From assembly GCF_000379965.1 (NCBI RefSeq), contig NZ_KB904332.1:124001-188000 (forward strand): 64,000 nucleotides of DNA, written 5' to 3'. Below the pieces are notes generated by a model. It saw only the letters and a program-made list of their open reading frames with translations. It was not told where the DNA came from and did not search any database. Origin of the DNA: Hoylesella nanceiensis DSM 19126 = JCM 15639 (GTDB lineage Bacteria > Bacteroidota > Bacteroidia > Bacteroidales > Bacteroidaceae). Shown here piece after piece: positions 1 through 64,000 of the stretch (the first letter of the stretch is position 1; every line of letters starts with the position of its first letter). The position numbers and the translations under genes were made by a program.

Positions 1-426
1 ATCAACATTACGATACGCTGGATTCTTTAGCGAATTGTATGGATTGTCTTCTTCCATCTTTGGTGGACGAACGTCAAAGCTACGTCTCCAGATCTTAACT
101 TGATCGTCACCGTACTTTTCTGCTGTTTCTTTTTTGTTCAAACCAGAAAGCGCACCGTAGTGACGTTCATTAAGTTTGTAAGACTTAAACACTGGTAACC
201 ATTCACGTTCCATTTCTTTTAGAATGATTTGTTGTGTGTTAATTGCTCTCTTAAGGTAAGATGTAAAACAGATATCGAAATCGATTCCTGCTTCTTTTAA
301 TGCCTTACCAGCACGCTTTGCTTCTTCACGTCCATTGTCAGAGAGTTCTACATCCACCCAACCGGTGAAGAGATTCTTTTGGTTCCATTCACTTTCTCCG
401 TGACGGACAATAACTAATCTTTTCAT
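1..426 (-). CDS. gpmA: 2,3-bisphosphoglycerate-dependent phosphoglycerate mutase, C-terminal part outside window
   Basis: Interconverts 3- and 2-phosphoglycerate in cytoplasmic glycolysis and gluconeogenesis. The visible 142 codons begin [15 protein letters not shown], carrying the phosphohistidine motif RHGE near residue 9. They continue with [13 protein letters not shown] and the ERHYGALSG segment that contains the catalytic glutamate, both diagnostic of the cofactor-dependent family. The usual length is about 248 residues, so roughly the last 105 lie beyond base 1. The start at 426 places the conserved N-terminus exactly. A TAATTTTG -7 box (475-482 on the complement) could drive it. Not obviously co-transcribed with the peptidase gene behind it. 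Confidence 0.95.
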
Positions 427-474
427 TGTTTTTTGTTTTATATGAAAGTTAAATTAATAAAATCTTACTATTTA

Positions 475-482
475 CAAAATTA
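475..482 (-). promoter_or_regulatory. possible -7 box for gpmA
   Basis: On the complement this reads TAATTTTG, fitting the Bacteroidetes -7 pattern TAnnTTTG, about 50 bp upstream of the gpmA start. No clear TTTG lies at the expected upstream distance, so the call is weak. Confidence 0.3.
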
Positions 483-557
483 CTTATAATATATTTCTTG
501 CACAACTACCTCTTTGGGCTTTATCTTTCTTTTATACTTTGTTAAGAAATTTGTTTC

Positions 558-1613
558 TCAGTTGGTACTTCTTTGAGTTACAATTGCGATGGTTCGCAAG
601 GCAATAAAATTGCGTTCAAGATACACAAAACCACCAAAAGGCATGTTTTTTCCCCACGAGTTTTTGGCAATATAATAGCTCTTTCCGTGCTTGTCGTGTG
701 CTTTTCCTACAATACTCATCGCATGTTGGTCGTAAGTGGTGTAGCTTTCAATGGCACGTTGGCGCATATTTTGGTCTACCCTACTTATTTTCGAGCTCAA
801 ACGAGCCACTCCCTGTTCTATAACATACTCACCCTGAGGCAACGACCCCTCCCAACATACCGCCTTATGCGCTGCCAATTGCGAATCGATGATATTCATT
901 AAAGAATCGATGGGCACATTATTAAACAGCTCATAGCTATTGTTATCTGGACTTTCTTGCAACACTTCACGATAAAAGGGGTGATGTGTTACACTGCAAT
1001 AGGCTTTGTAACTATCCGCTGGTACAATACTTTGCGCAAATTGAAGAGGCGTATATTCCACACCAAAGAGATACACATTGAGGGGAAGTGCGCCCAAAGC
1101 ATCGTCTAAATAGCTGTTCAACGCATTTTTAAAAGACATCATTGTAGCCTTTTCTCCAGCCTTTTGCTGAGCCACAAGCATTGCCTTTCTATTGATTGCA
1201 TTTACATTTCGAGGTTGTGTTCCCTCATAACTATCAAACGGAACCAAGCCGTATTGCTGAATAAGTCGCAGACATAAGGGGGCCATTCCTGCCATTTCAC
1301 GCTTTGAATAGGCCTTACGAAAGAAGTGTTGCAAAGCATTTTGAGTGATGAGGTTGCGCTCTACAAAGGCAGGCGACAAGTTAATAGAATCGTTTTGCTC
1401 TATTCTGTCGGTCTCAATGGTCGCCAACATAGCATAAATCCAACAGGTATAGCCTTCGCCCTGCTGTTTAACAGGAGTGGTTTTAAGCAGAATGTCGTTT
1501 GTAAACACAGGAAGTTTGGATTTCATTTCCTTGTTTCCCTTGCACGACATCACAGCCAACAACAGCCCCAACATCAAGCTTATTGCCCCTATTCTCTTAA
1601 AAAACATCTGCAT
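558..1613 (-). CDS. C1-family (papain/bleomycin-hydrolase-like) cysteine peptidase lipoprotein
   Basis: The N-terminus has a hydrophobic signal ending in a lipobox-like VMSC (Cys24), so the protein is probably a lipoprotein of the cell envelope. The papain-clan triad is visible. The nucleophile is Cys57 in QGEGYTCWIYA, a variant of the usual QGxCWAF. The histidine is His297 in DQHAMSIVG and the asparagine Asn318 in KNSWG. At 351 residues it is shorter than bleomycin hydrolases, but similar to the C1 family common in Bacteroidales. Substrate unknown; peptide scavenging is plausible. It lies 89 bp downstream of the S41 protease gene on the same strand and may share its transcript. The start at 1613 gives the signal peptide; no better one was seen. 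Confidence 0.85.
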   Translation of the reverse strand: MQMFFKRIGAISLMLGLLLAVMSCKGNKEMKSKLPVFTNDILLKTTPVKQQGEGYTCWIYAMLATIETDRIEQNDSINLSPAFVERNLITQNALQHFFRKAYSKREMAGMAPLCLRLIQQYGLVPFDSYEGTQPRNVNAINRKAMLVAQQKAGEKATMMSFKNALNSYLDDALGALPLNVYLFGVEYTPLQFAQSIVPADSYKAYCSVTHHPFYREVLQESPDNNSYELFNNVPIDSLMNIIDSQLAAHKAVCWEGSLPQGEYVIEQGVARLSSKISRVDQNMRQRAIESYTTYDQHAMSIVGKAHDKHGKSYYIAKNSWGKNMPFGGFVYLERNFIALRTIAIVTQRSTN

Positions 1614-1702
1614 TGTTTATTGCTTCTTTTCCTTCCTAAACGCCTTTTCATTCTCCCATAACAGAGCATTAAACAAGCTCACGAAATGTGTTTATTTACC
1701 AA

Positions 1703-3274
1703 TTACTTCGCCAATTCAATTGCTTTCAATACAATTGGATTGTTTTCATTCAGTATTTGATAACACTCCGACATACCCCAGAGGTCACGAGCAATCAACG
1801 ATTTCAATTGAAGTTGAAGCATAGGAATGGTGCGTTGCCATTCTTTTTCGTCCTTATAGGTAATCTTATCTTTCTTTGCCTCAGCCACAATGCCATTCAA
1901 CACCTCGTCGGGCACCACAAAGCCATCTTTGAATTGCTCGAAAGTGGGATAACGCTTGCGTAGTTTTTTACGTTGACTATCATTATATTTAAACGCTGCA
2001 TTCAACACAATACTCTTGCCCCAAAGCTGACGATAGAATGGAGTTGTGCGAGTGGTGTCGAGTGGAACGAACTCATCGGGCATGATACCGCCACCGCCAT
2101 ACACGGTTCTTTTTAGACGAAGAGTTTGAAATTTCAACGAATCGGCAAAGTGAATACTATCTTTATGATATAGTTCTCCGTGCTTAAAACGCTTTTCTAT
2201 ATCCATTTCGTAACCCTCTTTATCACCTTTTGCATAGGGTTTCTGAATATTTCTACCAACAGGTGTGTAGTAATGAGCAATGGTGATGCGCATCATACTA
2301 CCGTCTTCGAATTCAACAGGACGTTGAACCAAGCCCTTTCCAAATGATCTTCTACCGATAATCGTTCCTCTATCATGGTCTTGCATCGCTCCACTTACAA
2401 TCTCAGCAGCCGATGCAGAGTATTCATTTATCAAGACATAAAGAGGTAAATCTTGGTATTTCCCATTGCCACGAGCTGTAAATTCTTGCTTAGGAACACG
2501 TCTTCCTTGAGTGTAGACGATGAGGTTACCACGAGATAGGAATTCATTTGCTATGTCGGCAGCCGATTTTAGATAGCCACCGCCATTGTCTTGAAGGTCG
2601 AGAATCAACTTTGTCATACCCTGTTGTTTCAACTTTTCGAGGGCAGCCATCAACTCATCGTAAGTTGTTTCGCCAAAACTTTCAATACGTACATAGCCCA
2701 CTTGTGGACGAATCATATAAGACACATCTACTGTTGTCAAAGGAATTTTATCACGAGTAACAACAAAGGTCAATCTATCTTTTATGCCTCTGCGTTGAAT
2801 ACCCAATTTAACTTTACTTCCCTTAGGCCCTCTTAGTCGCTTAACGATAGCCTCTCGGGTCATTTTCACGCCCGAAATAGCAGTGTCGTTCACCGAAACA
2901 ATGCGGTCACCAGCCATAATTCCCACCTTTTCCGATGGTCCATTATTAACAGGTTGCACAACAATAAGGGTGTCATTCGATATATTAAACTGCACACCAA
3001 TGCCCTCAAACGATCCTTGAAGTTGCTCTGTAAAGGCCTTTGTTTCCTTTGCTGTGGTGTAAGCAGAGTGCGGATCGAGCTCGTTCAACATTCCTCTTAT
3101 GCCGTCTTCCACCAGTTTATCGGTCTGAACGGTATCTACATAAAGGTTTTTAACAGCCATTACAGCCAGCTGTAGTTTACGAAGTGGATTGTTGTTTTTG
3201 TCGTTTTGAATCGATTGTGCAAAGACATTGATAATCAGCAAACATGCTATTGCAGAAAAAATATACTTCTTCAT
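1703..3274 (-). CDS. S41-family C-terminal processing protease with PDZ domain
   Basis: A secreted or periplasmic serine protease of the Ctp/tail-specific family. A signal peptide covers residues 1-20, and an N-terminal helical region includes the GIRGMLNELDPHS motif. A PDZ domain covers about 87-170 (GSFEGIGVQF, then GIMAGDRI), followed by the S41 catalytic domain. The Ser-Lys dyad is visible as Ser286/288 in EYSASAAEIVSG and Lys313 in SFGKGLVQ. Length 523 is normal for Bacteroidetes homologues. It probably processes or degrades envelope proteins. The peptidase gene that follows on the same strand makes a two-gene proteolytic unit likely. Confidence 0.92.
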   Translation of the reverse strand: MKKYIFSAIACLLIINVFAQSIQNDKNNNPLRKLQLAVMAVKNLYVDTVQTDKLVEDGIRGMLNELDPHSAYTTAKETKAFTEQLQGSFEGIGVQFNISNDTLIVVQPVNNGPSEKVGIMAGDRIVSVNDTAISGVKMTREAIVKRLRGPKGSKVKLGIQRRGIKDRLTFVVTRDKIPLTTVDVSYMIRPQVGYVRIESFGETTYDELMAALEKLKQQGMTKLILDLQDNGGGYLKSAADIANEFLSRGNLIVYTQGRRVPKQEFTARGNGKYQDLPLYVLINEYSASAAEIVSGAMQDHDRGTIIGRRSFGKGLVQRPVEFEDGSMMRITIAHYYTPVGRNIQKPYAKGDKEGYEMDIEKRFKHGELYHKDSIHFADSLKFQTLRLKRTVYGGGGIMPDEFVPLDTTRTTPFYRQLWGKSIVLNAAFKYNDSQRKKLRKRYPTFEQFKDGFVVPDEVLNGIVAEAKKDKITYKDEKEWQRTIPMLQLQLKSLIARDLWGMSECYQILNENNPIVLKAIELAK

Positions 3275-3301
3275 ATCTTCTTTTTTCAGTAATTGGTTCT
3301 A

Positions 3302-3309
3302 CAAAGATA
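3302..3309 (-). promoter_or_regulatory. possible -7 box for the S41 protease gene
   Basis: The complement reads TATCTTTG, matching TAnnTTTG, about 28 bp upstream of the start codon at 3274. A TTTG (3321-3324 on the complement) lies only 11 bp further up, shorter than usual spacing, so only the -7 element is convincing. Confidence 0.4.
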
Positions 3310-3383
3310 GGAAAAAAGCCCAAAGGTTGATTCATTACGGGCCTATTTTATTTGCATATTTTTTCATTTGCTTTTCACTTACT

Positions 3384-3471
3384 TTCTAAAAGCATTGTTT
3401 TTGCCTTGTAATAGCATTACTATTGCCCTCTAAAAGTATTGAGTTTGTCATCTAATTGCATTGACTTTATA
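3384..3471. repeat. four-unit 22-bp intergenic palindrome array, copy A
   Basis: Four consecutive 22-bp units (3384, 3406, 3428, 3450) with cores AAAAGCATTGTTTTT, AATAGCATTACTATT, AAAAGTATTGAGTTT and AATTGCATTGACTTT, separated by 7-bp spacers. It begins just past the terminator of the phosphatase-fold gene and ends before the S41 promoter. It is one of nine such 88-bp elements in the window. Confidence 0.85.
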
Positions 3472-3473
3472 AA

Positions 3474-3511
3474 ACAATAAAAATCCCACCGGCATCACGC
3501 AAGCGGGATTT
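3474..3511 (-). terminator. intrinsic terminator of PUL 1
   Basis: On the complement AAATCCC and GGGATTT form a 7-bp stem around a 17-nt loop, followed by a T-rich run. It lies about 70 bp after the stop of the last gene of the locus and directly abuts repeat copy A. Confidence 0.7.
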
Positions 3512-3578
3512 CATTTGAGGGGATTTAAGTAAGAAACAAATAATATAAAAGACACTCCCCTCTCAACTAAACAAGATT

Positions 3579-4622
3579 TCAATTAAATGAGTTATTTTTT
3601 GCCACCTGAAAGGTCACTAACAAACCTCTATGGTCGGTAGGCCAAACGCCCAAGGGATAGATATATGGGTCGCTTGAGTGATCTTTTTGAGGTTGAAGGC
3701 GCACAACAGAGGTGTCAAGTCCAAACAACTTGGCATCTATTGCCTTTAGTCCTTCACCCTTATAATAGATCAAATCGATTCTTTCTCGCTCGTCGGCTTT
3801 AGGCGCCCACGTTAGTTTTGCGATGTCAGCATCGGGATTAAAGCAGGGATAAGTAAAGCCCGGGTGAGTTAATACGTTAGGGAATACCACACGATAACTA
3901 TCTTTAAAACCTGCTTTTTCTAATTTCTTTGAGATCGTCCAAGGCACAACAAAACCATGATGGTCGTAGAGTTGCGCTGTTGCCTCGATCCAATCGAGAT
4001 GCGAAGGCTCATTAAAGTCGCCTCCAAATATCACCAATCGACCTTTTTCAATATCGTTTCGAGCCTCGTTTAAGAACACTGTTACAGCGTTATCTCGCCA
4101 CGACAAGTCGTTCAATTTAAGCAATTGCTCAACATTTTCAGGTCTTTTGGTTTCTTTCCACGTATATCCATCAACGCCTCTAACATTATAATAGGCGCAA
4201 TCGAGATAGTCTAAGTGACAGGTATACACGGCTATTTCCTTGCCTTTAACCTTTGTAACCAGCTTATAAACACTGCCATGGTCTTTATTTAAGGGAAAAA
4301 CTACAACCGAATCGGTGATGGGTGTTCTACTTAAAACGCCCGAATCGTCTGAAAAGAACGAGTAGTAGGTAACGCCTTTCTTACGCAATTCGTTCACCAA
4401 ACGAGCCGTAAAGTCGGTGTTTCGATAGTTTCTCACCTCGCTAAGTGTGATAAAATCGGGGCGCAAACGGTCTATCTCGTTCACAATAGCATCGAACCCA
4501 CCTTTAATAAGGGTTCCTTCTTGCCAAATATTCCATTGAAGTACGGTGAATTGGAAATTACTTTTGGCATTGATTTTACATGCAATGAAAAGTATAAAGA
4601 GCAATAATCCTATCTTTTTCAT
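3579..4622 (-). CDS. endonuclease/exonuclease/phosphatase-fold secreted hydrolase
   Basis: Signal peptide over residues 1-19, then the EEP fold with its metal and catalytic signatures in order: QWNIWQ, TLSEVRN (metal-binding Glu), GGDFNEPSH, RIDLIYY and a final TDHRGLLVTF containing the catalytic Asp-His pair. Family members cleave phosphodiesters in nucleic acids, inositol phosphates or sphingomyelin. Export and its place as last gene of a SusCD locus argue for removing a phosphate or phosphodiester from a glycan or lipid. That is inference from context. The start lies 4 bp after the GH20 stop, so it is translationally close to its neighbour. Confidence 0.85.
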   Translation of the reverse strand: MKKIGLLLFILFIACKINAKSNFQFTVLQWNIWQEGTLIKGGFDAIVNEIDRLRPDFITLSEVRNYRNTDFTARLVNELRKKGVTYYSFFSDDSGVLSRTPITDSVVVFPLNKDHGSVYKLVTKVKGKEIAVYTCHLDYLDCAYYNVRGVDGYTWKETKRPENVEQLLKLNDLSWRDNAVTVFLNEARNDIEKGRLVIFGGDFNEPSHLDWIEATAQLYDHHGFVVPWTISKKLEKAGFKDSYRVVFPNVLTHPGFTYPCFNPDADIAKLTWAPKADERERIDLIYYKGEGLKAIDAKLFGLDTSVVRLQPQKDHSSDPYIYPLGVWPTDHRGLLVTFQVAKNNSFN

Positions 4623-4626
4623 ATTC

Positions 4627-6222
4627 TTATTTTTTATTGGTTTCTATCTTTCTTCCAATCTCTTTGGTAATATCAAAGGCATTATAGCCCTTCTTTCGAA
4701 GTTGATTTACAAAGGGAATAACTCGCAACTTAAACGCATCATAACTTGTTTTGGTGCCCCATGCGCTCTCTGCAATAGCCAAAAGACGAGGGTAGGTCAT
4801 GTATTCTGCATAGCGTTCTGTGTCGATATATTCAGTCCAAAGATTGCCTTGAATACCCCAAATATACTTACTTGCATCGGTATTTTCAATCTCTTTGGGC
4901 ATAGGTTCATACTCATAAGCATTTCTAAGCAGTGTAAATCCACCTATTGCACGTGGTTGTGAGCTTGGATTATCTTGATAAGCATCTAAATAATAGCGTT
5001 TAGATGGAGTGATAATTACCCTGTGTTGCGCCTTAGCAGCATGCAAACCGCCTTGCTCTCCACGCCAAGACATCACCACAGCGTTTTGAGATAGCTTTCC
5101 ACTTTCTTGTATTTCGTCCCAACCAATGATGCTTTTTCCATGCTTAGTAACGAAACTATCAATAGCAAGAATTAAGCGTCCTTGCAGCTGAAGCGTGTCG
5201 GTGTAGTTATACTTTTGCATCATTTGCTTACATTTAGGGCAGTTTTTCCAAAAGCGCATGGTTGCTTCATCACCTCCAATGTGTATGTATGGCGCAGGAA
5301 ATAGCTCCATAACCTCTGTCAAAACCTTCTTTAAAAACACCTCAGTGTCGGGATTTCCCATGCAAAGATCAAAGCCATCGCCCTTTCCTGTGCATGACAA
5401 TTCAGGATAAACAGCCATCACCTCGTTGCTATGTCCAGGCATTTCGATTTCTGGAATGACCATAATGAAACGCTTTGCAGCATAGTTAATGATGTCTTTT
5501 AAATCCTTTTTGGTGTAGTAACCACCATAAGCTCCTGGATAATCAGGCTCACAAAAGCGTCTACCCGCATCAATCCATTCGTCCCAATCGCTATGAGTTC
5601 GATAGGCTCCCTTACGTGTTAGGTCTGGGAATTGCTTCATTTCAATGCGCCAACCGCCTCCATCTACAAGGTGAAGGTGTAGCTTGTTGAGCTTAAGCAA
5701 TGCCATTGCATCGATTTGCTTGTATATAAATTCTTTAGTAAAGAAATGTCTTGAGCAGTCGAGCATCCACCCTCTATAATCGTATTTGGGTGCATCTTCG
5801 ATCACTTGGCATGCTATTTTCTTCGAGAAACAAAGCTGCTGAAGTGTTTGAAGACCATAGAAAAGACCCACATCTGATGGAGATGAAATGGTAATTTCAT
5901 TGGGGGTGATTTCTAACTTGTAGCCTTGCTCTTCGTGAAAGGATAGCTTTTGCGATGCAATAGCAGTGTTATTGAGGCGTAAAAGCTTTGCTTTTCCAGT
6001 TGAATTTGTATGCTTTTGCAACTCGGTTAAAATATAGTCGAATTGCTTTCTGTTTCGTCTTGCAGTTTTAGGGTGCCACGCAAGAGGTGCATCTAACTCC
6101 ATATAACCTTGTGTAAGGGTTACTTTTTGAGGTTGAGGAATGATGCCTTGTGCGTGAGAAGCACTGAAGAAAAAGCAGAAACAACAAAGTGCTACGAGCT
6201 TAAAAATATTGAGTTTTGTCAT
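4627..6222 (-). CDS. GH20 beta-N-acetylhexosaminidase, exported
   Basis: Removes terminal beta-linked GlcNAc or GalNAc by substrate-assisted catalysis. A signal peptide (to about residue 24) is followed by the GH20b alpha/beta domain, about 28-140. The catalytic barrel carries GWMLDCSRHF, LHLHLVDGGGWRIE and the catalytic Asp318-Glu319 pair in HIGGDEA, with a late aromatic WGIQGNLWTEY typical of the +1/-1 site. Length 531 is normal. The second Asp of the usual DDQGW motif is replaced by Gly, as in several Bacteroidetes members. It sits 35 bp behind the FAD oxidoreductase gene. It indicates a host glycan such as mucin or N-glycan as the target of PUL 1. Confidence 0.93.
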   Translation of the reverse strand: MTKLNIFKLVALCCFCFFFSASHAQGIIPQPQKVTLTQGYMELDAPLAWHPKTARRNRKQFDYILTELQKHTNSTGKAKLLRLNNTAIASQKLSFHEEQGYKLEITPNEITISSPSDVGLFYGLQTLQQLCFSKKIACQVIEDAPKYDYRGWMLDCSRHFFTKEFIYKQIDAMALLKLNKLHLHLVDGGGWRIEMKQFPDLTRKGAYRTHSDWDEWIDAGRRFCEPDYPGAYGGYYTKKDLKDIINYAAKRFIMVIPEIEMPGHSNEVMAVYPELSCTGKGDGFDLCMGNPDTEVFLKKVLTEVMELFPAPYIHIGGDEATMRFWKNCPKCKQMMQKYNYTDTLQLQGRLILAIDSFVTKHGKSIIGWDEIQESGKLSQNAVVMSWRGEQGGLHAAKAQHRVIITPSKRYYLDAYQDNPSSQPRAIGGFTLLRNAYEYEPMPKEIENTDASKYIWGIQGNLWTEYIDTERYAEYMTYPRLLAIAESAWGTKTSYDAFKLRVIPFVNQLRKKGYNAFDITKEIGRKIETNKK

Positions 6223-6257
6223 AAGATATCACTTTCTGAGTTGGAATCACACCATCG

Positions 6258-8147
6258 TTATTTCACAACGGGTTTCTTTTCAAGATTCCAACCCTCATTG
6301 TATGTTTGGTTGTTAGGTAGATTTGGGTTGCCAACACCTTTCTTCATCAACTCTTTTAAGTCTTTTAAATGGTATTGATATACCCCTCTTGGAGTGGTAT
6401 TAAACTGCTTACAAAGAGATGCTGCCATACCAACTACCTCGCCCATCATACCTGTTGTGCGCATAACTCTTATCGCTCCAAGAGCAACGTGCGTTACACT
6501 TATGTTGCGACCAGCCATAAACAAGTTGTCGATATTGCGTGAATAAAGACATCTGTAAGGCACTGTGTGAGGATAAAGCACCATTTGTTTGGTGATAGCC
6601 TTAAACTCATTACCTGGGAAATGAATACTGTTTACTGAGTCGGGATAGTGCAAATCGATGCTCCAAGATGTGGGGAACGATGCGTCTTCGTGGTCAACCA
6701 CTTTCGACAAGTCGTGCTCACTCAAGATATAATCGCCCAACAAACGGCGTGACTCACGTTTTCCTGCGACATAAGCAACCCACTCTAATTTATAATTAGC
6801 AAACTTCTTGCGGTCTACCGATTGGTTCTTTACATAGCTCCAGTTGCTATATGCCACCAACATTCCATAGTCTCTAATCTGCTCGAAGTCGTTAATTTGA
6901 TTCTTATTCATACCTGTTTCCCAGGTCCATTCACCACGGAATATCTTCTCTGCAGTAGCTTCTGTAAAGGTAATTCCATAGTTAAACGAAGGGAAAGTGG
7001 TTGGCTTTGGTTGCTTAACAGAATACCATTGCACCGAAGAACCCATCACAAGAGAGTCTGCTTTGTTAGGAGCTAAGGTCTCATAGAAATCATCTTTACT
7101 TTCTCTTCCCATCATATAATCAGCTCCAACCAAATAACCTATGGTGCCATCTCCTGTACAATCGACGAAAAGAGGAGCACTGAAAGATATTTGTTGCGCT
7201 GTTTCTGTGTTTTGAGCAAGTACTGATTGAATTTTGTTTCCTTTGCTTTCGGCTTGAATAGCACGATAGTTCAAGAATAATTCGATATTCTTTTCGGCCT
7301 TAATCACCTCGAGTTTCCTCTCATCTGCATAGTGATGAGCTGGCATTGCGTTGCCTTCTAAAGTAGGACCAAACTCTTTTTGCAAGCCACCTAAGCGTGG
7401 GAAAGGACCAATCTCGATCTTTCCACCAAGATGAACACGCACTTCTGAGCTGTTATTCCCACCTAACACGGGGCGATCTTGTATCAAAGCCACTTTCATT
7501 CCCAATCGAGCTGCCGACAAAGCAGCACTCATTCCAGCAACACCTCCACCCACAACAACAAGGTCGAACTGCTTCTTTGCAGGCTCTTTTTGTAGAGTTG
7601 GATTGTGTTTTACTCTGAACCCGCTGAGCTCTTTCAAGCTATTAGGAGGCGTTGTGGGCGTTGTTGTAAGGAAGATAGCATCGCATCGTCCATCAAAACC
7701 TGTGAGGTCGTGAAGCTTTAGTGATGCTTTTCCTGCAGGAAGAGACACCTCTCCTGCATATTGCCACATCCATTTGTTGCCCGTTGAGCCTAATGTTGCA
7801 TTTAATTTCTTATTGTTAATGCTGATAAGGAACTTGCCTGGACCAGCGGTTTTACACCAAGGTGCGGTCCAGTTATAAGTTCTTACATATACATAGTATT
7901 TCGCTTTGTCTTTTATTTCGATGTTTGTTTGGGCGTCGTTCACCTTCTTTCCCAGTCCATGAGCAATGAGATAAGGTGATCCCATTTGGTCTATAAACTG
8001 CTGATCTACACTCCAACCGCCTTTATTTTGAAAGCTTTCAGCCTCAACAAGCACATCACTTGCCAATGCAGAGCTACTTGTAAAAAGGGCAAAGAGAGCA
8101 AAAGCGCATCTTTTTATAGTCCTATTTACTTTTAAAGTTATCATCAT
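6258..8147 (-). CDS. exported FAD-dependent oxidoreductase with N-terminal carbohydrate-binding-like domain
   Basis: After a signal peptide, residues about 35-170 form a beta-rich domain resembling carbohydrate-binding modules (VEAESFQNKGGW). A PF12831-type FAD-dependent oxidoreductase follows. The dinucleotide fold DLVVVGGGVAGMSAA starts about residue 195, with LGGNNSSEVRVHLGG next and a C-terminal FAD-contact segment LFMAGRNISVTHVALG. A start 18 bp further upstream at 8165 would overlap susD by 14 bp. I prefer 8147 because it lies just past the susD stop and leaves a clean signal peptide. Substrate unknown; such proteins recur in PULs and may oxidise a sugar or a deacylated intermediate. 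Confidence 0.82.
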   Translation of the reverse strand: MMITLKVNRTIKRCAFALFALFTSSSALASDVLVEAESFQNKGGWSVDQQFIDQMGSPYLIAHGLGKKVNDAQTNIEIKDKAKYYVYVRTYNWTAPWCKTAGPGKFLISINNKKLNATLGSTGNKWMWQYAGEVSLPAGKASLKLHDLTGFDGRCDAIFLTTTPTTPPNSLKELSGFRVKHNPTLQKEPAKKQFDLVVVGGGVAGMSAALSAARLGMKVALIQDRPVLGGNNSSEVRVHLGGKIEIGPFPRLGGLQKEFGPTLEGNAMPAHHYADERKLEVIKAEKNIELFLNYRAIQAESKGNKIQSVLAQNTETAQQISFSAPLFVDCTGDGTIGYLVGADYMMGRESKDDFYETLAPNKADSLVMGSSVQWYSVKQPKPTTFPSFNYGITFTEATAEKIFRGEWTWETGMNKNQINDFEQIRDYGMLVAYSNWSYVKNQSVDRKKFANYKLEWVAYVAGKRESRRLLGDYILSEHDLSKVVDHEDASFPTSWSIDLHYPDSVNSIHFPGNEFKAITKQMVLYPHTVPYRCLYSRNIDNLFMAGRNISVTHVALGAIRVMRTTGMMGEVVGMAASLCKQFNTTPRGVYQYHLKDLKELMKKGVGNPNLPNNQTYNEGWNLEKKPVVK

Positions 8148-8151
8148 TCTA

Positions 8152-9867
8152 TTAATAACCATCATTCTGTTTAAAGTTCTTTACAATCTGAATATCTTTC
8201 GAAGGGATTGGCCATAGATATTGACGGTTATCCCATTGGCGTTGAGAAAGCACCTGAATGAGGCCTGTTGCCTCCATCTTTGTGAAGTCTGGACAGCCAT
8301 TTTCGTCGATATCAGGAGTGATAGGCCAGAACCAATTGCCTGTGTTTACCACCTTAGTAAGGCACTCTGTAGCAGGATATAACATGCCATATTGCTTTTG
8401 TTTCATCACTACTTCAGCCAAACGCCATCTGATAAGGTCGGCAAAGCGAAGGTTTTCGCCAGCTAACTCCATACGTCTTTCCATGCGAAGTTGCTTTCTC
8501 ATGTCGGTTTGAGGTAAGATTGTGAAAGCTGGATAAGATGTTGTTTGAGCCTTATCTACACCATAAGCACGAGCACGAACTGAGTTCATAGCATCGATAA
8601 CGGTTGCATCTATCTCGTTTAACTCGATCTTTGCTTCTGCATACATCAACAAAACGTCTGCATAACGCATAAGAATAATGGGGTTTTCTGCAGTATATCC
8701 ATTCTCTAACCACGACTCATCAATACCCTTTTTCCATGCTAATCCGTTGAAAGAAGCATATTGTTTATTGATACGGGTGTCGTTGTTATATTCTTGTTTG
8801 CCTGTCTTTACATTCAAAACAGTGGTTGCTGCGGGTGAAGGATTATAGACATAGCCTAAGAATGGTTCGTTAAATGGAACGATAGTCATTGCACATCGTG
8901 GGTCACGAGCTTTGAAAGGTTCATGCGAATCGAATAAAGGTGACTCGTCAATGGGCAATCCATCGGTGCAAGTATATGCGGCTAAAAGATTCCAAGAAGG
9001 GTCTGTTGAAGCCCAACCACCAGCATTTCGTACTACTTTATTCTTCACTTGACCAGCTGTTATCACATCTATTTTCATGTTGATAGAGCGTGGACGCACG
9101 AAAATGAACTCCTTTGAAACCTTTGTATGTTGCAAGAATAGGTCACGATAGTTATCGTGTAGGGCATAAACACCTAAGTCCATAACAGCTTTAGACGCTG
9201 TTGCTGCTGTTTGATAGTCGCCTAGATACAAAGCTGTTCGTGCCTTATAAGCCAACGCTGCACCCTTAGTTACTCGGTCGAAGGTTGTTGTTTTGGTAGG
9301 AAGAATATTGATAGCATAATCAAAATCCTCATAAACATGCTTTAAAACTTCGCTCTTTGCGGTTCTACCTTTAGCCATTCCCTCAGGGATTGTCAGTTCT
9401 TCTGTGAAATAAGGAACATCTCCGAAGCGAGTAATAAGACGTCCATAAGCTACCGCTCTGAAGAAATGTGCCTCCGCAACGTATTGCATTACCTCTGCTT
9501 TATTAGCGCCTCTGTCTAACGCTTTTTGGTAAGTATTGATGATTCCGTTAGCATAAGAGATCATTTGAAAATTGGTTCTCCAGTGCAAACCCACGATCCA
9601 ATCCTCACTGTTGATGGTTCCATTCTCGAAAGCTGTTAAGGCATCACGATACACTGTGTCATCACTCCAGTCTGTTTGGTTATCTCCTTCTTGTCTCCAA
9701 TAAGTCATATCGTATAGCTTATTCACTGACATTTGGATCTCTTTAGCCGAAGAATACCAGTTTCCTGTTGAGCCACTAGACAACGGATTGAGGTCTAAAT
9801 CATGACAAGAAACAAGACTTAAACTTGTAATTGCAACAAGGAATATCTTTGAAATATATTTATTCAT
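8152..9867 (-). CDS. susD: SusD-like surface glycan-binding lipoprotein (PUL 1)
   Basis: A lipoprotein with lipobox SLVSC (Cys22) and the RagB/SusD architecture: N-terminal TPR-like helices with YWRQEG and FFRAVAYGRLITRFGDVPY, then the C-terminal AEAKIELNE and ENLRFADLIRW motifs. It caps the SusC barrel and binds the glycan at the cell surface. Length 571 is typical. Its gene begins 10 bp after the susC stop and is followed by the oxidoreductase gene with almost no gap. Confidence 0.95.
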   Translation of the reverse strand: MNKYISKIFLVAITSLSLVSCHDLDLNPLSSGSTGNWYSSAKEIQMSVNKLYDMTYWRQEGDNQTDWSDDTVYRDALTAFENGTINSEDWIVGLHWRTNFQMISYANGIINTYQKALDRGANKAEVMQYVAEAHFFRAVAYGRLITRFGDVPYFTEELTIPEGMAKGRTAKSEVLKHVYEDFDYAINILPTKTTTFDRVTKGAALAYKARTALYLGDYQTAATASKAVMDLGVYALHDNYRDLFLQHTKVSKEFIFVRPRSINMKIDVITAGQVKNKVVRNAGGWASTDPSWNLLAAYTCTDGLPIDESPLFDSHEPFKARDPRCAMTIVPFNEPFLGYVYNPSPAATTVLNVKTGKQEYNNDTRINKQYASFNGLAWKKGIDESWLENGYTAENPIILMRYADVLLMYAEAKIELNEIDATVIDAMNSVRARAYGVDKAQTTSYPAFTILPQTDMRKQLRMERRMELAGENLRFADLIRWRLAEVVMKQKQYGMLYPATECLTKVVNTGNWFWPITPDIDENGCPDFTKMEATGLIQVLSQRQWDNRQYLWPIPSKDIQIVKNFKQNDGY

Positions 9868-9877
9868 AATAAAATCA

Positions 9878-12800
9878 CTAGAAGTTAATATTTAAACCGA
9901 ACATTAATGAACGCATAATAGGATAGCCTGCGTCTACTACTTCAGGGTCCCATCCCTTTGGACAGTTATTGAAACTGAACAAATCATTCGCTGAAACATA
10001 CACACGAAGTGACTTCACAAAGAAGCGATTCACAATGTGCTTAGGAATAGAATAGCCAAGAGTGATGTTCTTACAACGTAGATACCAACCATTATATAGC
10101 CATTGATCAGACATTGAATAGTTTGTATCTGCATTAGAACGAGTGAGTCTTGGATACTTCATTTGCTTGTTTTGTTCGTCTGTGTTATATGAACTCCAAT
10201 ATTGACCGTCGATGAGTTGTGGGAAATTGAGCCAGTTTCCTGGAAGACCTTCCACCATTGATGGGGTCATTCTGTTCCACTTTTCGCCTACACCTTGGAA
10301 CGAAACATTAAAGTCGAAGCCTTTATATGCAGCGCCAAGTGATAGTCCATACAAGAAATGAGGTAGTGAACCCTTCAATAAAACACGGTCATATTCAGCC
10401 GAGATGATGCCATCTGCTGTTCCATTAGGACCTGAAACGTCTTCGTATTGAACGTCACCTACTTTAATATTCTTATTGAGTTTAGCTGAATTATCTAAGG
10501 TTGTTTGGTCTTGGTAGATACCTTTACTACGATAACCATACCATTGATTAAATTCACTTCCTTCTCTATTGATTTGCGCTCCCACAAATTCTGTACCATT
10601 CATGTTGCCCATCACCGATTTATAATCAGATAGGTTGAAAGCTACATTGTATTGAAGTTCGCCAATTTTGTCACGCCAAGACAAGTCAAGGTCGAATCCT
10701 TTGGTGTGCATTTTACCTGCATTGACATCTGGATTAGCATATCCCATGAAGATAGGGATTTGCAATGCCAACAACATATCTTTGGTATTCTTCTTATAAT
10801 AGTCGAAAGTAAAGCTCAAACGATTGTTTAAGAAGCGTGCATCAATACCGATATCCCAGCTCTGAGTGGTTTCCCATGTGATGTCTTTCACTGCATATTT
10901 GCCTTGAGCAGCAGTGGTGATAGACATGGTTTGACCTGCATTATACATCAAAGCTCTACCGAAATCGATTGAAGCTTGATAAGGATAATAACTTCCGATA
11001 CGCTCATTTCCTAACTTACCAGTAGACAAACGCACTTTGAAGTGATTAAGCCAACGCAATGGTTTCATGAAGTTTTCTTCTGAAACAACCCAACCTAACG
11101 ACAAAGAAGGGAACGAAGCCCAACGTGTTGCACGATTAAATCGAGAAGAACCGTCACGTCTTAAGTTCAATTCTAATAGGTATTTATTAGCGTAAGAGTA
11201 GTTAATTCTGCTGAAGTATGAGCGATATGAATATTCAAGAGCATTACCACCCACCTTTTGATGATCGCTTGGTGCAAGGTCAAGATATGGATAATCCATC
11301 AATTCATAGTTGCTTCCGCTACCCGACATCTTTTCTTCTCTCATGTAGAAATATTCGTATCCTAACAATAAAGAGATGTCGTGAAGACCAATTGTCTTGT
11401 GATAATTACCCAAAGCTTGTGCTGTTATGTCGTAACCTTGCTTTCTTATTTCTTCTAAAGAGGTTACATAGTGACCACCAAAGTAGCCTACCACCTTGTT
11501 AGGATCGTCGGCATTGGTATAAGGAACTTGCTTAACAAAGCTCTTGATGTTGTCGAAACGGAAGTTAGGAGAAGCAATTAAAGATAGTTTTAAGCCTTCG
11601 ATTGGCTTAATATTGAGTTCTCCCTTACCGCCAATAGCATATCTGTTGGTTGCTTCAACGCCACCTGCTTGAATCTTAGCAAGCATGTTTTCGCCGTCTT
11701 TCACGTCACCATAACGACCATCTTGCCAATGAACTGCATAGATAGGAGGAATATTTCGGCCACCATCATCAAATGGATTGTGATGTGGAGTCTTTAAACG
11801 TGAATAGCTAAAGTTAGCATCTAAGTGTGCCTCGATGTATTTATTTAATGAGAAGTCGTTGTTTAAACGAGTCATAAAGCGTTCGTAGTTGCGATTAACA
11901 TACATACCATCGCTCTTGTCGTAACGGAAAGATGCTTTCGACATCACCTTCTTTCCACCACCCATTAAACTGAATGTGTGTGTTTGACGATTTACGTTTT
12001 TATTGTAAAGAACGTCTTCCCAATTAGTAATAGGATATTTATCGGGATTGGTTTTATTGTTTTGTAGGTAATTAGCAATGAGGTCTTCTGCATAAGTTTG
12101 GAACTTTCCACCTTGTGGGTTATCGTTATAACGCAACTCGTTGGTCATCTCCATAAAACGTTTCCAGCCTACATATTTAGGCATAGTGGTAGGTTTATCG
12201 AATCCAAACTCGAAGTTATACGACATTTGTAAGTCGTCTGTTTTTGCACGTTTAGTGGTGATAAGCACAACACCTGCAGCAGCTCTTGAACCATAAATAG
12301 CTGCCGATGCTGCATCTTTCAATACAGATAGATTTTCAACATCATCGGGATTCACCATATTAATATCACCAGGTACTCCGTCGATGATCACCAATGGACT
12401 TGTATCACTTAAGGTAGTGATACCACGAATTTGCAATGTTGCATTACTTTCAGGTGCTCCTCCGTTTCGAGTTACAGTTAAACCTGATGTTGCTCCTTGC
12501 AAAGCTGTAGACAAATGAGTGGCGTGACTGTCGCTAATGGTTGTGCTACTCACTGCACTCACTGCTCCTGTTAGGTTCTTCTTCTTCATTGTTCCATAAC
12601 CAACAACAACCACTTCTTCGAGTGCTGCAACGTCGTCTTGGAGCACAATGCTCATATTTTTTGAAGCCTTTAGCTCTTTATCTCTCCAACCAATGTACGA
12701 CACAACGAGTGTACTTCCTACTGGAGCATCCATCGAGAACTTACCATCTACATCGGTGATGGTGCGATTTTGGGTTCCTTTTTGCACGATAGTAGCACCA

Positions 12801-13216
12801 ATAAGGGGTTCGCCTTTGGTGTCGGTAACACGTCCTGTGAGCTTAGTTACTACCTTAGAGGTTTCGCCTTGCTTTGAAAGAATAACATATTTGTTTGGTG
12901 TTAGCTCGTATTTCAAGCCGTTTTCTTTAGCCAATTGTTCAAGAAAAAGATCAAGTCTACCATTTTGTTGCGCTAAAGAAACTGTACGATGGATGTTTAA
13001 ATCCACATCGCTATAAACAAACAAAAAGCCTGTTTGCTTTTCAATTTCAGACATCATTTTTTGCACTGTCAATGTCTTTGAAGACAAGCGCACTTGTTGC
13101 TGTTGTGCAAACACGGTGGCATTGCCTAACGTAAAGAACAAAAACAATGACAAAAAGGGTTTATTGAAATGTTTTGTTGCTTGCAAAGCACATTTCGCCC
13201 ACATTGGTTCACTCAT
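9878..13216 (-). CDS. susC: SusC-like TonB-dependent transporter with STN signalling domain (PUL 1)
   Basis: An outer-membrane transporter of 1112 residues. Behind the signal peptide is a secretin/TonB short N-terminal (STN) domain, about 40-110 (VRLSSKTLTVQKMMSEIEKQ). A carboxypeptidase-like beta-sandwich follows (LTGRVTDTKGEPLIGATI), then the plug, starting around EEVVVVGYGTMKKKNLTG, and a beta-barrel ending in MFGLNINF. The STN domain is the part that talks to a FecR anti-sigma factor, and fecR is the gene immediately upstream, 88 bp away. Glycan import and signal sensing are therefore combined in this protein. Confidence 0.95.
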   Translation of the reverse strand: MSEPMWAKCALQATKHFNKPFLSLFLFFTLGNATVFAQQQQVRLSSKTLTVQKMMSEIEKQTGFLFVYSDVDLNIHRTVSLAQQNGRLDLFLEQLAKENGLKYELTPNKYVILSKQGETSKVVTKLTGRVTDTKGEPLIGATIVQKGTQNRTITDVDGKFSMDAPVGSTLVVSYIGWRDKELKASKNMSIVLQDDVAALEEVVVVGYGTMKKKNLTGAVSAVSSTTISDSHATHLSTALQGATSGLTVTRNGGAPESNATLQIRGITTLSDTSPLVIIDGVPGDINMVNPDDVENLSVLKDAASAAIYGSRAAAGVVLITTKRAKTDDLQMSYNFEFGFDKPTTMPKYVGWKRFMEMTNELRYNDNPQGGKFQTYAEDLIANYLQNNKTNPDKYPITNWEDVLYNKNVNRQTHTFSLMGGGKKVMSKASFRYDKSDGMYVNRNYERFMTRLNNDFSLNKYIEAHLDANFSYSRLKTPHHNPFDDGGRNIPPIYAVHWQDGRYGDVKDGENMLAKIQAGGVEATNRYAIGGKGELNIKPIEGLKLSLIASPNFRFDNIKSFVKQVPYTNADDPNKVVGYFGGHYVTSLEEIRKQGYDITAQALGNYHKTIGLHDISLLLGYEYFYMREEKMSGSGSNYELMDYPYLDLAPSDHQKVGGNALEYSYRSYFSRINYSYANKYLLELNLRRDGSSRFNRATRWASFPSLSLGWVVSEENFMKPLRWLNHFKVRLSTGKLGNERIGSYYPYQASIDFGRALMYNAGQTMSITTAAQGKYAVKDITWETTQSWDIGIDARFLNNRLSFTFDYYKKNTKDMLLALQIPIFMGYANPDVNAGKMHTKGFDLDLSWRDKIGELQYNVAFNLSDYKSVMGNMNGTEFVGAQINREGSEFNQWYGYRSKGIYQDQTTLDNSAKLNKNIKVGDVQYEDVSGPNGTADGIISAEYDRVLLKGSLPHFLYGLSLGAAYKGFDFNVSFQGVGEKWNRMTPSMVEGLPGNWLNFPQLIDGQYWSSYNTDEQNKQMKYPRLTRSNADTNYSMSDQWLYNGWYLRCKNITLGYSIPKHIVNRFFVKSLRVYVSANDLFSFNNCPKGWDPEVVDAGYPIMRSLMFGLNINF

Positions 13217-13304
13217 AGTTGTTTATCTTTTTAGTTATATTTTTGTTTAGGTATATTTTCTTATTTCGTAGGTGTTCTGGTAGGAGAATAAAGGTTTGTC
13301 GAGG

Positions 13305-14270
13305 CTAAGGCATACTTAAATAGATGGTTTGTTGTGCCTTTTGATGTTCGATTTTGAAGTGATGTACCCTACTAATTACATTGAGTATGGTTTCAACTCC
13401 ATCATCTTGACGGAACTTTCCGCTATAAACGAAATTGTTAATGGCATTGTTCTTCACCTTAATGGTTACGTTGAAACGCTTCTGAAGCACGCCTATAATC
13501 TCTGCCATCGACTGCTTTGTAAAGACAATCATACCGTCTTTCCATTCTATCACATCATTACTTGCAGCCTCAACAGACATCAATGGTCCGTTGCAAACTA
13601 ACTTATAATGAGGTTGAAGCACCACTCCATTCTCTTCTTTGTTCGCTTCATACACCTTAACAGAGCCTTCGAGCAATGTAACTATGCTTGAATTTTCTTT
13701 GTAAGCCTCTACATTGAAGGTGGTTCCGAGTGCCTTCACACAATAATTATTCGCTGTAACGATGAACGGATGCTTGTCGTCTTTTGCCACATAAAACAAG
13801 GCTTCGCCCTCTAATTTCACGTTGCGTTCGTCGCCAAACACCGAAGGGTAGGTTATTTTTGAACCCGAATTCGCCCACACTTCTGTGCCATCTGGCAAAA
13901 CAAGTTGCGCTCTTTGCCCTACGGGTATGGTTAATGTCTGCATCGCCACTTGCATTTTGGTAGGCGTTGTCTTTGTCCAATAAACATAAGCCATCATGAA
14001 ACAGAACAAAACCGCAGCAGCATAACGCCACCAATTGGTCTTTTTTATTTCAGGATATCTTGCTGCTTCTTTAGTGTTTGCACCTCGAAACGAAGTGTAT
14101 TGAACGTTTTTATCGGTAGAACGAGGAGCCATGTTCATCAATGCCTCCATCTTCATTGCGCTTTCTACATCTTGTCTTAACAACTCATTGGTGTTGACAT
14201 CATGCACAAAACGCTCTTTTTCTTCTTTCGATAGTTCACCTGCTAAATATTTAAGTATGCGTTTGTCCAT
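13305..14270 (-). CDS. FecR-family anti-sigma factor
   Basis: The cytoplasmic N-terminus (MDKRILKYLAGELSKEEKERF) is the sigma-binding helical part. One membrane segment, WWRYAAAVLFCFMMAYVYW, lies near residues 82-100. The periplasmic FecR domain follows (LTIPVGQRAQLVLPDGTEVWANSGSKI), then a C-terminal STN-like/DUF4974 region. It should hold an ECF sigma factor until the STN domain of the neighbouring SusC signals glycan binding. The matching sigma gene, normally just upstream, is absent: the next gene upstream is parE. Length 321 is normal. Confidence 0.92.
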   Translation of the reverse strand: MDKRILKYLAGELSKEEKERFVHDVNTNELLRQDVESAMKMEALMNMAPRSTDKNVQYTSFRGANTKEAARYPEIKKTNWWRYAAAVLFCFMMAYVYWTKTTPTKMQVAMQTLTIPVGQRAQLVLPDGTEVWANSGSKITYPSVFGDERNVKLEGEALFYVAKDDKHPFIVTANNYCVKALGTTFNVEAYKENSSIVTLLEGSVKVYEANKEENGVVLQPHYKLVCNGPLMSVEAASNDVIEWKDGMIVFTKQSMAEIIGVLQKRFNVTIKVKNNAINNFVYSGKFRQDDGVETILNVISRVHHFKIEHQKAQQTIYLSMP

Positions 14271-14444
14271 ATCAATAGATTGTTTTATTGTTATACGTAG
14301 CTATTTGATTTTCCGCTAAAAGAAAACTGTTAAAGAATTAAAAATGTTGATTTTTATTTATTCCTCTATTTCTTTTGCCGCTCAAAAATACATCTTTTTA
14401 TGCAAATCTCCATCTATTTTTAGAGTGAATTTGATAAAAAGAAA

Positions 14445-14532
14445 TAAGAATAGCATTGATATTGAGTGATAAAAGCACTGCTTTTGCCTTGCAATTCCAT
14501 TGCTTTTAGATTGTAATAACATTGCTATTGCA
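14445..14532. repeat. four-unit 22-bp intergenic palindrome array, copy B
   Basis: Units start at 14445, 14467, 14489 and 14511 with cores AATAGCATTGATATT, AAAAGCACTGCTTTT, AATTCCATTGCTTTT and AATAACATTGCTATT. The first core is identical to unit 2 of copy D. It lies in the 468-bp gap between parE and fecR, about 100 bp beyond the parE terminator. The rest of the gap is AT-rich and contains the fecR promoter region. Confidence 0.85.
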
Positions 14533-14632
14533 AGTTACTTTCTTGAAGTATTTAGGGCGGTTGCAGAGTGTTGCTTTCGCTAAGGAGTAAAAATTTGAAA
14601 GCACATCTACTCCTATTATTATATAGGGGCAT

Positions 14633-14676
14633 AAAAAAAACGAACCCACTATCGTTCCTTTCGATAGCGAGTTCGT
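14633..14676 (-). terminator. strong intrinsic terminator of parE
   Basis: The transcript of the minus strand folds a 15-bp stem (14662-14676 with 14640-14654, two G-U pairs) around a 7-nt loop, followed by eight T residues. It lies 63 bp after the parE stop. Confidence 0.88.
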
Positions 14677-14738
14677 CTATATTTCTTTTCTATTCTTTTG
14701 CTTTAAAGTTCTTAATGAGCACAACTTCGAGTCTTGTT

Positions 14739-16715
14739 TTATGCCTCTTTGTCCTCGTCTACTACATCTTCTTCAACCAAAAGATTATCGATAATGAAGT
14801 TTTGACGCTCCATTGTGTTCTTTCCCATGTAGTATTCTAAAAGCTTTTGTACTTGATCTGTCTTGTGAAGAGTTACCTGTTCGAGGCGCATTTCAGGGCC
14901 AATAAAGTGCGCAAACTCATCTGGTGAGATCTCACCAAGACCTTTAAATCGAGTGATTTCGGGTGAAGGTCCAAGCTCTTCTATCGCCTTTATGCGCTCT
15001 TCTTCAGTGTAACAATAACGTGTTATGAAGTCGTTTTTCTTGTCACCTTTCTTTTGTTTGTCGCCATTTTCTTCTAAAACGGCTTTATTTTTAATCTTAC
15101 TCTTCTTGTTTCTAACACGGAATAAGGGAGTTTGTAACACGTAAACGTGTCCTTTTTTGATCAACTCTGGGAAGAATTGTAAGAAGAATGTGATGATTAA
15201 AAGCCTGATATGCATACCGTCAACATCAGCATCGGTAGCCACAATAACTTTGTTATAGCGAAGAGAATCGAGCCCTTCTTCAATATCAAGAGCCGCTTGT
15301 AGCAAGTTAAACTCTTCGTTTTCGTAAACCACTTTCTTGGTTAATCCAAACGAGTTAAGGGGCTTTCCACGCAAAGAGAATACCGCTTGAGTATTGACAT
15401 CACGGCTTTTTGTGATACTTCCACTCGCAGAATCTCCCTCAGTTATAAAGATACAGCTTTTCTCTTTATCGTTGTTTTTGCCATCACTATAATGAATTCG
15501 GCAGTCACGAAGCTTGCGATTGTGTAGATTTGCCTTCTTTGCTCGCTCCCTTGCAAGCTTTGTTACGCCCGCCATTGACTTGCGTTCACGCTCGCTTTCT
15601 TGTATCTTTGCAAGCATTGTTTCGGCAATATCGGCGTGTTTATGCAGATAATTGTCTACTTCTGTCTTAACAAAATCACCAATATATTTATTGATGCTCA
15701 CACCATCATTAGGGCTCATGGTTGTCGAACCCAATTTAATTTTGGTCTGACTTTCGAACATTGGCTCTTCAACATTAATGGCAATGGCTGCCACTAAGCC
15801 GTTTCTTATATCACCATATTCAAAGTTTTTACCCGAAAACTCTTTGATGGTCTTTGCAATATGCTCTTTAAATGCTGTTTGATGAGTACCTCCTTGGGTT
15901 GTATGTTGTCCGTTAACGAACGAGTGATACTCCTCTCCATACTGGTTAGTATGGGTAAATGCGATCTCAATATCTTCGCCAATGATGTGTATAATGGGAT
16001 AAAGACCATCTGTAGTCATTGTATCTGTAAGAAGATCTGCAAGTCCATTGCGACTCATTATGCGTCTTCCATTATACATTATGGTAAGTCCTGTATTGAG
16101 ATAGGTATAGTTTCTCAACATTGTTTCAATGATATCGTCGTGAAAACGATAATTAAGAAACAGTTGATTATCGGGTTCAAAGAATATAAAAGTTCCGTTT
16201 TCGTCTGTAGTTTTAGTAGTTTTATCGCTTTGAAGAATACCTCTTTCGAATATCGCTGTACGCACTTTGCCATCTCTATACGAACGAACTTCAAAGCGTT
16301 TGCTAAGCGCATTGACCGCTTTTATACCGACTCCGTTCAGTCCTACACTCTTTTTAAAGGCCTTTGAGTCGTATTTTCCACCTGTATTCAATACACTTAC
16401 GGCTTCGATTAGCTTTCCTTGGGGGATACCTCGGCCGTAGTCTCTAACCGAAACGCTTGCATTTTCTGTGATATCTATTTCTATTCGACGACCAGCATCC
16501 ATCTTGAACTCGTCGATTGAGTTATCAACGACTTCCTTAAGTAATACATATATACCGTCTTCAGGTAACGAACCGTCACCCAATCTACCAATATACATAC
16601 CGGGACGGGTGCGTACATGCTCCATGTCCGATAAGTGTCTGATGTTGTCATCGGTATATTTTACTTGCTCTACCATGCTGATATTGTCTTTAATATTTTC
16701 CTTATCACTCTGCAT
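14739..16715 (-). CDS. parE: DNA topoisomerase IV subunit B (GyrB/ParE family)
   Basis: ATPase subunit of a type IIA topoisomerase, which decatenates chromosomes after replication. It has the GHKL ATPase motifs ([31 protein letters not shown]), the transducer region, and the TOPRIM motifs EGDSASG and DADVDGMHI. Length 658 fits Bacteroidetes ParE rather than the longer GyrB. The ATG at 16715 overlaps the stop region of the GNAT-like gene by 11 bp; an alternative Met 13 codons later precedes [10 protein letters not shown]. parC is not in the window. Confidence 0.9.
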
Positions 16716-17859
16716 TTAATACCTTTTTATAGCAGTTTCTACGTTTATGCATAACAGGATTGAGGGTCTCCCATTGGCTTTGCACATTGGTATTGGTTTC
16801 CATTTCCACTTGTGTTTCACCCCATTCAAAGCCGTATGCTTGGTATCTTGGAATGAGATCGGCAAATATAAGGGCGTTAACTCCCTTCATTCTATACTCT
16901 GGAAGCACTCCTATTAACAATAAGTCTACAATCTTAGTCTTATGGAATTTAATTGCTCTTAGTAAGTGGAACCAACCAAATGGGAACAGTCTTCCCTTCT
17001 TACATTTCTGCAATGCCTCTGAAAGAGAAGGTAATGTAATTCCAATTCCCACAAGTTTATTATCCGCAGAAGCATCTTCTACGAGGGTAATAAGACTTAA
17101 ATCGGCAAATGGGAAATACATATTTATATATTGATCGATTTGCTTTTCCGACAATTCTGAGAAGCCATAAAGATCTTTATAGGTTGAGTTAATCAACTCA
17201 AAGATTTTCTTTCCGTATCCACCTTCAAAGATATCTTTCTTCGTTAGCTTTTTAATTCGAAGGTTATAACGATTCTGAATCATCTCAGCTATCTTGGCAT
17301 ACTTCTCTGGAACCGTATCAGGTACAAAGAGTTTGTACTCTACATACTTATTATCTACTTCGTAACCGGGAAGGCTTTCCAATAGTCTTGGGTAGTAATC
17401 GTAGTTATATATGGTTGGCATTGTTCCTAATTGGTCGAAACCCCATGTCAACATACCTTCTGGATCCATATCAGTGAAACCCAAAGGACCAACAATTTCG
17501 TTCATACCATGCGCCTTACCAAAGTCTTCTACCGCTTTTAATAGAGCCTCAAGAACCTCTTTATCTTCAATAAAATCAATCCAACCGAATCTCACTCGCT
17601 TTTGATCCCACTTCTCATTTGCTTTGTTATTGATAATGGCAGCAACCCTTCCTACAACCTTGTTATCACGAATTGCAAGATAATAGTCTGCTACACAGAA
17701 ATCAAATGCTGCGTTTTTATCTTTACTTAGAGTGTTTACTTCATCGCTATATAGATTGGGTACGTCATATTCATTGCCCTCATAGAGGTCATAATGAAAT
17801 TCAATGAAGGCTTTAAGATCTTCTTTTGTTTCAACCTTCTTTATTGTAATGGATGTCAT
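16705..17859 (-). CDS. GNAT-fold-like protein of unknown substrate
   Basis: A soluble 384-residue protein without a signal peptide. The first half resembles an N-acetyltransferase fold ([20 protein letters not shown]). The second half has a GNAT-like stretch [20 protein letters not shown], in which R-x-x-G-V resembles the acetyl-CoA loop. Homologues I recognise in Bacteroidetes are annotated only as hypothetical or N-acetyltransferase-like. It overlaps parE by 11 bp and is probably translated from the same mRNA, but a functional link to topoisomerase is not evident. Confidence 0.65.
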
Positions 17860-17946
17860 TTATCTGTTGTTTTAAGTATATAATTCGTACAAAATTAGCA
17901 AATTAGTAACGAATAACCAAATTTAAGATATGTCTTTTATAGAATA

Positions 17947-18816
17947 TTACTTTACAGGTAGTTCCTCATTGTTAGGAGAAAACACCAATTTTTGAGGACA
18001 ATGATTACTTATTTGAGCCTGTTCTGCTTCGTTAAAGCGATGTAATTTAGGAAAATTAAAACGTAAAAAATGTTCTAATTCTCGTGTCACTGCAGCCTTT
18101 AAAGGACCAAAAGGAACCTTTACCAAATCGGTAGTTGCCTGCACTTTGATTTTATCTGTCTTCGTGGTGGTATTATTATAATAGGTAGCACAACTGCCAT
18201 TAAAAGCACTTTGAGCCTTTACCATAGCCTTATAGATGTATTTTTTAGGCACAAGAGAGCATACCACACGAGTTAAAAAACACGCTAAAAGATTGCGATT
18301 ACTGGGGTTTGGCACCTTAGGAGTACCGAAATATTTCCACATCCATATCTCTGTTCCTAACAAGCAGCATTTTAAGAAGTTCACAACTCCACGATGCGCC
18401 TTTTGCATTAGGGCATTATCAGGAATTTTATCAAATGGAAATACATCGATAAAGATACCCTGATGCATGGCTATTTCGCTAAACGTTTCCTCTTTAAAAA
18501 GCGTTCCATTTTTCCTCACTTTTGCAAAGTAGTAAGGCGTTTTGGGGTCTGTTTCATAATAAGACAAGAAATATTGTTCGCCAAGAGCAGTGGGAGCCAC
18601 CTCTAAGAACCTGTTATATTGGTCACGAGTCATACCAATATCGATGTCATCGTCCCACGGAAGGATCGCTTGATCATACAAAGCACCTATCGCTGTGCCT
18701 CCTATTAGGAAGTAGCGAATATCGTGTTCTTCGCAAACCCTTATCGTTTCACGAAGAATGTCGTATAATTCTCGGTGCAAAGCCTGCAGTTCTTCTTTTG
18801 TATAGGTACGTTTCAT
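17947..18816 (-). CDS. LicD-family phosphotransferase
   Basis: Shows the nucleotidyltransferase-like LicD signature YFLIGGTAIGALYDQAILPWDDDIDIGMTR near residues 35-65, with the metal-binding DDDID. LicD proteins attach phosphocholine or a similar phospho-group to surface glycans or teichoic acids. The following FIDVFPFDKIPD is also typical. It lies 14 bp behind the flippase gene on the same strand, so decoration of a surface polysaccharide is likely. Acceptor and donor cannot be read from sequence. Confidence 0.85.
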   Translation of the reverse strand: MKRTYTKEELQALHRELYDILRETIRVCEEHDIRYFLIGGTAIGALYDQAILPWDDDIDIGMTRDQYNRFLEVAPTALGEQYFLSYYETDPKTPYYFAKVRKNGTLFKEETFSEIAMHQGIFIDVFPFDKIPDNALMQKAHRGVVNFLKCCLLGTEIWMWKYFGTPKVPNPSNRNLLACFLTRVVCSLVPKKYIYKAMVKAQSAFNGSCATYYNNTTTKTDKIKVQATTDLVKVPFGPLKAAVTRELEHFLRFNFPKLHRFNEAEQAQISNHCPQKLVFSPNNEELPVK

Positions 18817-18830
18817 CGATTCTTATAGAA

Positions 18831-20276
18831 TTACTTTTTCAATATTTTTGAGCGAAGAAATGCTATGCTCTCGTTCAATATTTGAGCGTGCATCAGCTTC
18901 AATGCCACCACATAAAGAGTGCATGCAATAGCCAATCTACTTACAATGAGCAACCAAGGATTGTGCAATGAGACGGTTAAACAATAGGCAATAACAGCCA
19001 TAACCAATGCCGTTGCGCCAAAGGGCACCACATCTTTCAAGAAGTTCCAAAGCGAATAGCTAGTTAAACGATTGGTAAAGAAGAACCAAACAAATAACCA
19101 TGCGATGTTTAATAAGGTATATGCAATCACCATTACACGTATTCCATACACCCAAAGCAAGCTCATCATGATGATTTGAACCACTCCTAAGCCAAAAGTG
19201 CAATAGAAATAGATATTCGATTTGCCCTTACTGATAATCATGTTCGACAACAAAGTTGACAAAGGAATAGTGGCTCCGCTAAAGCAAAGGATTTGAATTA
19301 GCTCGGCACTTTCGAGCCATTTAGCCTTAATTGACACCAGAATAAACTCTTTTGCCACCATTCCAAAACCCAAAAGCAATGGAAACGACACAAAAGAAGT
19401 GAAGCGCATCAGTTTACGAAAGGCAAATATTTGGCGGCTTTCGTCGTCTTTTAGGTCAACAAGCATGGGCTGAGCCACTTGGTTCACCATGTTTTGTGCC
19501 AACATAAAACACTTCGAATTCCATTGATAAGCTTGGTTGTAGATACCCACTGCGTGTGTACTAAAATAGTGACCAAGCACGATATTCAAGATATTATTAT
19601 TGACATGCGTGGTGATAGAGGTTGCAAGTATTTTAAAAGAGAATTTAAACATACTGCGAAGTGGCGAAAAATTGATGTTCTTCCACGTTGGTCTCCAAGG
19701 CGAAAAGTACCACACAATGAGCGTATTCATCAGCACATAAACCAGTCCTTGCGTTGCTAACGACCAATAGGCCATGCCATTATAGGCCATCACCACACCC
19801 GTTATGCTCGACAACAGCACTGCAATCATTCCTGCTTTAGCCTGCTGTTCGGCCATCATATTCTTAAAAAGGAAAGCCGATTGAGCCGTTCCAAACGATG
19901 CAATAACAATACTTAAAAAAGCATATCTACATAAAGGAACAAGCTTGTCGTTGTGATAGTAGTCGCCAATAAGAGGCGCACAGAAAAACAACAACAGATA
20001 AAGCGAAACGCCCATAATGATGTTAAACCAGAAAACAGCATTGTAGTGAGCCGACGTTGGGGCTTTAAGATTGGCAATAGCAGTGGTGAATCCACTATTT
20101 TGTAGCGTGGTTGCAATGAGCGAAAAGACGCTAATCATTGCTATCATGCCATAGTCTTCGGTAAAAAGAATTCTGCCTAAGATTATTCCGAAGATTACTC
20201 CTACGAGCTGTTGAACGGCATTATTCATACCGCCCCATAACAAACCTTTAGTTGTTTTCTCTTTTAATGTTGCCAT
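18831..20276 (-). CDS. polysaccharide flippase (Wzx/WzxC-like, MOP superfamily)
   Basis: A multispanning inner-membrane protein with about 12-14 hydrophobic segments over 481 residues. The N-terminus (KTTKGLLWGGMNNAVQQLVG then GRILFTEDYGMIAM) is typical of the polysaccharide-transporter branch of MOP exporters. It should flip lipid-linked oligosaccharides to the periplasmic face. Its neighbours are LicD on the same strand and a divergent glycosyltransferase, a small surface-glycan group. A TATCTTTG -7 box lies on the complement at 20299-20306. Confidence 0.88.
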   Translation of the reverse strand: MATLKEKTTKGLLWGGMNNAVQQLVGVIFGIILGRILFTEDYGMIAMISVFSLIATTLQNSGFTTAIANLKAPTSAHYNAVFWFNIIMGVSLYLLLFFCAPLIGDYYHNDKLVPLCRYAFLSIVIASFGTAQSAFLFKNMMAEQQAKAGMIAVLLSSITGVVMAYNGMAYWSLATQGLVYVLMNTLIVWYFSPWRPTWKNINFSPLRSMFKFSFKILATSITTHVNNNILNIVLGHYFSTHAVGIYNQAYQWNSKCFMLAQNMVNQVAQPMLVDLKDDESRQIFAFRKLMRFTSFVSFPLLLGFGMVAKEFILVSIKAKWLESAELIQILCFSGATIPLSTLLSNMIISKGKSNIYFYCTFGLGVVQIIMMSLLWVYGIRVMVIAYTLLNIAWLFVWFFFTNRLTSYSLWNFLKDVVPFGATALVMAVIAYCLTVSLHNPWLLIVSRLAIACTLYVVALKLMHAQILNESIAFLRSKILKK

Positions 20277-20298
20277 TTATCTAAACTATAACAAATTG

Positions 20299-20306
20299 CA
20301 AAGATA
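20299..20306 (-). promoter_or_regulatory. possible -7 box for the flippase-licD operon
   Basis: The complement reads TATCTTTG, a consensus Bacteroidetes -7 box, 23 bp upstream of the flippase start. No clear -33 element was found. Confidence 0.4.
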
Positions 20307-20496
20307 AAAACAATTCAATAATTAGTGGCTCTTTCAGTTAGAATTAATTTCAAAAACCATGTTTTTCGTATCCTTAATAGAGTAAAAAGAGCATTTTAAG
20401 AAGATGCTCCTCGCCCACTCTTACCCTCAAGAAGAAAGTATTTGCCATGCCATTTATTCGCTCTTTCAAGCCATTAGAATGAATAAAAAGGCGTGT

Positions 20497-20531
20497 TTTG
20501 TGTCTATTGTTCTGTTTTTTAAGTACTTTTG
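20497..20531 (+). promoter_or_regulatory. promoter of the glycosyltransferase gene; decides its start
   Basis: TTTG (20497-20500) and TACTTTTG (20524-20531) are 23 bp apart. The -7 box ends only 5 bp before the ATG at 20537, so the transcript would be nearly leaderless. This rules out the longer reading frame from 20498, which would start inside the promoter. Confidence 0.6.
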
Positions 20532-20536
20532 CAAAT

Positions 20537-21592
20537 ATGAAGGTATATTTCTATCACACACAAGACATTCAACACATTCTGCAACAGATTGAAAAGCAAG
20601 AGTTTCCACCACATTTTTTATATGGCGCAACGCTCTTTTCAAAGCACGGAGTTGATGTTGTGTGGCATAAAAGCAAGCTCAACCAGAGTCGTTGGAAGAT
20701 GATGTTGCGCACCACATGGCGCATACTCACTTGCAAAGAATCGTTCGATGCCGTTTATGCAACACACTATCGTGGATTAGAACTAATTGTTTTCTTGCGA
20801 GCTCTTCATCTTTTTCGCAAGCCAGTGATTGTTTGGCACCATCAACCCATCATCAAATCGCCCTCAAAGTGGCGTGAGTGGTTGGGTAAATTGTTTTATA
20901 AAGGATTCGACGAGCTGTTCTTTTTCTCTCAAAAATTAGTGAATGACTCGTGCAAAACGGCCAAATATCCACCTCAAAAGATGCACTTAGGACATTGGGG
21001 AGCCGACCTAAAGTTCTACGATTCTATTCGTCATCAAACCCAACGCACAACGGGTTTCATTTCAACAGGCAAGGAATTGCGAGACATGCCCACCCTTATC
21101 AAGGCCTTTAATGCTACCAATGCCCCGTTAGATATTTATATTAACGAGCAAAATGGCGATGTAAATTATAATAAGGTGTTTGCCAATTTAACGCTGAACG
21201 ATAATATTAAGGTGCATCAATGGAACCGCTTGGCACCCTATGAGCTTGCTCTTGAGGTGAACAAAGCCAATTGTGTGGTGATATGTTGTCAAGAATCGAA
21301 ATACACTGTGGGCTTAACTACGGTGGTAGAAGCACTTGCTTTGGGTCTACCTATTATCTGTAGTCGCAACCCTCAGATACCAATCGACTTCGATAAAGAC
21401 GGCTGTGGCATCTCTGTTCCTTACTATGATGTAGAAAATTGGACAAAAGCTATTGAATATATCACCCAAAATCCGACCGAAGCTGCAGCGATGGGAGCAC
21501 GTGGAAGGGCTCTTGCTGAGCGTGAATATAACAACGAAAAATGCGCTGAGGTAGTGACTAAGGTGATTAAAAAATACGATAAAAAGGCATAA
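20537..21592 (+). CDS. glycosyltransferase (GT4-like)
   Basis: A cytoplasmic 351-residue protein. The C-terminal Rossmann domain has the retaining GT-B signature: LTTVVEALALGLPIICSRNPQIP followed by GCGISVPYYDVENW. The N-terminal domain is less conserved. It probably adds a sugar to a surface polysaccharide or glycolipid, given the flippase and LicD genes divergent from it. The true start is taken as 20537 because a promoter overlaps the upstream codons. Donor and acceptor sugars cannot be assigned. Confidence 0.82.
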   Translation: MKVYFYHTQDIQHILQQIEKQEFPPHFLYGATLFSKHGVDVVWHKSKLNQSRWKMMLRTTWRILTCKESFDAVYATHYRGLELIVFLRALHLFRKPVIVWHHQPIIKSPSKWREWLGKLFYKGFDELFFFSQKLVNDSCKTAKYPPQKMHLGHWGADLKFYDSIRHQTQRTTGFISTGKELRDMPTLIKAFNATNAPLDIYINEQNGDVNYNKVFANLTLNDNIKVHQWNRLAPYELALEVNKANCVVICCQESKYTVGLTTVVEALALGLPIICSRNPQIPIDFDKDGCGISVPYYDVENWTKAIEYITQNPTEAAAMGARGRALAEREYNNEKCAEVVTKVIKKYDKKA

Positions 21593-21738
21593 TTCGTTAT
21601 GTCTTTTTATTGTTTTATGGTGTTGTTCCGTCTTTCTCTCAATCTTCTCTCTCCCCCTTTCCATTCCCTTTCTTCTTAAACACCTCACTCTTTCATTTTG
21701 AAAAGAGCGATACACGCCCCACATCTGCTTTTTAATTA

Positions 21739-21826
21739 GAAAACGAAAGCACTGCTTTTAATAAGTAAAAGCACTACATTTAAAGGGCAAAAGCAATGAA
21801 ATTACGCCTCTATAGCAATGCTTTTA
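21739..21826. repeat. four-unit 22-bp intergenic palindrome array, copy C
   Basis: Units start at 21739, 21761, 21783 and 21805 with cores GAAAGCACTGCTTTT, AAAAGCACTACATTT, AAAAGCAATGAAATT and TATAGCAATGCTTTT. It lies in the 423-bp convergent gap between the glycosyltransferase and PUL 2, upstream of a bidirectional hairpin. Nothing else is recognisable in this gap. Confidence 0.85.
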
Positions 21827-21875
21827 GAATGAAAGAGCGAAGTCATTCATTATCAAAGAGATAAAGACAAAAAGA

Positions 21876-21944
21876 AAAATCCTATACCCATGCTTTCAAG
21901 TGAGCAACGAATTGCCACACCAAAGAGCAAAAGTATAGGATTTT
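21876..21944. terminator. possible bidirectional terminator between convergent genes
   Basis: AAAATCCTATAC (21876-21887) pairs perfectly with GTATAGGATTTT (21933-21944) around a 45-nt loop, giving A/T tracts on both sides. It is placed between the glycosyltransferase and the last gene of PUL 2. Confidence 0.55.
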
Positions 21945-22015
21945 ATCCGATGTGTTAGCTGCTTAATAACCACACATCTACATTCTATTAAATCACTTTT
22001 TCAAATAAGAAAATC

Positions 22016-23608
22016 TTAGTTTTTCTTTACAGCGGTCATGGTCATATCTTCCAAGTTCACAGTAATGGTGTAGTCACCAGCCTCAGAACTTTCCACTTTC
22101 CATTTGGTATCGTTACCGTCATAGGTGTTTGGATAGTTGCGACGAACCACCTTTCTTGCTGTAAGAGGAGCGTCAGCGTTCTCTGGCATCAAGAAATCAC
22201 ATTCGAAACCACTATTCAACCACAATGGAAGTTTAAACGAACCAGCTTTCAAAGTCACATCTAATGTAAAGATCTTAGCATTAGTTGGGTCTTGAGTAAA
22301 CTTGGGTGCGTTACCTAAATCCCAACCACTTGGAAGTGCATCACCCACTCCATATAATTGAGTAACGGGCACTTCTGTTTGTTCGAACTTAATTTTTGAA
22401 GTCTTAGTATCAATTGTAATGGTGTAATATCCGTGCTTTGAAGCCACCCATTTGTTGTCGTTATCATCGTTGTAAAGCACCTTAGAATAGGTTGATTCGC
22501 CTTCTTCTATTGTCTTATTCTCATGTCCTGAAGCATTAGGCATTAACTGATAAGTGTTGTAATCACCATTATCTTCAAGAGTAAACTTCAACTCTTGGTT
22601 TTTATAGATGTTACCTTTCCATTCGAAAACGCCATTACCTTTAGCAGTAAGTTTGTCTCTGTGGTCCCAATTGGTTGGGTTACCAAATAGATAAACATCT
22701 TTAATTCCACCAGTAACAACCACTGTTTCGTTGCTTGAAACTTCGGTCCAAGGAGTGATGCCTGCGCCTGTTAGAGTGACACCTGTTTGAGAAAACTCTA
22801 CATTATACATATATTTCTTTCCTGCTTCGAATGATGTTGCAGAAGAAAGAGTTGCTTTATATTCTTCACCTCCAATGGTAAAGGTAAGTGTTCTGTTTGC
22901 TGCTGCATTGCCATCAACGGTGTTAGGAATAACAATTGCTTCGAGATAGCTGTCGCCTTTGCGCAAAGTGATATCTTGAGTTGCATCGCCTTCTTTCAAA
23001 GAGATAGCATCTTGCAATACATTATAATTGATGTTGGTGTGTTGGTTGCCGATAGTTGCTGTTACTCTATCGAGATTCACACCACTGGTTGAGGTGAAAG
23101 TGAAATACAACTTGGTTAGTTTGTGAGAGAAACTGAGGTTGGCAGTTGGGTTAAGACGTGTAACATTAGTTGCCTTAGCCTGCAAAAGATCGATTGCAGC
23201 TTGGTTACTTTGGTCGGCAACACTTATAGAACGTACACCATCTGCGATATCAGTTGTGTAAGGATAGTATGCCACTACGTCTACAGCAGAGCCATCAGAA
23301 GGAAGGAAAGCGTTTTTACTTACAGGAGCAAAGTTGCCTTCTTCAGCTGTTTCAGTTTCAATATTACTTTTATATTGATAGTTAACGTCGCCATTAACTG
23401 TGGTTGTTCCTGCGTTAAGAAGATAAACTCCAATTTCATCTCCCTTGTTCCATTGATTGTCAAAAGCACGTGTTACTTTGTGAAGAGCAATACCTGCATT
23501 GATTTTTAGGGCTCCATTAGTAGTTTGATTGTTGCTCACTACATCGTCGTTAGCACATGAAGCAAATCCCATTGCACCAATAAGTGCTGCGTAAATAAAA
23601 TGTTTCAT
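22016..23608 (-). CDS. fusion lipoprotein: fimbrillin (Mfa-like) domain plus two SusE/SusF-like modules
   Basis: Lipoprotein signal with Cys18 in GFASC. Residues about 25-290 match the Mfa_like_1/fimbrillin pattern (KVTRAFDNQWNKGDEIGVYLL, VVAYYPYT, then LSFSHKLTKLYFTFT). From about 296 two beta-sandwich modules follow, with the SusE/SusF starch-binding signatures VYLFGNPTNW and LYGVGDALPSGW and the final FLMPENADAPLTARKVVRRNYP shared with the SusE-like protein of the same operon. It is the last gene of PUL 2. It likely binds alpha-glucan at the surface; whether the fimbrillin part polymerises is unknown. Confidence 0.82.
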   Translation of the reverse strand: MKHFIYAALIGAMGFASCANDDVVSNNQTTNGALKINAGIALHKVTRAFDNQWNKGDEIGVYLLNAGTTTVNGDVNYQYKSNIETETAEEGNFAPVSKNAFLPSDGSAVDVVAYYPYTTDIADGVRSISVADQSNQAAIDLLQAKATNVTRLNPTANLSFSHKLTKLYFTFTSTSGVNLDRVTATIGNQHTNINYNVLQDAISLKEGDATQDITLRKGDSYLEAIVIPNTVDGNAAANRTLTFTIGGEEYKATLSSATSFEAGKKYMYNVEFSQTGVTLTGAGITPWTEVSSNETVVVTGGIKDVYLFGNPTNWDHRDKLTAKGNGVFEWKGNIYKNQELKFTLEDNGDYNTYQLMPNASGHENKTIEEGESTYSKVLYNDDNDNKWVASKHGYYTITIDTKTSKIKFEQTEVPVTQLYGVGDALPSGWDLGNAPKFTQDPTNAKIFTLDVTLKAGSFKLPLWLNSGFECDFLMPENADAPLTARKVVRRNYPNTYDGNDTKWKVESSEAGDYTITVNLEDMTMTAVKKN

Positions 23609-23718
23609 TGTTATTGTTGTTTAGTATTATAGTTGAATAATAAATTTTCTCTACTTTATTGAAGATGATGTTGCCCTGCTAAAACATAGCACGAGGCAAC
23701 ATCATTATCTTTGATTGT

Positions 23719-24573
23719 TTATAACTTTATGGTTCCTGCATTCACAACTTGCCAATTATTAACACCTGACATGATGCTACTTAGAGCCACACCCGATGCA
23801 ATATTTAGAGGAGCTGTTGTTTGTCCGAAATTTGAAAGATATGAACTTAAATCGGTTACGATGGTTTTTGAGGTTCCATCTGCAAGCGACAAGTAAATGG
23901 TTAGCGTGTGTGTTGCACTTTTATCAAGACCCAACAAACGGAAAGGAACAGTTATCTCTTGCTCGCCTTTTGCGTTGGTTGCAATGCGAACTTCGGTTAC
24001 TGCATCTTCAGAACCACTGCTCTCGCCTGTTTTAAGATTCACACTTGATGCCACTCCATTCAACACTGCATAGCCACTATTTACACTTACATCGTTCGAA
24101 ATAGTTACGTTTAAATCGTGTGTTAACTGCTTCATCTTCAAAGAAAGTGAAGAAGTAGCTCCTTCGAGGTTATCTATTCTACTGTAAGTACCATATAATG
24201 TGCCAGGAAGACCATTGATTGCGGTGGGTGAAGACACTTCAGTTTTACTTGTTCCAACCTTTGCAATGCTGTCGGTTATGGTGATGTTCTCGGCAAAAGT
24301 ATAAGAACTGATTGCGTAGCTTTCGTTGGTTTTCAACTCATACACATTGTCTCCGTTCTCTACTGTATATTGATTTTCGTTGATATTCACCACATAGCTA
24401 TTGGGCTTTTCACCTTTATCAACTCCTGTCCAGTCGGTTGTTAGAGTTAACATGGTGCGTGGTTTCTTGATAGGTTGTGGCAACTCATCGCCTGAACATG
24501 CTGTGATAGCAGGAAGAAGCGATAGCGCAAAGCAACCAAGAACCATATTCTTTATTATTGTTTTCATAGACAA
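23719..24573 (-). CDS. FimB/Mfa2-like fimbrial-anchor-type lipoprotein
   Basis: Lipobox ITAC at about residue 26, then a 285-residue beta-rich protein. It resembles Mfa2/FimB-type or DUF5119 lipoproteins, which anchor fimbriae in Porphyromonas and Bacteroides (KPRTMLTLTTDWTGVDKGEKP; MKQLTHDLNVTI). It sits between the GH27-like gene (28-bp gap) and the fimbrillin-SusF fusion (110-bp gap). This makes an anchor-plus-subunit pair inside a glycan locus. Family assignment is by pattern, not by search, so moderate. Confidence 0.65.
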   Translation of the reverse strand: MSMKTIIKNMVLGCFALSLLPAITACSGDELPQPIKKPRTMLTLTTDWTGVDKGEKPNSYVVNINENQYTVENGDNVYELKTNESYAISSYTFAENITITDSIAKVGTSKTEVSSPTAINGLPGTLYGTYSRIDNLEGATSSLSLKMKQLTHDLNVTISNDVSVNSGYAVLNGVASSVNLKTGESSGSEDAVTEVRIATNAKGEQEITVPFRLLGLDKSATHTLTIYLSLADGTSKTIVTDLSSYLSNFGQTTAPLNIASGVALSSIMSGVNNWQVVNAGTIKL

Positions 24574-24601
24574 TCTATTTTTATTATGGTGTTCTTATAT
24601 A

Positions 24602-26038
24602 TTAATTAGCCGCTTTTGAAAGACGAACAATCTTACAAGAGTGAGGTGCTAAGGTTGCACTTACTCTGATATCTTCGCCTTCATCGGTGTGTTTCCACAA
24701 GTCACGAATCTTCATTGCACCGCTAATTCCTAAGCGAGAGAATTCAACTGCACGCACCTTTGGTGTGTCTTCACGATTGAACAAACCTACGATATAATCG
24801 CCGTTTGACATCTTTCCATACCAAATTTGACTTTCTTCGTTGGTGATATCACCTACAAGAGGTTTACCTACAAACTTATCTTGGTTGAGAGCAAGCATCT
24901 CTTTATTGGTGTAATACTTCAAATCGCCATTCACAAGAGTGTTATATTGGTCGGCAACAGCAATAGGACCACCTGCCATTAGTTGCAAAGAAATAACGAA
25001 AGTCTTTTCTTCTGCGCTGTTTAACTGATTCAAACGGGTGAAATCTCCATCGGGAATGATCTTTCCTCTACCTGTTATCTTAGACCAATAAACGAATCCA
25101 TCGAACTGATTATGGAAGGTTGGCCAACCATAATGCTTTTGTCCACGCAACCAAGAAGACACATGTCCCCAACCACCTGTGTAGGTATCAGAAACGATAC
25201 GTGCCATGTTGTTAGTGGTTTTCTCTGCTGCTCCATCGTCAAACATGTTAGGCATTACGATAGAAGTGAACACTTTGTATTTATTTGCTGCCTCATTAAT
25301 ATATTTAAGAGCCAACTTATAGTTTTCTCTTCCATAGCCTCTACCTGGCATATCGCCTGCTCCATCACCTGTTTCAAATAGACACATAAAGTCCATACGA
25401 ATGAAATCAACACCAATAGATTTGTAGTATTTAAAGAAGCCATCGATATATTCACGTGCACCTGCATGGCTTGGAACGATCCAAGTGAATAAGTCTGTGC
25501 TGTTAGGTTTAATGACTTTGTCCTTTGCAGGGTCGTAAACTAAGTCTGAAAGTCTTTTGTTTGTACCTTCAATAACGGTTGTTAAAGGTGCATGAACCCA
25601 CAATGGATTGTCGTAAACACCCAATTTCAAACCTTTATCTTTACACATCTGCACCAAATCGGTTAGTTTTATGCCTGCATAATGAGTCATATAACCTTGT
25701 GCATTGACGTTAAGATCATTTGTCATCGACATGAATCCATCGGTACAAATCATATTATAACCAGAAGGACGAAGGTTTTCTGACACCCAATCAATATTCT
25801 TTTTCCATGTCTCTAAAGGCATATTAGAGTTGGTATGCGATAGTTCTCCTGTTAAACCATATTCGTATACGCTCCAATAAAGAGGGGCTTGTTTGGCATC
25901 TGTTGCAGAAGTTGTGTCGTTTTCAACAACATCTTCAGGAATCATATCAGGTGTCCAGCCTGTTCCTTTCTCGTCACTGCACGCCATTAAGGCAAGTGCA
26001 ATGACTGAAAGAGTAAATACTTTACTTATTTTAAACAT
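24602..26038 (-). CDS. clan GH-D (GH27-like) alpha-glycosidase lipoprotein, possible isomaltodextranase type
   Basis: The start at 26038 gives a lipoprotein signal with lipobox LMAC; the longer frame from 26071 would overlap the preceding gene. The catalytic barrel shows clan GH-D features: GLKLGVYDNPLW, the nucleophile strand VDFIRMDFMC (Asp216) and a likely acid/base in RIVSDTYTGGW (Asp284). A small beta domain ends the protein (DIRVSATLAPHSCKIVRL). GH27 includes alpha-galactosidases and bacterial isomaltodextranases. The GH66 neighbour favours attack on alpha-1,6-glucan, but galactosidase activity cannot be excluded. Confidence 0.7.
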   Translation of the reverse strand: MFKISKVFTLSVIALALMACSDEKGTGWTPDMIPEDVVENDTTSATDAKQAPLYWSVYEYGLTGELSHTNSNMPLETWKKNIDWVSENLRPSGYNMICTDGFMSMTNDLNVNAQGYMTHYAGIKLTDLVQMCKDKGLKLGVYDNPLWVHAPLTTVIEGTNKRLSDLVYDPAKDKVIKPNSTDLFTWIVPSHAGAREYIDGFFKYYKSIGVDFIRMDFMCLFETGDGAGDMPGRGYGRENYKLALKYINEAANKYKVFTSIVMPNMFDDGAAEKTTNNMARIVSDTYTGGWGHVSSWLRGQKHYGWPTFHNQFDGFVYWSKITGRGKIIPDGDFTRLNQLNSAEEKTFVISLQLMAGGPIAVADQYNTLVNGDLKYYTNKEMLALNQDKFVGKPLVGDITNEESQIWYGKMSNGDYIVGLFNREDTPKVRAVEFSRLGISGAMKIRDLWKHTDEGEDIRVSATLAPHSCKIVRLSKAAN

Positions 26039-26057
26039 TTTCTTTTCTGTTATATGG

Positions 26058-27566
26058 TTATTTTTTCTCAAACTTAATCTTATTAGTTAGCACGTTAACA
26101 CTAATCTTATAAGTTCCTGCTTGAGCTGCTTCTACTTTCCACTTTTTATCAGGATTGCCCTTAACAATTACCTCACAATTGGTTTCAGACAATGGTGCAA
26201 GGTTGTTTCCGTCTACTGCTTTAGGCATGATATAATCGCAATCGAAACCATTGGTATTGTCTAATGGTAGCTTGAACTCACCTTCTTGCAATGTACCTGT
26301 CCACACAAAGGTTCCTTTTCCTGCCTTTCCGTCGTAGATAAACGATTGACTAAATGGAGTACCCCAACCTCCTTGGGTAGCATTTCCAACAATCCAAAGA
26401 GCTTTAATAGCCACATCATCGGGCACACGAGATGCTTCGTCACGTTCAAAAGTAACGGTCATATCGTATGTATTCACTGTAACTTTATAGTTTCCAGCGT
26501 CTGCATTGTAGAGTTTCCACTTGGTATCGAACTTATCATTCACGTCTGGGAAGTTGCGACGAACGGCCTTTGTTTCTGTAATAGAAGCGTTAGCGTTCTC
26601 TGCCATGATGTAATCACAGTCAAAACCCTTTGTATTTGTCAATGGGAACTTAAGTTCTCCAGCCTTCAAAGGACCTTCATATACAAATGCAACTTGGTTC
26701 TTTGGATCTCTCTTTAGCTTGATAGCGTTTCCAATAATCCATCCTATTGGGGTTGCATCTCCCACCATATACAACTCAGTGTAATCGGTTGTTGGACGCT
26801 CTACCTTAATAGTTAGATCTTCAATGTCGAGTGTTATAACATAGAAACCAGTCTGACTTGCAGTGAAGAGTTGCTCTGTTTCACCTTGTTTGGTGTATTT
26901 AAGCTTGCCAGCTGCATCGCCTTGAGTGTAACCATTGTCTATATTTGCAAGGTCTTTCACAAACTTATAGTTACCAGCTTCAAGTGTTCCACTCCATGTA
27001 TAGGTCTTTTCTGAAACCTTTTCAACCATCTTCACTGCGTGAGCAGCGTCCATTCCACCTGTTGAAGTACCCACAATATAAAGGTCACGAGGTGCAAGAT
27101 AGTATCCAACAGCATCGAAACGGAAACGTGATATTTCTGGTTTCATATACTCTTTTCCACCTGATACGTTCGCAATAATTTCGGCTTCAAGGGTCGCTGT
27201 CTCACCTGGTGCAATGTTCCAAGACGACAATAAGGCATTTAACTCTTTATGAGTGAATCCTATTGAGTGCTTACCTGCAGGAATAGTGACCTTATCTATA
27301 GATGTTTCGAAGTTGTTATCTGCCACATCTAACTTGAAATAATAAGTCAACTTGGTTCCTTCACCACGATTAGCAGCGTCTTTCCATGAGAAGACAATAG
27401 CTGTATCGGCACCTAAGTCTTGTTGAAGTTGCACCTTATTAGCATTTGCTGTGAGGTGCATTGTGTCTTCTGGACTATTAAGAATGTATCGTTCTAAATC
27501 GTCACTACAGCTTGCCAACACCATTGGAAGCATGAGAAGAAGATATTTAAATATATTTTTCATCAT
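26058..27566 (-). CDS. susE: SusE-like surface glycan-binding lipoprotein
   Basis: Lipobox VLASC about 20 residues after the preferred start at 27566; the frame runs to 27590 but would then overlap susD. An N-terminal SusE-type Ig-like domain is followed by three repeated SusE/SusF modules: DLYIVGTSTGG, LYMVGDATPIGW and ALWIVGNATQGGW. Each ends with a conserved FDCDYIM or similar and a trailing beta-strand pair. These modules bind alpha-glucans in the starch system. The order susC-susD-susE is canonical, supporting an alpha-glucan substrate for PUL 2. Confidence 0.87.
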   Translation of the reverse strand: MMKNIFKYLLLMLPMVLASCSDDLERYILNSPEDTMHLTANANKVQLQQDLGADTAIVFSWKDAANRGEGTKLTYYFKLDVADNNFETSIDKVTIPAGKHSIGFTHKELNALLSSWNIAPGETATLEAEIIANVSGGKEYMKPEISRFRFDAVGYYLAPRDLYIVGTSTGGMDAAHAVKMVEKVSEKTYTWSGTLEAGNYKFVKDLANIDNGYTQGDAAGKLKYTKQGETEQLFTASQTGFYVITLDIEDLTIKVERPTTDYTELYMVGDATPIGWIIGNAIKLKRDPKNQVAFVYEGPLKAGELKFPLTNTKGFDCDYIMAENANASITETKAVRRNFPDVNDKFDTKWKLYNADAGNYKVTVNTYDMTVTFERDEASRVPDDVAIKALWIVGNATQGGWGTPFSQSFIYDGKAGKGTFVWTGTLQEGEFKLPLDNTNGFDCDYIMPKAVDGNNLAPLSETNCEVIVKGNPDKKWKVEAAQAGTYKISVNVLTNKIKFEKK

Positions 27567-27580
27567 TGTTTTGCTATCTT

Positions 27581-29446
27581 TTATTTCCAATAAGGAGCTT
27601 GAACTAACTTGCTATTCTTATCCATTTCTGAGCGATGGATAGGCATCCAATAGAATGCTTTCTTATAAACACGCTTTTGATAAGGTGTTAATTGATAGAA
27701 TGAAGCAGCATCTTTTCCGTTGAAGTTCATTCCATAGAAATCGCCATTGAGCTCTTTCTCTGCCTCTTTCCATCTGCGTAAATCATCGTAACGCAATCCT
27801 TCGCAACACAATTCTACATGACGTTCTGCATGAATGAGCTTGCGCATTGCATCTTGATCGTTTAAGTTTACATGGATAAAGTTATTATCTGTTGAGCCAG
27901 TTGTGTATTGACGAACTCCTGCACGCTCACGTATTTTGTTGAGATAAACAAGGATATCGGCATTACCTGGATCCGATTCGTTCAACGCTTCAGCATAATT
28001 TAGATACGCTTCGCCTAGTCGATACAAGATACCTGGGCGGTATTGAATGTTGCCTTGCTTCACATTTGAGTTTGGAGAAAGCTTCTTTCTAACCAAATAA
28101 CCATTCTGAGGAGCATCGTGAGTGTGTGGATTATCCTTGCCACCATTGAAGAATTCGAATGGTCTTTGCTCTTGTGTGAAGTATGAATTGTTGAAACTTA
28201 CAGTTACATAGAAACGTGGTTCACGATTACAATACATGTTATAGGTGTTCTTTGTCGTGATATGTCCGCCGTTAACTTTGGTGTCCCATTGAGTGTTATC
28301 CAATGTAACATCAGATGTAGAGAAGCCTGTTTGCACATAACCTGAATTGCTATCGGTGATGGGAAGACCATTGTTCATGAAGAAAGCGTCTACAAGTTTC
28401 TGTGTAACTCCTAAACCACCTGAACCTCCACTCGCTGAAGGTGTAGCGTGTCTTTCATAATCTGAATAGTCACATCCACCGGGTCTTGCAAAGAGAATCT
28501 CCTTATTTCCTTCGTCAAAACGCTTTAACATCATGTTTTGATATGACATAAAGGGGTCGATTGTGCCATCTGCATTGGTCTCAACATATAGCTCATGACC
28601 TGCATTTTGTGCGGCATCGATTAGCTCTTTACATGCTTGTGCTGCATATTTCCACTTTGTTGCATCGTAAGTTGGAGCAAAAATGTTCTCTCCATCCGAG
28701 TTTTTAAAGTTCGCATAGTCGGCATTTCCGTTCACTAAAGGACTCGCAGCAAAGAGCAACATACGTGCACGAACAGCCAAACACATGATAGATGTGACTC
28801 TACCATACTTGCGAGCTTCGGTATATTTAGCAGGAAGTAGCTTTGAAACAGCTAACAACTCTTTGTCACACCAATCGATAATTTCTGTATAAGGACGTTG
28901 TCCTACAAGCAAATCACTAAGTGTAAAGTCGGTTGGAGCAATGTAATCAGGTTTGAAAGGAACTCCACCATAAGTGTTTGCAAGCAAATAATAGTAATAA
29001 GCTTTATAGAAACGGCACTCTGCTTTCATATATTCTATCTCTGTAGTAGAGATACCTTGAGATGGAAGAGCATGTGCTTCACGCAAGAAAATATTTGCCT
29101 CACGAATTCGTTTAGGGAACTCAGACCAGTAATTTCCGTCCCAGTCTGAAGACGAAGTCCATTCACCTAGAGCGAAAGGAATAATCTTCCAGTTCCATTG
29201 ACGCCATCTTTCAGAAGGTGTTATCTCATCTCCAAGAACGTCCCAACCGATAAATCGGCCATAACCCATATAGGGATCGGGTGTTCCAGACTGCACTCCT
29301 GCTAACCAACCTTCAAGCTTGTCTTTGTCATTAAACACGAGTTCAAGAGTTGCTTCTGTGTCCGATTCCTTATCAAGGTAATCTGAACAAGAGCTTAAAG
29401 TCATGAGACTAAGACAACCTATGTATATATATTTTACCAATTTCAT
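27581..29446 (-). CDS. susD: SusD-like surface glycan-binding lipoprotein (PUL 2)
   Basis: Lipobox LSSC near residue 20 and RagB/SusD motifs: MKAECRFYKAYYYYLLANTYGGVPF, RLGEAYLNYAEALNES and ELCCEGLRYDDLRRW. Length 621. It lies 20 bp behind susC2 and its stop is close to the start of the SusE-like gene, showing a tight operon. It should pair with the following SusC as the lid of the importer. Confidence 0.95.
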   Translation of the reverse strand: MKLVKYIYIGCLSLMTLSSCSDYLDKESDTEATLELVFNDKDKLEGWLAGVQSGTPDPYMGYGRFIGWDVLGDEITPSERWRQWNWKIIPFALGEWTSSSDWDGNYWSEFPKRIREANIFLREAHALPSQGISTTEIEYMKAECRFYKAYYYYLLANTYGGVPFKPDYIAPTDFTLSDLLVGQRPYTEIIDWCDKELLAVSKLLPAKYTEARKYGRVTSIMCLAVRARMLLFAASPLVNGNADYANFKNSDGENIFAPTYDATKWKYAAQACKELIDAAQNAGHELYVETNADGTIDPFMSYQNMMLKRFDEGNKEILFARPGGCDYSDYERHATPSASGGSGGLGVTQKLVDAFFMNNGLPITDSNSGYVQTGFSTSDVTLDNTQWDTKVNGGHITTKNTYNMYCNREPRFYVTVSFNNSYFTQEQRPFEFFNGGKDNPHTHDAPQNGYLVRKKLSPNSNVKQGNIQYRPGILYRLGEAYLNYAEALNESDPGNADILVYLNKIRERAGVRQYTTGSTDNNFIHVNLNDQDAMRKLIHAERHVELCCEGLRYDDLRRWKEAEKELNGDFYGMNFNGKDAASFYQLTPYQKRVYKKAFYWMPIHRSEMDKNSKLVQAPYWK

Positions 29447-29466
29447 TGTATTATCTGGTTTAATAG

Positions 29467-32400
29467 TTAAAATTTAAGATTCACACCCAATGTCACTGAG
29501 CGCATAGAAGGATAACGTAATCCATCTGATGTCTCAAGTTCTGGATCCCATAATTTAAATGGAGAGAAATAAAGAAGATTATCACCACTCACAAATACAC
29601 GCACACTCTTAGCGAAGAATTTTGATGTTAATGCCTTAGGAAGGGTGTAACCAAGTTCAATTGACTTTAATCTTAGATAGCTCATGTTCTTCTTCCAGAA
29701 TGTAGAAGCACGATTGTTGTTGGGGTTTGTGCTTTCTGAAAGACGTGGCCAGAATACATTTTGAGATGGATTCTCTTCAGTCCAACGGTCGGTATAGTTT
29801 GTATAAACGTTACCTAACACACCTTGTCCACTTCCAGGAATGAAGTAGTTGCTACCTCCAATTATACGATATGTGTCGCCAGAGCCTTGGAAGAAGAAGC
29901 TAAAGTCTACATCTTTATAATTAACATTACCTCCAAATCCATATACAATGCGTGGAGCTGAGGTGCCACCGATATAACCTTCGTCTGCATCTGTAATCAC
30001 TCCATCGTCGTTCATATCACGATATTTGATGTCACCAGGGCGTACTACTGTTCCTAAAGACTGCTCTGCGATACCTGGTTTCAATTTACCATTGATGAAA
30101 TCGTCTTCAGTAAACAATCCTTCTGCTTGTAAACCCCAAAGTGTTCCGATAGACTTTCCTGTAATAGAACGGTATGTTCCCACTACAGAAAGAGGCTCAT
30201 CTTTCTCTTTAATGGTGTTCTTTGCATAAGTGATATTACCTCTTAAGCTGATATTGAATTCCTTATTAAAGCTGTGATTGTAAACAATTGACGCATCAAA
30301 ACCATTATTATCTACTACACCATAGTTGGCATAAGGATTTGAAATGAATCCTACTTGAGAAGGAATGGTTGAGCGTTGCATGAAAATATTAGTTCTATGC
30401 TCACGGAAGAAGTCTACTTGTAAATCTAATTCGTTCCATAATCCCAACTCAAAACCAATGTTTGTTTTAAGTGATTTTTCCCAAGTTAGATTCTGAACTC
30501 CTACTTCTCCTTCTTGGACTCCAGTTCTACCTACCTCACCAGAGTAGCCCCAATTGTAACCACCTGCATTGGTATTGATAGTGGTGATATAAGCAAAACG
30601 ACGTCCACCGATATCATCATTACCCACCATACCTATAGAACCTCTTACCTTTAATTTAGTAATAGTGTTTGAAAGGGGTTGCATAAACTTCTCTTCTGAC
30701 ACCAACCAACCAAGCGCAAGTGATGGGAAGAAACCATATCTGTTGCCCTTTGCAAAGTTTTCTGAACCGTTATAACCGAAGTTAAACTCTGAGATATAAC
30801 GACGATCGTAGGTATATGACAAACGACCTGCAATACCTTGGGTACGCTTTGGTTGCACATCTCCCCAGTCATAACTACGTTGATTATACAAGAACAAAGC
30901 ATTTAAAGCGTGCGCACCGAATGTCTTATCATATGAAAGAGATGCTTCCAAATAAGTACTCTTATTGCCATAGTTGGCATTTGAGCTATGTCCAAGGAAC
31001 TCACTACCGAACGAAAGGATACTATGAACTAAGTTTCCTTCATCGTCTCGAGACTTAGCAACACTATAATAACGTGGGTCTTTACCTCTGGTTACAAAGG
31101 CTTCGTTATAAGTATCGAATGCAAATGTAACCTTAGCTTTCAATCCTGGGGTAATCATCTTTAAGTTTTGTTCTACCGAGAACAATGATTCTAACTTACT
31201 ACGAGAACCTGTATAATAACCTGATTGTGTGCTTAAAGCCCATGGATTGAATCGAACATTAGATACACGGGGTATTGTTCCATCTGAATAGATAGCGGGA
31301 TGAACAAAAGGAGGAGTTTCAAATGCGCTTGTAAAAAGCTCATCTGTACTGCTCTTTCCTTTGCGTAGGTCTTGCAAGTAACCACCAATATTAAAACGAA
31401 CTAATGTTGTCTTGGTTAAATCAAGGTCTACATTGGCACGCATGTTATAACGTGTCAATTTACTAGAAGTATCATAAGGAAGACTATTATCACGTGCTAA
31501 GATACCGTTTTCATCGTAAACTGAAGCAGTTAAAGAATAACGTAACATATCAGAACCACCTGCAATGGTTAAGTTTGCACGTGTAGATGAAGCGTAATCT
31601 TTAGTTATTGCGTCAATCCAATTAACGTCTGGATAAAGATCTTTGTCGTAACCATAGTAGGTCTTAAGTATCTGATCTTTGGTGAATAGGCGTTTATTGG
31701 GATCTGGTTGCAATTGATTCAAAAGACTCATATATTCTGCTGCACCAATAAACTGAGGAAGTTTGGTAGGCTTACGAATAGCTTGTTCAAATCTAAAGTC
31801 TACTGATGGCTTTGCAACAGTACCACGTTTGGTATTAACAATGATAACACCATTCGCACCTCTAACACCATACATGGCACTAGCAGAAGCGTCTTTCAAT
31901 ACTGAGAACGATTCTATTTCTGCTGGATCGATATCATTTATGCTTCGTTCTACACCATCTACCAACACTAAAGGATGGTTATTGCCGCTAAATGATGAGA
32001 TACCACGAATCCAGAAGTTCGAATTGTCGTATCCAGGCTCTCCACTTGGCTGGAAAGCAATAACACCTGCCAACTGACCTGCAAGGTTATTACTCATCGA
32101 ACGACTTGAACCTACTTGCAACTTTTTAGGGTCTAAGGTCTGAATAGAACCGATAACCGACAATTTCTTTTGGTTACCATAACCCACAACCATCACTTCA
32201 TCGAGTCCTGCAACATCTTCTTGCAAAGTGATGTTGAAGTTAATGTTGTTCGCTACCTTTATTTCCTGTGTCTTAAAACCAACATAACCAGCGACTAAAA
32301 CAGCCGATTTATCTGGAACGGTTAAATAAAAGTGTCCATCAATGTCTGTTACAGTCATTATCTTAGTGCCCTTTACTGATACAGTTACACCTGGAAGCGG

Positions 32401-32553
32401 ATTCTTTTCTGCATCAACAACAGTACCACTAACCTTAATTCCGTTCTCTTGTTGATTAGACATTTTCGTTGTTGGCTGTACTTCTGCCTTCGCACTTACT
32501 GGCGATAGAGCCGAAAGAACAAGGAAACCAACCAATATCCTTTTAATGTTCAT
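29467..32553 (-). CDS. susC: SusC-like TonB-dependent transporter without STN domain (PUL 2)
   Basis: An outer-membrane importer of 1028 residues. Signal peptide, then a carboxypeptidase-like domain (VSGTVVDAEKNPLPGVTVSV), the plug start DEVMVVGYGNQKKLSVIGS and SVLKDASASAMYGVRGANGVI, and a barrel ending SVTLGVNLKF. It lacks the STN signalling domain seen in the PUL 1 SusC. Regulation by the nearby DUF6377-type membrane regulator, rather than sigma/anti-sigma, therefore fits. First gene of a six-gene operon down to 22016. Confidence 0.95.
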   Translation of the reverse strand: MNIKRILVGFLVLSALSPVSAKAEVQPTTKMSNQQENGIKVSGTVVDAEKNPLPGVTVSVKGTKIMTVTDIDGHFYLTVPDKSAVLVAGYVGFKTQEIKVANNINFNITLQEDVAGLDEVMVVGYGNQKKLSVIGSIQTLDPKKLQVGSSRSMSNNLAGQLAGVIAFQPSGEPGYDNSNFWIRGISSFSGNNHPLVLVDGVERSINDIDPAEIESFSVLKDASASAMYGVRGANGVIIVNTKRGTVAKPSVDFRFEQAIRKPTKLPQFIGAAEYMSLLNQLQPDPNKRLFTKDQILKTYYGYDKDLYPDVNWIDAITKDYASSTRANLTIAGGSDMLRYSLTASVYDENGILARDNSLPYDTSSKLTRYNMRANVDLDLTKTTLVRFNIGGYLQDLRKGKSSTDELFTSAFETPPFVHPAIYSDGTIPRVSNVRFNPWALSTQSGYYTGSRSKLESLFSVEQNLKMITPGLKAKVTFAFDTYNEAFVTRGKDPRYYSVAKSRDDEGNLVHSILSFGSEFLGHSSNANYGNKSTYLEASLSYDKTFGAHALNALFLYNQRSYDWGDVQPKRTQGIAGRLSYTYDRRYISEFNFGYNGSENFAKGNRYGFFPSLALGWLVSEEKFMQPLSNTITKLKVRGSIGMVGNDDIGGRRFAYITTINTNAGGYNWGYSGEVGRTGVQEGEVGVQNLTWEKSLKTNIGFELGLWNELDLQVDFFREHRTNIFMQRSTIPSQVGFISNPYANYGVVDNNGFDASIVYNHSFNKEFNISLRGNITYAKNTIKEKDEPLSVVGTYRSITGKSIGTLWGLQAEGLFTEDDFINGKLKPGIAEQSLGTVVRPGDIKYRDMNDDGVITDADEGYIGGTSAPRIVYGFGGNVNYKDVDFSFFFQGSGDTYRIIGGSNYFIPGSGQGVLGNVYTNYTDRWTEENPSQNVFWPRLSESTNPNNNRASTFWKKNMSYLRLKSIELGYTLPKALTSKFFAKSVRVFVSGDNLLYFSPFKLWDPELETSDGLRYPSMRSVTLGVNLKF

Positions 32554-32625
32554 ATTTGTTTTTTATGTTGTTAATAGTATATTTTGCATCTGCTTAGTTT
32601 CTCAAGGTGTCTTTTCCTTTCAATG

Positions 32626-32633
32626 CAAAGATA
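32626..32633 (-). promoter_or_regulatory. -7 box of the PUL 2 operon
   Basis: The complement reads TATCTTTG, an exact TAnnTTTG, 73 bp upstream of susC2. The leader would be about 65 nt. The surrounding 32554-33026 gap is AT-rich and otherwise holds only the GH66 terminator. Confidence 0.5.
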
Positions 32634-32842
32634 TACATTTGCTCTAGTTCTATATACTATATATAATAAATATACAAACTCTTAAAAACATCTATCACTG
32701 AAAATCAATCACTTACAAGTTTTAAAGATAACAAAAATACAAACCTAATCACGCCTATTTAAACTCTTTTTACCTCAAAAAACGCTTTTTCTTGACCCAA
32801 AACAACAAAGTAAATCTATTAAATTTAGAAAATATTACCAAT

Positions 32843-32884
32843 AAAAAAGGTAGAAACGAGTTATTTTTTCAACTCATTCCTACC
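32843..32884 (-). terminator. intrinsic terminator of the GH66 gene
   Basis: The minus-strand transcript folds a 14-bp stem (32871-32884 with 32849-32862, two G-U pairs) and an 8-nt loop, followed by six T residues. It separates the GH66 gene from the susC2 operon, so they are distinct transcription units. Confidence 0.85.
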
Positions 32885-33026
32885 CCATAAAGTAAGTTGT
32901 TTTTATTCAAATTATGGCTCTGCTTCTACAAGTTTACAAACATAAACATTACATACTCGCTAACCTTCATAACAACCCTATATTAATAATACATTCACTT
33001 ACACGCTTTGTAGAAGCTCGCCACAT

Positions 33027-36017
33027 TTATTTTATAAACACTTTCTTACCTTTATGTATGTAGATTCCTTTACTAGGATGTTCCACTTTCACGCCATCGA
33101 TAGTATAATAACTTTCGTCTTCGCTTGTCGTTGTTGCTTTATCGAAAGCAGATTGCAATGTTTCGTTATTGCTATTGATAAGCGACATAATGCGTGTTTG
33201 GTGCTTATTGCCAAACAATGGCACTTTGATGTATGTCTCATTGCTGTTGATTGTGCCTACAGTTAGGCGTTGCCAAGCATTGTTTTTGTTAACATAAACC
33301 ACCTCATCACTATTATTCAAGCCATTAGAAGCACCTTTTTCTACCACCAACATCGTCCAATATTTCAAGCTGGGGACTTCGATATACAATTTATTTCCTT
33401 TTTTCTTAAAAGGTATATCTTGTGGAGTTCCACCATAAACATCAGGAGTTGCTGCCCAAACACGAGCTACATCTTCGTTGATATCGATATCTACTGTAAA
33501 GTGATATTTGGTCTTTGGTTCTGTTGTAGTGCGATATTTATCTATCCAAGAAGTATCTTTTACTGTTTCGAGATTCAACAAATGAATCATCAATTTATTG
33601 TCTTTCTCTGCACAATAGTAGTTCACTTCTTTTTCTTTTCCTGCAAAAGGAAGCACTTTGTTGTTCATTCTCACACTCTTATATTCTCTCTTGCAATTGT
33701 CTCGCAATAGATTTTCATAACCAACTAAGAAGTTATAATAAGGCACTAACTTCGTTCTTAGTTCGTCAGTCATATAACAATCAGCGTTAGGGAAATAAGG
33801 ATTGTTCAACATATCATTACCACTTAGCTCTATTCGGCTACCTCCAATAGCAAAAATAAATGCGTCTGACACTAACACTGAAGGTATATTGAATGCGCCT
33901 TTAGCACCCTCACAATGTGTATAAGCAGCAAAAACAACAGGCTTATTAGGTGCAACTTCTTGGTTTTCTTTCATATAGTGACTAAAAGCTGCAAACTCTT
34001 TCCACCACACCTCTACATATACTGTATGAATATTAGGATTAGTTGCCACAACAGTATGTCCCCAATTACTCACTTGGTTCATCACCAATTCTTTCTTATT
34101 TTGATCATTGTGCAATTTAGTTAATAAAGGAGAATATCCATCCCACAATAAAACTTCTTTACCATCTTTAGTTGATAGCCTTGAGGCTTTTTCCACTTCA
34201 TTGCCATTTTCCTTAACATGATATCCTGGGGCAGAGCCTAATTGGTCTACATGAAAGCCATCAAACTTAAAGTCTTGATACACTTCTCTAGTTCTCTTCA
34301 CAAGATAATCTTGCCATTCTTCATTGGCTGGATTTTGTATAAAGATATCACTTTTGCCATGTTCCAATACATGTCTATAAGGAGAAACATCGGTAGAATC
34401 TATATAAACCTGCCATTCTGGTTTCACTCCATCCTCTTTTCCGTCCTTAAGAGCACCATAAGCAAGGTTATAGAACATTGCTTTTGAGCCAATGCCCTGC
34501 ACTTCTCTAATATAATCTTTAACCACTTGTGCACTAATTGTCTCGTTAAATATTCCATGATAGGTAGCATCAGGACAATAAGGGCGATGATGTTTCCATT
34601 GCCAGTCGTAGAACTGCATCGCATTGATATGATATTTACGGAAAGTTTCCATTTCCTTTTTCATATCACGTGTTTTGCTGTCTGGATCATAATCAGCAAT
34701 ATAACCATATCGAGGGAACTTAGTCCACTCCGTAGAGACGTCTACTCCCACAGTAGAAACAACATTATATCCTGTTGCACTAGGCTCTGTCACCACCGCA
34801 AGATAGCCTTTATAGTTCTCTTTAGGAGTCTTCCACGTCCACGATTTACCCCCTACTACCGACACATCTACTACATCTGCGCCATGATAATAATACACTT
34901 TTGAACCATAAGCCAATGATCTTGAAGAAGTGAAATGCACCGTTTCGCCTGGATTATATATGGTTTTGTCGGTTAAAAGCTCGCTATTATCCATGTAACC
35001 CTCTATTGGTGCGGTCTTAGAATAATAGAAACTCATGGGCTGTTGCGCCACTTTGCGAATAGCAGAGTGGTCGTTTTGCTGGTCATCGGCAATGCGTGGG
35101 AAATACCATCTGTTGCTACCTGCCTGAATGTTCACAGCTTCGTTTGCCGCAACAACATGCACTCTTTCTTTGTTTTCTCTTCTATTTTGAGCCGAGAAGC
35201 CTGTTGTTACCATTGCTTGAACAGCAGGAGCGCTCGAAAAGTCTATTGCAAAATTCTTTGATATCAACTCATTATACGATGAATATTCAAGTGGGAACTC
35301 TACTCTCACCTTATTATTTAGAACAGGAACTCTATTCATTCTATCATAAAGAACGGGCTTTACATAAACGGCCAAATTGCCATCTGCACCTTTAAAGGTG
35401 TTGCTATGCACCTCAGGAACATTGTTTCCTAAATAATAAACAGAGCGAAGTGCTTTACATTCCAGAAAAGCTTCGGCACTCCAACGATGCAAATTCTCGG
35501 GAAGTGTGATATACTCAAGACTCGAGCAGGCATTAAACGCATAAGAATCGATGCTTTCGCACGAGCGAGGAATATCGACATTCTTTAGCGAAGTGCAATT
35601 TTCAAAGGCATTACGACCAATGTTTGTGATGCCTTGTGGCAACGAAATAGACTCAAGTTGTTCGCAATGTGCAAACACAAAGTCTTCTATTCGATCGGCT
35701 GTTGAGTGCATCTCCACCTTAGAAAGTTCCTTACAATCATAGAAAGCGCATGCCCCTATTCTTTGAATTGTTGCAGGAATGGTGATGGATCTGATGTCGG
35801 TGTTACCTTGAAAAGCATTGGCTTTGATTTCGGTTACTTTGTGTCCTCTAACATATTGAGGAATCACTACGGTTCCAAGAGCCGCTTTTCCGCTGGTTAA
35901 CACGGCCTTACCATCGGGTGTAAGACTAAATTTTAAACCGCCAAAATCTACTGTTTCGGCAAAAACGCTAGCACATGCAAGTGCTAAACTCATTGTAAGT
36001 AAATGTCTTTTGTTCAT
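33027..36017 (-). CDS. LRR-GH66 fusion: secreted dextranase / cycloisomaltooligosaccharide glucanotransferase-like
   Basis: Signal peptide (1-20), then BspA/LRR_5-type leucine-rich repeats at about 45-225 (ITIPATIQRIGACAF, LPQGITNIGRNAFENC). A linking beta-domain region (about 340-430) leads to a GH66 catalytic barrel from about 430. GH66 landmarks are HINAMQFYDWQWKHHRPY, the nucleophile Asp591 in FDGFHVDQLG and the acid/base Glu669 in YVEVWW. GH66 enzymes cut alpha-1,6-linked dextran. The C-terminus YYTIDGVKV...GIYIHKGKKVFIK resembles the terminal sorting-like domain of Bacteroidales secreted proteins. Length 996 exceeds ordinary dextranases because of the LRR part. Confidence 0.9.
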   Translation of the reverse strand: MNKRHLLTMSLALACASVFAETVDFGGLKFSLTPDGKAVLTSGKAALGTVVIPQYVRGHKVTEIKANAFQGNTDIRSITIPATIQRIGACAFYDCKELSKVEMHSTADRIEDFVFAHCEQLESISLPQGITNIGRNAFENCTSLKNVDIPRSCESIDSYAFNACSSLEYITLPENLHRWSAEAFLECKALRSVYYLGNNVPEVHSNTFKGADGNLAVYVKPVLYDRMNRVPVLNNKVRVEFPLEYSSYNELISKNFAIDFSSAPAVQAMVTTGFSAQNRRENKERVHVVAANEAVNIQAGSNRWYFPRIADDQQNDHSAIRKVAQQPMSFYYSKTAPIEGYMDNSELLTDKTIYNPGETVHFTSSRSLAYGSKVYYYHGADVVDVSVVGGKSWTWKTPKENYKGYLAVVTEPSATGYNVVSTVGVDVSTEWTKFPRYGYIADYDPDSKTRDMKKEMETFRKYHINAMQFYDWQWKHHRPYCPDATYHGIFNETISAQVVKDYIREVQGIGSKAMFYNLAYGALKDGKEDGVKPEWQVYIDSTDVSPYRHVLEHGKSDIFIQNPANEEWQDYLVKRTREVYQDFKFDGFHVDQLGSAPGYHVKENGNEVEKASRLSTKDGKEVLLWDGYSPLLTKLHNDQNKKELVMNQVSNWGHTVVATNPNIHTVYVEVWWKEFAAFSHYMKENQEVAPNKPVVFAAYTHCEGAKGAFNIPSVLVSDAFIFAIGGSRIELSGNDMLNNPYFPNADCYMTDELRTKLVPYYNFLVGYENLLRDNCKREYKSVRMNNKVLPFAGKEKEVNYYCAEKDNKLMIHLLNLETVKDTSWIDKYRTTTEPKTKYHFTVDIDINEDVARVWAATPDVYGGTPQDIPFKKKGNKLYIEVPSLKYWTMLVVEKGASNGLNNSDEVVYVNKNNAWQRLTVGTINSNETYIKVPLFGNKHQTRIMSLINSNNETLQSAFDKATTTSEDESYYTIDGVKVEHPSKGIYIHKGKKVFIK

Positions 36018-36223
36018 AGTAATTGTTGTTTGGGTTAAACATTAAAACTCTGTTCAAAGGTTGTTAAAAGACAGAGTCAAAGGTTGTTGAATAAGTTTTC
36101 TTGCTCCTTTTGATACGAAAGAAACGTTTTCAGGTAAGTAGTTCGATAGATTATCATCGGATTCCTACAGAACCACGATTCAGTTTAATTATACCTCCCT
36201 TTTGATCTTTTGTTTTACTTTTT

Positions 36224-36237
36224 TGATACGGGTATCA
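36224..36237. promoter_or_regulatory. possible operator palindrome upstream of the GH66 gene
   Basis: TGATAC-GG-GTATCA is a perfect 14-bp inverted repeat about 207 bp upstream of the start. Its left half TTTTGATACG recurs at about 36111. It lies between a -7-like TATTTTTG (complement 36298-36305) and the gene. A regulator site is plausible but unproven. Confidence 0.35.
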
Positions 36238-36548
36238 TGTGATCATCAAGTTGTTGCAAATCTAACGCTTTATTCTGCTGGTTGTGTCGCTGTATCACAA
36301 AAATATAAAATCAGCAAAAACATATTTCATTTATAATCAACACATTAAAGAAAACTCAAAGTATAAAACATACAAATAAAGAATTGTACAATATTTTTTC
36401 AAAATGGCTATAAACGATGAAAAACAGATGAGTTTTTGGGGTAGAAAAAGCAGCTTTTGAGCCTCAGCATAAATACATGTGGTGAAGAAATACATTTTAT
36501 TGCATTTTCTTTCTCACAACAACTAGTTTTTATCTCTCTTTGTCTTGC

Positions 36549-36636
36549 GATGTAAAAGCTATGCTATTGGGGTTCAATAGCATTGATATTTGCATAAAAA
36601 AGCATTGCTTTTAAAAGGTAAAAGCAATGCTATTCT
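36549..36636. repeat. four-unit 22-bp intergenic palindrome array, copy D
   Basis: Units start at 36549, 36571, 36593 and 36615 with cores AAAAGCTATGCTATT, AATAGCATTGATATT, AAAAGCATTGCTTTT and AAAAGCAATGCTATT. It begins 16 bp past the stop of the DUF6377 gene, in the 635-bp gap before GH66. The remainder of the gap is the GH66 upstream region. Confidence 0.87.
36596..36631 (-). terminator. intrinsic terminator formed by repeat units 3-4 of copy D
   Basis: On the minus strand, the halves of two neighbouring units pair as a perfect 12-bp stem (36620-36631 with 36601-36612, loop 7 nt) and are followed by five or six T residues. It is the only terminator-like structure behind the DUF6377 gene. 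Confidence 0.7.
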
Positions 36637-36652
36637 GTATGGAGTTGTAAAC

Positions 36653-38275
36653 TTATAGGTTCATAAGTTGTTCTTCAAACAAGTCGGGTTGTAACGATTT
36701 CAATCGTGTTCGTGAGCGATATGAGTAGATAGTTGCCTTCGAACATCTTAAGAAAGCAGCCAAACGCTCGTTATCACTGATACCTAATCGAATGAGAGCA
36801 CATATTCTTAACTCTGTATTTAAACGCTTATCCTTTTTATTTACCACTTGAGATTCGGGCAATAAAAGCTGATTAAAGTCGTGAACAAAGTTGGGAAACA
36901 AACTCAAGAAGGTTGCATCAAAGGTCGCAAAGAAGGCATCTACCTCCTTTTCTATAAAGGTTGGCGACTTCAATATATCTAATAATTCAGTCTTAGAGCC
37001 TGTAGTTGCCACCTTACGAAGCTGCTTTCTGTAGAGTTCCATCTTATCAATATAAGTAGAACACTCTGTCATAAACTGCGCAATGTACATGTCTTTGATT
37101 CTACTTGCCTCTGAAAGTGAGTCGTTACTCTCGCTCAAAGCGTCGTTAGTTTTCGACAATACATCATTCAATTTATATAGTTCTGCATTCTTATCTCTTA
37201 GCGCACGTTGTGTAACCGATAGCTTCTTCATTTGTCTACGCAACAAGAACACCAAGCCAATGAGCATCAACGACAACACACTTATGCTCACAAGAGCCAA
37301 CAATGTGACGTGCTTTTCACGCTGAGTTTTATCTTCATACGCCTTATTAATAATGGGCATGATGTCTGAAACCTCAATAACTCGTAGGCGAGCGTTGCAA
37401 TATATGGCATCTTCGAGGGCACGTTTCATATATAAATAAGAGCGTTCTATGTCGCCATCTTCATATAATAAGGTGGCAAGTCGACGCAAAGAGATATACT
37501 CTTTCACTGCACTTTTGATGTCTGCAATAGCGGAAACGATGAGATATTGCTTCTCTTTCTCTCTATTTCCCATCAATCTATAGATGTCAGAGATAGAATA
37601 TGCCACATAAGCCATGCGTCTATCATCAACGTTTAGCGTTGGATATTCTTTCAATAATATCTGCAAAGCGTCTTTATAACGATGCTTATCCATCATTCTA
37701 TCGGTAACAACCCAAACCGAAGGGTCGAGCTTTAGCGATAGAATTGAATCTTTATAAAGAGACGATTTCTCGTTATATAGTTTGCGTTCGTTAGCTGTTA
37801 AGCTCACAGTTTGCAAAGTGGTATAAAGATCTTGATTAACTGTATAATAATAATTGCGAAGGTTCGACGATGCGTTACGCACGTTTAAGCGTTGCAACAC
37901 CTCGTTAGCTTCTTTATAGTTTCCACCCTTTATCAACATAGATGCAACATCGAGATAAGAGTAACTCAATTCTTCTGCATCGTTTAAGCGTTGTGCAAGA
38001 CTTAGTTTTTTCTGTGCATAAAGGAGTGCCGAGTCGACAACAAACGACTGATAGCCTGCAAATAGTTCTTTTTCGATTGCATATTTTTTATGCAAATCGT
38101 CTGCCTTTCTTAGATCACTCTTCAACGAATCGAGCATTCTAAGACGTGCATTGGTGTATATTTGCTGATTGGCTACTACCTTATCTAAATCTTCTAACGT
38201 CGGAAATGTTGTATTCTTGGCATTTAGACAATGGCATACAAATAGCAAAATAAAGATATTTACAAGTCTAATCAT
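36653..38275 (-). CDS. DUF6377-type membrane-spanning transcriptional regulator
   Basis: A signal or first membrane helix (1-18) is followed by a periplasmic TPR-like helical sensor of about 300 residues. A membrane segment lies near 325-345 (LLALVSISVLSLMLIGLVFLL), then a coiled coil rich in Leu/Asn/Asp (about 355-390). The cytoplasmic C-terminus is LRICALIRLGISDNERLAAFLRCSKATIYSYRSRTRLK, a helix-turn-helix resembling LuxR-type ends. I read it as a one-protein sensor and DNA-binding regulator for the adjacent alpha-glucan locus. Family name is from recollection of similar Bacteroidales proteins. Confidence 0.8.
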   Translation of the reverse strand: MIRLVNIFILLFVCHCLNAKNTTFPTLEDLDKVVANQQIYTNARLRMLDSLKSDLRKADDLHKKYAIEKELFAGYQSFVVDSALLYAQKKLSLAQRLNDAEELSYSYLDVASMLIKGGNYKEANEVLQRLNVRNASSNLRNYYYTVNQDLYTTLQTVSLTANERKLYNEKSSLYKDSILSLKLDPSVWVVTDRMMDKHRYKDALQILLKEYPTLNVDDRRMAYVAYSISDIYRLMGNREKEKQYLIVSAIADIKSAVKEYISLRRLATLLYEDGDIERSYLYMKRALEDAIYCNARLRVIEVSDIMPIINKAYEDKTQREKHVTLLALVSISVLSLMLIGLVFLLRRQMKKLSVTQRALRDKNAELYKLNDVLSKTNDALSESNDSLSEASRIKDMYIAQFMTECSTYIDKMELYRKQLRKVATTGSKTELLDILKSPTFIEKEVDAFFATFDATFLSLFPNFVHDFNQLLLPESQVVNKKDKRLNTELRICALIRLGISDNERLAAFLRCSKATIYSYRSRTRLKSLQPDLFEEQLMNL

Positions 38276-39136
38276 ATAATAAAATCACTACTTTAAATAG
38301 TTTCTTTTCTTCTAACATGTATACGTTTATATACTAATATATATTCGTATACCCTCCCATTTGTATTATTCTTTTATCTGCAAATATAGTAGTTATTTTT
38401 TTATTACTTGTCTTTTTAAAGCATTTAATTACTTTCTTTGGTTATAAAATGATAAAGCATAACAGATTAAAAGCTTTTACATATAATTATAAAGAATATT
38501 GTTTGGTAGTTGTTTTCTATCGTTTCATTTTATTATATCACCTTTTCTTTTTACCTAAAAGTCTTTGTTTTACATCTTTTTCTTATCGTTTTACCTGCTT
38601 ATTAAGGGCAATTGTGACATCAATTGTTACAAAAAAATCTTTCATTTGCATTGTTCTTACAAGACGATAAGCCCTAAAAACAGGGAGAACAAGGGGTTAC
38701 ACGCCCTAAAAAGGATTATAGATTGACTTTCAATTCGACAAGAAACAAGAAAAGATAGAACAGAAAATGCGAAAAACAAGGTATTATTTTAAAATACTAA
38801 AGACGATTTAAAATGGTATTAAATTACGCCTATTTCGAACGCAATTATTGTAAATTATGACAAAATATTGGGCAAATTCATTGGCAAAATAACTGCCTTC
38901 ACTATATTTGCAAGCGTTAATTCAATCGATTGTAAGAACAAAACAGAACATTCTTTAATGCATTTGGGAGATAAAAAAGAAAGATGATGCAAGCAAAGAT
39001 GTTTATTTAAAGAGAGAGAACCAGAGCACTTCAAGGGTAACAGTTTTGCATGTGCTACTTAGTTTTTAAAGAGATGTTGTGCAAAACCATTATTATTGGG
39101 TCTCTAAATGTTTAACCCTAAAAACTAACACACACA
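38276..39136. other. 861-bp divergent gap with no convincing gene
   Basis: AT-rich regulatory region between the DUF6377 regulator and the GH71/99-like gene. It contains a 12-nt inverted pair (38651-38662 and 38930-38941), a direct repeat GCCCTAAAAA (38671 and 38703), a promoter at 38881-38910 and an inverted-repeat-rich leader near 39034-39119. A 73-codon frame at 38449-38670 has hydrophobic, low-complexity composition and no recognisable start context. It carries no copy of the 22-bp array. Confidence 0.6.
38881..38910 (+). promoter_or_regulatory. promoter of the GH71/99-like gene
   Basis: TTGG (38881-38884), close to TTTG, and TATATTTG (38903-38910) are 18 bp apart, a good Bacteroidetes promoter. 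The leader would be about 220 nt and contains the inverted repeats GTTTTGCA/TGCAAAAC (39043-39050, 39080-39087), inside AGGGTAA/TTAACCCT (39034, 39112). Confidence 0.6.
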
Positions 39137-40345
39137 ATGAAGAAGAACATTTTTATAACTATTGCGGTTGCTGTGATAGCATTTTTCAGTAGTTGCAGTA
39201 AGGAAAGTGCCGAAGAAAGCACAACACACGAGGACGTAAAGCCCGTAGTTACTCAACCAATTAAGAGCAACAAAGCCAATCTTTTTGTTCATTATATGCC
39301 GTGGTTTGTGGCTCCTAAGAATGGACAAGGGGTGTGGGGATGGCATTGGACGATGGCTAATAGAAACCCAGACCGCATCGATTCGAATGGAAAACGTGAG
39401 ATTGCATCGCATTATTATCCTCTAACTGGTCCGTATGATTCAGGAGATCAGACCATACTAGACTATCAATGTCTATTGATGAAGTATTCTGGTGTAGACG
39501 GAGTGATGGTAGATTGGTATGGAACACAAGACAAAGACGACTATTCTATCTTACTAAAAAACACCGAAGCCATTGCTAATGCGGCTGCAAAAGCAGGCTT
39601 GAAGTTTGCCGTTGTGTATGAAGATGCAACCCTAAGACACACTTCCGACCCTGTAGGTCAATTGAAAAGAGATCTCGAATACTTAAAGAACAACCTCTTT
39701 AATAAAGCCAATTATGTTCAAGTAGATGGTAAACCGCTCTTCATGGTCTTTGGTCCTCGCCAGTATAAGTCGGGAAAAGGCTGGAATGAAGCACTCGAAT
39801 CGATCAACAAAAATGTGTTCTTCGTATCGCTAAACTATCACACTCAGAATATAAACAACGAGGGATATAACAACTCGAGAGGTGAGTTTATGTGGGTAGA
39901 GAAGTATCCTAACTACGACAGAGCACGTCAATTTGAATTCTTTATTGGTGGTGCAATGCCTGGATTCCACGACTTCTACACTGCAGGTAATGCCGAAAAC
40001 AGTTACGCAACACACGACTCTGAGAACGGAGCGTTATTTGCTCGCCAGTTAGAAGCATTTAAAAACTCGGGCTTTAACTGGTTACAAATTAGCACATGGA
40101 ACGACTATGGCGAAGGAACTACAATCGAACCAACTCGTGAATATGGCTATAAATATTTAACAATGCTACAACAATTTAGCGGAATGCCATACGAAGAGGG
40201 CGATTTAAAACGAATTTATCGCTGGTATGAACTAAGCGTTCAACACCCAGGAAACTGCAAATTGCAGTCGGCTTACTATCTTTTAAGCAGTTATCAAATC
40301 GACAAAGCCGACCAACTGCTTAACGAAGTGGCTGAAAACAGATAA
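39137..40345 (+). CDS. GH71/GH99-like glycoside hydrolase lipoprotein
   Basis: Lipoprotein signal with lipobox FSSC (about residue 20). The body matches the GH71/99-like group of Bacteroidales: LFVHYMPWFVAP, DGVMVDWYGTQD, QVDGKPLFMVFGP and the catalytic-region motif ISTWNDYGEGTTIEPTREYG with a conserved Glu. GH99 members are endo-alpha-mannosidases and GH71 members alpha-1,3-glucanases. The neighbouring dextran-type locus makes an alpha-glucan substrate attractive but not shown. It is divergent from the DUF6377 regulator and stands alone as a transcription unit. Length 402. Confidence 0.78.
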   Translation: MKKNIFITIAVAVIAFFSSCSKESAEESTTHEDVKPVVTQPIKSNKANLFVHYMPWFVAPKNGQGVWGWHWTMANRNPDRIDSNGKREIASHYYPLTGPYDSGDQTILDYQCLLMKYSGVDGVMVDWYGTQDKDDYSILLKNTEAIANAAAKAGLKFAVVYEDATLRHTSDPVGQLKRDLEYLKNNLFNKANYVQVDGKPLFMVFGPRQYKSGKGWNEALESINKNVFFVSLNYHTQNINNEGYNNSRGEFMWVEKYPNYDRARQFEFFIGGAMPGFHDFYTAGNAENSYATHDSENGALFARQLEAFKNSGFNWLQISTWNDYGEGTTIEPTREYGYKYLTMLQQFSGMPYEEGDLKRIYRWYELSVQHPGNCKLQSAYYLLSSYQIDKADQLLNEVAENR

Positions 40346-40472
40346 GCCATGAAAGAAAACTACCTTAAAGAAAATACACAAATGATGAACCACAAGCAAC
40401 CATAAGGTTAGCTTTCACTATGCGAAAAACATGTAACAAGGGTTGTTCTTCCCAACCTTGAACAACCAAAAA

Positions 40473-40510
40473 GAAAGCAAGTTAGAATCAAACGGAACTA
40501 ACTTGCTTTC
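40473..40510. terminator. bidirectional intrinsic terminator
   Basis: GAAAGCAAGTTAG (40473-40485) pairs perfectly with CTAACTTGCTTTC (40498-40510) around a 12-nt loop, between the convergent GH71/99-like gene and ackA. Confidence 0.75.
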
Positions 40511-40528
40511 AATCTTTTATGTGGCGAG

Positions 40529-40616
40529 GTGCTAAAAGCTATCGAATTAGATTGCAAAAGCTATGCTATTGAAGTGTAAAAGCAATGACTTTGCACCATA
40601 AAAGCTACCTTATTAT
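40529..40616. repeat. four-unit 22-bp intergenic palindrome array, copy E
   Basis: Units start at 40529, 40551, 40573 and 40595 with cores AAAAGCTATCGAATT, AAAAGCTATGCTATT, AAAAGCAATGACTTT and AAAAGCTACCTTATT. It lies 18 bp beyond the hairpin in the convergent 331-bp gap, and 60 bp before the ackA stop. Confidence 0.85.
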
Positions 40617-40676
40617 ATTATAGAAGAATAGCTATTCGAAAGCCAACCTCGTGCCTTACTATCTTAAACAGATGGT

Positions 40677-41873
40677 TTATTTGCTCACTAAGCGCATGGT
40701 ATCTCTTGCGATAACAAGCTCTTCGTCTGTTGGAATAACGCAAACAGTAACCTTAGAGTCGTCTGTTGAGATGATAGTTTCTTTTCCTCTAGCCTTGTTT
40801 CTCTCTGCATCTATCTTGATTCCGAGGAACTCTAAGTCGCTACAAGCATCGATTCGAGTACCTGTTTGGTTCTCTCCTACACCCGCAGTCCATACAATTA
40901 TATCTACACCTCCCATCGCTGCAGCATACGCACCGATGTATTTTTTAATGCGATAGTTATACATGTTCAATGCAAGTTGCGCTCTTTCGTTTCCTTCTAA
41001 GGCTGCATTCTCGATCTCACGCATATCTGATGAGATTCCAGTTATGCCCAAAACACCACTCTTTTTGTTAAGGAAATCAGACATTTCTTGAGGCTTCTTG
41101 CCTAGCTTTTCCATTAGATATGTAACCGCAGCAGCATCAATATCGCCTGAACGACTACCCATCATTAAACCTTCAAGTGGTGTCATTCCCATTGAAGTGT
41201 CGATACATTCGCCATATTTAACAGCAGCAATACTTGCTCCATTGCCTATATGACAAGTGATGATGCGTTGAGTTTTGATGTCTTTTCCTAAGAATTCGCA
41301 AACTCGTTTTGATACATATCGGTGTGAAGTTCCATGGAATCCATAACGACGAACATGGTATTTTTCATATAAGTCGTAAGGAATTGCATATAGATAAGCA
41401 TAATCTGGCATTGTACTATGGAAGGCATTGTCGAACACACACACTTGAGGTACGTTTGGCATAAGCTCATCTACAGCCTTAATACCACGCAAGTGACCTG
41501 GATTGTGCACTGGAGCTAGCTCGCAAAGGTCTTCGATGTCTTTCTCAACTTGTGGTGTAACAAGTACACTTTCGGTGTAAATATCACCTCCTTGAACAAC
41601 ACGATGACCCACAGCATCAATCTCATTAACACTTTGTAGAGCACCTATTTCTTTGTCTAAAAGCACTTGGAACACGAAATTAACACCCTCTTTGTGATCT
41701 GGCATATCGTGCATTATCTGCTTTTTCTCACCATTAGGCAACGCAACTTTAATGAAAGCGTTATCTAAACCAATTCGTTCTACACCACCAGAAGCTAAAA
41801 CCTGGTCGTTATTCATGTCGTATAGCTTGTATTTAATAGACGAGCTACCACAATTGAGCACTAGTATTTTCAT
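40677..41873 (-). CDS. ackA: acetate kinase
   Basis: Converts acetyl phosphate and ADP to acetate and ATP, the energy-yielding end of mixed-acid fermentation. The N-terminal signature MKILVLNCGSSSIKY and the second signature RYGFHGTSHRYVS are both present. GSRSGDID and the C-terminal GVGENQTGTR complete the ASKHA fold. Length 398 is standard. It lies 57 bp behind pta on the same strand, the usual operon. Confidence 0.97.
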   Translation of the reverse strand: MKILVLNCGSSSIKYKLYDMNNDQVLASGGVERIGLDNAFIKVALPNGEKKQIMHDMPDHKEGVNFVFQVLLDKEIGALQSVNEIDAVGHRVVQGGDIYTESVLVTPQVEKDIEDLCELAPVHNPGHLRGIKAVDELMPNVPQVCVFDNAFHSTMPDYAYLYAIPYDLYEKYHVRRYGFHGTSHRYVSKRVCEFLGKDIKTQRIITCHIGNGASIAAVKYGECIDTSMGMTPLEGLMMGSRSGDIDAAAVTYLMEKLGKKPQEMSDFLNKKSGVLGITGISSDMREIENAALEGNERAQLALNMYNYRIKKYIGAYAAAMGGVDIIVWTAGVGENQTGTRIDACSDLEFLGIKIDAERNKARGKETIISTDDSKVTVCVIPTDEELVIARDTMRLVSK

Positions 41874-41930
41874 GTTGTTTTTGCTTATTTATATTCTAGT
41901 TATTAATTTAATGGTTCACTTTCTTGTTCG

Positions 41931-42950
41931 TTATTCAGCACAAAGTTTTGCTTGATGTGCTTGACATGCAGTGATGGCGATCATGTAATAGATATCATCT
42001 ATTGAACAACCACGGCTCAAGTCGTTTACAGGACGTGCGATACCCTGAAGAATTGGACCAATTGCTACAGCGTCTCCAAGGCGTTGTACGAGTTTATAAC
42101 CAATGTTTCCCACTTCTAAGTTAGGCACAACTAATACGTTTGCTTTACCTGCAATTGGGCTATCTGGTGCCTTTGTTGCTGCTACATCGGGTACAAGTGC
42201 AGCATCAGCTTGTAGCTCTCCGTCAACATTTAGTTGTGGATAGTATTCGTGAGCCAATCGAGTTGCCTCTATAACTCTGTTCACTAACTCGTGATTAGCA
42301 CTGCCTTTGGTAGAGAAACTCAACATTGCTACACGTGGATCTTCAATTCCTGCCACTGCTTTTGCGGTCTCTGCAGTACAATAAGCTATCTGAGCCAATT
42401 GATCTGGTGTTGGACTTGGAGTCACAGCAACATCTCCCATCACTAAAAGTCCATTGTCGCCGTATTGTTTTGCCTTTGTGATAAGCACCATAGCACCGCT
42501 CACTACTGACACTTGAGGACTACATTTGATGATTTGAAGGGCTGGACGAAGGGTGTCACCAGTGGTACTTTCTGCTCCACTTATTTGTCCATCTGCTCCT
42601 TCTGTCTTGATAATTAAGCAACCAAGGTATAGTGGATTCTTCACTAACTCACGTGCTTTTTCAATGGTCATACCTTTTCTTTTACGCAAATCTGTTAGCA
42701 ATTCTGCGTATTCTTCTGCTTTTGGGTGATTCAATGGGTCGATAATAGTTGCCTTATCGATGTTTTTCAATCCCCATTTATTGGCAAGTTCACGGATAAC
42801 CTCAGGGTTTCCGATAAGTATAATTTCTGCAAGTTCGTCGCCAATAGCACGATCTGCAGCTCTAAGTGTTCTTTCTTCTGTTGCTTCGGGTAGAACAATT
42901 CGTTGCTTATAGCTTTTTGCACGTTCTACAATATCTTGTAAAAAATCCAT
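41931..42950 (-). CDS. pta: phosphate acetyltransferase (short form)
   Basis: Makes acetyl phosphate from acetyl-CoA. The single PTA_PTB catalytic domain spans the 339 residues, with the N-terminal RIVLPEATEERTLRAA, the conserved SGAEHSTGDTLRP-like stretch (here SGAESTTGDTLRP) and NVLVVPNLEVGNIGYKLVQRLG. It lacks the long regulatory N-terminus of the enterobacterial enzyme, as usual in Bacteroidetes. First gene of the pta-ackA operon. Confidence 0.96.
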   Translation of the reverse strand: MDFLQDIVERAKSYKQRIVLPEATEERTLRAADRAIGDELAEIILIGNPEVIRELANKWGLKNIDKATIIDPLNHPKAEEYAELLTDLRKRKGMTIEKARELVKNPLYLGCLIIKTEGADGQISGAESTTGDTLRPALQIIKCSPQVSVVSGAMVLITKAKQYGDNGLLVMGDVAVTPSPTPDQLAQIAYCTAETAKAVAGIEDPRVAMLSFSTKGSANHELVNRVIEATRLAHEYYPQLNVDGELQADAALVPDVAATKAPDSPIAGKANVLVVPNLEVGNIGYKLVQRLGDAVAIGPILQGIARPVNDLSRGCSIDDIYYMIAITACQAHQAKLCAE

Positions 42951-42981
42951 AATTTGTTTGTTTATATATTTGTTCGTTTTT

Positions 42982-43017
42982 GCCTTTTAAGAGCTAAAAG
43001 GCTACTATGCAAAAGTA
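42982..43017 (-). promoter_or_regulatory. pta -7 box with 5'-end hairpin
   Basis: The complement reads TACTTTTG (43010-43017). The predicted start of the transcript falls at or next to an 8-bp hairpin, GCCTTTTA/TAAAAGGC (43002-42982), so the mRNA would begin with a stem-loop, which often protects 5' ends. Confidence 0.45.
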
Positions 43018-43052
43018 AGAAAAATAATTGTATTAAACTTGTTAGAATGATA

Positions 43053-43094
43053 AAAAAAATACCAAAAATGTAATGTTGACTTTACATTTTTGGT
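43053..43094 (-). terminator. strong intrinsic terminator of ndh
   Basis: ACCAAAAATGTAA pairs perfectly with TTACATTTTTGGT (13 bp). On the minus strand it is followed by a run of eight T residues. It lies beyond repeat copy F, which therefore is inside the ndh transcript. Confidence 0.88.
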
Positions 43095-43101
43095 ATTTTG
43101 C

Positions 43102-43189
43102 CTTGTAAAAGCTATGCTATTACCCTTTAAAAGCAATGCTTTTGTACCCTAAAAGGACTGCTTTTACATGCTAATTGCTATCCTTTTGC
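43102..43189. repeat. four-unit 22-bp intergenic palindrome array, copy F, overlapping the ndh 3' end
   Basis: Units start at 43102, 43124, 43146 and 43168 with cores AAAAGCTATGCTATT, AAAAGCAATGCTTTT, AAAAGGACTGCTTTT and AATTGCTATCCTTTT. The fourth unit contains the ndh stop codon and supplies its last residues. This is the only copy that touches a coding region, and the only one clearly placed before the terminator. Confidence 0.87.
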
Positions 43190-44499
43190 TGAACAGCTTG
43201 TTGTATTTCTTCTTCCGTTTTGTCTCTACCCGCTCTGAAGATGAGTCGCAACGACTGATTATAGTTGACATAATTCCATAGCCAGTTGAGCAGAACTACG
43301 ATTCTGTTGCGTATTCCTAAGATTGAACGAAGATGCACAACCAACCACAATACCCATGCTATGAAACCCTGAGTTTTGAACAATGAGAATTCGGCAACAG
43401 CCTTGTTTCGTCCAATAGTGGCCATAGAACCCAAGTTTTTATATTGGAAGGTCTTTAACTTTTTGCCCTTTTGCTCTCGAACAAGATTCTTGGCAAGTAA
43501 TTTTCCCTGCTGAATTGCAACCTGTGCAAGCTGTGGATGTCCGCCAGGATATGCCTTATCTACGTTCGGCATGATGCATTGATCGCCTATTGCATACACA
43601 TCTTCAATACCAAGTACACGATTATAGCCATCTACAAGTAAACGACGTCCACGGCCATAGTGTTCTTTTTCGAGTCCATCAAACGCCACTCCGATAATTC
43701 CACTCACCCATATTAAAGAGCGAGTTGCGATGCTACTGCCGTCGTTTAGCATCACTTTATGGTTCTTATAGTCGTTAACAAACTTGCTTAGAATGACGTT
43801 TACACCCATAGAACGCAAGAAGTCGATGGCTTTTTGAGATGACTCGGGAGCCATTGCGGGCAACAATCGGTTATCACCTTGTATGAGATAGACATTCATT
43901 AGCGAAGCATCTAACTCTGGATAGTCACGAGGTAGAATGGTTTTCTTCATCTCTGACATCACACCTGCAAGCTCAACGCCAGTGGCTCCACCACCAACTA
44001 CAACAATGTTCAATAACTCTTGTCTGAAAACAGGGTCTTCTGTGGTAATCGCTCTCTCTATGTTTGCTAACACAGTGTTGCGTATTCGGGCTGCTTCTGA
44101 TAGGCTTTTCATCGCCATTGAGCCTTTTTCTATCTCTTTATTGCCAAAGAAATTACTTGTAGCTCCTGCTGCTAACACTACATAATCATAACTTACACTA
44201 CCGATACTTGTGATAACTTTCTTGTTCTTAACGTCTATCTGCTTTACTTCGGCTAAGCGAAAGTAAAGGTTTTTGTATTTTTGAAAGATGCGACGGTATG
44301 GGAATGAGATGGAACTTGGCTCCATTCCTGCTGACGCAACCTGATATATTAGAGGTTGAAACTGATGATAGTTGTGTTTATCTATCAACACTATTTGCAT
44401 GCCAGTCTTGCGTAAATTCTTTGCAAGTTCAAGGCCTCCAAAGCCTCCACCCACAATAACTATACGCTTTTTGTCGCCTTTCTCAATATTAAAATCCAT
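43171..44499 (-). CDS. ndh: type II NADH dehydrogenase (NDH-2)
   Basis: A single-subunit, non-proton-pumping NADH:quinone oxidoreductase bound to the inner membrane. FAD-binding motif RIVIVGGGFGGLELAKNL near residue 12, NADH-binding motif NIVVVGGGATGVELAGVM near 165, and the quinone-site stretch YPGGHPQLAQVAIQQGK. A C-terminal hydrophobic and amphipathic part (ITWVLWLVVHL-like) would attach it to the membrane. Length 442 is normal. The extreme C-terminus (KDSN) is encoded by the intergenic repeat copy F. Confidence 0.93.
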   Translation of the reverse strand: MDFNIEKGDKKRIVIVGGGFGGLELAKNLRKTGMQIVLIDKHNYHQFQPLIYQVASAGMEPSSISFPYRRIFQKYKNLYFRLAEVKQIDVKNKKVITSIGSVSYDYVVLAAGATSNFFGNKEIEKGSMAMKSLSEAARIRNTVLANIERAITTEDPVFRQELLNIVVVGGGATGVELAGVMSEMKKTILPRDYPELDASLMNVYLIQGDNRLLPAMAPESSQKAIDFLRSMGVNVILSKFVNDYKNHKVMLNDGSSIATRSLIWVSGIIGVAFDGLEKEHYGRGRRLLVDGYNRVLGIEDVYAIGDQCIMPNVDKAYPGGHPQLAQVAIQQGKLLAKNLVREQKGKKLKTFQYKNLGSMATIGRNKAVAEFSLFKTQGFIAWVLWLVVHLRSILGIRNRIVVLLNWLWNYVNYNQSLRLIFRAGRDKTEEEIQQAVQQKDSN

Positions 44500-44600
44500 A
44501 ACTTTAGATTTGATTTTTATTTCTCCTGAATAATGTTATTATGCTACTCTATAGCTATTCTATAAAAAATTTGAGCTGTGTTCTCTCTCCTCTTCAATCT

Positions 44601-44616
44601 TACATCTATAGATGTA
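44601..44616. promoter_or_regulatory. 16-bp perfect palindrome in the ndh leader
   Basis: TACATCTATAGATGTA is self-complementary. It sits about 15 bp downstream of the ndh -7 box (TAACTTTG on the complement, 44632-44639), where a bound repressor would block transcription. Confidence 0.5.
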
Positions 44617-44631
44617 CCTTCTATTTGCTCA

Positions 44632-44639
44632 CAAAGTTA
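44632..44639 (-). promoter_or_regulatory. -7 box of ndh
   Basis: The complement reads TAACTTTG, exact consensus, about 133 bp upstream of the start. No clear -33 element was found. Confidence 0.5.
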
Positions 44640-44694
44640 AATATTATTTTCAATAAAAATACACATAAAAGTACTCTTTTTTTCAATTAATTGT

Positions 44695-44702
44695 TACCTT
44701 TG
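44695..44702 (+). promoter_or_regulatory. -7 box of the nicotinamidase-like gene
   Basis: TACCTTTG, consensus TAnnTTTG, 92 bp upstream of the start at 44795 and divergent from the ndh promoter. The -33 region is T-rich without an exact TTTG. Confidence 0.45.
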
Positions 44703-44794
44703 TGTGCGCAAACAATATTTTGTTCTTTTTGTAACATTATTTGTTCTGCACACTAACGTTTATTTAATTCTATAACATCTAAACCAAAACAAAA

Positions 44795-45523
44795 ATGAAA
44801 AGAATGCTATTTGTTATGCTTATTGCCATTCTATTTGGCAGCATAACAGCAGTTGCACAACGTCCCAAAACAGTTAAATGCACCATGAACTCGGTAAAGA
44901 AAACGATGAATGCAAAGAGCTCTGTTGCTAATTCATCACAAAACACTACATTAGTTGTGGTTGATTGCCAATATGATTTTTGCAATCCACAAGGTAGTTT
45001 GTATGTTCCAGGAGCCGAAAAAGCTGTAGATAATGTTTTAGCTTATTTACAATCGCATCCCAATATCAACGAAGTGATCTTCACAGTAGACTGGCATAAC
45101 GCTAAAGATGGCTCGTTTAAGGCACAAGGAGGACCATGGCCTCCACACTGTATACGCTTTTCTAAGGGCTCACAAATAGACGAACGCCTTATACAAGCAT
45201 GTCTTGATAAAAACATTCCTTATCAAGTTATTCGCAAAGGCGAGGTAATTGAGACTGAAGAATATGGTGCTTTCCAAAAGATTACACCTGCAGTTAAAGG
45301 CAAAAGAACACTTTGCACTATGACAGACAAAGTGACTTCGGCTAACACTAATTTTGTGATCTGCGGTGTTGCAGGCGACTATTGTGTTTTAGAAACTCTT
45401 AAAAACCTTCTAAAAGGTGGCTTACACGTTGATGTTTACACTAATGGTGTAGCTTCAATTGATAAAGGTGAGAAGCTATCTTCATTTATAAAGGAAAAGA
45501 ACTTGAAGGTGGCTAACGACTAA
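44795..45523 (+). CDS. exported nicotinamidase/isochorismatase-family hydrolase
   Basis: Residues 1-22 form a clear signal peptide (LFVMLIAILFGSITAVAQ). The remainder is a full isochorismatase-fold domain with nicotinamidase signatures: catalytic Asp57 in VVDCQYDFC, metal ligands Asp99 and His101 in TVDWH and His118 in GPWPPHC, and the nucleophile Cys197 in GVAGDYCV. Nicotinamidases convert nicotinamide to nicotinate and are normally cytoplasmic, so export is unusual. It is a single-gene unit, convergent with cdaA. It could also act on another amide or peptide substrate. Confidence 0.85.
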   Translation: MKRMLFVMLIAILFGSITAVAQRPKTVKCTMNSVKKTMNAKSSVANSSQNTTLVVVDCQYDFCNPQGSLYVPGAEKAVDNVLAYLQSHPNINEVIFTVDWHNAKDGSFKAQGGPWPPHCIRFSKGSQIDERLIQACLDKNIPYQVIRKGEVIETEEYGAFQKITPAVKGKRTLCTMTDKVTSANTNFVICGVAGDYCVLETLKNLLKGGLHVDVYTNGVASIDKGEKLSSFIKEKNLKVAND

Positions 45524-45601
45524 TAGCTTTGCCACTCAAAAATAAGCGGTTATCACTTTCATCACGATAACGGCTTAACGGCAATTCAAAATTATAAAAA
45601 G

Positions 45602-45654
45602 AAAGATGAGAAGTGAATGCCTCTATATATAATAAGGTGTAACTTCTCATCTTT
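45602..45654. terminator. bidirectional intrinsic terminator
   Basis: AAAGATGAGAAGT (45602-45614) pairs perfectly with ACTTCTCATCTTT (45642-45654), with A and T tracts outside the stem, between convergent genes. This convergent gap has no 22-bp array. Confidence 0.75.
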
Positions 45655-45688
45655 TTGTTATGATGTTCTATTCTACTTACATTGCTTT

Positions 45689-46462
45689 TTAATGTCCACT
45701 CATCTCATAAGCGAGCACTCTTTCAAGCTCTTCGGCAGACAATCGCAATTTAAATTCGCCCTTTATAGCCACTGATATGTTTCCAGTTTCTTCTGAAACG
45801 ACTATCGCAATGGCGTCACTACTCTGCGAAATACCAAGTGCTGAGCGGTGACGAAGGCCTAATGACTTGGGAATATCTTTGTTATGAGATACGGGAAGGA
45901 TACAACCTGCAGCCTTAACCCGTTTCTTTGAGATGAGCATTGCACCGTCGTGAAGAGGTGAATTCTTAAAGAATATATTCTCAATGAGGCGCTGACTGAT
46001 CCTTGCATCAATCCTTTCTCCTGTATCGGCAATGTCGTTTAGGGGCGCACCACGCTCTATTACGATCAAAGCTCCAACCTTTCCACGAGCCATATTCATG
46101 CAAGCCATCACCAAAGGTAATATTGTTTCTTTGTCTTCTTCATTCTTATCGGCTGGAATAAAGTAGCGAGTGAGTCGCTTTATACGTCCATGTCCACCTA
46201 AAGAATATAAAAATTTGCGTATTTCTTCTTGGAAAAGAATAATCAATGCCAACACTCCTACACTCACAAGCTTATCTAATATAGAGCCAAGTAGGCGCAT
46301 TGAGAGTATCTTACTCACGAAAAGCCAGATGACAATGAATACCATTATGCCGCTAAAGATGTTTAAAGAGCGACTTTCTTTCATCAATCTATAAACATAA
46401 TATAGCATCAATGCCACCAAAAATATATCGATTATATCTTTTATTCCAAACTCAAAGGGCAT
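45689..46462 (-). CDS. cdaA: diadenylate cyclase CdaA (c-di-AMP synthase)
   Basis: Makes cyclic di-AMP from two ATP. Three N-terminal membrane helices (about 10-80) are followed by the DisA_N/DAC domain with its signature motifs DGA (Asp172 in LHDGAML) and RHR (204-206 in RHRSALG). Length 257 fits CdaA. It lies 15 bp downstream of folP on the same strand, an arrangement seen in other Bacteroidetes. c-di-AMP controls envelope and osmotic homeostasis. Confidence 0.94.
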   Translation of the reverse strand: MPFEFGIKDIIDIFLVALMLYYVYRLMKESRSLNIFSGIMVFIVIWLFVSKILSMRLLGSILDKLVSVGVLALIILFQEEIRKFLYSLGGHGRIKRLTRYFIPADKNEEDKETILPLVMACMNMARGKVGALIVIERGAPLNDIADTGERIDARISQRLIENIFFKNSPLHDGAMLISKKRVKAAGCILPVSHNKDIPKSLGLRHRSALGISQSSDAIAIVVSEETGNISVAIKGEFKLRLSAEELERVLAYEMSGH

Positions 46463-46477
46463 AGTAATAATATCTTT

Positions 46478-47323
46478 TTATAGGGTTAATAACGATGAAG
46501 CCTGTTTGTATTGCTCCACTATTTGAATGGCTTCGACGGCCTCTTGCACATCATGAACACGCAAAATAGAGGCTCCTTTCATTAATGCAAGGGTATGAAC
46601 TACCGTTGTTCCATTTAAAGAATGGGCAGCATCGACATTCAAAGACTGTTGAATCATACGCTTACGAGATGCTCCAACCAACACAGGGGCATCTAAAACG
46701 GATAGCTTTTCTAAGTGATAAAGCACCTCATAGTTTTGCTTTAGGTCTTTACCAAAGCCGAATCCAGGATCTAATATCACATTTTTCACGCCCAAAGCAT
46801 GCAACTCGTTCAACTCAGCAACAAAGGATTTAATCATCGAAACGATATCGCTTTTCACCGACATCAATATATATGGCACTTTAAGTTGTGCCACTGTTTT
46901 AAACATTTGTTGCTCTTCTTCGAGCAAAACATTGGTTCTTCCGGTGATACCTCCTTCAGAAACGTCGTTGATTATGTCTACTCCAAACTCTTCAACACAC
47001 ATCTTTGCCACATTACTTCGATAGGTATCGACAGACAACAACGCATTGGGCAGTTCCTTTTTCAATAGCAATAAGCCTGCTTTTAAACGCTGCATTTCTT
47101 CTTTTTCGCTCACTTCTTCGGCTCCAGGACGTGTTGAAAACGCCCCAATATCTAAGATTGTGGCTCCTGCCTGCAACATTTCTTCGGCACGTTGAATAAG
47201 GTTTTTATTGGCTTCTACTCTACTATTGGCATAGAAAGAGTCGGGGGTTAGATTTAAAATCCCCATCACTACGGGAGTAGAGAAGTCGAAAAGCTGCCCT
47301 CGTATGTTAAGTATTTTCGTCAT
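46478..47323 (-). CDS. folP: dihydropteroate synthase
   Basis: Joins 6-hydroxymethyl-dihydropterin pyrophosphate to p-aminobenzoate in folate synthesis; the sulfonamide target. Both signatures are present: VVMGILNLTPDSFYANSR near residue 18 and AGATILDIGAFSTRPGA, followed by NVILDPGFGFGKDLKQN. The frame is open to 47407, but a TATCTTTG box on the complement (47350-47357) falls inside that extension. The start MTKILNIRG at 47323, with a normal length of 281, is therefore preferred. Confidence 0.94.
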   Translation of the reverse strand: MTKILNIRGQLFDFSTPVVMGILNLTPDSFYANSRVEANKNLIQRAEEMLQAGATILDIGAFSTRPGAEEVSEKEEMQRLKAGLLLLKKELPNALLSVDTYRSNVAKMCVEEFGVDIINDVSEGGITGRTNVLLEEEQQMFKTVAQLKVPYILMSVKSDIVSMIKSFVAELNELHALGVKNVILDPGFGFGKDLKQNYEVLYHLEKLSVLDAPVLVGASRKRMIQQSLNVDAAHSLNGTTVVHTLALMKGASILRVHDVQEAVEAIQIVEQYKQASSLLTL

Positions 47324-47349
47324 CAAGACCTTTCTTTTGAATATCATTG

Positions 47350-47357
47350 CAAAGATA
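47350..47357 (-). promoter_or_regulatory. -7 box of folP-cdaA; decides the folP start
   Basis: The complement reads TATCTTTG, 26 bp upstream of the preferred folP start at 47323. It overlaps the codons of the longer reading frame, which is therefore unlikely to be translated. Confidence 0.55.
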
Positions 47358-47522
47358 ATGTTTTTTAATGAAAATCTTTTTAGGTGATAAATGATTTTAG
47401 AAAACAATGCAATTGATACATATCAAAAATTAAACTATTTATCTATTGACGTACATCATTTATGAAATAATCACCTTATGATATATCCTTTTATCATTAT
47501 CTTTACATCAAAATGAAACTAT

Positions 47523-50228
47523 ATGGATGCATCAAATATCACTTTTCATATTCAATATAGCACTACTTACGGTGAAGAACTGCTTTTAAACCTTGTTTAT
47601 TTCGATAAAAAAGGAGCGCAACAGACTTCTGTTTACAGAATGAACACATACGATGGACATAACTGGAGAGTTCATATTCAGCAACTTCCATCGAACGACA
47701 TCAAAGTGTTTCACTACTATTACAGCGTTGAAAAGGACGCAAAGGTCATCAAATCAGAATGGCAAGTGCAAACACATTTATTCTATTTAAATACACTTTG
47801 CGGTAAGAGTTACGAGGTTTTTGATATTTGGACCGATGCTCCTCAAGACACATATCTATACAGTTCGGCTTTTACTAACTGCATTAATCAACGAGAAACA
47901 AAGGCTCTTGAACCCAATTCATACGACATCACGCTTCGATTGGTGGTGCATGCGCCTCAATTACGCTCGTTCGAACGCCTTGCAGTTGTAGGTAATTTAG
48001 ATGTATTAGGGGTGTGGAACATCAATAAAGCCTTAGCTATGACCGAGCAACAGCATAACGAATGGGTTATAGATATCAATGCTTCGTCGTTTATTGGCGA
48101 GAAAATTGAATTTAAGTTCGTTGCCATTAACACGCAAAATCAAAGTCTTTCGCTCTGGGAAACAGAGAATAACCGTTCTCTTTCTATCCCAATCGTCAAC
48201 AAAGGCAAAACACTTGTCTATTCATTGAATCAAGCTTTCTTTGATATTTGCGACATTCGATTGGCTGGAACCTTAATTCCTTTGTTCTCATTGCGCACCA
48301 ATAACAGCTTTGGAATTGGCGACTTTGGAGACTTAAAGCGCATGATTGATTTCATGTCGTGCACCAATCAGCGTGTACTTCAATTGCTTCCCATCAACGA
48401 CACCACTGCTTCTCACACATGGAAAGATAGCTATCCATATAGTTGCGTAAGCGTTTTTGCACTTCATCCACAATATATCAACCTCAAAGCGTTGCCTTCT
48501 TTGAAAGATGAAAAGCTCTATCGACATTTCCAAAAGCTACAAAAGGAACTCAATGGCTTAGAAAGTCTCGACTATGAGAAGGTGAATAACGCTAAAAACG
48601 AATATCTATCGCTTCTTTATCAACAAGAAGGTACCAAGATATTAACATCGAAAGAGTTTTCAACTTTCTTTGAAAACAATCAAGAATGGCTTGTTCCTTA
48701 TGCTCGTTTCTGCTCGTTACGAGATCAATATAAAACGCCTTTATTTAGCAATTGGGGTGAACATAAGCAATGGAAAGAAAGCTGGCGCAAGCCATTATCT
48801 AACCCAAAGAGCAAGGAATACAAAGAGGTTGCCTACTATTATTTCGTTCAATACCTCCTATTCTCACAAATGCAAGAGGCGCATGCCTATGCTCTTCATA
48901 AGCAAGTGATATTGAAAGGCGACATACCTATTGGTGTTGACCGACACAGTTGCGATGTTTGGGTAGAGCCAAAGTATTTCAATCTCAACTCACAAGCAGG
49001 CGCACCGCCTGACGCTTTCTCTGCAAATGGGCAGAATTGGGGCTTCCCTACCTATAATTGGAGCGAGATGTTGAAAGACAATTGTGCATGGTGGACGAAG
49101 CGATTCCAACACATGTCGCAGTTTTTTGATGCCTATCGCATCGACCATGTCTTAGGTTTCTTCAGAATATGGAGCATTCCTTATCATTCAATTCACGGTC
49201 TCTTGGGGCAGTTTGAGCCTGCTTTAGGCTTGTCAAAAGACGAGATTGAGGCTTATGGTTTGCGCTTTCAAGAGAAGCTATTCACCACTCCTTTCATTGC
49301 AGAATGGGTGATTGAGCGTGTATTTAAGGAACATTCTGAGGAAGTAAAAGAAAAGTATTTAGAATTAGATCACGACGATATCTACCGCATAAAGCCTGCT
49401 TTCAACACACAAAGGAAGATTGCTGAGGCCTTTATAGGAAAGCATTCGGACAAAGATAACTGGTTGCGTGAAGGGCTATTTACATTGGTTAGTAATGTAC
49501 TCTTTATTCGAGACAACCACAATCCCAATCTTTTCCACCCACGAATAACGGCTCAACAGAACCACATGTATGAGGCTTTGTGGCAACACGACAAAGATTC
49601 TTTCAATCGTTTGTATGAAGATTATTATTATAAACGAAACAATCAATATTGGTATTGCGAAGCAATGAAGAAGCTTCCAACATTGGTTCAGGCTACAAAG
49701 ATGTTGGTTTGTGCTGAAGATTTGGGCATGGTTCCCACCTGTGTGCAATGGGTTATGAAAGAGTTACGCATCTTTAGTCTTGAAATTCAATCGATGCCTA
49801 AAGACTTCAACGTGCGATTTGGACACCTCAACCGCAACCCTTATCGCAGTGTTGCAACCATAAGTACTCACGATATGCCTACTCTTCGCTTGTGGTGGGA
49901 CGAAAATGAAGAGCAAACGCAAGACTATTACAACAACATGCTTTATCATTCGGGTAAAGCACCGCACCCTCTTACAGGTCAATTGGCGCAAGAAATTATC
50001 GAAAAGCATTTGCAATCGCCTTCTGCTCTGTGCGTTATCAGCTTGCAAGACTGGCTTTCTATGAACGAAAAGATACGTTTGTCTGATCCTCAAAGCGAAA
50101 GAATCAACATTCCATCTAACCCCAATCACTATTGGAAATACCGCATGCACATCACCATCGAAGACCTTATTGCGAACCACGAACTGGTGAATGGCATTGC
50201 AGAAATGATTCGTTTAAGTGGAAGATAG
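47523..50228 (+). CDS. malQ: 4-alpha-glucanotransferase, GH77, with two N-terminal starch-binding domains (DPE2-like)
   Basis: Transfers alpha-1,4-glucan segments in maltodextrin and glycogen metabolism. Two CBM20-like modules (about 1-130 and 135-250; the second has LAVVGNLDVLGVWN) precede the GH77 barrel, an arrangement like plant DPE2. GH77 landmarks are SFGIGDFGDLKRMIDF, the nucleophile strand DAYRIDHVLGFFRIW, the acid/base AEDLGMVP and the transition-state Asp in STHDMPTLRLWW. No signal peptide, so cytoplasmic. Length 901 is normal for this subtype. Divergent from folP. Confidence 0.93.
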   Translation: MDASNITFHIQYSTTYGEELLLNLVYFDKKGAQQTSVYRMNTYDGHNWRVHIQQLPSNDIKVFHYYYSVEKDAKVIKSEWQVQTHLFYLNTLCGKSYEVFDIWTDAPQDTYLYSSAFTNCINQRETKALEPNSYDITLRLVVHAPQLRSFERLAVVGNLDVLGVWNINKALAMTEQQHNEWVIDINASSFIGEKIEFKFVAINTQNQSLSLWETENNRSLSIPIVNKGKTLVYSLNQAFFDICDIRLAGTLIPLFSLRTNNSFGIGDFGDLKRMIDFMSCTNQRVLQLLPINDTTASHTWKDSYPYSCVSVFALHPQYINLKALPSLKDEKLYRHFQKLQKELNGLESLDYEKVNNAKNEYLSLLYQQEGTKILTSKEFSTFFENNQEWLVPYARFCSLRDQYKTPLFSNWGEHKQWKESWRKPLSNPKSKEYKEVAYYYFVQYLLFSQMQEAHAYALHKQVILKGDIPIGVDRHSCDVWVEPKYFNLNSQAGAPPDAFSANGQNWGFPTYNWSEMLKDNCAWWTKRFQHMSQFFDAYRIDHVLGFFRIWSIPYHSIHGLLGQFEPALGLSKDEIEAYGLRFQEKLFTTPFIAEWVIERVFKEHSEEVKEKYLELDHDDIYRIKPAFNTQRKIAEAFIGKHSDKDNWLREGLFTLVSNVLFIRDNHNPNLFHPRITAQQNHMYEALWQHDKDSFNRLYEDYYYKRNNQYWYCEAMKKLPTLVQATKMLVCAEDLGMVPTCVQWVMKELRIFSLEIQSMPKDFNVRFGHLNRNPYRSVATISTHDMPTLRLWWDENEEQTQDYYNNMLYHSGKAPHPLTGQLAQEIIEKHLQSPSALCVISLQDWLSMNEKIRLSDPQSERINIPSNPNHYWKYRMHITIEDLIANHELVNGIAEMIRLSGR

Positions 50229-50287
50229 AATGCAATTGGTTTGCGAAACATTATCGATAAAATAATAAGTGTAATATAAGTTTTTAG

Positions 50288-50295
50288 TACTTTTG
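50288..50295 (+). promoter_or_regulatory. -7 box of murF; decides its start
   Basis: TACTTTTG, consensus TAnnTTTG, 27 bp upstream of the ATG at 50323. The longer open frame begins at a TTG inside this box and is rejected. Confidence 0.55.
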
Positions 50296-50322
50296 CAACT
50301 AAAACAAAGAAACAACAAAAGA

Positions 50323-51651
50323 ATGACACTAATAGAAAAGCTTTATCAGCTATTTTTAGAATGCAAAGAAATAACCACCGACACACGAGATTGCCCCAAA
50401 GGCAGTATTTTCTTTGCTTTAAAGGGCGCAAACTTCAATGGCAATAGCTTTGCTCACAAAGCATTAGAGCAAGGTTGTGCTTATGCTGTTGTAGACGAAT
50501 CTACTCCCGACATGATCGACAATGAGCAATATATCGTTGTAGATAATGTTCTAACCACATTGCAACAGCTTGCCAATCACCACCGAAGAGCACTCAACAC
50601 CACTATTATCGGTATTACAGGAACGAACGGAAAGACCACAACAAAAGAGCTTTTGGCTACTGTTTTGGCACAAAAATACAACGTACTATACACTCTTGGC
50701 AACCTTAACAACGACATTGGCGTGCCTAAAACATTGTTACGCCTCAACAAAGAGCACAACATGGCGGTGATAGAGATGGGCGCAAGTCACCCAGGCGACA
50801 TCAAAACGCTCGTGGATATCGTTGAACCTAACTACGCATTGATCACTAATGTGGGTAGAGCTCATCTGCAAGGATTCGGCAGTTTCGATGGAGTTAAACG
50901 CACAAAGGCTGAATTATACGACTTTATGGAGGCGCACAACCGTGCCAACAACATCTTTATTAATGCCGAATCTGCCGACCTTTTAGAGATGTTTAGCACG
51001 CATTGCAAGGGCGAAAGCTATATTGCTTATTCGCCTACTAACAGCGTTAAGGCTCCTTTCGTAGCTGAAATAACTGCCAATAATCCTTTTGTTAGTTTCA
51101 GATGGAAAGAAACTGATAACGAATCGAACGCTTGGCACAACGTAAGTACGCATCTCATCGGAGCTTATAACATTGCCAATATGCTGGCAGCAGTGAGCAT
51201 TGGCAGAACAATGGGCGTGGAAAGCGAAGACATTTGCAAGGCTCTCGAGAACTACATACCCAGCAACAATCGCTCACAACTCATCAAAACGGCGCATAAC
51301 ACCATTATCATGGACGCCTATAATGCCAACCCCACGAGCATGAAAGCGGCACTTGAGAATTTTATGAAGATGGACGTTGAGCACAAAATGGTGATTCTTG
51401 GCGACATGAGAGAATTGGGTGAGGTGAGCAATAGCGAGCATCAAAAGATATGCGACCTATTGAAGTTGGCTCACTTCGACTGCGTTTGGCTTGTCGGTAA
51501 GGAGTTTATGGCTACTCAAAACGAATTTAAGTCGTTCGAGAATGTTGAGCAGGTCATTGCCGAACTACAACAAACAGCTGTACAAAATTTCTGCATCTTG
51601 GTAAAAGGTAGCAACGGAATTGGCTTGGCTTGCTTAAAAGATGTCTTATAA
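50323..51651 (+). CDS. murF: UDP-N-acetylmuramoyl-tripeptide--D-alanyl-D-alanine ligase
   Basis: Adds D-Ala-D-Ala to the UDP-MurNAc-tripeptide, the last cytoplasmic step of the peptidoglycan monomer. Mur-ligase domains in order: N-terminal DTRDCPKGSIFFALKG, ATP-binding GITGTNGKTTTKELLA, NVGRAHLQGFGSFDGV, and the C-terminal IMDAYNANPTSMKAAL and ILGDMRELGE. The start at 50323 gives 442 residues, a normal size. It is separate from the murG-murC cluster 4.7 kb downstream. Confidence 0.95.
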   Translation: MTLIEKLYQLFLECKEITTDTRDCPKGSIFFALKGANFNGNSFAHKALEQGCAYAVVDESTPDMIDNEQYIVVDNVLTTLQQLANHHRRALNTTIIGITGTNGKTTTKELLATVLAQKYNVLYTLGNLNNDIGVPKTLLRLNKEHNMAVIEMGASHPGDIKTLVDIVEPNYALITNVGRAHLQGFGSFDGVKRTKAELYDFMEAHNRANNIFINAESADLLEMFSTHCKGESYIAYSPTNSVKAPFVAEITANNPFVSFRWKETDNESNAWHNVSTHLIGAYNIANMLAAVSIGRTMGVESEDICKALENYIPSNNRSQLIKTAHNTIIMDAYNANPTSMKAALENFMKMDVEHKMVILGDMRELGEVSNSEHQKICDLLKLAHFDCVWLVGKEFMATQNEFKSFENVEQVIAELQQTAVQNFCILVKGSNGIGLACLKDVL

Positions 51652-51654
51652 TAT

Positions 51655-51784
51655 CCCCCGTACGACGGGGAGCGAAGTTCTTTTTAGGGTCCAAAACCAT
51701 TCAACTCAAAGCAAATAACTTCCTCCGTACGACGGAGAGCGGGGTTCTTTTAGGGTGCAAAGCCATTCTATTCAAAGTAAATAT
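51655..51784. repeat. tandem duplication (about 67 bp) with conserved GC-rich hairpins, downstream of murF
   Basis: Two copies (from 51655 and 51722) share about 60 aligned bases with around ten differences and one indel. Each begins with a hairpin, CCCCGT-ACG-ACGGGG in copy 1 and CTCCGT-ACG-ACGGAG in copy 2. The single difference between the stems is compensated on both sides. It starts 4 bp after the murF stop. Confidence 0.75.
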
Positions 51785-51798
51785 ATTTATTCTTAGAA

Positions 51799-51837
51799 GA
51801 AAATAGCTTCTCGTATATCGGGAAGCTATTTTCTTTT
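51799..51837 (+). terminator. intrinsic terminator of murF
   Basis: GAAAATAGCTTC (51799-51810) pairs perfectly with GAAGCTATTTTC (51822-51833), 12 bp, followed by TTTT. Confidence 0.85.
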
Positions 51838-51881
51838 GCATCACAACTTGACCTTAATCAGAAAAAGTATTTTTATTTTCA

Positions 51882-51969
51882 CCAAATAAACTCAATGCAA
51901 TTAGGGTGCAAAAGCAATGAGTTTAGAGGCTAAAAGCAATGCTTTTGAACTACAATAACACTGCTTTTA
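51882..51969. repeat. four-unit 22-bp intergenic palindrome array, copy G
   Basis: Units start at 51882, 51904, 51926 and 51948 with cores AAACTCAATGCAATT, AAAAGCAATGAGTTT, AAAAGCAATGCTTTT and AATAACACTGCTTTT. It lies 45 bp past the murF terminator and before the fimbrillin promoter. Bases 51888-51943 match copy H with three mismatches. Confidence 0.87.
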
Positions 51970-52014
51970 GAATATAAGAAATATAGGAAACTTTATAAAT
52001 TTATTGCGTTTTAT

Positions 52015-52045
52015 TTTGCTTATATTATTTCTTTTTATAACTTTG
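52015..52045 (+). promoter_or_regulatory. promoter of the fimbrillin cassette
   Basis: TTTG (52015-52018) and TAACTTTG (52038-52045) are 19 bp apart, the best match to the Bacteroidetes promoter in the window. It would start a transcript about 80 nt before the small ORF. Confidence 0.78.
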
Positions 52046-52131
52046 CACCAGATTTTTATAATCTTTGGGATAATTATTTATTAGAATTTTTCATTTTTCT
52101 ATATAATAAATTCAATTAAAACTTAGTCAAA

Positions 52132-52353
52132 ATGACAACTTTTAAAAACTGCAATTCATTGATAATCAATGAATTGAAGGCCACTACCCCCCCCCTATTT
52201 GGTAAGCGTCCTTACACAAGTCCTACTTCAAAAGTAATGCGTTTCGATGCCATAACAATGGCAAGTGCAACCGTTCAGGTTCAAACTAACACATCTTCGG
52301 AGGAAGATTGGAATACAGAAACTACCGTAACAGGTGGAGAGATGGAGCTATAA
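52132..52353 (+). CDS. small protein of unknown function upstream of fimbrillin
   Basis: 73 codons with an ATG and its own promoter 86 bp upstream, ending 65 bp before the fimbrillin gene on the same strand. The centre, TSPTSKVMRFDAITMASATVQV, resembles the short Bacteroidales proteins with a Y-x-x-P...V...MLAS pattern that often precede surface lipoprotein genes, and the tail is acidic (EEDWNTE, GGEMEL). No signal peptide or known domain is visible. Codons 8-15 fall in a 25-bp palindrome and codons 19-22 in a run of nine C, so length changes of that run would switch the frame. Function unknown; a leader or phase switch is possible. Confidence 0.55.
   Translation: MTTFKNCNSLIINELKATTPPLFGKRPYTSPTSKVMRFDAITMASATVQVQTNTSSEEDWNTETTVTGGEMEL
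52152..52176. repeat. 25-bp perfect palindrome in the small ORF
   Basis: CAATTCATTGAT-A-ATCAATGAATTG has 12-bp arms around one base. It could be a DNA-binding dimer site or an mRNA hairpin in the fimbrillin leader. It ends 10 bp before the C tract. Confidence 0.7.
52187..52195 (+). repeat. C9 homopolymer tract, candidate slippage site
   Basis: Nine consecutive C in an AT-rich region, in frame as Thr-Pro-Pro-Leu codons. Loss or gain of one C truncates or shifts the small ORF. Such tracts are the usual substrate of slipped-strand phase variation. Confidence 0.65.
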
Positions 52354-52418
52354 TTAAGTTTAACTAATGGCTATCTCTCTACACCAAGCAGAAGAATAGC
52401 CTAAAAGAAAACAACAAA

Positions 52419-54029
52419 ATGAAACATTTATTTTTTTACATTGCAGCCTTTTTAGGTATGCTTTCGTTGGGTTCATGTAGCAACAACAGCGATATTACCA
52501 ACGACACAGCAACAACTGGTGTTGATGTTACATTGAATTTTGAAGATTATAACACCACCAACACAACAAGAAGTTTTATTAATAACGTTCAAAAAGAGGT
52601 GGTTGATCTTGGCGATGGTTTAACAGCTGAGGTGTCAATAAGCAACGATAACAAAGAAGTTAAGCCTGCAACACGTGCCACTTTACAAGGAGGAACCTAC
52701 TATTTATATATCTTAGACAATGCAGGTGCATTGCTACACAAATACACTGGTACTCTTTCAGGAAACAAAATAACTTGGACCAGTCCTAAATCAAAGATAT
52801 CTTTAACAAACGGAACTTATACTTTTGTTTGCACAAACGATGTTGTAACCAACGCAAACAATGCTCTTCAAGTTATTGCACGCACCAATAATCCATTGAT
52901 AGGTGTAACAACTAAGACCATAAGTGATACAGATGCAAAGGTCACTTTATCTATGAAACACCAAAGTGCACGTGTTCGTTACAACATTGTTTCATACACA
53001 AACGAAGGCAGTGGCATAACAGCTGATATCGTTGCAGATGCTTCTCAGCCTCAAACCAATGGCTTTTCTATCAACGGAACAGCTAATACTGCACAAGACA
53101 TCAATGCTTCAACAACTGCAAGCACAACCATTCCAACAAGTGGTACCGTTACATATTCACCTTACATAAAAGCATATAATAATGTAAGCGCATACGAATA
53201 TTTCTTGCCAGGCACAACTGGTAGTGGCTTAAAATTCAATTTTACAGCTGGAACTATTTATGGAAAATCCCTTGCAGGCAAATCTATTACATTATCAGGA
53301 TTAGGCTCTTTGGTTCGAAATGGATCATATACTGTAGATATTGTGCTAAATACTAAAGGTATGTATCTATTTGATAATGGTACTGTTGGAACGTTAGCAG
53401 ACAAAGGAACTCGTATTCCTATTGGACTAGTTATTGAAGAAAAGACAACAACTAAGCAAGGACTTGCAGTAGCATTACATTATGCACAGAATGCAACCCG
53501 TTTTCCTTGGGGAGGAAACGAAGATGTTTCTAGCACACAGACATTTGAATGGGACGATGCATTAAATGACTTTGATGGCTACGGATGGACTTGGGATGGA
53601 AGTAAAACTGTTGGTGGTTACATTAAAGCTAACGAGCAAACAATGTTCCCTGCCTTTTATGCTGCAGGCCATTATGGTGATGAATTGACTGCAAAAGGAA
53701 TTAATGTAACAGGAAGTAACGTATCTAAATGGTTCCTACCATCAGTTGGTGAGTACGTTTCTTTCTGCAAAAAGTACTTAAATCACACTCCAACTTTCTA
53801 TGGAGACACTAGTCTTCCAAATGATGTTTTAAACAAAATATCAAAAATATTTACCGATGCTGGAGGAGATAACTTATCTAATTACTTCCCAACCTGTATT
53901 CTGAGCACACAGAAATCTACAACTTCTGGATATGGAAAGACCTACTATGGGCTTCCAATAGCTCAATCAATTCATCAAGCACACGCAATAACACCAAATG
54001 TACGCGTGCTTCCTTTCGTACATTTCTAA
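52419..54029 (+). CDS. fimbrillin-family (Mfa1-like) lipoprotein with C-terminal DUF1566/FISUMP-like domain
   Basis: Lipobox GSCS (Cys20). The N-terminal about 320 residues are a Thr/Asn-rich beta-sandwich of the fimbrillin type, with Arg-containing processing-like sites (PATRATLQGGTYYLYILD). The C-terminal about 190 residues resemble the domain found at the end of many Bacteroidales surface proteins (PIGLVIEEKTT, RFPWGGNEDVSS, KWFLPSVGEY, final VRVLPFVHF). Probably exported and possibly polymerised at the surface. No anchor or usher gene is adjacent here. It follows the small ORF on the same transcript and is flanked by array copies G and H. Confidence 0.8.
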   Translation: MKHLFFYIAAFLGMLSLGSCSNNSDITNDTATTGVDVTLNFEDYNTTNTTRSFINNVQKEVVDLGDGLTAEVSISNDNKEVKPATRATLQGGTYYLYILDNAGALLHKYTGTLSGNKITWTSPKSKISLTNGTYTFVCTNDVVTNANNALQVIARTNNPLIGVTTKTISDTDAKVTLSMKHQSARVRYNIVSYTNEGSGITADIVADASQPQTNGFSINGTANTAQDINASTTASTTIPTSGTVTYSPYIKAYNNVSAYEYFLPGTTGSGLKFNFTAGTIYGKSLAGKSITLSGLGSLVRNGSYTVDIVLNTKGMYLFDNGTVGTLADKGTRIPIGLVIEEKTTTKQGLAVALHYAQNATRFPWGGNEDVSSTQTFEWDDALNDFDGYGWTWDGSKTVGGYIKANEQTMFPAFYAAGHYGDELTAKGINVTGSNVSKWFLPSVGEYVSFCKKYLNHTPTFYGDTSLPNDVLNKISKIFTDAGGDNLSNYFPTCILSTQKSTTSGYGKTYYGLPIAQSIHQAHAITPNVRVLPFVHF

Positions 54030-54052
54030 TCATACTTCTACATAAAATTCCC

Positions 54053-54102
54053 ACTCTCTTTTCCCCTGATGTTGTGAAACATTGGGGAAAGGAGAGTCTT
54101 TT
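54053..54102 (+). terminator. intrinsic terminator of the fimbrillin gene
   Basis: ACTCTC plus TTTCCCC pairs with GGGGAAA plus GAGAGT (54053-54097, one internal T/G mismatch), followed by five T residues. Confidence 0.85.
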
Positions 54103-54191
54103 TATTTATATCAAAGTCACTTTTGAAAGGAAACGAAACTACTTATACCATCTAATGATTGAACAACTCACAAACAACAATATTTTTAGAA

Positions 54192-54279
54192 TGAAACAAA
54201 CTCAATGCAATTAGGGCGCAAAAGCAGTGAGTTTACAGGCTAAAAGCAATGCTATTACGAGCAAAAAGCAGTGCTTTTA
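54192..54279. repeat. four-unit 22-bp intergenic palindrome array, copy H
   Basis: Units start at 54192, 54214, 54236 and 54258 with cores AAACTCAATGCAATT, AAAAGCAGTGAGTTT, AAAAGCAATGCTATT and AAAAGCAGTGCTTTT. It lies 90 bp past the fimbrillin terminator, in the 446-bp gap before the endonuclease gene. The rest of that gap is AT-rich upstream sequence with a -7 box. Confidence 0.87.
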
Positions 54280-54367
54280 TAAAGTGCTTAGTATGACATA
54301 CTAATCGACAAGTAAAAAAATTATGCCATAAAAACATTAAAACAAACAATAGTTCGCTAAAAAGTAT

Positions 54368-54375
54368 TAACTTTG
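54368..54375 (+). promoter_or_regulatory. -7 box of the endonuclease gene
   Basis: TAACTTTG, consensus -7 element, 100 bp upstream of the start at 54476. No exact TTTG at the usual distance. Confidence 0.5.
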
Positions 54376-54475
54376 TAGCATATAAATATCTTCCAAAATA
54401 TATCGCCTTGTTCAACAAGTGCAACCAAAATCAACTCATTGATATTCAAAAAGTTTCACAAAACATAAAAACATC

Positions 54476-56056
54476 ATGAAGAAAAATTTACTTTTTGCAT
54501 CAATCATCGCATTGTTATCGATGTGGAGCATTAACACTTTTGCTGCAGACCGAGCAACAATTGCGAAGTATTATTCATCGCTACAAGGCTTGAAAAAAGA
54601 AGAATTAAAGAAGGCTTTAGGCTCTCTTCTTCGCAACCACAAGGTCTTAGGCTATGGAAAAGGAAAGGGACACACATGGGATGCCTTTTATTCTACCGAC
54701 CGAATGGACAACAACGAGGTACTAAACAGATATAGTCCAGAGAAATTTACCTTCCCTTCACCTTACAACTATCACGCAATTGCAGGAATGAACATCGAAC
54801 ACTCGTTCCCAAAGAGCTGGTGGGGAGGTACACAAAACGATGCTTATAAAGACATTCACCACCTTTATCCAAGTTCTTCTAAAGACAATTCGCAAAAAGG
54901 AAACTTCCCTATGGCGACTGTAACTAACATGAAACACGATAGTGGTGCAGGCTATGACAAAGTGGGTTCTACCACTATTGAGGGACGAACACAAAACTGC
55001 TGGGAACCAGGAGATACATGGAAGGGCGATTTTTCACGTTCTTATATGTACATGGCAACCACCTATTCGAACTTAACTTGGGTGAATGTGGGACTTATTA
55101 CCAACATCACAGGTGAATATCCAACATTGAAAAACTGGGCAAGCACATTGTATCGCCAATGGAGCAAGAACGACAAAGTGAGCGAGATTGAAACAAAACG
55201 CAACGATGCTGTATATCAAATACAAAAGAACCGCAACCCATTTATCGACTATCCATTTATCTCTGAATACATTTGGGGCGATAGTGTGAACGTTGCATTC
55301 AATCCTTTAACTGCTATAACCACTGCAAGTGACGACTCAAGATATGGTAGTTACACTGTAACTCCTGCTCCATCTGAAGACGAAAGCACTCCTACAACAC
55401 CAGAGGCTACACAAGATGAGAATGTTATTTATAACTTAGACATCGACAATGGTTGGAATACTTTAGAGAAAAACAACATCACTCTCCCAACTGGTTCAAC
55501 CTATGTGTGGACTCATGACAAAACTCATAAAGTGTTTAAAGCATCTGCTTTCGTGAAGAAACATAAGCTTGCGAGTGAAGCTTTGTTAATTACTCCAGAG
55601 ATAGACTTAACAAATTACAAAGACATTACACTCGATTTAGAGCACGCTTTGAACTTTGGTAATCACGATGACCTAAGCGTTGAGGTGGTAGTTGACGGCA
55701 CAACAGAAGTACTTAACATTCCTGTTTGGGGCGATGGAAAGAGTTATAAGACTGTGACAGCAACTGGTGTTTCACTTGAGAAATATGCAGGTAAGAAGGT
55801 TAAGTTGCAATTCCGCTACAAATCAACAACAACTAACTGCCCAACATGGCAAATAAAATCGATGAGTGTTAAAGGAACTAAAGTAACAACAGGTATCAAC
55901 AGCACCACAAACGATGCTTTTGCACAACCTAACTTTGATGAGCCTTACGAACTATTCACTATCGATGGCATGAAATTAGATAGCAATAACAGCAACTACA
56001 GAGGTATTGTTATTCTAAAACAAGGCAACAAAACTTGGAAAATTTATAAGAGATAA
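54476..56056 (+). CDS. secreted endonuclease I-family nuclease with C-terminal beta-domain
   Basis: Signal peptide (1-23). An endonuclease I (PF04231) domain covers about 60-280, with the beta-beta-alpha-metal motif AGMNIEHSFPKSWWGG and DIHHLYPSSSKDNSQKGNFPMA supplying catalytic His and metal ligands. A choice-of-anchor-like beta-sandwich (about 320-480, LDIDNGWNTLEKNN) and a terminal FTIDGMKL...KTWKIYKR sorting-like tail, similar to that of the GH66 protein, complete the 526 residues. Probably degrades extracellular DNA for nutrients or biofilm turnover. Single-gene unit. Confidence 0.9.
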   Translation: MKKNLLFASIIALLSMWSINTFAADRATIAKYYSSLQGLKKEELKKALGSLLRNHKVLGYGKGKGHTWDAFYSTDRMDNNEVLNRYSPEKFTFPSPYNYHAIAGMNIEHSFPKSWWGGTQNDAYKDIHHLYPSSSKDNSQKGNFPMATVTNMKHDSGAGYDKVGSTTIEGRTQNCWEPGDTWKGDFSRSYMYMATTYSNLTWVNVGLITNITGEYPTLKNWASTLYRQWSKNDKVSEIETKRNDAVYQIQKNRNPFIDYPFISEYIWGDSVNVAFNPLTAITTASDDSRYGSYTVTPAPSEDESTPTTPEATQDENVIYNLDIDNGWNTLEKNNITLPTGSTYVWTHDKTHKVFKASAFVKKHKLASEALLITPEIDLTNYKDITLDLEHALNFGNHDDLSVEVVVDGTTEVLNIPVWGDGKSYKTVTATGVSLEKYAGKKVKLQFRYKSTTTNCPTWQIKSMSVKGTKVTTGINSTTNDAFAQPNFDEPYELFTIDGMKLDSNNSNYRGIVILKQGNKTWKIYKR

Positions 56057-56079
56057 TCTCTTAATCAGTCCATAACCAG

Positions 56080-56110
56080 AGGGCGCATCTACACGATGCG
56101 CCCTTTTATT
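56080..56110 (+). terminator. intrinsic terminator of the endonuclease gene
   Basis: AGGGCGCATC and GATGCGCCCT form a perfect 10-bp GC-rich stem with a 5-nt loop (56080-56104), followed by TTTTATTTT. Confidence 0.92.
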
Positions 56111-56290
56111 TTATCCCTTTTCAACAACTCTTTCTCTCCTATCAAAACACAGAAGCTTTGCTATTATTTCATAACTCATCATTAACCCGTTAGGAGTTGA
56201 AGCTACTTAAAAACATAAAAAACACCTACACAATACTTATTTTATCGCAAAATCTATCTAAAAAACACCCCTAAATACATTTTTTTTGAT

Positions 56291-56298
56291 TATTTTTG
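56291..56298 (+). promoter_or_regulatory. -7 box of the murG-ftsZ cluster; decides the murG start
   Basis: TATTTTTG fits TAnnTTTG and lies 23 bp before the ATG at 56322. The longer open frame from 56286 starts inside it and is rejected. Confidence 0.55.
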
Positions 56299-56321
56299 CA
56301 AGGATATATCACATTATTAGA

Positions 56322-57431
56322 ATGGAACGAAACTTGAGAATAATTATCAGTGGCGGTGGAACTGGTGGGCACATCTTCCCTGCTATCTCGATTGCTAACG
56401 CCATAAAGCAGTTAGAACCCACAGCAAATATATTGTTTGTAGGTGCTTTAGGGCGTATGGAAATGCAACGAGTGCCCGACGCTGGTTATGACATTAAAGG
56501 CCTACCTGTATGCGGTTTCGATAGAAAACACCTATGGAAAAACATTAAAGTGCTTTATAAGCTTTGGCAAAGTCGCCGTTTAGCAAAAGCAATTATCAAA
56601 GAGTTTAAGCCCAATGCGGCTGTTGGTGTTGGCGGTTATGCCAGCGGTCCAACGCTCAATCAATGCGCTTCACTTGGCGTTCCCTATCTTATTCAAGAGC
56701 AAAACTCTTACGCTGGCGTAACAAACAAGCTGTTAGCAAAGCGTGCAAGCAAAATATGTGTAGCGTATGAAGGTATGGATCGTTTCTTTCCAAGCGACAA
56801 AATAATACTTACAGGCAATCCTGTTCGCCAGAATATCTTGCAAAACAACATCTCAAAGGCAGACGCTCGCAAGGCATTTCAGTTAGATTCTGAAAAGAAA
56901 ACCATTCTTATTATCGGCGGAAGTCTTGGTGCTCGCACCATTAACGAGAGTATTTTGCAACATCTTAGCGACATTAGAAACAGCGATGTGCAATTTATTT
57001 GGCAAACAGGAAAGGTGTATAAAGAAGCAATAGCAAAACGCTTGGAAGGCGAAGAGCCTCTTGCAAATCTTCATGTCACCGACTTTATTAGCGATATGGC
57101 CTCTGCTTATGCCGCAGCCGACATGGTTATTAGTCGTGCAGGCGCAAGTTCTATCAGCGAATTCTGCCTTTTAGGTATGCCAGTGATATTGGTTCCAAGT
57201 CCTAATGTGGCTGAAGACCATCAAACAAAGAATGCTCTTGCCCTTGTAAACAAGCAGGCTGCAGTGTATGTTAAGGATGCAGAAGCACCCGAAAAGCTTA
57301 TCAAAACAGCATTATCAATCGTCAACGACGAGAGCAAACTAAACGAATTACATCAAAATATCTTAGGAATGGCACTCAAAAACTCGGCTGAACGCATTGC
57401 CGAAGAGGTGCTAAAAATAGCAAAACAATAA
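56322..57431 (+). CDS. murG: UDP-GlcNAc:lipid I N-acetylglucosaminyltransferase
   Basis: Adds GlcNAc to lipid I on the inner face of the membrane, giving lipid II. GT-B fold with the N-terminal glycine-rich IIISGGGTGGHIFPAISIA, GVGGYASGPTL, and the C-terminal donor site IIGGSLGARTINE and SRAGASSISEFCLLGMPVILVP. Length 369 from 56322 is normal. First gene of murG-murC-ftsQ-ftsA-ftsZ; its last base overlaps the first base of murC. Confidence 0.96.
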   Translation: MERNLRIIISGGGTGGHIFPAISIANAIKQLEPTANILFVGALGRMEMQRVPDAGYDIKGLPVCGFDRKHLWKNIKVLYKLWQSRRLAKAIIKEFKPNAAVGVGGYASGPTLNQCASLGVPYLIQEQNSYAGVTNKLLAKRASKICVAYEGMDRFFPSDKIILTGNPVRQNILQNNISKADARKAFQLDSEKKTILIIGGSLGARTINESILQHLSDIRNSDVQFIWQTGKVYKEAIAKRLEGEEPLANLHVTDFISDMASAYAAADMVISRAGASSISEFCLLGMPVILVPSPNVAEDHQTKNALALVNKQAAVYVKDAEAPEKLIKTALSIVNDESKLNELHQNILGMALKNSAERIAEEVLKIAKQ

Positions 57432-58810
57432 TGGAATTAAACGAAATAAAAGCAGTATACTTCATCGGTGCGGGTGGAATTGGAATGAGTGCAATAGCTC
57501 GTTACTTCCTTGCAAAAGGACTTGTTGTTGCAGGTTACGATAAAACTCCAACCGACCTAACACGTAACTTAGAGAAAGAGGGCATGCTTCTTCACTACGA
57601 AGAGAATGTAGACGAAATACCACATGCCTGCAAAAATCCTCTAAACACATTGGTAGTATACACGCCAGCCATTCCTTCTACACATAAAGAACTTGTCTTC
57701 TTCCGTGAAAACAACTTCGATATTCAAAAGAGAGCACAAGTGTTAGGAACCCTAACTCGCACTCATAAGGGCATTTGCGTTGCGGGAACACATGGCAAAA
57801 CATCTACTTCTACGATGTGTGCACACATCCTTCACCAGAGTAATGTAGACTGTAACGCCTTTCTTGGAGGCATTTCGAAAGATTATGGCACCAACTATAT
57901 CTTATCAAAAGATAGCGAATACGTTGTAATCGAAGCCGATGAATTCGACAGAAGCTTTCATTGGTTGCATCCATATGCCACAGTTATCACCTCAACAGAT
58001 CCCGATCACTTAGATATTTACGGAACTAAAGAGGCTTATTTGGAAAGCTTTCAACACTATACAACACTCATTCAACCAGGCGGTGCCTTAATTATTAAGA
58101 AGGGATTGGAGATGACTCCTGCTGTAGTTGAAGGCGTTAAGGTGTATGAATATAGCGAGAATGAGGGTGATTTCCATGCTGAAAACATCAAAATAGAGAA
58201 TGGAGAGATCACATTCGACTTCATTTCGCCCATCGAAAACGTGCCTAATATAAGATTAGGACAACCTGTTCCTATCAATATTGAGAATGGTGTGGCTGCA
58301 ATGGCATTGGCTCAAATATGCGGTTGCACTGCAGATGAATTGCGATATGGTATGAGTTCGTATCACGGAGTGGTGAGACGATTCGACTTTAAGATAAAGA
58401 ACGATAAGCATGTGCTGCTCTCTGACTACGCACATCACCCCAAAGAGATATACCAAAGCGCAAAAAGCTTAAAACAACTTTATAGCAATCGCAAAATAAC
58501 TGCTATCTTCCAACCTCACCTTTACAGCAGAACTAAGGACTTTTATAAGGACTTTGCAGATGCTCTTAGCTTGTTGGACGAAGTCATTTTATGCGATATC
58601 TACCCTGCAAGGGAGCTTCCTATCGAAGGAGTTACAAGTAAGTTGATTTACGACTGCTTGAAAGATGGAGTTCAAAAGCAAATGATTCACAAAGAAGAGC
58701 TGCTCGACTTGGCTCGTGAACGTGACTTCGATGTGCTCGTAATATTAGGTGCTGGCGACATAGAAAGCTACATGCCACAGCTCACTAAAATAATAGAATC
58801 AAAAGAATAA
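57431..58810 (+). CDS. murC: UDP-N-acetylmuramate--L-alanine ligase
   Basis: Attaches L-Ala to UDP-MurNAc. Mur-ligase domains: N-terminal AVYFIGAGGIGMSAIARYF, ATP site VAGTHGKTSTSTMCAHIL, central EADEFDRSFHWLHP and TDPDHLDIYG, and the C-terminal LSDYAHHPKEI and FQPHLYSRTKDF. Length 459 is normal. It overlaps murG by one base, so translational coupling is likely. Confidence 0.96.
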   Translation: MELNEIKAVYFIGAGGIGMSAIARYFLAKGLVVAGYDKTPTDLTRNLEKEGMLLHYEENVDEIPHACKNPLNTLVVYTPAIPSTHKELVFFRENNFDIQKRAQVLGTLTRTHKGICVAGTHGKTSTSTMCAHILHQSNVDCNAFLGGISKDYGTNYILSKDSEYVVIEADEFDRSFHWLHPYATVITSTDPDHLDIYGTKEAYLESFQHYTTLIQPGGALIIKKGLEMTPAVVEGVKVYEYSENEGDFHAENIKIENGEITFDFISPIENVPNIRLGQPVPINIENGVAAMALAQICGCTADELRYGMSSYHGVVRRFDFKIKNDKHVLLSDYAHHPKEIYQSAKSLKQLYSNRKITAIFQPHLYSRTKDFYKDFADALSLLDEVILCDIYPARELPIEGVTSKLIYDCLKDGVQKQMIHKEELLDLARERDFDVLVILGAGDIESYMPQLTKIIESKE

Positions 58811-58852
58811 ACCACATTATATAAATAAGGCATCAACCTCTTTTCGGTCAAT

Positions 58853-59641
58853 ATGCGAATAAATGTAAAGAAAATAGTAACCATTTTGCTCGATGTTGCA
58901 TTGGCAGTGTATCTTGTTTTTGCGTTCACATCGTTCAATAAGCCCTACTCTACAACCACGACTTGCAATAAAGTGCAGATCAATGTTGCAGATGGTGCTA
59001 CCAATGGGTTTATAGATGCCAAGGAAATAAAAGCGAGATTGCAAAAGAAAAAGCTTTTCCCGCTTGAACAACCAATGCGTTATATCGATACAAGACGCAT
59101 TGAAGAGATGCTTACAAAGAGCCCTTTCGTGAGTACAGCAGAATGTTATAAGACTCAAGAGGGACACGTAAACATCACCATTACACAACGAATGCCAGTG
59201 GTAAGAATAAAGGCTCAGAACGGAGATGACTATTATGTGGACGACAAAGACTGCATAATGCCCAACTCACATTACACCTCTGACCTGATCATTGCAACGG
59301 GACCAATCACTCGTTCGTTTGCTCAAAGATACATTTCGCCTATGAGCCGCACTATCATTAGTAACGAACTATGGCAGAATCTCGTTGAGCAAATCAATGT
59401 ATTACCCAACAATGGCATCGAAATCATACCAAGAATAGGCGACCACATCATCTATCTTGGTCAGATTCCAGAAAGTAGAAGTCGTGAAAAACGAGAACTA
59501 TTGATAAAGAATTTTATTGATAAAAAGCTGTCAAGACTAGAGAAATTCTATAAATATGGATTGTCTCAAGCAGGCTGGAACAAATATTCTTATATCAATT
59601 TAGAGTTTGACAACCAAATTATTTGTAAGAAACGAATTTAG
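58853..59641 (+). CDS. ftsQ: cell division protein FtsQ
   Basis: A bitopic membrane protein: short cytoplasmic N-terminus, one membrane helix (about 6-26), then a periplasmic POTRA-like domain (DAKEIKARLQKKKLFP, SPFVSTAECYKTQEGHVNITITQRMPVVRI) and a beta domain. It links FtsZ-ring components to the later division proteins. Identification rests on architecture plus its exact position between murC and ftsA. Length 262 is typical of Bacteroidetes. Confidence 0.9.
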   Translation: MRINVKKIVTILLDVALAVYLVFAFTSFNKPYSTTTTCNKVQINVADGATNGFIDAKEIKARLQKKKLFPLEQPMRYIDTRRIEEMLTKSPFVSTAECYKTQEGHVNITITQRMPVVRIKAQNGDDYYVDDKDCIMPNSHYTSDLIIATGPITRSFAQRYISPMSRTIISNELWQNLVEQINVLPNNGIEIIPRIGDHIIYLGQIPESRSREKRELLIKNFIDKKLSRLEKFYKYGLSQAGWNKYSYINLEFDNQIICKKRI

Positions 59642-59662
59642 AAAATACAACGAAATACAGTT

Positions 59663-61117
59663 ATGGCAAAGGAATTTATTGTAGCAATAGAATTAGGGTC
59701 AACCAATATTATTGGTGTTGCTGGCAAGAAAAACATAGATGGAAGCATCTCAATTCTTTCAGTAATCAAAGAAGACTCCACCTCATGTATCAACAAAGGA
59801 GTGGTGTATAACATTGACAAAACCGTGCAATGTTTAACCAATATTATCAAGCGTTTAGAGACATCTTTAAAGGCTAAGGTGGCTCAAGTGTATGTTGGTG
59901 TAGGCGGACAAAGCATTAGAAGTGTCAAGAACACATTGATTAAAGAACTTCCTTTAGATACTGTTGTAACCTTAGACATGGTAAATGAGCTAATGGATGA
60001 AAACAGAAACATGACTTATCCCGCACAAGAAGTCCTCGATGCGATAACTCAAGAATATAAAGTTGATGCACAATATCAGCTCGACCCCGTTGGTATTCAG
60101 TGCACAAGACTCGAAGCAAACCTATTAAATATATTGTGGAAGAAATCTTTTTACCGCAATCTTAATAAGTGTTTCGATAATGCAGGTATCGCAATTGCAG
60201 AGATGTACCTTGCTCCTTTGGCTCTTGCCGACAGCGTTTTAACCGACGTAGAGAAGCGAGTTGGCTGTGTTTTAGTTGACTTAGGTGCTGAAACTACAAC
60301 CGTTTCAGTGTACTATCGCAACATACTTCGCCATTTAGCTGTTATCCCATTGGGTGGAAATAACATCACAATAGACATCGCATCACTTCAGATGGACGAT
60401 GAAAATGCAGAGAAGATGAAGCGCAAATATGCTTCGGCTTACACTGATAGTAAAGACATAGACGAGAACTTAAAGTATTCAATTGATGAAGACAGACAAG
60501 TTGATAGCAAGACATTCATCGAGATTGTAGAAGCTCGTTTAGAAGAAATTATAAAGAATGTGTGGTACCAAGTGCCTAGCGAATACACCGATAAGCTATT
60601 AGGTGGATTCATAATTACAGGTGGAGTATCTAACATGAAGAACATAGAAAAGGCGTTTAAGCAACACACTGGAGTTGATAAGATAAGAATTGCCAACTTT
60701 GTTCAAGAGACAATTAACTCAAATATTCCTGAAATCACAGCACACGACGCAACAATGAACACCGTATTAGGATTGATTGCTAAAGGCGATATGAATTGTG
60801 CTGGCGACGAACTAACAAGCGATTTATTCGCAAAAGAAAATAACACAGAAACCACTTCTACTGTTGTTGAGGCACCAAAGGCACCTCGTTCAATAACTGA
60901 AACACAGGGAAGAGGTGTTGTTCCTACTGAAGCTGAGAAACAAAAGGCTGAAGAAGAGGCAAGAAGAAAGCGTGAAGAAGAAGAAGCTGAACAAAGAGCT
61001 AGAGAGGAAGAAGAACGCAGATTAGAAGAAGAAAAGCGTAAGAATAGTCCTTTAAACAAGCTATTCAGAAAGACAAAGAGTTTCTTCGATCAGATAATGA
61101 AAGAAGAAGGAGAGTAA
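59663..61117 (+). CDS. ftsA: cell division protein FtsA
   Basis: Actin-like protein tethering FtsZ to the membrane. Phosphate-1 motif FIVAIELGSTNIIGVAG at the N-terminus, SHS2/1C domain (KAKVAQVYVGVGGQSIRSVKN), phosphate-2 GCVLVDLGAETTTVSVYY and adenosine motif GGFIITGGVSNMKNIE. After residue 400 comes a Glu/Lys/Arg-rich, probably coiled-coil tail (QKAEEEARRKREEEEAEQ) before the final amphipathic LFRKTKSFFDQIM membrane helix. That makes it longer (484) than the enterobacterial protein, as is common in Bacteroidetes. Confidence 0.95.
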   Translation: MAKEFIVAIELGSTNIIGVAGKKNIDGSISILSVIKEDSTSCINKGVVYNIDKTVQCLTNIIKRLETSLKAKVAQVYVGVGGQSIRSVKNTLIKELPLDTVVTLDMVNELMDENRNMTYPAQEVLDAITQEYKVDAQYQLDPVGIQCTRLEANLLNILWKKSFYRNLNKCFDNAGIAIAEMYLAPLALADSVLTDVEKRVGCVLVDLGAETTTVSVYYRNILRHLAVIPLGGNNITIDIASLQMDDENAEKMKRKYASAYTDSKDIDENLKYSIDEDRQVDSKTFIEIVEARLEEIIKNVWYQVPSEYTDKLLGGFIITGGVSNMKNIEKAFKQHTGVDKIRIANFVQETINSNIPEITAHDATMNTVLGLIAKGDMNCAGDELTSDLFAKENNTETTSTVVEAPKAPRSITETQGRGVVPTEAEKQKAEEEARRKREEEEAEQRAREEEERRLEEEKRKNSPLNKLFRKTKSFFDQIMKEEGE

Positions 61118-61156
61118 GAGAACAAGCAGATTTAACGTTTTTAATGCACAAAGAAT

Positions 61157-62491
61157 ATGGCAGATAACGCATTTAACGACAGCGGAAGAGTAGAATTTAT
61201 ATCAGCTAAGAAGGCTAAAAGTATAATAAAAGTAATTGGTGTTGGAGGTGGAGGCGGTAACGCTGTAAACCACATGTATAGAGAAGGAATCCACGATGTA
61301 ACCTTCTTGGTTTGCAACACCGACCGACAAGCACTCGAAGACTCACCCATTCCAGACAGACTTCAATTGGGAGACGAAGGTTTGGGAGCAGGAACTAATC
61401 CTATAAAGGGTCGTACCGAGGCTGAAAACAGCATCGAACAAATCCGTGCAAAGCTAAGCGATGGCACCAAGATGGTATTTATCACCGCCGGAATGGGTGG
61501 TGGAACTGGTACAGGTGCTGGTCCTATCGTAGCGAAAGTAAGTAAGGAAATGGACATTCTTACAGTGGGAATCGTCACCATTCCATTTATTTTCGAGGGT
61601 GCAAAGAAAATCGATCAAGCTTTAGATGGTGTGGAAGAGATGGCTAAAAACGTTGATGCTCTTTTGGTTATCAACAACGAACGCCTCAGAGAAATATACC
61701 CTTCGCTTGGTGTTTTAGATGCTTTTGGAAAGGCAGACGACACTCTTAGCATCGCAGCACGAAGCATTGCAGAGATAATCACAGAACATGGTATTATCAA
61801 TGTCGACTTCCAAGACGTTAAAAACGTATTGAGAGAAGGCGGAGTAGCTATCATGAGTACTGGTTATGGCGAAGGTGAAGGCAGATTAAGAAAGGCTATT
61901 GAAGATGCACTTAACTCGCCTCTACTCAACGATAACGACATCTATAACTCAAAGAAAATCCTTTTAAGCATCAAGATTAGTGACGACAAGGACGAAAAGA
62001 CCAAATTCACTATGGAAGAGATGAACGAGGTTCACGAGTTTATGGGTAAGATTACAGGCGACTATGAGTCGAAGTTTGGATTGTCTGTAGATCCTGAATT
62101 GGGCGAAAAAGTAAAGGTTACCATTCTTGCAACGGGCTTCGGTATGAAAGATATCGATGTTGTTGAGAACCATATGAACAAGAAAGAAGCTCAAGAAGAG
62201 GCTATCAACAACGCCAAAAAGCAACAAGAAGTGGCTCAAAAGATGATGCTCAGAGGTAAGTATTACGGCGGAGATGTGGCGCACAGAAATGCAAAACGCA
62301 ATTTCAACGTGTTCCTATTCGATTCTGAAGACTTATCAAATGAAGAGATTATCCTTGAAGTAGAGAAGATACCAACCTACAAACGTAGTATCAAAGCACT
62401 CGAAGACATTCGTCGTAAGCTAAAAAAAGAGCCTACAAACGATAACAACGATGGCCAAGAACCTATACAAGGGCTCATCACATTTGCATAA
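61157..62491 (+). CDS. ftsZ: cell division GTPase FtsZ
   Basis: Tubulin-like GTPase that forms the division ring. IKVIGVGGGGGNAVNHM at the nucleotide pocket, the tubulin signature GMGGGTGTGAGPIVAKV and the T7-loop region NVDFQDVKNVLREGG. The C-terminal linker and the last residues (GQEPIQGLITFA) include the interaction tail that binds FtsA. Length 444. Lies 39 bp behind ftsA. Confidence 0.97.
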   Translation: MADNAFNDSGRVEFISAKKAKSIIKVIGVGGGGGNAVNHMYREGIHDVTFLVCNTDRQALEDSPIPDRLQLGDEGLGAGTNPIKGRTEAENSIEQIRAKLSDGTKMVFITAGMGGGTGTGAGPIVAKVSKEMDILTVGIVTIPFIFEGAKKIDQALDGVEEMAKNVDALLVINNERLREIYPSLGVLDAFGKADDTLSIAARSIAEIITEHGIINVDFQDVKNVLREGGVAIMSTGYGEGEGRLRKAIEDALNSPLLNDNDIYNSKKILLSIKISDDKDEKTKFTMEEMNEVHEFMGKITGDYESKFGLSVDPELGEKVKVTILATGFGMKDIDVVENHMNKKEAQEEAINNAKKQQEVAQKMMLRGKYYGGDVAHRNAKRNFNVFLFDSEDLSNEEIILEVEKIPTYKRSIKALEDIRRKLKKEPTNDNNDGQEPIQGLITFA

Positions 62492-62521
62492 ATAAGAACG
62501 TAAAATATCAATTATAGAGAT

Positions 62522-62971
62522 ATGGAACTATTCGAACAAATCAGCAATGACATTAAAGACGCAATGAAAGCACGTGACAAAGTGCGCTTAGAAACATTGC
62601 GTAACATTAAGAAAGTGTTCCTTGAAGCAAAGACAGCACCTGGTGCAAACGATCAATTAAGCGATGCAGATGCTCTTAAAATACTTCAGAAACTTGCTAA
62701 ACAAGGCAAAGAATCTGCCGCAACTTTCACTCAGTCGGGTCGTGAAGACTTAGCTGCTCACGAAATAGAACAGGTGAAAGTGATCGAAGCATACTTGCCT
62801 AAGCCTCTTTCTAACGAAGAGATTGAGAAGATAGTAGCTAACATTATCAGCGAAACAGGGGCACAAGGTATGAAAGATATGGGCAAAGTGATGGGACAAG
62901 CAAGCAAACAAATGGCTGGAAAAGCAGAGGGTGGAACCATCTCTACCATCGTTAAGAAGTTGCTTTCTTAA
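62522..62971 (+). CDS. GatB/YqeY-domain protein
   Basis: 149-residue soluble helical protein of the YqeY family (MELFEQISNDIKDAMKARDKVRLETLRNIKK, then AYLPKPLSNEEIEK and GMKDMGKVMGQASKQMAGKAEG). It resembles the tail domain of the GatB subunit of the tRNA amidotransferase; a role in tRNA-dependent processes is assumed for the family but not established. It lies 30 bp behind ftsZ and probably ends the division operon. Confidence 0.92.
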   Translation: MELFEQISNDIKDAMKARDKVRLETLRNIKKVFLEAKTAPGANDQLSDADALKILQKLAKQGKESAATFTQSGREDLAAHEIEQVKVIEAYLPKPLSNEEIEKIVANIISETGAQGMKDMGKVMGQASKQMAGKAEGGTISTIVKKLLS

Positions 62972-63028
62972 TCGTTTCGAAGCACAATAACGCCTCAGCA
63001 ACAATGTTTGCAGGCACATAATATCATT

Positions 63029-63067
63029 AAACTCCAATGCACTCCGTGTGTTGGAGTTTCTTTTTAT
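63029..63067 (+). terminator. intrinsic terminator of the division cluster
   Basis: AAACTCCAA (63029-63037) pairs perfectly with TTGGAGTTT (63051-63059), followed by CTTTTTAT. Repeat copy I begins at the very next base. Confidence 0.82.
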
Positions 63068-63155
63068 CCCTCAAAAAGCAGTGCTTTTACGGTTCAATTG
63101 CATTGCTTTTTGCACCCAATATCAATGCTTTTCCAAGCCAATAACATCGCTTTTA
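63068..63155. repeat. four-unit 22-bp intergenic palindrome array, copy I
   Basis: Units start at 63068, 63090, 63112 and 63134 with cores AAAAGCAGTGCTTTT, AATTGCATTGCTTTT, AATATCAATGCTTTT and AATAACATCGCTTTT. It directly follows the ftsZ/yqeY terminator, in the 399-bp gap before the PASTA gene. The rest of the gap holds the -7 box at 63235 and an otherwise featureless leader. Confidence 0.87.
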
Positions 63156-63234
63156 CTTTCAACCTGCATAAGTCTTTGACTTACATAACAAGAAAATGAA
63201 TTGCAAAGCGATGAGTTATGTAATGTTTTTTTTG

Positions 63235-63242
63235 TACTTTTG
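63235..63242 (+). promoter_or_regulatory. -7 box of the PASTA gene
   Basis: TACTTTTG, consensus -7 element, 128 bp upstream of the ATG at 63371. No exact -33 element found. Confidence 0.45.
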
Positions 63243-63370
63243 CAAAGAAGAGGCGCCACCTATTTATATAATAGCACGCACCCTTGCAGTTCACTCGTTA
63301 TGAGATACCTCACTATAAACAAAACCATCTGAAACGTGTGGACATCATTTTGCAAACGAAAAAGAAACAA

Positions 63371-64000
63371 ATGAAATCGTCAGAATTTATAGGTAAGTTT
63401 AAAAGTAGATATCTTTGGCTCAACATTCTCGGTATGATAGCCGTGGTATTGATTTGCATTTTTGGCTTGAAATATGGCTTATCGATCTACACTCATCATG
63501 GAGAAGCCATCACAGTGCCTCATCTTAAGTTTAAATCTTATCAAGAAGCAGAAGCTCAACTCAAGCGTTTAGGACTTGAATTGCAGGTAGTAGACACTGG
63601 TTATATCAAAACCTTGCCTGCTGATTGTATCCTCGAACAAATCCCCAAGGGTGGCGAAAGGGTCAAATCAGGTCGCATCATCTACCTCACCATCAACTCT
63701 TCTAAATCACCAACAATCACTCTTCCCGACGTAATCGACAACAGTTCGCTCCGTGAAGCAATGGCCAAATTGCAGTCAATGGGCTTTAAGCTCACTGCAC
63801 CTAAGCAGGTTCCCGGTGAGAAAGACTGGGTCTATGGCATCATGGTAGGCGACAAAAGCGTTGTAGCAGGCGAGAAAATTCCTGTAGATAAACCGCTAAC
63901 TATTATGGTTGGGAATGGTATGCGCAGTGCAAGTGATAGTGTAAGCTATGTTGAACCCATATATCGTAACAACAATTCAGGCAGTAATGACGTCGATGAT
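63371..64000 (+). CDS. PASTA-domain membrane protein, 3' part outside window
   Basis: The visible 210 codons begin MKSSEFIGKFKSRYLWLN. One membrane helix follows at about 15-37 (ILGMIAVVLICIFGLKYGL), then periplasmic PASTA domains: HGEAITVPHLKFKSYQEAEAQLK with EQIPKGGERVKSGRIIYLTINS (about 45-112), ITLPDVIDNSSLREAMAKLQSMGF with GEKIPVDKPLTIMVG (about 115-183). PASTA domains bind peptidoglycan stem peptides. Bacteroidetes have such kinase-less PASTA proteins next to pseudouridine-synthase genes, but the neighbour is not visible. The open frame runs off the window end. Confidence 0.9.
   Translation, partial: MKSSEFIGKFKSRYLWLNILGMIAVVLICIFGLKYGLSIYTHHGEAITVPHLKFKSYQEAEAQLKRLGLELQVVDTGYIKTLPADCILEQIPKGGERVKSGRIIYLTINSSKSPTITLPDVIDNSSLREAMAKLQSMGFKLTAPKQVPGEKDWVYGIMVGDKSVVAGEKIPVDKPLTIMVGNGMRSASDSVSYVEPIYRNNNSGSNDVDD

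Follow-up and report, generated by a model that had tools for sequence, protein, structure and literature searches.

The window, a stretch of 64,000 nt of contig NZ_KB904332.1 of Hoylesella nanceiensis DSM 19126 = JCM 15639 (Prevotella-like), carries ten arrays of 22-bp units with the near-palindromic core AAAAGCA-N-TGCTTTT. The first-pass annotation had described nine of them, and all nine coordinates were confirmed, each with four 22-bp units. A search for the core with up to 3 mismatches gave 52 matches in the window against 11.1 expected, a count attained by none of 100 shuffles, and a tenth array overlooked in the annotation was located at 5937-6017. When the window was scanned for palindromic arrays without reference to the motif, exactly these ten came out on top (scores 68-91; runner-up 54), and TRF returned only 3 rows with a period of 22. 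We call a four-unit array a tetrad and score it in bits by weight matrix. The features of the window, together with a chromosome-wide oscillation of base composition that we call the comb, are as follows (strand is given for genes only; G448 is a close sister genome with the same core):

3388-3468: tetrad, 60.3 bits, in a gap of tandem minus-strand genes
5937-6017: tetrad, 56.8 bits, within a GH20-family ORF (4627-6222, minus strand)
14449-14529: tetrad, 71.1 bits, 3' of a DNA gyrase B-family ORF (14739-16715, minus strand)
21745-21825: tetrad, 62.6 bits, in a convergent gap
36554-36634: tetrad, 80.6 bits, the window maximum by weight matrix
40534-40614: tetrad, 50.4 bits, in a convergent gap adjoining the 3' end of an acetate kinase-family ORF (40677-41873, minus strand)
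43107-43187: tetrad, 71.5 bits, covering the final codons of an ORF (43171-44499, minus strand); G448 has an orthologous tetrad
51888-51968: tetrad, 70.5 bits
54198-54278: tetrad, 72.1 bits, its first two units closely like those of the tetrad at 51888
63074-63154: tetrad, 74.3 bits; G448 has an orthologous tetrad
1-64000: comb, with spectral lines of 21.975 bp in A-T (peak/median 32) and of 10.986 bp in A+T (peak/median 107)

The tetrads at 51888 and 54198 flank 2310 bp (105 x 22), and the segment 51943-54193 is without counterpart in G448.

The weight-matrix scan covered 864 kb of the 2.65-Mb genome (C1:1-400 kb, C2:1-400 kb and the window) and identified 116 places above 18 bits, of which the 113 above 30 bits make up our tetrad set; the same scan of the reversed sequence gave one place above 10 bits and none above 12. 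Extrapolation puts the whole genome at about 350 arrays. Among the 113, good units (>3 bits) numbered four of four in 91 arrays, three of four in 15, five in 6 and six in 1, in a search that optimised the best four-unit window, so that shorter spans could not appear. Runs were therefore also counted without the four-unit constraint, as sites scoring 8 bits or more that follow one another at exactly 22 bp, which yielded 73 runs of four, 22 of three, 19 of two, one each of five and six, and 457 single sites, the reversed control containing 241 sites in total. Spacings between site pairs up to 120 bp apart clustered at 22 (291), 44 (187) and 66 bp (90), followed by 88 (8) and 110 bp (6). Because of these unit and run counts, four units are strongly dominant, not absolute; of the earlier claim that both number and period are fixed, the 22-bp period stood while the number gave way to the occasional five- and six-unit array. 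With respect to genes, gaps of at least 100 bp contained an array in 29 of 53 convergent, 60 of 225 tandem and 13 of 60 divergent cases, and in 61 tandem gaps the median distance from an array to the upstream stop, 112 bp, was shorter than that to the downstream start, 178 bp (p 0.003). A location at transcription-unit borders, as previously proposed, thus agrees with the occupied convergent gaps and fails for the 6 of 113 arrays that fall within ORFs.

The sequences of the units indicated what kind of element these arrays might be. Across 100 arrays the left and right half-sites were statistically independent, without covariation, and left/right identity within a unit was below the between-array expectation at all four unit positions. 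The spacers were diverse, with 251 distinct among 300. In 12 clean orthologous arrays compared with G448, identity was 0.876 in the core and 0.667 in the spacer; this comparison dropped 4 of 16 pairs, three being low-identity block ends (C1:217874, 247417, 388995) and the fourth, at window position 51888, being one of two own tetrads mapping to one G448 tetrad, and with all 16 pairs retained the values were 0.838 and 0.607. Since the half-sites vary independently, the arrays have the look of binding sites on DNA for a dimeric protein, and not of RNA hairpins, copies of an element or slippage repeats. A MITE would be expected to leave near-identical copies, and the arrays differ; REP/BIME elements or RNA hairpins would be expected to show arm covariation, and none was found in any of the four units; a slippage minisatellite would be expected to combine whole-unit likeness with widely varying copy number, and neither was seen. 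The annotation had already argued against slippage, which is borne out by a copy number of about four in most arrays and by the diverse spacers, and its proposal of dimer sites on one DNA face is consistent with the independence of the half-sites and with a core conserved where the spacer is not.

The comb had escaped the first-pass annotation. Base composition along the genome oscillates with a period of 21.96-21.97 bp in A-T and 10.98 bp in A+T, genes included, and most strongly in noncoding DNA and at third codon positions; in C2 the A-T amplitude at the third codon position was about 4x that at positions 1 and 2. The spectral lines are sharp and persisted in C1 and C2 after masking 150 bp around every tetrad. 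Phase correlation of the A-T signal between 1-kb windows was 0.51, 0.32, 0.22 and 0.14 at 1, 5, 12 and 16 kb in C2, and 0.30, 0.18 and 0.11 at 1, 5 and 8 kb in C1, with noise further out; two stretches of G448 gave 0.38-0.46, 0.19-0.21 and 0.07-0.10 at 1, 5 and 8 kb. The noise level was 0.05 (0.14 for E. coli, with 50 windows), and a 50-kb E. coli control showed nothing comparable, its phase correlation being 0.08 at 1 kb. The comb thus has a phase memory of several to about 15 kb. In 100 trials in which 1-kb blocks of C2 were randomly shifted, the 20-kb A+T power averaged 2.27 and never exceeded 3.86, as against 9.07 for the intact sequence. Three stretches are free of the comb and hold no tetrads above 30 bits; one of them, C1:176-200 kb, includes 6 kb that are 99.1% identical to G448, other long blocks being mostly at 84-95%. 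Own-versus-G448 substitutions depended weakly on phase (W to S, p 0.04; S to W, p 0.54).

Within this genome-wide comb, the arrays mark the strong points. Measured 200-2500 bp away from the 113 tetrads, the comb phase was locked with R = 0.864 for A-T and 0.795 for A+T, at -89.4 and -179.8 degrees, respectively, which are the values demanded by dyad symmetry; randomly shifted positions gave a mean A-T lock of 0.08 and a maximum of 0.20 in 200 trials. The distances between neighbouring tetrads less than 6 kb apart (n=46) by themselves gave a best period of 21.96 bp within the range 20-24, and at the composition period of 21.965 they yielded R = 0.65 (p ~4e-9). Weak units recur in register each 22 bp, reaching at least 638 bp from the tetrads, and the near flanks retain weak cognate-core bases, namely G at phase 4 and C at phase 5. 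These core-specific bases decay over about 200-450 bp, and the generic phasing continues.

The sister genome G448 showed the same spectral lines and the same phase locking (40 tetrads). For 35 own tetrads the surroundings could be aligned to the G448 DNA examined; in 16 cases G448 has a tetrad no more than 400 bp from the projected place, and in 19 it has none at the matching place, many of the latter at alignment ends. Synteny block ends lay within 500 bp of tetrads in 24 of 55 cases, where random intergenic points would give 16.6 (p 0.026). Six conserved neighbour distances changed by 1, 21, 1, 0, -42 and 4 bp between the two genomes, which may hint at register-keeping, six pairs being too few for more than a suggestion. 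The expectation that the core itself would recur in other Prevotellaceae was not borne out, as a two-unit match occurred in 0 of 200 other genomes of the family sampled. Within the genus, 16 of 397 other genomes had such a match and, of these 16, only G448 (72+61), G499 (8+4) and G388 (6+7) had more than four; the reversed-pattern control gave one match in one genome (G263). The motif-blind scan at a score of 78 detected palindromic arrays of 22-bp period in 22 of 94 other loci, with cores different from ours. What relatives have in common is therefore the array architecture, and the cores differ.

The comb was more restricted, and a strong 22-bp A-T line was present only in our genome and G448. 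In 200 kb of Palleniella intestinalis (G710) there were 14 arrays with a weak A+T line (3.2 x median; 44 x in its 22-kb locus L089), and the phase lock (R 0.716) about equalled the random maximum of 0.72. G056, likewise examined over 200 kb, had a strong A+T line (15.7 x) and 11 unlocked arrays (R 0.30, random mean 0.27). Other loci contributed 28 arrays; those whose locus had a line above 13 (18 arrays) locked modestly (R 0.52, p 0.008), and the remaining 10 gave R 0.40. Of 80 named loci, 10 were shorter than 12 kb and were dropped; among the other 70, 13 had their strongest A+T line of the 9-13 bp range at 10.91-11.00 bp, where about 2 are expected by chance in a band that was picked post hoc. 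Because other named loci peak outside this band, with as much as 23.5 x median for L077 at 9.17 bp, single weak peaks are no evidence. In 14 sampled loci of other genomes, a clear line was seen in 2 of 6 from the genus (G056 and G164); of the 8 from other families, two had their maximum in the band, at only 12 x, which is noise level, and one had an array scoring at least 68. The coupling of arrays to comb is firm only in our genome and its close sister.

As the cause of the observed arrays, independent half-sites, comb, phase locking and third-codon-position signal, we infer a protein lattice with the tetrads as nucleators or anchors and with a recognition surface that would differ between species. 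The tetrads would be high-affinity sites for a sequence-specific dimeric protein, four dimers binding abreast at one per two helical turns, and as anchors they would set the rotational register of a nucleoprotein structure that repeats every 21.96-21.97 bp, at 10.98 bp per turn. Weak cognate units stay in register for a few hundred bp, and further out mainly a generic pattern is left, with one face A/T and the opposite face G/C. The arrays are mostly intergenic, above all in convergent gaps, where promoters would stay undisturbed. Since the arrays are in step with the comb, the data suggest that the DNA is perhaps held by a protein scaffold in a chromatin-like manner, and since phase is kept for several to about 15 kb between anchors, the path of the DNA would be fixed relative to that scaffold. 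On sequence evidence, we consider the chances about even that the tetrads anchor a regular nucleoprotein lattice along the chromosome. The fuller proposal, a continuous register-keeping lattice whose phase is set by hundreds of four-dimer anchors and is written into coding sequence, with lineage-specific cores across Bacteroidales, we put forward tentatively, at somewhat short of an even chance. At full occupancy, one dimer per 22 bp, such a lattice would take some 120,000 dimers for each copy of the genome, a large number.

Instead of being a selected code, the comb may have arisen as a by-product of mutation bias. DNA fixed on a scaffold would then expose one face to damage or repair, mutation bias would write the comb, and selection would act on the tetrads alone. 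That the signal peaks where sites vary freely, at third codon and noncoding positions, speaks for such an imprint, as does comb-free C1:176-200 kb, which with its near-identity to G448 looks like new DNA still unwritten; the cognate-core bases of the near flanks are unexplained by mutation bias alone and the phase effect on substitutions is weak, so we regard an imprint as possible, if rather doubtful. We think it unlikely that two unrelated things are involved, with a cooperative regulator using the tetrads as ordinary operators and the comb reflecting the ~11-bp A-tract periodicity already known from supercoiled bacterial DNA. Third-codon ~11-bp A-tract signals are indeed known in many bacteria (PMC4132750, PMC7537859), and G056 has arrays without a locked comb; however, the published signals are short, set against a phase memory of kilobases here, and the comb is locked to the tetrads (R 0.86), whose spacing alone yields the same period.

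A mobile or recombining repeat family (REP/MITE-like) that spread into permissive gaps might account for the preference for convergent gaps, the excess of synteny block ends near tetrads, the similar tetrads at 51888 and 54198 around a segment missing from G448, and the 19 of 35 alignable tetrads without a G448 tetrad at the matching place. It is nevertheless very improbable, as the arrays are not copies of one another (distinct spacers, independent half-sites), 12 clear orthologous arrays keep their place, a two-unit match was found in none of 2.9 million viral contigs, and the arrays are phase-locked to the comb. Equally hard to credit are bidirectional transcription terminators or other RNA hairpins: palindromic units, enrichment in convergent gaps and proximity to the upstream stop in tandem gaps would fit, whereas the arms lack compensatory covariation, the window has no Rfam match at gathering scores, some arrays are intragenic, and an exact 22-bp period has no evident RNA role.

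For a protein that would read the core, Lrp/AsnC was a candidate, its octamers offering four DNA-binding dimers, 15-bp palindromic sites and wrapping. The recognition helix VSGAAIHQRIQKL is identical in our genome's protein and in 13 of 13 closest orthologues among the matches listed, which come from genomes with several different cores (G448 has our core); for the L134 genome only the second Lrp/AsnC paralogue, with SRAAVHQRVQ, was among these matches. Lrp/AsnC is therefore disfavoured as reader, since its recognition helix does not change with the core. The histone fold (PF00808) was found in 0 of 17 genomes, our own included. HU-HIG (PF18291) had matches in 118 of 119 order-level genomes, our own among them with 4, and no pattern was apparent, in a search that also detects ordinary HU; HU (PF00216) numbered 5 in our genome and 4 to 23 across 17 genomes, with no evident relation to comb strength, and it may be a generic filler of the lattice preferred here.

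How bacteria pack DNA without nucleosomes is an old open question, and a helical phase kept over kilobases and locked to a family of sites offers a direct handle on it: site DNA could be used to fish out the protein, whose footprint phase is predicted to single-base precision. If the lattice is real, synonymous positions genome-wide would bear either information for packaging or a scar left by it, and a hitherto unnoticed class of intergenic arrays of common Bacteroidales would be explained. In eukaryotic and archaeal histone chromatin, A/T and G/C are helically phased along the wrapped DNA with a period of ~10.2 bp; the comb differs in its period of 10.98 bp, and the 17 genomes gave no histone-fold match. 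The BrickBuilt MITE minisatellites of Porphyromonas gingivalis likewise consist of short tandem units in Bacteroidales gaps and have a similar unit length, but our units vary freely outside the core and their copy number is around four. The PINSR repeat of Prevotella intermedia/nigrescens is intergenic too, two strains carrying 177 and 184 copies, of which about three quarters are conserved in place, and is missing from most strain-specific regions; as described in the available part of that report, it is a 188-bp element with one consensus, without four-unit palindromes at 22 bp, by which description it is set apart from the arrays (PMC4755523). The portions available to us of the open-access literature (PMC8040213 included), as distinct from subscription papers, gave no account of arrays like these or of phase coherence on a kilobase scale. 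Closest to the comb is the bacterial ~11-bp A-tract periodicity, which occurs in coding and noncoding DNA and largely at third codon positions and which, in the accessible parts of these sources, extends over tens to ~100 bp, with half-life fits confined to 5-60 bp and 'fuzzy' patterns of up to 60 bp (PMC4132750, PMC7537859, PMC3431218, PMC3940949, PMC1242344). The comb resembles it in its 10.98-bp period and third-codon signal. It differs, as far as those descriptions go, in being locked to palindromic arrays, the published signal having no site family tied to it, in having a 22-bp strand-asymmetric component, and in keeping phase for several to ~15 kb; unlike a signal that fades within ~100 bp, its A-T phase correlation at 5 kb still stood at 0.32 in C2 and 0.18 in C1, over a noise level of 0.05.

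A direct check of the window confirmed that the nine arrays of the first-pass annotation are present where it had placed them, each consisting of four near-palindromic 22-bp units (a tetrad), and core matches in the window numbered 52 against 11.1 expected by chance. A tenth array, absent from that annotation, lies at 5937-6017 inside an ORF. A motif-blind scan of the window, which asked only that four palindromic units follow one another at a set spacing, put these ten arrays in the top ranks with scores of 68-91, the next best score being 54. A 15-bp symmetric weight matrix, applied to 864 kb or about one third of the Hoylesella nanceiensis genome (the window and 1-400 kb of each of two contigs, C1 and C2), returned 113 arrays scoring more than 30 bits, a density of one per 7.6 kb. 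The training set of the matrix was these same arrays, the safeguards being the motif-blind scan and a reversed-sequence control, in which the matrix gave no array above 12 bits. Among the 113, 91 had a complete set of four units and 15 had one poor unit. Four units at exactly 22 bp are thus the rule, as had been claimed, but the number is not invariant, since six arrays have five units and one has six.

Units follow the consensus Y-AAAAGCA-N-TGCTTTT-R; the 7-bp spacer is almost free to vary. Across 100 arrays, the left and right half-sites within a unit were no more similar than those of different arrays, and 28 comparisons between the half-site pairs of an array revealed no strong covariation (largest |z| 2.3), which argues against RNA stems, whose arms would covary. 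Spacers, which would be alike among copies of one element, were mostly distinct (251 of 300). In 12 clean orthologous arrays shared with a close sister genome (G448), identity was 589/672 (0.876) for the core and 168/252 (0.667) for the spacer, the latter lower than at the 2221 fourfold-degenerate sites in the window alignment (0.772; p 1.6e-4), indicating that the core is under selection and that the spacer changes no more slowly than neutral DNA. Judged by sequence, an array fits a row of four putative binding sites for a symmetric dimer. Two arrays from other genomes, L099:17733 and L080:18878, are unlike most in having four units near-identical over long stretches, and are possibly young.

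In the scanned genome, an array occupied 29 of 53 convergent gaps of at least 100 bp, compared with 60 of 225 gaps between tandem genes and 13 of 60 between divergent ones (p 4e-4 for convergent versus divergent, 1.5e-4 versus tandem), the gap-class numbers being approximate with genes called by a simple home-made script. The proposed location at transcription-unit borders therefore holds as a preference for convergent gaps and fails for six arrays within ORFs; two more lie at stretch ends. The same preference was seen in other species for gaps of at least 80 bp (convergent 20/136, tandem 28/481, divergent 7/148), based on 64 arrays at score 74 from 32 of 95 sources, seven of them in ORFs and two at edges.

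Around the arrays runs a composition rhythm, here called the comb, of about 22 bp in A-T and about 11 bp in A+T. Array flanks carry weak in-register units at every 22 bp on both sides to at least 638 bp; the cognate bases fade with distance (C at phase 5 by ~200 bp, G at phase 4 over ~450 bp), and a generic pattern continues farther, with A enriched at phases 0-3, T at 11-14 and G/C in between. Whole-contig spectra of C1 and C2 placed the A-T line at 21.96-21.97 bp, where it persisted after masking of tetrads, and the A+T line near 11.0 bp; G448 has a line at 21.95 bp. The window itself gave lines at 21.975 bp (32 x median) and 10.986 bp (107 x median), and the sole distant control, 50 kb of E. 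coli, gave 12 and 13 x median at unrelated periods. In C2 the A-T amplitudes (x 1e-3) of codon positions 1, 2 and 3 were 14, 14 and 56, and that of noncoding DNA was 49; the corresponding A+T amplitudes were 20, 13 and 61, with 30 for noncoding DNA. Phase correlation in A-T, taken between 1-kb windows, decayed with distance: in C2 it was 0.51, 0.32, 0.22 and 0.14 at 1, 5, 12 and 16 kb, in C1 it fell from 0.30 at 1 kb to 0.18 at 5 kb, 0.11 at 8 kb and noise beyond, and in G448 from 0.38-0.46 at 1 kb to 0.19-0.21 at 5 kb and near noise (0.05) beyond; that of A+T, at half the period, was gone within 3-8 kb. Correlation was preferred over the growth of spectral power (to 100-kb windows) because that growth came partly from few windows.

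In this genome the comb and the arrays form a single system. At 200-2500 bp from the 113 tetrads, the agreement between comb phase and tetrad phase reached an R of 0.864 for A-T and 0.795 for A+T; the angles were those demanded by two-fold symmetry about the tetrad centre, and randomly displaced positions gave for A-T a mean R of 0.08 and a maximum of 0.20 in 200 trials. Distances between neighbouring tetrads, with composition not used, had their best period (range 20-24 bp) at 21.96 bp (n=46, R 0.65). Local comb strength dropped from ~4.8 x noise at up to 1.5 kb from a tetrad to 1.7-1.8 x at more than 10 kb. The coupling, strong in this genome, was seen also in G448; elsewhere it was modest for 18 pooled arrays (R 0.52, p 0.008), with R 0.40 for 10 further arrays from loci with weaker lines. 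In 200 kb each, it was not significant for arrays of another genome of the genus (G056) and borderline for those of Palleniella intestinalis (G710).

The comb is absent, with no tetrad above 30 bits, from C2:56-76, C2:380-400 and C1:176-200 kb; ten proteins tested in or beside these stretches include SusD, TonB-plug, restriction, RHS, AcrB-family pump and cation ATPase proteins. C1:176-200 kb holds 6 kb 99.1% identical to G448, which suggests a recent arrival, and comb loss may mark recently acquired DNA. Synteny block ends relative to G448 lay less than 500 bp from a tetrad in 24 of 55 cases. At C1:273-288 kb (L041-L042) blocks break and flip at or near tetrads, with 279310 at one such boundary. 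One region of the window has these features:

51654-51783: 66-bp repeat (3 x 22), two head-to-tail copies, 84% matches, just before the tetrad at 51888
51888 and 54198: two tetrads resembling each other, at a distance of exactly 2310 bp (105 x 22), spanning 51888-54278
52419-54029: ORF bracketed by this pair, no Pfam match
51943-54193: missing from G448, where a single tetrad is present at that place

The core, which the first-pass annotation had proposed to seek in other Prevotellaceae, proved private: none of 200 other genomes of the family has a two-unit match, and 16 of 397 other genomes of the genus match, 13 of these with one to four matches. Among named organisms, Prevotella and genera related to it have the closest relatives of the window's gyrase B-family protein (Prevotella sp. 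MGM1, 85%). The 80 named loci around this gene (the best 80 of 593, nearly all Bacteroidales) had a clear surplus of four-unit palindromic arrays at 22 bp, with 38 at this spacing at score >=70, nine at 21 and three at 23; the same scan gave 13 at 18 bp and six at 27 bp, both codon multiples, and 11 at 14 bp. At a stricter score, 94 loci (80 named, 14 sampled) yielded 30 arrays at 22 bp and 1, 6, 2, 2, 2 and 0 at 20, 21, 23, 24, 25 and 26 bp; the 30 occur in 22 of the 94 loci and have four (19), five (9), six (1) or seven (1) units. The core differs by lineage: Palleniella muris and P. intestinalis have ACCTTT half-sites, locus L134 has AACCTTT, Prevotella aurantiaca has CACTTTT-like ones, and further cores occur elsewhere. 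In 200 kb each, P. intestinalis had 14 arrays at 22 bp, all except one with its own core, and G056 had 11, neither having any at six other spacings; G056 (L234, L278-L286) has at least two array families with different cores, both at 22 bp. G056 also has a very sharp A+T line at 11.01 bp, which reached 84.8 x median in a single 20-kb stretch and averaged 15.7 x across the 200 kb. Among L089, L099, L088, L073, L086, L148 and G056 the A+T period varies slightly, from 10.935 to 11.014 bp, which may partly be short-stretch error, since G710 gave 11.000 in L089 and 10.982 over 200 kb.

Free plectonemes slide and would lose phase over kilobases, whereas a scaffold would keep it, and we therefore propose a model, to which we give about even chances, of tetrads as anchors and the comb as a lattice on a candidate protein scaffold. 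A row of symmetric dimers in contact with one another would impose two kinds of dyad, one at every 22 bp and the other midway between, with A-rich sequence passing into T-rich about one kind and T-rich into A-rich about the other. With a helical period longer than 10.5 bp, DNA is either unwound or follows a right-handed path. The comb may be a selected signal or the mutational scar of a fixed DNA path. As to proteins for the proposed anchors and lattice, Lrp/AsnC has an octameric form suitable for reading four dimer sites and is disfavoured as tetrad reader by its unchanging recognition helix, and histone folds are absent from all 17 genomes searched. Gene counts of HU and HU-HIG had no evident relation to the comb; an adjacent pair of HU matches is listed in 17 of 17 genomes. 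At C1:50025-50583 (L030) a 100-aa HU gene lies immediately before a 465-aa ORF that carries an HU domain.

Our searches of a library of open-access papers turned up neither a description of four-unit arrays whose cores are specific to a lineage nor a report of phase being maintained for kilobases. Bacterial ~11-bp periodicity is known and, as far as excerpts of the papers go, has a range of about 100 bp (PMC4132750, where a period above 10.5 bp is taken as a sign of unwinding or of right-handed coiling), fitted half-lives sought from 5 to 60 bp (PMC7537859) and "fuzzy" patterns up to 60 bp (PMC1242344); "persistent" signals there cover much of the chromosome, apparently without keeping phase (PMC3431218, PMC3940949). 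On these excerpts, the published periodicity is short-ranged, whereas the comb of the genome holding the window keeps phase over kilobases.
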